In this document: positions 1 through 19,729 of the stretch, one piece after another
Layout: the number at the start of each line of letters is the position of its first letter
How positions within the stretch are numbered: the stretch's first letter is position 1
From: Defluviitaleaceae bacterium
GTDB taxonomy: Bacteria > Bacillota > Clostridia > Lachnospirales > WQUN01
NCBI GenBank assembly: GCA_009783395.1
Contig: WRHA01000360.1
Location: 1-19,729, forward strand
Length of the DNA stretch: 19,729 nucleotides
Direction: 5' to 3'
Position numbers and translations under genes: made by a program
Notes under the pieces: model-generated
What the model saw: only the letters and a program-made list of their open reading frames with translations
Told to the model about the DNA's origin: nothing
The model's database searches: none

Positions 1-612
1 GTCGTCGGGCAAACCTTGCCCTGTTCTGCGCAGATGCACCCGCCAATCCGGGTTGCGCGCCCAATTTCCCGCGTAAATAACCTCATTTACAACGTCGTAG
101 GAAAAAATTCTGCCGGAATACCGTCCCGCAACGGTGCTTATAAATTGATGCATATTTTCGATGGCTTCTGCACGGGTCAGCGGCTCCATTGTTCCGGGAA
201 CATTTGTGAGCCAAGCACGCGATTGGTTGTGCCACGCCAAGGTATGCCACACCATCGCAAGATTATTTTCGTCTGCAAAGTTTACGATATAATCTGCCGT
301 ATCCCAGTTCCACTCCCACGCGTTCGGAGCCGCGCCAAGCACCGCGTCAACCTTATGAAGGTTTGAGGCGGTGATTGTGCTGTAGTGGTGCAGATATTTG
401 TCGACCGTTGTTTCGTCACCCATTTGCCCGTGGTTGCTCCAAATATTGCCGAACAGAAAAAATTCTTCATAGGACTCAGCAAGCGAGGGAAGCGACAAAT
501 CCCAGCCTTCGGCAAACACCGTAAGCGGTGAGACCGCCATAATAAAAATGATCAACAAAGCGGCAATGCATTTGCGCGCACGACGTCGGAAGTTACGGTT
601 AGTATCGCACAT
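1..612 (-). CDS. Secreted GH10 endo-1,4-beta-xylanase, N-terminal part (C-terminus beyond window)
   Basis: Reading leftward from ATG at 612-610, an open frame of 204 codons runs off the left edge. Residues 1-34 form a Sec signal peptide: an Arg-rich n-region (RRRARK at 9-14), a hydrophobic core, and a likely cut after VFA (residue 34). The mature part carries glycoside hydrolase family 10 landmarks: HTLAWHNQ at 123-130 (the substrate-binding HxLxWH element) and YDVVNEV at 172-178, in which Glu177 is the expected acid/base catalyst. The nucleophile Glu would lie in the missing C-terminal half. Family members cut xylan backbones outside the cell. A GAGAGGA ribosome binding site (plus-strand 622-628) sits 9 nt before the start. 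The gene is divergent from the injection-system cluster and probably unrelated to it. Family assignment is firm; exact substrate and any extra modules cannot be seen. Confidence 0.9.
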   Translation of the reverse strand, partial: MCDTNRNFRRRARKCIAALLIIFIMAVSPLTVFAEGWDLSLPSLAESYEEFFLFGNIWSNHGQMGDETTVDKYLHHYSTITASNLHKVDAVLGAAPNAWEWNWDTADYIVNFADENNLAMVWHTLAWHNQSRAWLTNVPGTMEPLTRAEAIENMHQFISTVAGRYSGRIFSYDVVNEVIYAGNWARNPDWRVHLRRTGQGLPDD

Positions 613-644
613 AATAAATTTTCCTCTCAATTTTAGTTTGAACG

Positions 645-653
645 ATTATATCA
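645..653 (-). promoter_or_regulatory. Extended -10 promoter of the xylanase gene
   Basis: On the minus strand this reads TGATATAAT, a perfect TGn-TATAAT extended -10 element. No good -35 hexamer lies 17 nt upstream, which is common for extended -10 promoters. Transcription would start near 638, giving a short leader that contains the GAGAGGA ribosome binding site and leads to ATG at 612. Confidence 0.6.
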
Positions 654-706
654 TACTTGAATATCCCATCGTTTTTGTGTGAAAACTGAATACGAGGTGA
701 GAATCG

Positions 707-1030
707 ATGAATAAAGATGCACGAAAACGTCAAGACGAAATGTATGTAAAATACCCGTTTATCCCGGAAATTTTCGAAAAAATGTCTAAGCACCGTCGAG
801 ATGAGATTATTGCCGAGATGTTGATGTCGGATGAAAAATACAAAGAATTAACTCGCGTGCGTGCAGACACAAGCCAAATTGTTATGGATACTTTTATAGG
901 GCTTGGTCGGGAGGATAGTTTCGAGGCGTATTCCGACGCAATTTATGCGGAAGAAAATTACGCGCTTGATGCATTATATAAGGAAGCTTTTCTGGACGCC
1001 GTGGAACTTTTCGAAAAACTAAAGTTTTAA
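707..1030 (+). CDS. Small helical protein of unknown function (107 aa)
   Basis: A GAGGTGA ribosome binding site lies 6-7 nt before ATG 707. The 107-aa product is charged and predicted mostly helical, with no signal peptide, membrane segment or cysteine. Its C-terminal half (a run with Glu-Asp-Ser-Phe-Glu-Ala-Tyr, then a final helix ending YKEAFLDAVELFEKL) loosely recalls short clostridial DUF6809-type proteins, but I cannot assign it. A terminator follows directly, so it is a single-gene unit divergent from the xylanase and separate from the injection-system operon. No convincing promoter could be picked out in the roughly 95-bp divergent gap; a TTGAAC at 638-643 lacks a good -10 partner. Confidence 0.7.
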   Translation: MNKDARKRQDEMYVKYPFIPEIFEKMSKHRRDEIIAEMLMSDEKYKELTRVRADTSQIVMDTFIGLGREDSFEAYSDAIYAEENYALDALYKEAFLDAVELFEKLKF

Positions 1031-1059
1031 TTTAGGCCCGAGGCTCTATAATTTTATAC

Positions 1060-1089
1060 AAATGTCCTGTCAACGGGCATTTTTTATTT
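1060..1089 (+). terminator. Rho-independent terminator after the 107-aa gene
   Basis: AAATGTCC at 1060-1067 pairs with GGGCATTT at 1075-1082 (8 bp with one G-U pair) around a 7-nt loop. A T-rich run follows immediately. The structure insulates the downstream regulator and operon from readthrough. Confidence 0.75.
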
Positions 1090-1133
1090 GAAGACAGGTT
1101 CCGGGATTCAAAATGATGCAAAATCGGTTTTTT

Positions 1134-1196
1134 TGTCAAAACACTACCTGGAGCGGGTCGTGCGCAAAAAAATTAGAGGATATAATTCTTTTGACA
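1134..1196 (+). promoter_or_regulatory. Inverted-repeat operator candidate flanking the regulator promoter
   Basis: TGTCAAAA at 1134-1141 and its exact reverse complement TTTTGACA at 1189-1196 bracket the -10 box of the XRE gene, with about 55 bp between arm centres. The spacing (roughly five helical turns) would suit a looping or double-site repressor, and the right arm covers the transcription start. The likeliest ligand is the adjacent XRE protein (autoregulation). The repeat is short, so chance is possible in this A/T-rich region. Confidence 0.35.
1181..1186 (+). promoter_or_regulatory. -10 box (TATAAT) of the XRE gene and probably the whole operon
   Basis: A consensus TATAAT is present. 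The hexamer 17 nt upstream (TCGTGC, 1158-1163) is a poor -35, so an activator or another sigma preference is possible. The start site would fall near 1193, leaving a 26-nt leader with an AAGGGTG ribosome binding site before GTG 1219. No other clear promoter was seen before the sheath gene. Confidence 0.55.
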
Positions 1197-1218
1197 CATT
1201 ATGAAGGGTGCGCTGAAC

Positions 1219-1464
1219 GTGACTGAAGAATTGCGTGTAGCTGTTGGACACAGAGTGAAGGAGCGAAGACTCGCTTGCAGACTAACGAGAGACAGATTGG
1301 CATCTTCGGCCAATCCGCACATAAGCGACAAATATTTATGGGAAATCGAAACAGGCAAGAAAAGTATGTCGGCAGATATTTTGCGCCGACTTGCCATAGC
1401 TTTGGATGTTACGTCGGACTGGTTGCTGGGCTTGCCCGAGAGGGATAAGGATGATGATGAGTGA
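1219..1464 (+). CDS. XRE-family (Cro/C1-type helix-turn-helix) transcriptional regulator
   Basis: An 81-aa single-domain DNA-binding protein. The helix-turn-helix lies at about residues 23-44 (TRDRLASSANPHISDKYLWEIE), followed by the Cro/C1 pattern of a conserved Gly (GKKSMSADILRRLAIALDV) and the WLLG ending common in this family. The acidic tail is ERDKDDDE. I prefer GTG 1219 as the start because AAGGGTG (1204-1210) lies 8 nt upstream. The in-frame ATG at 1201 has no ribosome binding site at normal distance and would sit only about 8 nt from the predicted transcript start. The gene is 32 bp upstream of the sheath gene and on the same strand, so it is probably the local switch for the injection-system operon, perhaps with autoregulation through the flanking inverted repeat. 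Confidence 0.82.
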   Translation: MTEELRVAVGHRVKERRLACRLTRDRLASSANPHISDKYLWEIETGKKSMSADILRRLAIALDVTSDWLLGLPERDKDDDE

Positions 1465-1496
1465 ATTATGCTTAAAATACGAGGAGGCTATAAAAA

Positions 1497-3911
1497 ATGG
1501 ACTTCATGAGGCAAACTTCGAAAACCATGCTCTTTGAGCAAATCAACAAAAGCAGTGATGTGCCGTGTTTAAGTGTATTGCTTACGGCTGCCGACGAAAA
1601 TGCAGGTGGCGCGGCTGACAAAATGACGGATGAAATTATTAAAAAGCTAACCGTCGAATCTTTTGAAGACTTTATTTCAAAATTCCGCCCGACGATCTAT
1701 GCATCCTACAGCACCGTGGCGGATTATGAAAAAATTACGAACGAGGAAACAGGTGAAGTAACAACCGGAGAGTTGTTGGGAGAGTTTCCTGACGTTCAGT
1801 ATTACATTTCAAAGGATAAGGTTTTGGACAAGCCCTTTGTTGACCCTATTGAATTGAATCTGACACATCCGGTTGTACGCATGTTGGTCAAAACAATTAA
1901 AGAAAAAGGCATAACAGGGACTCCCGACATTGATTGTGACTTTAAGTCTCTGTTGGCAGAGCTTGCTCCGAAAAGAGAATTTGAAATAGCAAGAGGTATA
2001 CAGAAGTCCCTGGACTTTTTATTTAAGAAATACAAGGACATCGAAGACGATTCCCCTGAAAAGCGGGAGTATGCTGTTTTGGTGAATAAGGAATTTGAAA
2101 AAATCGCCCCCTTCCGTGATAAACCTGAAAAATTGATTCCTATTGCCGCAGCAAGATTGGAAGAGAAACTGAGTGTTTTGGCAGATGATGCGAAAAGCCA
2201 AAATAAAGGTGCAAACAACGCCAATGTAATTCGCACAATAACAGATGGACGAATTGCATTTACCGCAAAGGGACCTTCGGTTACTCTCCCGCCGGCAGTG
2301 AGCGACACGTTGAACATTGAGCAAAAGGATGAAGGCGACGCTGCCGGAACCGCACTTTCGGTAACAGACGGAGAAAAATCGGATGCGGCGGAATCAGTGC
2401 CGCAGACGCTGTCCGAACTTTTTAATTATGATTTTGACAGAACCGCAAGCAAAGATAAAAAAGGAATGTCGGACGAGGAGTACGAAGACAATCGCAAAAA
2501 TACCCTTCAAATTTTACGAGATGTCTTTTTGCCCGCTGAAGCAAACGGCACTTCCGCCAAGGAAGATGTTGTGGAAACGGTTGACAGGTACAATTCGTAC
2601 ATGGACTTGTATAAGCGTTCACAAAAAAAACTGGTCAAAGTTGCAAAACCTTTACTTGAAACCCTTATTGGAGTGTATTTGTTCTTCCAGCAAAGCGAGG
2701 GATTGCGATACAGCCCAAAAGAAGCCAAGCTGAAGCCTAAATTGTTCTTTACAAACAACACGTACAATGACTTGTTTGGCGACGAAAACGTCGAGAAGAA
2801 GCTCAACGTCTTGCTGAAAACAATCAATTCGACAAGGCCGAATGACGCTGTTTGGTTTGCCATTGTTCCGGGCCTGATGTTTGAATCTAAAGACGCCGGA
2901 GCAGAAGGATATTCCGGTCCGTTGGAGACTGAAGCCGAAAGCGAATCTTCTTTTAATGATCCATTAACTGTGGCGCAAATGAAACGTTGCGTTCAGTTTC
3001 TTGGAAGGCAAAGAATCCAAATGTTTTTCTCTTTTGAAACATCAAATTCCACGACCTTTAACGACTTGCAAGAAAAAGGAATCGGTCCGTTCTCGGAAAA
3101 ACTGGAGCTTTTGGACGGCGAAAGATATGCAATCCCCTGCATCCCAAACTTTTCTTTGATCCCCGGTATTTTTGGCAAAACAAACTTCGGTAAAACTTTT
3201 GCATCCGAAGATGTAAACGGCGAAGCTATGGTAGTAGAGCAAGGAGAAGGAAAGACAGAATGGATTTCCGGAATTGATGTATCGTCCTGTTATGTTGCGG
3301 CTGGATTGGCAGCCGCATGGCAAATGCCTAAGTTTTTGACATTTAAGCTGAGTGAGGCAAAGGTGAAAAACCTTACAGCAACGGAAAGCCTGCCCGGTGT
3401 TCGGCTTAATATTGAGTCTGATGACCTTTCATTGATTTTGACAACATCATTGGGCAGAGGCGTTTACGGACTGCCGGATGATATGGTTGACGAAATTAAA
3501 AAAGAATCCGCAGGTTTTGTTTTTTCAAGCAATTCGCGATTCCTGAACGGTACACCCGTTAATAAACTAACCGTCCAAATTGCAAGGTGTATGTTAAAAG
3601 GGGCAACCGGATACGAGCCGTTCTACTACGCGCTAACGGAAAGATTTGTTTTGAAGTTCATTTCAGAAGTCACCGGAAACGAAGCCGCAAAACTGGCAAA
3701 ATTCTTCACGGGCGGCCCTGAACACAATGTTGTTGGAAAGTGGAGAAAATTATCCGTTGATACGGCGGGAAGAAGCTATGCCAATGCGGTGTTGCGAACA
3801 GATGATTTGCTTAAGCTCGAACCGGGTGATGAGGGTCTAATGACGGTGCAGCTGAATTTCGGCGGCGTTGTGACATATTGCGACATTGAAATTACATCGG
3901 GAAGCAACTAA
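1497..3911 (+). CDS. Probable contractile sheath protein (TssB/TssC-like, possible fusion; 804 aa)
   Basis: A GAGGAGG site lies about 9 nt before ATG 1497. The C-terminal third resembles the conserved core of contractile sheath subunits: a stretch at about residues 589-610 (Gly-Ile-Asp-Val-Ser-Ser ... YVAAGLAAAWQMPKF), then a beta-rich region ending in strands MTVQLNFGG and CDIEI. The N-terminus (residues 51-67, LTVESFEDFISKFRPTI) recalls the TssB motif around 'FxxIDxDNFDxVM...P'. A single 804-aa chain exceeds TssB (about 165 aa) plus TssC (about 490 aa), so a one-gene sheath with both elements and an added middle domain (about 230-380, acidic and Ser/Ala-rich) is plausible. It would polymerise around the tube and contract to fire it. 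It lies directly before the tube gene, the usual sheath-tube order. The assignment rests on motifs plus position and needs a profile search. Confidence 0.6.
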   Translation: MDFMRQTSKTMLFEQINKSSDVPCLSVLLTAADENAGGAADKMTDEIIKKLTVESFEDFISKFRPTIYASYSTVADYEKITNEETGEVTTGELLGEFPDVQYYISKDKVLDKPFVDPIELNLTHPVVRMLVKTIKEKGITGTPDIDCDFKSLLAELAPKREFEIARGIQKSLDFLFKKYKDIEDDSPEKREYAVLVNKEFEKIAPFRDKPEKLIPIAAARLEEKLSVLADDAKSQNKGANNANVIRTITDGRIAFTAKGPSVTLPPAVSDTLNIEQKDEGDAAGTALSVTDGEKSDAAESVPQTLSELFNYDFDRTASKDKKGMSDEEYEDNRKNTLQILRDVFLPAEANGTSAKEDVVETVDRYNSYMDLYKRSQKKLVKVAKPLLETLIGVYLFFQQSEGLRYSPKEAKLKPKLFFTNNTYNDLFGDENVEKKLNVLLKTINSTRPNDAVWFAIVPGLMFESKDAGAEGYSGPLETEAESESSFNDPLTVAQMKRCVQFLGRQRIQMFFSFETSNSTTFNDLQEKGIGPFSEKLELLDGERYAIPCIPNFSLIPGIFGKTNFGKTFASEDVNGEAMVVEQGEGKTEWISGIDVSSCYVAAGLAAAWQMPKFLTFKLSEAKVKNLTATESLPGVRLNIESDDLSLILTTSLGRGVYGLPDDMVDEIKKESAGFVFSSNSRFLNGTPVNKLTVQIARCMLKGATGYEPFYYALTERFVLKFISEVTGNEAAKLAKFFTGGPEHNVVGKWRKLSVDTAGRSYANAVLRTDDLLKLEPGDEGLMTVQLNFGGVVTYCDIEITSGSN

Positions 3912-3915
3912 CGAA

Positions 3916-3951
3916 AACGCAATCATGGAATATAGCATGTTGATTTGCGTT
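3916..3951 (+). promoter_or_regulatory. Stem-loop between sheath and tube genes (attenuator or processing site)
   Basis: AACGCAA (3916-3922) pairs with TTGCGTT (3945-3951), extended by TCA/TGA after a one-base bulge. ATTTT follows. The T-run is short, so it is more likely a partial terminator or mRNA end-protector than a full stop, allowing different sheath and tube levels. Confidence 0.4.
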
Positions 3952-3979
3952 ATTTTGGGCAGAGAAAGGGGGTGAAAAC

Positions 3980-4399
3980 ATGACTATGAAAGCCACAATC
4001 GGCAGTATTATACTCGGCGCACATGGCGGAAACAGCGACATAACAGACTTCGCGTGGTCGAACTCCACAACAGAAGACGCTGAACAAAAAGGCGCTTCAG
4101 TTAAAGACGTGATGACCATTTGCGGAAAAATCCGCGTGCCTAAGGATGACGACCATAAATCCTTGGAGCTTGCACAATGGAGTCAAGTTCCGCCGTCTTC
4201 CGAAGACGCATACAAAGAAGTTAGCGTCGAATGTGTTGACAAAAACACGGTTGTAAGGTTCGTTAAATTTCCAAACGCTTTTGTCGTGTCCTACGACGAG
4301 AAGTTTAACGTGAAAGGCGAATGCATTTTCGAGTTGGAGGTTCGCCAAAGAGGTGAAAACCTATCTGAAATAGAAATAGAAGGTAATTATCCCGTGTAA
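3980..4399 (+). CDS. Hcp-like tube protein of the contractile system (first copy, 139 aa)
   Basis: The ribosome binding site AAAGGGGGTGA, 5-6 nt before ATG 3980, is the strongest in the window and fits an abundant structural protein. The product is a compact all-beta protein with one central helix, matching the Hcp/tail-tube fold and length. The signature FPNAFVVSYDEKF (about residues 97-109), followed by a beta strand with FELEVRQR, is repeated nearly position by position in the second tube-like protein at 18755 (FENAYIVSYSE). In this family hexameric rings stack into the inner tube that the sheath pushes out. It follows the sheath gene by 68 bp and is framed by two stem-loops, which could stabilise its message. 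I infer the tube role from fold pattern, paralogy and position; there is no invariant catalytic residue to check. Confidence 0.72.
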   Translation: MTMKATIGSIILGAHGGNSDITDFAWSNSTTEDAEQKGASVKDVMTICGKIRVPKDDDHKSLELAQWSQVPPSSEDAYKEVSVECVDKNTVVRFVKFPNAFVVSYDEKFNVKGECIFELEVRQRGENLSEIEIEGNYPV

Positions 4400-4415
4400 T
4401 GAAAAATGCAAACTG

Positions 4416-4449
4416 CTTGAGGGTGCGGCTTATAAGTCAAGCCCTCAAG
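4416..4449 (+). promoter_or_regulatory. Strong stem-loop after the first tube gene
   Basis: CTTGAGGG (4416-4423) and CCCTCAAG (4442-4449) form a perfect 8-bp stem. The loop itself contains the palindrome CTTATAAG, and flanking GCAA/TTGC could extend the stem past a bulge. No T-run follows, so this is not a standard terminator. Its place just 3' of a highly expressed gene fits a 3'-end protector or RNase processing site. Confidence 0.5.
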
Positions 4450-4482
4450 TTGCTTGCTATTGCCGATGTGGAGGTGCTGTGA

Positions 4483-4893
4483 TTGGCAACACATTACGAA
4501 ATATTGGGGGTCGGCAAAAATTTTACTGAAAAAGAGCTTAAAGCGGCACGTAATAATTTGGTGAAAAAATACAGTACAGACGGCAATGAAAACGGTTCCG
4601 ATGAAATGATGGCGCAAATTAACACAGCCTACCGCGTACTGCGTGACCCTAAGCGTCGCAAAGAATATGATGCCTCATTGAGTGTGGGTTCGCCATCTCC
4701 GAGACACGCACGAAAAAAAACAGCTTCGACCGATTACGATAGCCAAACATCAGAGGAAATGTTGCGTGAATTGTTTGGAAAAAATAACGTGCAAAATGTG
4801 CAAAATCGTACTGCACGCTCGACGTCAAAAGATGGCCGCCTAAACAAAAGCAGGGAAATGGAAATTGAAAATATACTAAGCAGAGGGTTGTAA
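4483..4893 (+). CDS. DnaJ-like J-domain protein lacking the HPD motif (136 aa)
   Basis: The start is TTG 4483, with GGAGGTG 6 nt upstream; an in-frame TGA immediately before it rules out a longer form. Residues 3-68 match a J domain: HYEILGV, helix II with KELKAARNNLVKKY, and helix III ending INTAYRVLRDPKRRKEYDAS. The His-Pro-Asp tripeptide that stimulates Hsp70 ATPase is replaced by Ser31-Thr32-Asp33, so it probably cannot activate a normal DnaK. The rest (about 70-136) is a charged, low-complexity tail ending in a helix. It sits between tube and signalling genes and shares the operon with a degenerate Hsp70-like protein (13603), its most likely partner. It probably serves assembly or docking inside the injection machine. 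Fold assignment is confident; the partner is inferred. Confidence 0.8.
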   Translation: MATHYEILGVGKNFTEKELKAARNNLVKKYSTDGNENGSDEMMAQINTAYRVLRDPKRRKEYDASLSVGSPSPRHARKKTASTDYDSQTSEEMLRELFGKNNVQNVQNRTARSTSKDGRLNKSREMEIENILSRGL

Positions 4894-4896
4894 AAA

Positions 4897-5448
4897 ATGC
4901 TTAACAATAAATTTAAAGATTATGTTTTTTACAATTCACATGGTCAAAGAATGATTCAAATTCTTGTAAGTTTTATTGTCACAGCCGCTTTGATTGTTAC
5001 CGCCTTTTTTGTTCTGTCTGTAAGCGTTCCTATTGCTATTATATTATTTATCACAGCAATTCTTGCATTTATATTGTTCCTTTCAGCTATATGGAAAGCA
5101 AAAAAATTGCCGGATTGGCAAATAAAAATAGATAGTTTTGATGCGTCAATAAGCCCGCAAAAAAGCAGATTATATGAAGACAGGGGTTATTTGATAGGGC
5201 TTGTGCGTAAAGCCGTGGTAATAACAGATGACCATAATAAATATATGAACCAATACGCGATTGTAAACTTTGTAAGTCAAAGTTGGGTGATAGAGAGCCT
5301 GGATCCGCGTATTTCGATTGTTCGCAAAGGTGAATTTTATCACAGATGTTGTATCGGAAAAAATGAAAGCGTTACATTTCAGTATAAAAAAGTTGATCAA
5401 TTGAAGCTTACAATCAATAAGGGTGGGGCAAATGGTAGCTTTAGGTAA
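4897..5448 (+). CDS. Two-helix membrane protein with a soluble C-terminal beta domain (183 aa)
   Basis: ATG 4897 follows the J-protein stop by 3 nt, with AGAGGG upstream, implying translational coupling. Two closely spaced transmembrane helices (about residues 19-41 and 44-67) form a hairpin, so both termini should be on the same side, probably the cytoplasm. Residues 75-183 look beta-rich; the segment around YAIVNFVSQSWVIESL and then a lone strand ending LKLTI resembles the second half of an FHA fold, but no phosphothreonine-binding motif is visible. It overlaps the next gene, which does have FHA features, by 17 nt. A reasonable guess is a membrane anchor or docking protein linking the contractile apparatus to the envelope. 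The exact family is not recognised. Confidence 0.7.
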   Translation: MLNNKFKDYVFYNSHGQRMIQILVSFIVTAALIVTAFFVLSVSVPIAIILFITAILAFILFLSAIWKAKKLPDWQIKIDSFDASISPQKSRLYEDRGYLIGLVRKAVVITDDHNKYMNQYAIVNFVSQSWVIESLDPRISIVRKGEFYHRCCIGKNESVTFQYKKVDQLKLTINKGGANGSFR

Positions 5449-5986
5449 GTGTGAATTAGGGCATTTGTATAATGCAAGTATATATTTCACGTGCCCATAC
5501 TGCTCGGATTTCTTTATTGACAGAGACGAAGTGAAAGAGCCGGAGAAAAATAAACCTGTTGTCGGTTGGCTTGTTTGTGTTATGGCAAAAAACGAAGCGT
5601 ATAAAGCACTTGTTGGACAAGATTACAGGGTTGTGAGTGGCGAAAACAAAATTGGTCGTGAGTCCTACAGCAATCAAATTGTGATTGTCGGTGATGCTAA
5701 AGTTGCGCCAACAAATCACGCAACCTTGGATTATCGCAAAGGCGAAGAGATGGTTGGCGATACAAGGATATGGCTGAATCCAAACAGAGAATGCGGAACT
5801 TGTTACTTTGACGGCAAACCGCTGAACACGTCTGTACCTTTGGAGAATACGAAAGTTTCTCCATATATAGAAATAGGCAATGGCGTGTATGTGTACGTTC
5901 CATTTGAGGGAAATCAGCCGGGCTTGAAATTCAACTGGAATGACTTGGACGCGGCGACTGAAGATGAATTGATTCCGGAGGAGTAA
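5432..5986 (+). CDS. Zinc-ribbon plus FHA-domain protein (184 aa)
   Basis: I chose ATG 5432 (AAGGGTG 6 nt upstream) over the upstream in-frame GTG 5423, which falls inside that ribosome binding site. Residues 7-24 form a short zinc-binding element: Cys7, His11, Cys21-x2-Cys24, in the CxxGHxY...CPYC style common in clostridial FHA proteins. Residues 43-165 resemble a forkhead-associated domain: NKIGR (72-76) with the phosphate-contacting Gly-Arg, then NHATL (95-99) and CGTCYFDGKPL matching the 'NGTxxNGxxL' element. The usual Ser of SxxH is Pro93, and Asn is replaced by Cys and Asp, so phosphothreonine binding may be weakened. FHA proteins such as Fha1/TagH control firing in some T6SSs. Here it lies next to a sister protein and a PP2C-like protein, suggesting a signalling or scaffold module. 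Confidence 0.78.
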   Translation: MVALGKCELGHLYNASIYFTCPYCSDFFIDRDEVKEPEKNKPVVGWLVCVMAKNEAYKALVGQDYRVVSGENKIGRESYSNQIVIVGDAKVAPTNHATLDYRKGEEMVGDTRIWLNPNRECGTCYFDGKPLNTSVPLENTKVSPYIEIGNGVYVYVPFEGNQPGLKFNWNDLDAATEDELIPEE

Positions 5987-5990
5987 CAGC

Positions 5991-6398
5991 ATGGAAGAAA
6001 AACTTGTTGAATGTCGCAATTGCAATCGATTGTTTAACGACGAAATGCATGGCGGCAAATGCCCTTTCTGCGTTACCAAAGACGAGAATCGTTATGTAAA
6101 AGGCTGGATGGTTTGTATGAAGGGCAGTCGAATCGGGGAATCCACCGAAATTCATGACGGCGAAACCAGAGTTCAAATAGCGGCATCAAAAACTTCTGAT
6201 GGAGATTATTTGTATTTGCATCATGATCATGAAAAGGGCGAGACGTATATTTTGCCAAACTTCACAAGAGGATTGATTTTCGTTGACAGTAACATTGTAG
6301 ACAACATAAAAAAAATTGAAAAAAGCGATAACGAAATTAAAATAAACGACTCTATTTTTACTTATGTGCATTTCGATATAAAGTATGCAGATTTTTGA
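5991..6398 (+). CDS. Zinc-ribbon protein with degenerate FHA-like domain (135 aa)
   Basis: The start ATG 5991 is 4 nt after the previous stop; its GGAGGAG site lies inside the previous gene. Cys8, Cys11, Cys24 and Cys27 form a classic two-knuckle zinc ribbon. The remainder tracks the preceding protein: KGWMVCMKG versus VGWLVCVMA just after the ribbon, and a final strand FTYVHF versus YVYVPF. The Gly-Arg and SxxH phosphothreonine-binding motifs of FHA domains are not recognisable, so this looks like a diverged tandem duplicate that kept the fold but not the ligand site. It probably works as a protein-protein adaptor beside its sister and the giant PP2C-like protein that follows 15 bp later. 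Confidence 0.7.
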   Translation: MEEKLVECRNCNRLFNDEMHGGKCPFCVTKDENRYVKGWMVCMKGSRIGESTEIHDGETRVQIAASKTSDGDYLYLHHDHEKGETYILPNFTRGLIFVDSNIVDNIKKIEKSDNEIKINDSIFTYVHFDIKYADF

Positions 6399-6413
6399 TA
6401 GGGGAGATTAGAC

Positions 6414-9400
6414 ATGTTGAATTTTAAACGCAAAAAAAGAGTCCATCTTGTTTCAGAAGAAATTAAATCCCCGAATGATGCCAGGGGAGAAAGCAGTGTA
6501 TATCAAGCATCTGCGATGCGCGACGGATACGCCTGTTGGGTTATCGCAGAGTCTTTGTCGAAAACGGTCAGTCACCCGGAAAAGCTGGCGGCACATTCTT
6601 TTTTGGAGAATTTTAAAAAGAAGCCGAGCCTTTCCGCCTCCGTTTTGACGTCCTTTGTTATGGACGCACATAAGGCTCTTCGCCGAGAGATTGAAAGCTC
6701 CGGCGGTAGCGGAAGAGCGCATTATCAGGTGTCTATTGCGGCCATTGTCACCGACTATAGAAGTGTAATTGCTGTCGGATGCGGGAACGCAATGTTTTAT
6801 CATTTCAGAAATGGTGAGATTAACAGAAAGGCGGGCATTTCGGAGACAGATTGCATTGGCGGCTATGAGCCAAGTATCGCCATATCAAAGAAAATAAAAT
6901 TAAAAAACAATGACGGCATTTTTGCCGCAACCGGTAAATTGTCGGAAATGTTAAGCAGGGCCGGGGGAAACACAGAAGCGGCTTTAGAAACTGCAATGAA
7001 CAAAAATACATTCAGCACTCCCGCCGAACAAGTTACCCAAATCCAAGAATTTGTTTTGGCTAAGCAAATGAATAAGGACGACAGAAGTATTCTGCCTTTT
7101 ACCGGGATTGCCATATCTGCAAACAAGGTGCAGTCGGAAAAAAATACGCCTGCCCCCTTTGCAAAAATCGCGGCTGCTGTATTGGTTATTCTTGCAGTTT
7201 CTTTAACCGGAATTTCGATCTCCTCCGGTATCAGACGAAACAGCGCGATAAATGAAATCAATACATTGGTGCAACAAGGCGACCGACATTTTAGTGCCGG
7301 TGAATTTATAAGGGCTTCTTTGGCATACGAAACGGCTTCGCAAGAGACATCACGGCTTGCGCCGATCGTTTCAGTCGCCATACGGTCGTGGCGCACACAA
7401 AATCAGCAAGAAATAAGTCGGTTAAACGCTCGTATTTCTATTGCGCAAGATGCCGGTGACGCAGAAAGTCAATTAAACCAAAGGAATTATCAAGCTGCTG
7501 CCGACCTTTTTATGCGCTCGCGTGAACTGGGGCGCGATTTGCGAGACAGAGAACGCGCTTTGGAAGTCGCCTTTTCTCCTCCGAGTTTTCGGCTGGCGTT
7601 ACAAGTTAATGCAACCGGCAATTTAAACAATGGTTTTGATGTTGATATTTTAGATAATCGTGTAAACAAAGCTGTGCGGCGTCAAAACATTTCTCATTTT
7701 ATTTCCTTGTCTCGTGCCGCAATTGATTCCGGCCAATATAACAGTGCCTTGGCGTATTTGCGCAGGGCAGATAACTTGGTTGTTTTGACTGTCGATTCTG
7801 TGGCTGCCGAAGAAATAAATATTTTAAATGCCGAAATATTGGTTCGTTTGGCTCAGGGGGCAGAGCGTGAAGAGGAAGAGGCAAGAGCGCAGAGGCTTAA
7901 TGCAATTTCTCTCATTTTGTTTGATGCCGAACGCGAACAAAACATGCAAAGAGCAGAGGAATTATATCAACAGGCAATAGACGAATATATCCTCTTAGGC
8001 GAGTTTAACAGGGCAAGAGATGTCCAGTTTAGGCTTGTAAGCCGTTTGATGGAATATCGAGACGAAGAACAGCGTGCGAATATTGCAATTATTGAACAAG
8101 ACCATGTAGGCAGTGCGGAACTTGCCCTTGCCTCTGGAGATTTCAGCGGTGCAATTATGCATTTCCAACTTGCGGAAGCCGCTTTCAGGCAAATAGGCGA
8201 GGCATCTATGGCAAACATGATGCTTGCGCGGATTGCAATGGTACAACACGAGCAGGAAAGACAAGAAAACGAATCGCGCATACAAGGCATAATGCAAACT
8301 GTTTCCACCGCGAGAAATCTCATGCTGAGCGGAGATTATGATCAGGCATTAAATCTTTTAACCCCCGCAAGGGAAAGCCTTTTGGCGGCGGGTGAATATT
8401 TGCGTGCGTCAGAGGTTCAGGAGCTTATCGCTACTGCGCGTTCCGGCATAACCGGTCGCGGTTTGACCCCCGTGGAGGCAATTCTTCAAGAAGCCGAAAT
8501 TTACATGTTGCGCGGCGAATGGGCAAATGCAATAAGATTGTTTGAGTCTGCATATACGCAGTTTACAGAGATGGACAACCCGGAGCGTGCCGCACACGCA
8601 CGCTCTCGCATGACGATCGCGGAAATGGAAAGAGATAACGAGCAGTCAACCGAAGAAAGGGTTAATCGAGCAGAAGCTCTTATGTTACAGGGTGAATCGG
8701 AATATGCCGCCGGGAGGTTTGCAACTGCCGCATCGTATTTCCAACAGGCGAGAGATTTATTCGCTTCGCTTTCCATGCAACCGGAATCGCTTGATGCGGC
8801 AAACAGGATAACGGCCGCAAATGCCGCAATCTCCGCTATTGAAGATGAAGAAACAGAGGAATTATTGGCACAGGCGCATGAGCATGAAGCAAGCGGCGAT
8901 GAGTCTTTGCGTGCCGGTGAATTTGATGATGCGCGAAATTCATTCAGGCAAGCACTGGACATCTTCCTGCGTGCCGATTCTGAAGCAGATTCAAATCGTG
9001 TCAGAGAGAAAATAGAAAGAACAGACAGGCAACAGGATGAAGAAGCTCAAAGAGAAGCCGACGAAGAGCAAAGAGAGGCCGACGAAGCCCAACGCGACGA
9101 AGAAAATAGCGCACGCCAAGAAAGAATTGACACAGCGCGTGACAATGTAGAGCGGGCAAATGATGCTCTTGCTCCTCCCGAGAGAGACTTTAATTCCGCG
9201 CGCAGATACTTTCAACAAGCACTGCGGACTTTTCAAGATTTAGAAATGGGCAGCGATATCGTAAGTATCGAAAACAGGCTTACTCAACTTGAACTACTGC
9301 AGGAAGAGGAGATTCGCCAGCAAGAACGGGCAGATGCCGATGAAGCATTCCAAAGAGCAAGAGACATTGCAGCAGACTACGAAATAGAAGGCAACGATCA

Positions 9401-11606
9401 TCTTAATGAAGGCAGGCTTGACCAAGCCCGGATAAGCTTCCTGAGGGCACAAACCGCTTATGCAAATCTTGGACTGGATTTAAATGTAATGTTGATTAAC
9501 AACATGCTTGCCGAAGTTGACAGGCTTATGCGGGAGCGTGAAGGCGGAAACGCGACAAATGCGCTTGCAGAAGCAAGAGCACATGAAAATAACGGTCTTA
9601 ACGCCTTGTACGAAAATAATTTTTCCAAAGCAATAGCCGAACTGCAACTCGCATTGAATTCATTTGAAGCTTTAGCGCGTACCGAAGATGTAAATCGTGT
9701 GATAGGTCTCATGAGTAGAGTGCGGACGGAACAAGCAGCGCATGATGCACAACAGAACGCAGCGGGCAGTCGTAGAGATAGTCTTGATGAGGCTATAGTC
9801 CAATATGAACTCGGCAAAACCTGTGCAGAAAATGCTTATTATTCAAGTGCATTAGATGCATTTGCAACAGCTCAAGTGCTGTTCAGGGAAGTGCCTTTGC
9901 CGACGCCTTCGAGGGAAATACACGATTTAGAGGTTGCTATCGCCAGAATTGCTGCAAGCAGCGAGGCTGCAGGCATTGCTGCCGCTCGTAACCAAACAAT
10001 ATCGGGCTGGCTCACAACCGCACGTGACCATTACGAGCTTGCAATCCGGGCATTTAATATGTTGGATAGGAATGTGGACGTTGCCCGTGTTCAAGGTCTT
10101 GTTAGTGCCGCAAATAACGCCGCTACCGAAGAGCAAAGAAGAGCTGCAGACGAACTCAGGCGAAATACTGACCTTGATCGTGCTAGACGTCTGCTGGAAG
10201 ACGTCGAAGGCAGTGACGGTTTCATTCATAATTCTAATTTTCTTCAGGCAGAAATCACACTTGCAAATGCGGAAGATATTCTGAGAAGTTTGGAACGCGA
10301 TGGACTAGGCAACGATGATGTGTCCTCTTTATTGATGAGCATCACCACCGCTCAAGCAAGCCTAAGGAGATATATAGAAAGACATCGCCTTGAAATGCTT
10401 ATAATTCAATCGCATAGTGTGTGGCTCCTCGCCGAACAAGGCGTGGAAGACTTTTCACGCGCTTTTTATAAATTAAATCGAGCATTGAATGGATTTCTAC
10501 AGCCAGATACTTTTGACCGCGAGCGCCAACAAGACATAGGTTATTTAATTCTTGCACGGCAACGCCAACTCGACGGGATTAGAGCTGAACTCACTGCAAC
10601 CCAAATCAGAAACACAAATAGAGCCGCAGCAACCGCCGCACTAGAAAATGCAAGAACCCAAGTAATCATCAATGCTGCTACAGCAAGAGAAAGCGCAGAA
10701 AGCGCGAGAACTGATGCTGGAACAGCACGCACAAATGCAGAAGACGCAGTCTCAGCGGCAACGACCGCGAACTCAAGCGCGGGTACAGTACGCCAACGTT
10801 ATAACACTGGAAGAGCAATTCTGTTGCGGGTCAATGTAAATAATAGCAACCGATATGTTACGCCCGCGTCTTGGGATCCTTATTTCACTCCGCCTGCTTT
10901 GACAGTCATAGAAGGGCGTGCTTATGTTAATAATGCTATTGCTGATTTTGACGCTGCCTTAGACGGTGTTGATGGGATTGAAGGTCATTATGATGATGCA
11001 AGCACTTATTTTCTAGAGGCTAGTACTAGCTTTGCTGCGGCGCAATATGATTTTGGAGCTGCTCGGGGACACTATGAAGTTGCTCGGGGACACTATGAAG
11101 TTGCCCGAACCTTTTACAAAGATGCACGCGATGCGTATGAAGGTGTACGCGGTGCGTATTTGACTGTGATTGGATATTACAGGGCGGCAGCCTACTTGTT
11201 CAGGCGTGCAGGAGAATATGGTTTAGCGAGCGGCATGGACACTCTCGTCTTATATATCGAAGAAGGCATAGTCGCAGAAATTAACACACTGATTGGTGAG
11301 ATAGAGGGGGCAGATGGCAGAATTTCATCAATGAGCGGTTATATTGCAACAATGGAACTCATCGCCGCAGAGATGGGTTATTATGCAGATACAGCCTCTG
11401 AAAACATGTTAACCGCCCAAAGTGACGAAACTGCTGCAGCCAATGCTGCAGCCAATGCTGCAGCCAATGCTAGTACCAATCGTACTCATATACAAACTCT
11501 CCAAGGCATTGCAATCAACTGGCGGAATAGTGCGAGCGATTTATCAAATTTTTGGCCGGTTGCTAATATCCCTACCACCCCACAATCCCTTCGTCCACTT
11601 CCATAA
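6414..11606 (+). CDS. Giant membrane protein: degenerate PP2C-like domain, one TM helix, TPR-rich and Ala-rich repeats (1730 aa)
   Basis: AGGGGAGA precedes ATG 6414. Residues 1-230 follow the PP2C phosphatase plan, but the metal-binding Asp positions are changed: 'ADG' becomes Ala45-Glu-Ser, 'GDSR' becomes Gly122-Cys-Gly-Asn, and 'SDG' becomes Ala172-Thr-Gly; only the final Asp (KDDRS, 221-225) remains. It is therefore likely a pseudophosphatase. One transmembrane helix lies at about 249-271. About ten TPR-like units of roughly 60-65 residues cover about 280-1200 (pattern 'A..h...G.f..A...f..A...f'), broken near 869-905 by an acidic Gln/Glu/Arg coiled coil. An Ala/Thr/Asn coiled stretch (about 1403-1470) is followed by a tail with 7-residue periodicity. 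With the PP2C part in the cytoplasm, about 1450 residues would lie outside, perhaps spanning the cell wall. PP2C plus FHA recalls threonine-phosphorylation control of T6SS, but no kinase is visible here. Confidence 0.75.
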   Translation: MLNFKRKKRVHLVSEEIKSPNDARGESSVYQASAMRDGYACWVIAESLSKTVSHPEKLAAHSFLENFKKKPSLSASVLTSFVMDAHKALRREIESSGGSGRAHYQVSIAAIVTDYRSVIAVGCGNAMFYHFRNGEINRKAGISETDCIGGYEPSIAISKKIKLKNNDGIFAATGKLSEMLSRAGGNTEAALETAMNKNTFSTPAEQVTQIQEFVLAKQMNKDDRSILPFTGIAISANKVQSEKNTPAPFAKIAAAVLVILAVSLTGISISSGIRRNSAINEINTLVQQGDRHFSAGEFIRASLAYETASQETSRLAPIVSVAIRSWRTQNQQEISRLNARISIAQDAGDAESQLNQRNYQAAADLFMRSRELGRDLRDRERALEVAFSPPSFRLALQVNATGNLNNGFDVDILDNRVNKAVRRQNISHFISLSRAAIDSGQYNSALAYLRRADNLVVLTVDSVAAEEINILNAEILVRLAQGAEREEEEARAQRLNAISLILFDAEREQNMQRAEELYQQAIDEYILLGEFNRARDVQFRLVSRLMEYRDEEQRANIAIIEQDHVGSAELALASGDFSGAIMHFQLAEAAFRQIGEASMANMMLARIAMVQHEQERQENESRIQGIMQTVSTARNLMLSGDYDQALNLLTPARESLLAAGEYLRASEVQELIATARSGITGRGLTPVEAILQEAEIYMLRGEWANAIRLFESAYTQFTEMDNPERAAHARSRMTIAEMERDNEQSTEERVNRAEALMLQGESEYAAGRFATAASYFQQARDLFASLSMQPESLDAANRITAANAAISAIEDEETEELLAQAHEHEASGDESLRAGEFDDARNSFRQALDIFLRADSEADSNRVREKIERTDRQQDEEAQREADEEQREADEAQRDEENSARQERIDTARDNVERANDALAPPERDFNSARRYFQQALRTFQDLEMGSDIVSIENRLTQLELLQEEEIRQQERADADEAFQRARDIAADYEIEGNDHLNEGRLDQARISFLRAQTAYANLGLDLNVMLINNMLAEVDRLMREREGGNATNALAEARAHENNGLNALYENNFSKAIAELQLALNSFEALARTEDVNRVIGLMSRVRTEQAAHDAQQNAAGSRRDSLDEAIVQYELGKTCAENAYYSSALDAFATAQVLFREVPLPTPSREIHDLEVAIARIAASSEAAGIAAARNQTISGWLTTARDHYELAIRAFNMLDRNVDVARVQGLVSAANNAATEEQRRAADELRRNTDLDRARRLLEDVEGSDGFIHNSNFLQAEITLANAEDILRSLERDGLGNDDVSSLLMSITTAQASLRRYIERHRLEMLIIQSHSVWLLAEQGVEDFSRAFYKLNRALNGFLQPDTFDRERQQDIGYLILARQRQLDGIRAELTATQIRNTNRAAATAALENARTQVIINAATARESAESARTDAGTARTNAEDAVSAATTANSSAGTVRQRYNTGRAILLRVNVNNSNRYVTPASWDPYFTPPALTVIEGRAYVNNAIADFDAALDGVDGIEGHYDDASTYFLEASTSFAAAQYDFGAARGHYEVARGHYEVARTFYKDARDAYEGVRGAYLTVIGYYRAAAYLFRRAGEYGLASGMDTLVLYIEEGIVAEINTLIGEIEGADGRISSMSGYIATMELIAAEMGYYADTASENMLTAQSDETAAANAAANAAANASTNRTHIQTLQGIAINWRNSASDLSNFWPVANIPTTPQSLRPLP
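11060..11101 (+). repeat. Perfect tandem 21-bp duplication in the giant protein gene
   Basis: Two identical 21-bp copies (11060-11080 and 11081-11101) encode ARGHYEV twice. They sit within a longer 7-residue periodic region (ARTFYKD, ARDAYEG, VRGAYLT follow), so the DNA repeat looks like a recent expansion of an older heptad pattern. Confidence 0.9.
11434..11469 (+). repeat. Three perfect 12-bp tandem repeats encoding Ala-Ala-Asn-Ala units
   Basis: CTGCAGCCAATG occurs three times in a row, in frame, near the C-terminus of the giant protein. It is a likely slippage-prone site; unit gain or loss keeps the reading frame. Confidence 0.92.
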
Positions 11607-11647
11607 CCCCCTCACCAGAAATTATCCTCCAAGGCGGTGAACACCAC

Positions 11648-12871
11648 ATGCTAAAGCCGGAAAACATAAAAAAGATAATAGACGGCATGTCAAATGCAAA
11701 CGACAAACTCTATATGGCAGAGCTTATGACAAAGGTGTTTACGGAGCTTTCAAGTGAAGTGGAGAACAAGTACAACAGTTTGGAAAACAAGATAAGGGCA
11801 AGCGTGGATGCCGTAAAGCCAATAAACATCTATGTAGATAAGATAGAAAAACAAGCCGACGGCAGTTTTTTGCACCCCGTATGTGATGACGATTTTTACG
11901 ACGGAGTTTTGGCAGATTTCGAAGGAAGTTGTCATCACATAGGCCTGTTTTTCGCAAAATTATCTTACAAGGAAATTTGCAATTTGCTTAAAAGCGGTTT
12001 GGAAATCGAAAACGGGCTGAAATTCACGTTTAAAAAAAACGAAAAATATTTAGACAAAATAAAAGAACTGTACGAAATTTTCAAGGACAACCGCATTGCT
12101 TGGAGAACGGTTTATTTCCCATACGCCTATAAGTTCCTTGACGTTTTTTTGTCAATCGATGAAAACGGCGCAAGCAATGCAACCCTAACGGAAGTTTTGG
12201 AAACGGAAGTTTTGGAAAAGTACAGCCTGAAAAAAGGCGTCATTCCCCGATGGAATATAAAAACAATAACCGCCGATCAAAAAAATTTTTCCGCCCCGGC
12301 TTCCTCCCCGATAGAAAATCGCATTTTGTACGAGCAAAAAGCAATTTTCCAAGATTCTAATATGTACCTTGTTGTAAATTCAAACGAAGCCCCTTTTGAA
12401 TATGTAACCTTCAGCCAAACCGAGAGAAACAGGAGTATATCCGTGTATTCCGAAACGGACAAACAAACTCTTTGGCAAATGAAAGCAATAATGGATAAAT
12501 CATACGCAGATATTTCGTGTCCTTTGGAAAATTGTCTGCACAATGAAGAAGCGGATAGCTTCGTTGGAGATTTTGCTGATGTAAAAACAAAAACAGTATT
12601 TGCGCAATGCGAAGTTGAAAGAATAATCAAAGGGTTTGGCAATGATTTTATCCTAAAAGAGTTGACCCCAGACGCTAAACTATCCGACAAAGAAACATAC
12701 AATTGCAATTTGTTTCTTGATAACAGCAATACAGAAAAAAAAAGAACCCTGCTGGCTAAATTTAAATCAACTCATGAAAAAAATTACTTGCTTTACGATA
12801 GGCTAAGTTTTCTTGTTTCACAGCTTGAGCTTGTTTTTCCGGAGTACAACTGGGCGGGTGAAATTGTATGA
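11648..12871 (+). CDS. Unrecognised CIS-cluster protein (407 aa)
   Basis: GGCGGTG lies about 8 nt before ATG 11648, 41 bp after the giant gene. The N-terminal 55 residues are helical and coiled-coil-like (MAELMTKVFTELSSEVENKYNSLENKI). The middle is mixed alpha/beta with FYDGVLADFEG near 82, and the C-terminus ends in a hydrophobic stretch with LVFPEYNW. There is no signal peptide, membrane helix or catalytic motif that I recognise. The helical start and overall plan resemble clostridial proteins often mislabelled 'normocyte-binding protein' that I associate from memory with similar clusters; I could not check this. Its ATGA overlap with the next gene implies coupled synthesis and perhaps a complex. 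A baseplate or assembly role is possible but unproven. Confidence 0.65.
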   Translation: MLKPENIKKIIDGMSNANDKLYMAELMTKVFTELSSEVENKYNSLENKIRASVDAVKPINIYVDKIEKQADGSFLHPVCDDDFYDGVLADFEGSCHHIGLFFAKLSYKEICNLLKSGLEIENGLKFTFKKNEKYLDKIKELYEIFKDNRIAWRTVYFPYAYKFLDVFLSIDENGASNATLTEVLETEVLEKYSLKKGVIPRWNIKTITADQKNFSAPASSPIENRILYEQKAIFQDSNMYLVVNSNEAPFEYVTFSQTERNRSISVYSETDKQTLWQMKAIMDKSYADISCPLENCLHNEEADSFVGDFADVKTKTVFAQCEVERIIKGFGNDFILKELTPDAKLSDKETYNCNLFLDNSNTEKKRTLLAKFKSTHEKNYLLYDRLSFLVSQLELVFPEYNWAGEIV

Positions 12872-13581
12872 ATTATGTGTGGGAATATGCGATTAGCGCA
12901 AACAATTCCGGCAAAGACATCAACGAAACAACCTATGTCCATCAAGAAGTGGAAGATAATTTTGAAAATTACAGCGCGTATACCGAACTTTCAACAAAAA
13001 CAATAAATGCTTTTGATTCAACCCCAACCATTATCGTTAACCCCTATTACCGATACGGCAAAATTTTTAGCGATCTGTTAAAGGAAAATGACAACACGGT
13101 AAGCCGCGAAATCAAGCATGTGATATTAAACACCGCAATGCACCTCTTAACATACGTGGACAGAAAAACGGGAATGAACAAAACAGAATACTATATAAAT
13201 TTTATAATCAATGACATCGAATCCGGAGTGTTTGGAGAGAACAACAGGGAAATTTTTGCAAGCGATTTTGATAGAAACCAAAAGCGCATGATTGCAAAAA
13301 ATATCCTTACGCTATACTCCATCGGCGAAGAAATACATGTGCTGAGAGAAACCTTCTCTCAAATTTTTAGAGATAGTTATATCTTTATAAACATGGAGAA
13401 AAAAAACGAGTTTATCTTCTATCTTAGAGAGCAAAAAACAGAAAAATATGAAAGAATGGTAGAATTTCTTCTTGCCATGTTTTTGCCGATAGATTGCACA
13501 AGTTCAATTTTTTGGACAGAAATTCTTGGCGTAATAGGTACAGATGATATGATGAAAATCGGCAAAATCGCACTTTATTGA
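12868..13581 (+). CDS. Unrecognised CIS-cluster protein (237 aa)
   Basis: The start codon overlaps the previous stop in ATGA, so translation is coupled. The protein is soluble. Its first 75 residues look beta-rich (ending TIIVNPYYRYGKIFSDLL), and the rest (about 85-237) is mostly helical with a hydrophobic helix near FLLAMFLPIDC. It has no haem or other peroxidase motif, although proteins of similar plan are sometimes auto-labelled 'iron-dependent peroxidase'; I give that name no weight. The tight pairing with the 407-aa gene suggests that the two act together, perhaps as assembly or baseplate factors. Confidence 0.65.
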   Translation: MNYVWEYAISANNSGKDINETTYVHQEVEDNFENYSAYTELSTKTINAFDSTPTIIVNPYYRYGKIFSDLLKENDNTVSREIKHVILNTAMHLLTYVDRKTGMNKTEYYINFIINDIESGVFGENNREIFASDFDRNQKRMIAKNILTLYSIGEEIHVLRETFSQIFRDSYIFINMEKKNEFIFYLREQKTEKYERMVEFLLAMFLPIDCTSSIFWTEILGVIGTDDMMKIGKIALY

Positions 13582-13602
13582 GTTTTTTGAGGGGAAGTCG
13601 GC

Positions 13603-16266
13603 ATGTCAAATTTGTATACAAAAAGGGAATTGACATTTTACTCGTCGGAAGAGCTGCAAAAAATTGCAGAAGAGCAAAATATAGTCGCCGCTCGTATGTT
13701 AAGAAACTCTGCCGGCGACAAGGAAAAATTGATAGATTTAATTTTTCAATACTGCGCCAAACCTTCACAAAAAATCATTAAAAAAGTTGATAATGATCTG
13801 ATAAAATTTTTAAATGAAAATAAAAAAATGTTCAATTTCAAGGAATATCAAACCGACTTAAAAATACCCGCCACGATAAATGTCTACAAAAATTGTTTTA
13901 CGGGAACAGAAGCGGGTCTTAAAGCAGAAGGAACATTAAACGGAACAAAACTGAAACAAAGCAATGCCTTTTTGCTTAAACGCGGAAATAAAAATGCCGA
14001 AGGAACATTCGATTACGATATAATTTCCATAGTAAACATTTGTGAAGAAAATAAAGAATTGTACTTAGTTTTTAATAAGACATCTCTTTCCTTTGTAAAT
14101 TATCGCGAAAGCGATTCAAAAAAATATTTGATTGGTTTTTTCGGAATCGATGAAAGCGACGAATTGTACAAACTTTCATATAATAAATCAATACACAACG
14201 AATTAAAAAAAGACTGTTTTGTCGAAGCAATCCCGCAATTTGAAATAAAAAATTTAGCTAAAACAAAAAGCCCTTTGGCCGTTTATTTCGGGGCAAAAAA
14301 AACATATGCAATGGGATACAAAAACGAAAAACCTCAAGAAATAAAATTTGACGGCTTTAATTATGTACCTTCCGTTGTTTCTGTAAAAAATATAGAAAAA
14401 TCTCTTTTATCGGACGTTGAGTTTGTTTTCGGACATAAGGCTGTAAAACATGCCCAAAATGTAATATATGGCGAGAAATCCATACCGTCGTTTTTTTTCG
14501 ACATGAAAAGTTTGACAATTGACAGTAACAAACTTATTGAAAATAGTTTGAAAATCAGCGATATGGAAGACAACAGGGAAACCATAGATAGGGCTATTAT
14601 CATTAAAGAATTTATTCTTTATTTAGTCGAAACCGCAAAAATACAAGACAAAATCAATTATAAAGACGTTTGTGTTCTGTGTCCCACCTTAGAAATACGA
14701 TATTTTCAAAGTGCCTTCAGCGAGATATTTAAGGATTGCCAGGACTGCAGTGTGCATGTTTTTCCATATGAAAGTGCCGCTTTATTCAAGGATACCGACG
14801 ACGAGTACAGCGAAGATGCGATTGTTTTGAATTTTGCTTACGACAGTATTTCTGTTTGCCATACAGAGTTATTTTCTTCCGGAATTGGTACGAACGAAAA
14901 TATTGATTACGCAACATTTGAAAATACCTCTGTAAAAGACTCCGAAGAAGACGTAGTTCGCAATAATTTTTCACCCTATGGATACAAAAATTTAAATGGT
15001 TGGCTTTTTAAATATGTAAAAATTTTATTGTCCAGATATTATAAAAATCCGATAAATTTTAACGAATCGTTTTTTTTACTCTACAATTCGGGGGAAGAGG
15101 GAATCGCGGCTTTTAATGAAGCAATTGAAACAGAATATAAAAATTCCGAAAACATTATACCAACGGATACAAAAAAAGATGATTTGAATGACAGTGACTA
15201 CAAAAAGGTAAGGCGTAATTTTTACAGCATAAAAGAACTTACCGAAAATATTACGAATGAATTTTTTTCTCAAATAATAAAAAATGATGATACGGATTTG
15301 GCAGAATTCACAAGCGATCTGCATGAATTGATAGACCAGGGAAAATATGAAGAGCTTAAAACAAGGCTGAACAGCATCCCGCAAGAAAATAAAAATTCAT
15401 CGTCGGATGAGCTGGATATGAAAAAAATATGCGAAAACGTTTCTTCAAATTCGTTTTCTTGGAAAATTTATGTAAGGGACAAAAAGAACGCACCTCTTGT
15501 AGGGCATGATAATTTACCGCAAATTGAGATAAGCAAACAAGGTGTACTTCGTATATTCAAATACGCAACTCAAAAAAATCTAAATCAAATGAATTTTAAT
15601 TTTTCCGGAGCAGAGAAAATTTGCATAATACAGGAGGATACCGATTTTGGGTTCATCGACCAAGTGCTTTGTAATCAAGAGCGCGACTTGTCTCCCGACG
15701 CCATACATCATATGTCTGTTTCCGCTGTGCTAAATTCTGCTGTTATGTTGCATGAAAAATTATATAGGCGTGATTTTTTCAAAATAAATAATTCGTCGGA
15801 GTTTGAAAGAAGGACAAGTATTTATTTGAAATCCTTGGGTTATGAACTTAAGCATGACGGTGCAAATACTTGTATTTTAGACAAAATAATTAAAAACGGA
15901 CACTATGCTTTTAACAGACCCGAAACGGTCAAGCATTACGCAATTAAGCTTTCAAAAAAGGACGGTTCGTCCAAAAACATGGGTGAGCAATTTAAGCCCG
16001 ACGATTTTGACCACTACGATGGAAACCAAGCACAAGAATTTCTCGAAAAAATGGGAAAGAAAATAAGTGACAATATGCCTGTAAACACGCTGCTTAACAT
16101 GGCTTTAAATGCATATACAATTTTCATCTGTGAAACCCCAGAGGGGTTGATTAAGGAATTTGTTCTTAAATACTCCGATGATAACAGAGGGAACTATTCA
16201 ATTTCGAAAGATTGTCGGATATTAAATTCGCATTTTGATTTTTATGAAGGAGAGTTTTTAGTTTGA
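13603..16266 (+). CDS. Hsp70/actin-fold-like protein with degenerate ATP-binding motifs (887 aa)
   Basis: AGGGGAA precedes ATG 13603. Residues 14-50 resemble a SAP/Rho-N-type helical motif (ELQKIAEEQNI ... KEKLIDLI). About 65-215 is beta-rich and unassigned. From about 224 to 500 the order of Hsp70 nucleotide-binding elements can be followed: phosphate-1 as AVYFGAKKTY (226-235) instead of GIDxGTTxS; YVPSVVSV; FGHKAVKHA; VCVLCPTLEIR like 'ITVPAxF'; FPYESAALF (387-395) like 'NEPTAAAL'; and phosphate-2 as VLNFAYDSI (408-416) instead of 'FDLGGGTxD'. The fold seems kept while the Asp and Gly residues that hold ATP are gone. The C-terminal roughly 380 residues lack an ordinary substrate-binding domain. 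With the HPD-less J protein (4483) it forms a matched degenerate pair, perhaps scaffolding baseplate or effector loading. This is motif reading, so moderately sure. Confidence 0.62.
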   Translation: MSNLYTKRELTFYSSEELQKIAEEQNIVAARMLRNSAGDKEKLIDLIFQYCAKPSQKIIKKVDNDLIKFLNENKKMFNFKEYQTDLKIPATINVYKNCFTGTEAGLKAEGTLNGTKLKQSNAFLLKRGNKNAEGTFDYDIISIVNICEENKELYLVFNKTSLSFVNYRESDSKKYLIGFFGIDESDELYKLSYNKSIHNELKKDCFVEAIPQFEIKNLAKTKSPLAVYFGAKKTYAMGYKNEKPQEIKFDGFNYVPSVVSVKNIEKSLLSDVEFVFGHKAVKHAQNVIYGEKSIPSFFFDMKSLTIDSNKLIENSLKISDMEDNRETIDRAIIIKEFILYLVETAKIQDKINYKDVCVLCPTLEIRYFQSAFSEIFKDCQDCSVHVFPYESAALFKDTDDEYSEDAIVLNFAYDSISVCHTELFSSGIGTNENIDYATFENTSVKDSEEDVVRNNFSPYGYKNLNGWLFKYVKILLSRYYKNPINFNESFFLLYNSGEEGIAAFNEAIETEYKNSENIIPTDTKKDDLNDSDYKKVRRNFYSIKELTENITNEFFSQIIKNDDTDLAEFTSDLHELIDQGKYEELKTRLNSIPQENKNSSSDELDMKKICENVSSNSFSWKIYVRDKKNAPLVGHDNLPQIEISKQGVLRIFKYATQKNLNQMNFNFSGAEKICIIQEDTDFGFIDQVLCNQERDLSPDAIHHMSVSAVLNSAVMLHEKLYRRDFFKINNSSEFERRTSIYLKSLGYELKHDGANTCILDKIIKNGHYAFNRPETVKHYAIKLSKKDGSSKNMGEQFKPDDFDHYDGNQAQEFLEKMGKKISDNMPVNTLLNMALNAYTIFICETPEGLIKEFVLKYSDDNRGNYSISKDCRILNSHFDFYEGEFLV

Positions 16267-17015
16267 AAACAATAAAAGTCAATAAACCACGTTTTATCTA
16301 TGGAAATATATTAAAAAAAGAAATGCTTGAAAATATGCGAGATTTTTCATACGACTTTATGGGTTGTCTTTACGGCGATTTGTCTGATGGTATAGTTTCC
16401 GGTTTTAAGCCTGTTCCGGGCGAGGATTTTAAAGAGAACCCGCGCTTGAAGATTTCAAGCGGAATTGTTAAACATAAATCTGATATTTTTCTGATACCTG
16501 AAGTTGATAAACTGGATTGTGAAAGTGCAATTGGTAAAAAAATGGCGATAAAGTTGATTCTTGGTGATAAATCAGAAGACGAAGACTGGGAGACATTGGA
16601 GGTGAAAATTGCAATTTCAGAACCCAATGTTGCTTACGAAGGAGCTGAATTTGAACTGGGCCGCTTTTCACTGCAAAGCAAAGATGAATTGAAAACAGAC
16701 TACAACACACTAAATGATTTTGAAACAATAAATTTTTACAATGTTGTCAATGCAAAATATGCGGGATATGGAACGGAAAGCACACTTTCACCTGCTATAA
16801 CAAAAACATTTGCAAAAAGCGTATTGTCCAAAGCAAAGAAGCCTACTTCGCAGTTAATGTCTAAAGTTGGCTTGTTTTTAAACAACAGAACAGTGGAGAA
16901 AAATCTTTTAGTGCATTTTATAAGAAGCGAAGCCGGCGTTACACAAATAAGCGACACTGCAAGTAATGAGGATTTATTTAAAGAATTAAAATCCTTGGAG
17001 CAACGACTAAAATAA
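16263..17015 (+). CDS. Possible baseplate/adaptor protein (250 aa)
   Basis: TTG 16263 overlaps the previous stop (TTGA), with AAGGAGAG about 9 nt upstream. Residues 19-78 have a pattern seen in phage and CIS baseplate or fibre-base proteins: a short helix (MLENMRDFSYDF), then LSDGIVSGFKP, then LKISSGIVKHKSDIFLIPE, i.e. 'DGIvsGf...l.i..GI.....'. The middle is beta-rich and the end is helical (LFKELKSLEQRL). I recall similar clostridial proteins carrying the mistaken label 'DNA and RNA helicase'; no helicase motif is present here. Position between the Hsp70-like and tube-like genes fits a baseplate wedge or adaptor. The assignment is tentative. Confidence 0.55.
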   Translation: MKTIKVNKPRFIYGNILKKEMLENMRDFSYDFMGCLYGDLSDGIVSGFKPVPGEDFKENPRLKISSGIVKHKSDIFLIPEVDKLDCESAIGKKMAIKLILGDKSEDEDWETLEVKIAISEPNVAYEGAEFELGRFSLQSKDELKTDYNTLNDFETINFYNVVNAKYAGYGTESTLSPAITKTFAKSVLSKAKKPTSQLMSKVGLFLNNRTVEKNLLVHFIRSEAGVTQISDTASNEDLFKELKSLEQRLK

Positions 17016-17031
17016 CAAAGGTCGGTCTCTT

Positions 17032-17472
17032 ATGAAATTTTTGAAAAAACTTAAAATATTTCAAGGTAAAGAAGTTATAGCCGGTGATTTAGGCTTGGTG
17101 ATTAAATTTTCTTTGATTCGTATTAACGGGAAGGTTTATGAGACTTTTCAAACTGTTACGGACATTGACAAAATAAAATTAAGGCAAAACATATCCCTCT
17201 CAGACATTGTAACCAACGAAAAATATCTTTCTGTTTTTCCTCTGGTTGAGCATGTATTCATCAAAAAAACAGGTAAAGACACGATCAAATTGAATATCCG
17301 GGGCTTTAAATCAAAAATTCCGGAATATTCTATAGCCGTTTTCGGCAACAAAGAAAACGGCGAGATATGCAATAACACAAGTGTGCGGATTTTTGAAAAA
17401 AACAGTAATAAAACAGAAATTCAAATCATCTTTTTCTTTCAAAAAAAGGAGGTTTATTACAATCATGGCTAA
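17032..17472 (+). CDS. Unrecognised beta-rich protein (146 aa)
   Basis: A weak AAAGGTCGG lies about 6-9 nt before ATG 17032. The product is basic and probably all-beta, with no cysteine-cluster, signal peptide or membrane segment; strands include VIKFSLIRINGKVYETF and TEIQIIFFFQ. Its last 8 nt overlap the start of the next gene, whose ribosome binding site lies inside this frame, so the two are likely co-translated. Size and place between baseplate-like and tube-like genes suggest a small structural part of the injection system (for instance a tube terminator or wedge subunit), but nothing specific supports this. Confidence 0.6.
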   Translation: MKFLKKLKIFQGKEVIAGDLGLVIKFSLIRINGKVYETFQTVTDIDKIKLRQNISLSDIVTNEKYLSVFPLVEHVFIKKTGKDTIKLNIRGFKSKIPEYSIAVFGNKENGEICNNTSVRIFEKNSNKTEIQIIFFFQKKEVYYNHG

Positions 17473-18742
17473 AAAAGACAATATTATTTTCACGATTTCA
17501 ACTCGTCAAGGCGAAAATGCTTCCATGGTAATAAATTTAAGCAAAGACGCTTTGGATTCCTATGAAATAATAAGGCATCCCTTGCAGGAGAATGAAAAAA
17601 ACGAAAAGATTGCCACCGACATTAAAATCAAAGGTCGGCTTGCTGTTAATATTACCCGCAACGGTTCTGCCGACCAAAAAACGAAAAAAGAGAATGAGAA
17701 AAAAAGCAAGCGAGAAAGAATCACGGGTTTTATAAAAAAGCAGGGTCGCAATTTGATTAATAAAAATTTGGGCATTGACAAGCCCGCAGCCGAAAAAGTC
17801 TCAAATAATATTCTTAATGCCGTTGAAGCCGGCGGTAAATTGTTTAAAACATTTATCGCTAAGCCTGACGTGGAAACCGTTGATAATTATCCTGATGTTT
17901 CAGAAAATGAGAAAACAGAAAAGAAACTTCCTTTCGGCAAATTTACACGATTTTATAAGGATGTCGTGAAATTGTTTAACAATGTGGTCGAGCGGCTAAA
18001 CCAAGAAGACGCAGATGAAATTATGAACAATTATCTTGAATGTGCAAGCACGGCGGATGCAGTTCAAGTAATTGAAGACTGCGCATCCAAAGTCATATAT
18101 GACAACGATGTTCTGCTGCCCGACAACGAGGATGAGGCGAAGGAGTACATTGAATTATTAGAGTGTCTTCTTGATGAGTTGCTCAAATATTTTAACAAGG
18201 GCATAGGTGTGCTGGAAAAAGGCGGCTTATTGGGTGAGTTTCTTTTGGTTGCTTATTCGTTGGCCGATCATATTGGCGAAAAACTAAACATAGAGTCTGA
18301 CGAGAATTATGAACTGGAAACGGACAAAGCAGATGGAGAAGATAAGGGAGAAAAAGTTGGCTTCCCGAAAAAATTAAAAAAACAAGCTATGAAACAAGTT
18401 GAAGATGAAATAGGCAAACTTAAAGACAAAGCGAAGGCCATTTTGGATGCAGCTGTCGCATGGCTCTCCGCAAGAAACATCAAAACAGATATGAAACCCG
18501 AATACCTGGTAGAGTGGGCATTGCGTCATAATGGAGAGCCTGCTTGTTATATGAAGGTTGACCATTCTTTGGAAGGTGTTTCAATCAAGGGTTTAGAGAG
18601 TGATTTGTTGGAAAAAAGCAGAGATTTAGGCGTGTTTTATGTTGTATCTTACGTGGAAACCTTCGACAACAATAATTTAAGCGTCGAAAGAGGTTTGGGT
18701 TCATTTGAAATGCTTCTTCGCAGACACACATTTTTGCAATAG
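17465..18742 (+). CDS. Possible tube-like protein with a long helical insertion (425 aa)
   Basis: The start is ATG 17465, about 12 nt after AAGGAGG; the open frame extends upstream to 17381, but that part overlaps the previous gene and lacks a site. Residues 1-65 are beta-rich (IIFTIST, ATDIKIKGRLAVNITRN). About 70-330 is charged and helical, with Lys-rich (KKENEKKSKRERI) and acidic segments. The end returns to strands: CYMKVDHSLEGVSIKG, then FYVVSYVETFDNN (391-403) and GSFEMLLRR. This last block matches the tube proteins at 3980 (FVVSYDEKF ... FELEVRQR) and 18755 (YIVSYSE ... FVLKLSQK). It may therefore be an Hcp-like fold split by about 260 helical residues, suited to a tube initiator, terminator or tape-measure-linked role. 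Alternative: an unrelated baseplate protein with a chance match. Confidence 0.6.
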   Translation: MAKKDNIIFTISTRQGENASMVINLSKDALDSYEIIRHPLQENEKNEKIATDIKIKGRLAVNITRNGSADQKTKKENEKKSKRERITGFIKKQGRNLINKNLGIDKPAAEKVSNNILNAVEAGGKLFKTFIAKPDVETVDNYPDVSENEKTEKKLPFGKFTRFYKDVVKLFNNVVERLNQEDADEIMNNYLECASTADAVQVIEDCASKVIYDNDVLLPDNEDEAKEYIELLECLLDELLKYFNKGIGVLEKGGLLGEFLLVAYSLADHIGEKLNIESDENYELETDKADGEDKGEKVGFPKKLKKQAMKQVEDEIGKLKDKAKAILDAAVAWLSARNIKTDMKPEYLVEWALRHNGEPACYMKVDHSLEGVSIKGLESDLLEKSRDLGVFYVVSYVETFDNNNLSVERGLGSFEMLLRRHTFLQ

Positions 18743-18754
18743 GAGGGTTTGAAA

Positions 18755-19162
18755 ATGGATAGAAAAGAGCATATGAATATAAAACTTACTGTGGGAAAAA
18801 CACAACCTGTAAGTCTCACAAGTTTTGATTTCAGCATTGAATCAAACAGTTCAAAGTACGGAAAAGCTAATAATCCTGACAGGTTTATTAACTTGCGAGG
18901 AGCCTTAGTAAGAAACCAAGCTTTGGTGCAGACTCTCAGAAAATGGAGCGAGGATGCGAATGTTGGCGATGATATTTATAAAAAAGTGACGGTAAAAGTT
19001 TTGCATAAAAACAGGGCTATTCGCACTTTTGAATTTGAAAATGCATACATCGTGTCGTATAGCGAATGTATTGACGCTTCAACGTCGGGGGGGCATTTTG
19101 TGTTAAAACTGTCACAAAAATTGGTAAAAGGCGCAGGAATAACATCCGATAGCGAAATGTAG
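18755..19162 (+). CDS. Hcp-like tube protein of the contractile system (second copy, 135 aa)
   Basis: ATG 18755 lies 7 nt after AGGAGGG; an in-frame TTG at 18749 is too close to that site to be the start. It is paralogous to the 139-aa protein at 3980: same length, FEFENAYIVSYSECID (about 92-107) versus FVKFPNAFVVSYDEKF, and the same closing strand (FVLKLSQK versus FELEVRQR). Contractile systems often carry more than one tube-family protein, with a minor copy forming the ring that joins the main tube to the VgrG spike. Sitting just upstream of the small protein and the VgrG-like gene, this one is the better candidate for that tube-initiator ring, while the copy behind the sheath gene is probably the bulk tube. 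The role split is inferred from position. Confidence 0.7.
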   Translation: MDRKEHMNIKLTVGKTQPVSLTSFDFSIESNSSKYGKANNPDRFINLRGALVRNQALVQTLRKWSEDANVGDDIYKKVTVKVLHKNRAIRTFEFENAYIVSYSECIDASTSGGHFVLKLSQKLVKGAGITSDSEM

Positions 19163-19190
19163 CGGCAAATGGTTCTCGGAGGTAATAAGA

Positions 19191-19334
19191 ATGATAAAAA
19201 AAAGATTTGAAGATGAAATAATCATCAGATATGTAATCGAACACAAGCAGCAAAATGATGAAAGAGTCGAGGAGGAGTTAAGCCATGGTAAAAGCAAGGA
19301 CACCTGCGTGGGAGTTGAAAATAGGAAGCAATAG
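19191..19334 (+). CDS. Small protein between tube and VgrG-like genes (47 aa)
   Basis: ATG 19191 has an excellent GGAGGT site (19178-19183) 7 nt upstream. The frame encodes 47 residues, first a charged amphipathic stretch (RFEDEIIIRYVIEHKQ), then a polar tail with one Cys39. It ends inside the VgrG-like gene in another frame (50-nt overlap). Phage-tail and extracellular CIS clusters commonly have a short ORF at this place (for example afp6/pvc6-type genes), which supports it being real. Its function is unknown. Confidence 0.62.
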   Translation: MIKKRFEDEIIIRYVIEHKQQNDERVEEELSHGKSKDTCVGVENRKQ

Positions 19335-19729
19335 CTACAAGTTGCTTAAAATAGATGTTCTTAACTTCAGCTCTCGGATAAATAAACATGCTGTAATGAA
19401 TGTAAAGGCAAGCTTATCCGGCGAAAAAAGCGATTTTGAAAAAATCCTTGAAGTAGACAGGGAAACACAAGTTACCCTCCTTGAGAAAACAACAAAAGAA
19501 ACAGTATCTCTTTTTGTTGGTTTAGTCAGTCATTTGAATCTGGATTTTCGACGTGAAATTATTTGTATTGAAATGACTGTTGTTTCAAATACTTACACCT
19601 GTGACATAAAACGAGATGAAAAACGGGCTTTTCAAAACAAAGAAACTACTTACGGCGATTTAGTTGATGCTGTTGCAGGGGCAGGGGTTTGTTCGACAGG
19701 GGATTATGCAGATGAATCTATTGAGGAAT
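19285..19729 (+). CDS. VgrG/gpD-like spike protein, N-terminal part (truncated by window)
   Basis: GAGGAGG lies about 9-10 nt before ATG 19285; 148 codons are visible before the right edge. The sequence follows the N-terminal domain of phage late-control protein D/VgrG: opening strands with LKIGSNSYKLLKIDVLNFSS, a central LFVGLVSHLNLDF, a strand with CIEMTVVSNTYTCDIKRDEK, then the family hallmark RAFQNKETTYGDLVDAVAG, equivalent to 'RSFQd.xmTYxdvv..v'. VgrG/gpD trimers form the hub and spike at the tip of the tube. The gene follows the second tube gene and the 47-aa ORF. This is the clearest marker that the cluster is a contractile injection system. The spike tip and any effector extension are outside the window. 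Confidence 0.85.
   Translation, partial: MVKARTPAWELKIGSNSYKLLKIDVLNFSSRINKHAVMNVKASLSGEKSDFEKILEVDRETQVTLLEKTTKETVSLFVGLVSHLNLDFRREIICIEMTVVSNTYTCDIKRDEKRAFQNKETTYGDLVDAVAGAGVCSTGDYADESIEE

Follow-up and report, generated by a model that had tools for sequence, protein, structure and literature searches.

The window analysed here, a contig of 19,729 nucleotides taken in its entirety (C360), carries the larger part of a gene cluster for an injection machine that resembles a phage tail and works like a loaded spring. It is probably a divergent member of a contractile injection family that is widespread in Bacillota and fits neither the T6SS nor the extracellular contractile injection systems (eCIS). 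The machine would be docked, gated by phosphorylation and serviced by a J-protein and an Hsp70-like protein. A preliminary description of this DNA had proposed a cell-anchored, T6SS-like contractile system that might fire across a thick cell wall. As a whole, this interpretation was supported in part: the contractile system, its non-canonical composition and its envelope and signalling load stood, and the tie to a thick wall was weakened.

Gene run and flanking DNA

The source genome is distributed over 360 contigs and is 71.5% complete. A co-directional gene run on the + strand, to which all coordinates below refer, extends from 1497 to 19728 with intergenic distances of -26 to 122 bases. All genes named in the preliminary description (sheath-, tube- and VgrG-like, membrane hairpin, giant TM/TPR, FHA-like and J/Hsp70-like) were found on this strand. 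Position 1219 falls within a small gene (1201..1464) for an HTH (Xre-type) protein (Pfam HTH_31, E 4.3e-7; HTH_3, E 2.2e-6), which lies directly ahead of the run and is possibly a regulator. A 146-aa protein (17032..17472) had no relative in the eight loci compared.

The flanking DNA was examined on contig C345, whose first 96 bases are an exact copy of the window's 3' end. Joined through this overlap, C345 extends the locus with the remainder of VgrG1, VgrG2, a DUF4280-PAAR gene and a second sheath with a shorter C-terminus. Two small proteins of 185 and 213 aa are also encoded on C345. The ileS gene of this contig was 74-88% identical to the copies in nine same-genus genomes and at most 64% identical to those in 11 other genomes compared; the identity to the same-genus copies speaks against contamination. 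The DNA past ileS had no match in five same-genus genomes compared.

Sheath, tube, spike and baseplate

The 804-aa protein (1497..3911) was confirmed by structure comparison to have the contractile sheath fold that had been proposed for it. Foldseek alone gave a weak result (one match below 0.001), and a second-look aligner was needed. The top structure rows were cyanophage, S. coelicolor CIS, R2 pyocin and AFP entries. Alignments to single-chain sheaths ran from residues 1-9 through about residue 791, and those to six T6SS rows started only at residues 357-384. Sequence searches gave no match in Pfam, NCBIfam and PHROGs and no credible match in the PDB. No recurrent partner of TssB size was found among the two ORFs on either side of the sheath gene (greedy ORF calls). 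The two-chain TssB/TssC sheath is absent, and the sheath is a single chain.

A single-chain sheath like that of eCIS and phages, with best structure rows of the same kind, would also be expected of an extracellular CIS or R-tailocin that is assembled in the cytoplasm, released by lysis and active at a distance, the FHA, PP2C and TM genes being regulatory passengers. This is quite unlikely. Among the window proteins scanned, none was recognised as a tape measure, fibre, lysis or cap protein. Phage_sheath_1, gp19, Pvc16_N, gp25 and Baseplate_J, each present in at least one of nine proteins from four eCIS-type loci of the same order, were absent from all 17 window proteins scanned. Furthermore, a TM gene was found in 15 of 18 related loci and a pseudo-PP2C gene in 13. 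Nor was there any sign of a prophage, as no match was obtained in phage, plasmid and IMG/VR sets and no head or lysis match in PHROGs for ten proteins.

Searches with the window sheath or with sheath profile A7, from which eight of 40 sheath loci had been dropped (L035, L041, L043, L051, L053, L056, L063, L068), returned only the sheath itself and P0002, an independent sheath of 815 aa with 47% identity along its entire length. A word filter is the likely cause of this near-empty result, because a Paenibacillus sheath query gave 2569 matches among 7995 scored candidates, the best 120 of which were inspected. The clusters extend far beyond the clostridial ones mentioned in the preliminary description. 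Two fragments were dropped from alignment A8, and L095, L096, L104, L107 and L120 from alignment A12. Both sheaths of the locus, in the window and on C345, formed long branches. The window sheath also occurs on a 35-kb contig (P0001).

Two tube-like (Hcp/TssD-like) proteins were recognised by Pfam TssD, one at 3980..4399 (E 0.0013, under the gathering score) and one at 18749..19162 (E 3.3e-5, just under it). The sole match of a 13-member profile of the tube family in the PDB was Hcp1 (E 0.0041), in agreement with the original naming of both genes. The 425-aa protein (17465..18742) may be an Hcp interrupted by a large insertion, as judged from its residues 23-65 and 346-419, which give weak, collinear matches to the Hcp profile. 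The expected VgrG-like gene was present from 19285; its N-terminal part (19285..19728; VGRG profile, 80 bits) runs off the window end, and the remainder lies on C345 (L004). A Pfam scan of 41 mixed proteins (18 VgrG-family, 13 PAAR-family) identified Phage_GPD in 16, Phage_base_V in 14 and DUF4280 in 13. Alignments A13 and A14, in which unrelated families were mixed, were used only to carry sequences into Pfam scans. The name DUF1795/EagR-like for a 200-aa family on the VgrG side was dropped for want of Pfam support. By family assignment, with the window tube matches below gathering score, the inner tube, VgrG spike and PAAR tip are all represented, as expected of a contractile injection system.

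VgrG and DUF4280-PAAR would form the spike, which in relatives would bear nuclease, muramidase-like or Rhs cargo. The effector domains found in relatives (nuclease, Ntox44, Tse3-type muramidase and Rhs) look like cargo for other cells, and some genomes carry several DUF4280 genes (11 matches in G259, seven in G201). Both observations argue against a Streptomyces-like cytoplasmic cell-death CIS, firing under stress at the producer's own membrane through a CisA-like membrane adaptor, and we regard this alternative as very unlikely. The preferred reading, a family neither T6SS nor eCIS, would have the machine fire from inside the producing cell, presumably against other bacteria.

The 407-aa protein (11648..12871) is a candidate TssF/gp6-like baseplate wedge, with a weak match at the fold level. 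Comparison of its family with the PDB and Pfam gave nothing useful, and Pfam TssF was found in none of six genomes (E. coli control positive). This protein would be part of the baseplate that carries the Hcp-type tube and, around it, the single-chain sheath. The next gene (12868..13581) overlaps the wedge gene and encodes a conserved core protein of 237 aa, a candidate TssG-like partner from its position only. Both genes were present in all 22 sheath-bearing genomes asked, and the sheath and the 237-aa gene shared an identical set of 24 of 392 genomes, including G077, where the sheath is a fragment of 79 residues only. Another conserved core protein, of 250 aa (16263..17015), had 15 members. 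Neither the 237-aa nor the 250-aa protein gave a convincing match to Pfam, family models or the PDB. DUF4280 was present in 22 of the 24 sheath-bearing genomes vs 32 of the 368 others (Fisher p 3e-19, uncorrected for kinship). The 32 sheath-negative DUF4280 genomes belong to the order; four of the five inspected had eCIS-type neighbours.

Membrane, signalling and chaperone-like genes

The membrane hairpin protein (4897..5448) has, as described before, an N-terminal hydrophobic hairpin, seen in hydropathy as one long hydrophobic stretch. It occupies the position of the TM family of relatives, whose profile does not match it. It is followed by two zinc-ribbon FHA-like proteins, both matched by the FHA profile of relatives. 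In the first (5423..5986; FHA2-family profile) GR and NH are kept in the alignment, and in the second (5991..6398) both are lost. The giant protein of 1730 aa (6414..11606) contains a single TM at about residue 252 and a long C-terminal part that is partly TPR (Pfam TPR_2, E 1.1e-8), as anticipated, and in addition a pseudo-PP2C domain (PP2C-family profile, 208 bits). DGxGG was absent from the first 120 residues in all 14 members of this family. An outside location of the C-terminal part is favoured, since the stretches beside the TM contain, summed over these 14 members, 86 Lys/Arg residues before it and 55 after it. From the hydropathy-based TM segments and the linkage of the genes, the machine may be anchored at the membrane.

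The envelope and signalling load proved common as well as real: in addition to the TM and pseudo-PP2C genes, FHA was found in 15 and a J-protein in 14 of the 18 related loci. These counts are from six-frame ORFs, and the Hcp genes of G722 and G099 lie beneath antisense ORFs. Among 33 mixed proteins of relatives, Pfam identified PP2C_2 in ten, FHA in five and Pkinase in one, so that candidates for the kinase, phosphatase and FHA of threonine phosphorylation control were all found. The strict PP2C motif was present in four of 13 membrane PP2Cs, and the kinase in one locus only. This TM-anchored PP2C family had been labelled FHA3, a label dropped because the alignment shows PP2C motifs. In typical members the TM hairpin protein, the pseudo-PP2C receptor with its C-terminal part outside, the zinc-ribbon FHA protein, the membrane PP2C and sometimes the kinase would hold the machine at the membrane and, through phosphorylation, control when it fires.

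The J-domain protein (4483..4893; Pfam DnaJ, E 1.1e-13) carries STD in place of HPD; of the 14 members aligned, all 13 others keep HPD. The Hsp70/actin-like core protein of 887 aa (13603..16266) is 19-22% identical to four relatives. The preliminary naming of this pair is upheld, for the Hsp70-like protein through homology to relatives carrying IDFGTSNT and DCGGGTTD; the window copy has no phosphate motifs. Relatives retain the HPD and Hsp70 motifs jointly, and the window copy has lost both. The pair may serve assembly or recycling, replacing ClpV.

Because HPD, the Hsp70 phosphate motifs and the motifs of one FHA-like protein are lost, the signalling load of the window copy may be inactive. 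Six-frame profile comparison found no membrane PP2C gene in the window. Together with the missing HPD, Hsp70 motifs and GR of one FHA-like protein, the long sheath branches and the lack of the machine in all nine same-genus genomes, this could indicate a decaying or disarmed relic that lost its enzyme motifs first and no longer works. We consider this unlikely: every ORF is open across 18 kb, including those of 887 and 1730 aa, and the full-length identity of the independent P0002 sheath implies that the window variant is an old lineage.

Comparison with known contractile systems

Omp85 was detected in three of seven sheath-bearing genomes tested, which weakens the proposed tie to a thick cell wall. 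One of these, G606, has the FHA/PP2C/TM set and a kinase. We tentatively suggest, as a bolder and somewhat doubtful extension, a third great contractile lineage beside T6SS and eCIS, found in Bacillota of both envelope types, with its own FHA/PP2C docking and J/Hsp70-like recycling and delivering many Firmicutes DUF4280-VgrG effectors. The window would represent a two-sheath sub-lineage with a catalytically silent control layer whose structure is kept. With this family, common Gram-positives (Paenibacillus, Brevibacillus and Acetatifactor relatives) would possess a T6SS-like weapon, raising the questions of outward firing across a thick wall and of Hsp70 as a ClpV substitute. The sheath in these bacteria is currently annotated 'transcriptional regulator'.

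As the preliminary description held, the locus fits neither canonical T6SS nor eCIS. It shares with T6SS i-iii the Hcp/TssD-type tube, VgrG, PAAR and a TssF-like wedge candidate, and the proposed FHA/phosphatase control resembles the T6SS threonine phosphorylation pathway. It differs in its single-chain sheath and in the lack of a Pfam TssF match noted above. The absence of TssM was likewise confirmed, as IcmF/TssM was found in none of seven genomes (E. coli control positive; window's own genome 71.5% complete). TssJ, TssL and TssK gave no Pfam match among the window proteins scanned. No AAA+ match, such as ClpV would give, was obtained in the 17 window proteins scanned; the J/Hsp70-like pair is there instead.

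With eCIS (AFP, PVC, AlgoCIS) the locus shares the single-chain sheath fold, and AFP also has several sheath and tube genes; the eCIS domains of same-order loci are missing from the window proteins. Sheath similarity to the Streptomyces CIS is high. Its tube, baseplate and accessory genes probably differ from those of the locus, and to our knowledge it has no comparable phospho-signalling set. The Streptomyces CIS is reported to require a membrane protein, CisA (PMC12237407). T6SSiv of Amoebophilus is described as having no TssJLM and ClpV, and the sections consulted mention no FHA, PP2C, J or Hsp70-like genes, the likeness being one of description (PMC10433429).

No paper among the matches listed in a mostly open-access literature search seemed, from titles and abstract openings, to describe the cluster. 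An 'unknown phage-like translocation system' was postulated in 2021 for Firmicutes PAAR_H2; there, Gram-positive DUF4280 PAAR is said to adjoin Phage_GPD/DUF2345 VgrG with no known CIS genes nearby, and no machine is named (PMC8651086). The present locus supplies a sheath, a tube and a wedge candidate. Assuming that DUF4280 corresponds to H2, the cluster may be the secretion machine guessed at there (PMC8651086), and it offers a testable answer to that speculation.

The gene cluster and its continuation

The presence of a contractile-system gene cluster, as observed in the preliminary description, was confirmed. The main genes are all located on the + strand, from 1497 to the end of the window, neighbours being separated by -26 to 122 bases. 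A secreted glycosidase-like gene (1-630, GH10 xylanase-like by eye) is found upstream on the opposite strand. A 425-aa protein (17465-18742) matched the Hcp (tube) profile weakly at two collinear sites, residues 23-65 and 346-419, and appears as if it were a tube protein carrying a 280-residue insert.

The window is contig C360 of an incomplete genome (71.5%), and its end was found as an exact 96-base copy at the start of contig C345 (L004) of the same genome. C345 contains the remainder of VgrG1, two small genes, VgrG2, DUF4280-PAAR and, last in the cluster, a second, C-terminally shorter sheath paralogue of 626 aa (L004:4074-5954). Beyond it, on the opposite strand, are a transporter-like gene and ileS (both named by eye), the latter sharing 74-88% identity with the copies in nine same-genus genomes and no more than 64% with those of the 11 remaining genomes compared. 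A shorter sheath paralogue in genome G291 adjoins the gene for the 407-aa TssF/gp6-like baseplate-wedge candidate.

Conserved genes and host range

The sheath system is a family extending beyond the window. The sheath profile matched 24 of 392 genomes of the host's order, Lachnospirales, and 13 of 398 in a phylum sample, both including the window's own genome; in one of the 24, G077, the match is just a 79-residue piece of sheath containing a stop. The profile of the 237-aa core protein matched the identical 24 of 392 genomes, and the wedge and 237-aa genes were each present in 22/22 sheath-bearing genomes asked. The order includes Acetatifactor, G291 being identical to a named record (L005) over 5166/5166 bases. 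With a Paenibacillus sheath member as query, 2569 proteins matched among 7995 scored candidates. The best 120 of these matches were labelled 'transcriptional regulator' or hypothetical and, where the source was named, came from Paenibacillus, Brevibacillus, Aneurinibacillus, Cohnella, Lysinibacillus, Sporosarcina and similar, which makes the clostridial range first proposed too narrow. No matching record was found in the phage, plasmid and IMG/VR sets searched.

Genes were counted in six frames in the locus of the window and in those of 18 relatives; every locus has a sheath because the set was chosen that way. Hcp was missing solely from the short G045 contig. The four core genes (407-, 237-, 250-aa and Hsp70-like) accompany the sheath even in G767 and G635, the most divergent members, where this count found no J-domain (J), hydrophobic hairpin (TM), FHA or PP2C genes. 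All four core genes were missing from the stretches examined of G116 and G045 (both short contigs) and L005, and three from that of G726, two of the three (wedge and 237-aa) being located elsewhere on the same contig. Accessory genes in the 18 related loci were TM (15), FHA (15), J (14), pseudo-PP2C (13) and vWA (7); six of the seven vWA proteins have two hydrophobic segments, one of them N-terminal. A Ser/Thr kinase adjoins the sheath in G606. The G767 cluster also encodes, besides its core Hsp70-like gene, an Hsp70-like protein whose C-terminal part resembles vWA by eye (L082:9578-11647).

Cargo-like domains in relatives, in one or two proteins each, were Rhs, Endonuclea_NS_2, AHH, Ntox44, Tse3-type muramidase and SLT. 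Two proteins (L084:9593-11377 and L083:5552-7336) join a DUF4280-like N-terminus to an extended C-terminal region surrounding an A-H-H motif by eye, and look like nuclease effectors; the Pfam scan gave one AHH match. A giant protein with a VgrG N-terminus and Rhs repeats by eye (L031:14602-19995) runs off its stretch.

Signalling, chaperones and the envelope

Relatives have a zinc-ribbon FHA protein, and Pfam FHA was matched in 5 of 33 mixed proteins scanned. Most PP2C members in relatives have an N-terminal hydrophobic segment, and 4/13 carry strict ADG[MI]GG. The pseudo-PP2C (1730 aa in the window) had one TM by hydropathy in 13/14 members and the DGxGG motif in 0/14. Lys/Arg residues beside this TM numbered 86 before and 55 after in the 14 members (3 and 2 in the window alone), and these counts speak for an N-terminus in the cytoplasm with the C-terminal part outside, the latter about 1,460 residues in the window and TPR in part.

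HPD was present in 13/14 aligned J proteins, and both phosphate motifs in 13/14 full-length Hsp70-like ORFs, four further ORFs being pieces of split genes outside the 14. The window was the exception in both. That both were lost together is consistent with J and Hsp70 working as a pair in typical members; in the window, therefore, either the pair may have turned structural or control of the machine may have changed. The window is a divergent member of the family, perhaps disarmed.

Omp85 was found in three of seven sheath-bearing genomes tested (G635, G767, G606), which argues against the suggested design for thick-walled monoderms alone. It was not found in two sheath-negative same-genus genomes.

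The data establish solely the fold, family and linkage steps of the mechanism. Most likely, the sheath would assemble on a membrane-associated baseplate, with putative cell anchoring, and be loaded with VgrG/PAAR/Rhs cargo. Gating would most likely be by FHA-read phosphorylation, its state set by kinase and PP2C, and contraction would drive tube and spike outward across the producer's envelope. By analogy with ClpV, described in PMC10433429 as performing such service in T6SS, the J/Hsp70-like pair would most likely service assembly or recycling.

Comparison with known systems

DUF4280 occurred in 22/24 sheath-bearing versus 32/368 other genomes of the order (Fisher p 3e-19, kinship ignored). 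Five of the 32 were inspected. Four had eCIS-type neighbours, each with Pvc16_N next to DUF4280 (the G008 match falling under Pfam's cut-off), so only some of the DUF4280 genes are explained by the window-type machine; in the fifth, a VgrG/DUF4280 island sits at the edge of its contig. G008, a same-genus genome without a window-type system, has its eCIS-type genes (gp25, Baseplate_J, weak Pvc16_N) and DUF4280 at L158:10987-20000 and L159:1-146.

The preliminary description was right in kind, the system being a contractile injection system. Unlike eCIS, it gave no match to Phage_sheath_1, gp19, Pvc16_N, gp25 or Baseplate_J in the 17 window proteins scanned. Applied to nine proteins of four eCIS-type loci in the order, including one locus of a same-genus genome, that scan detected every one of these five domains at least once. 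Unlike T6SS, it has no two-chain sheath and, in the seven genomes searched, no TssM. T6SSiv of Amoebophilus is itself reported to lack TssJLM and ClpV (PMC10433429). The system probably represents a branch of its own among contractile injection systems.
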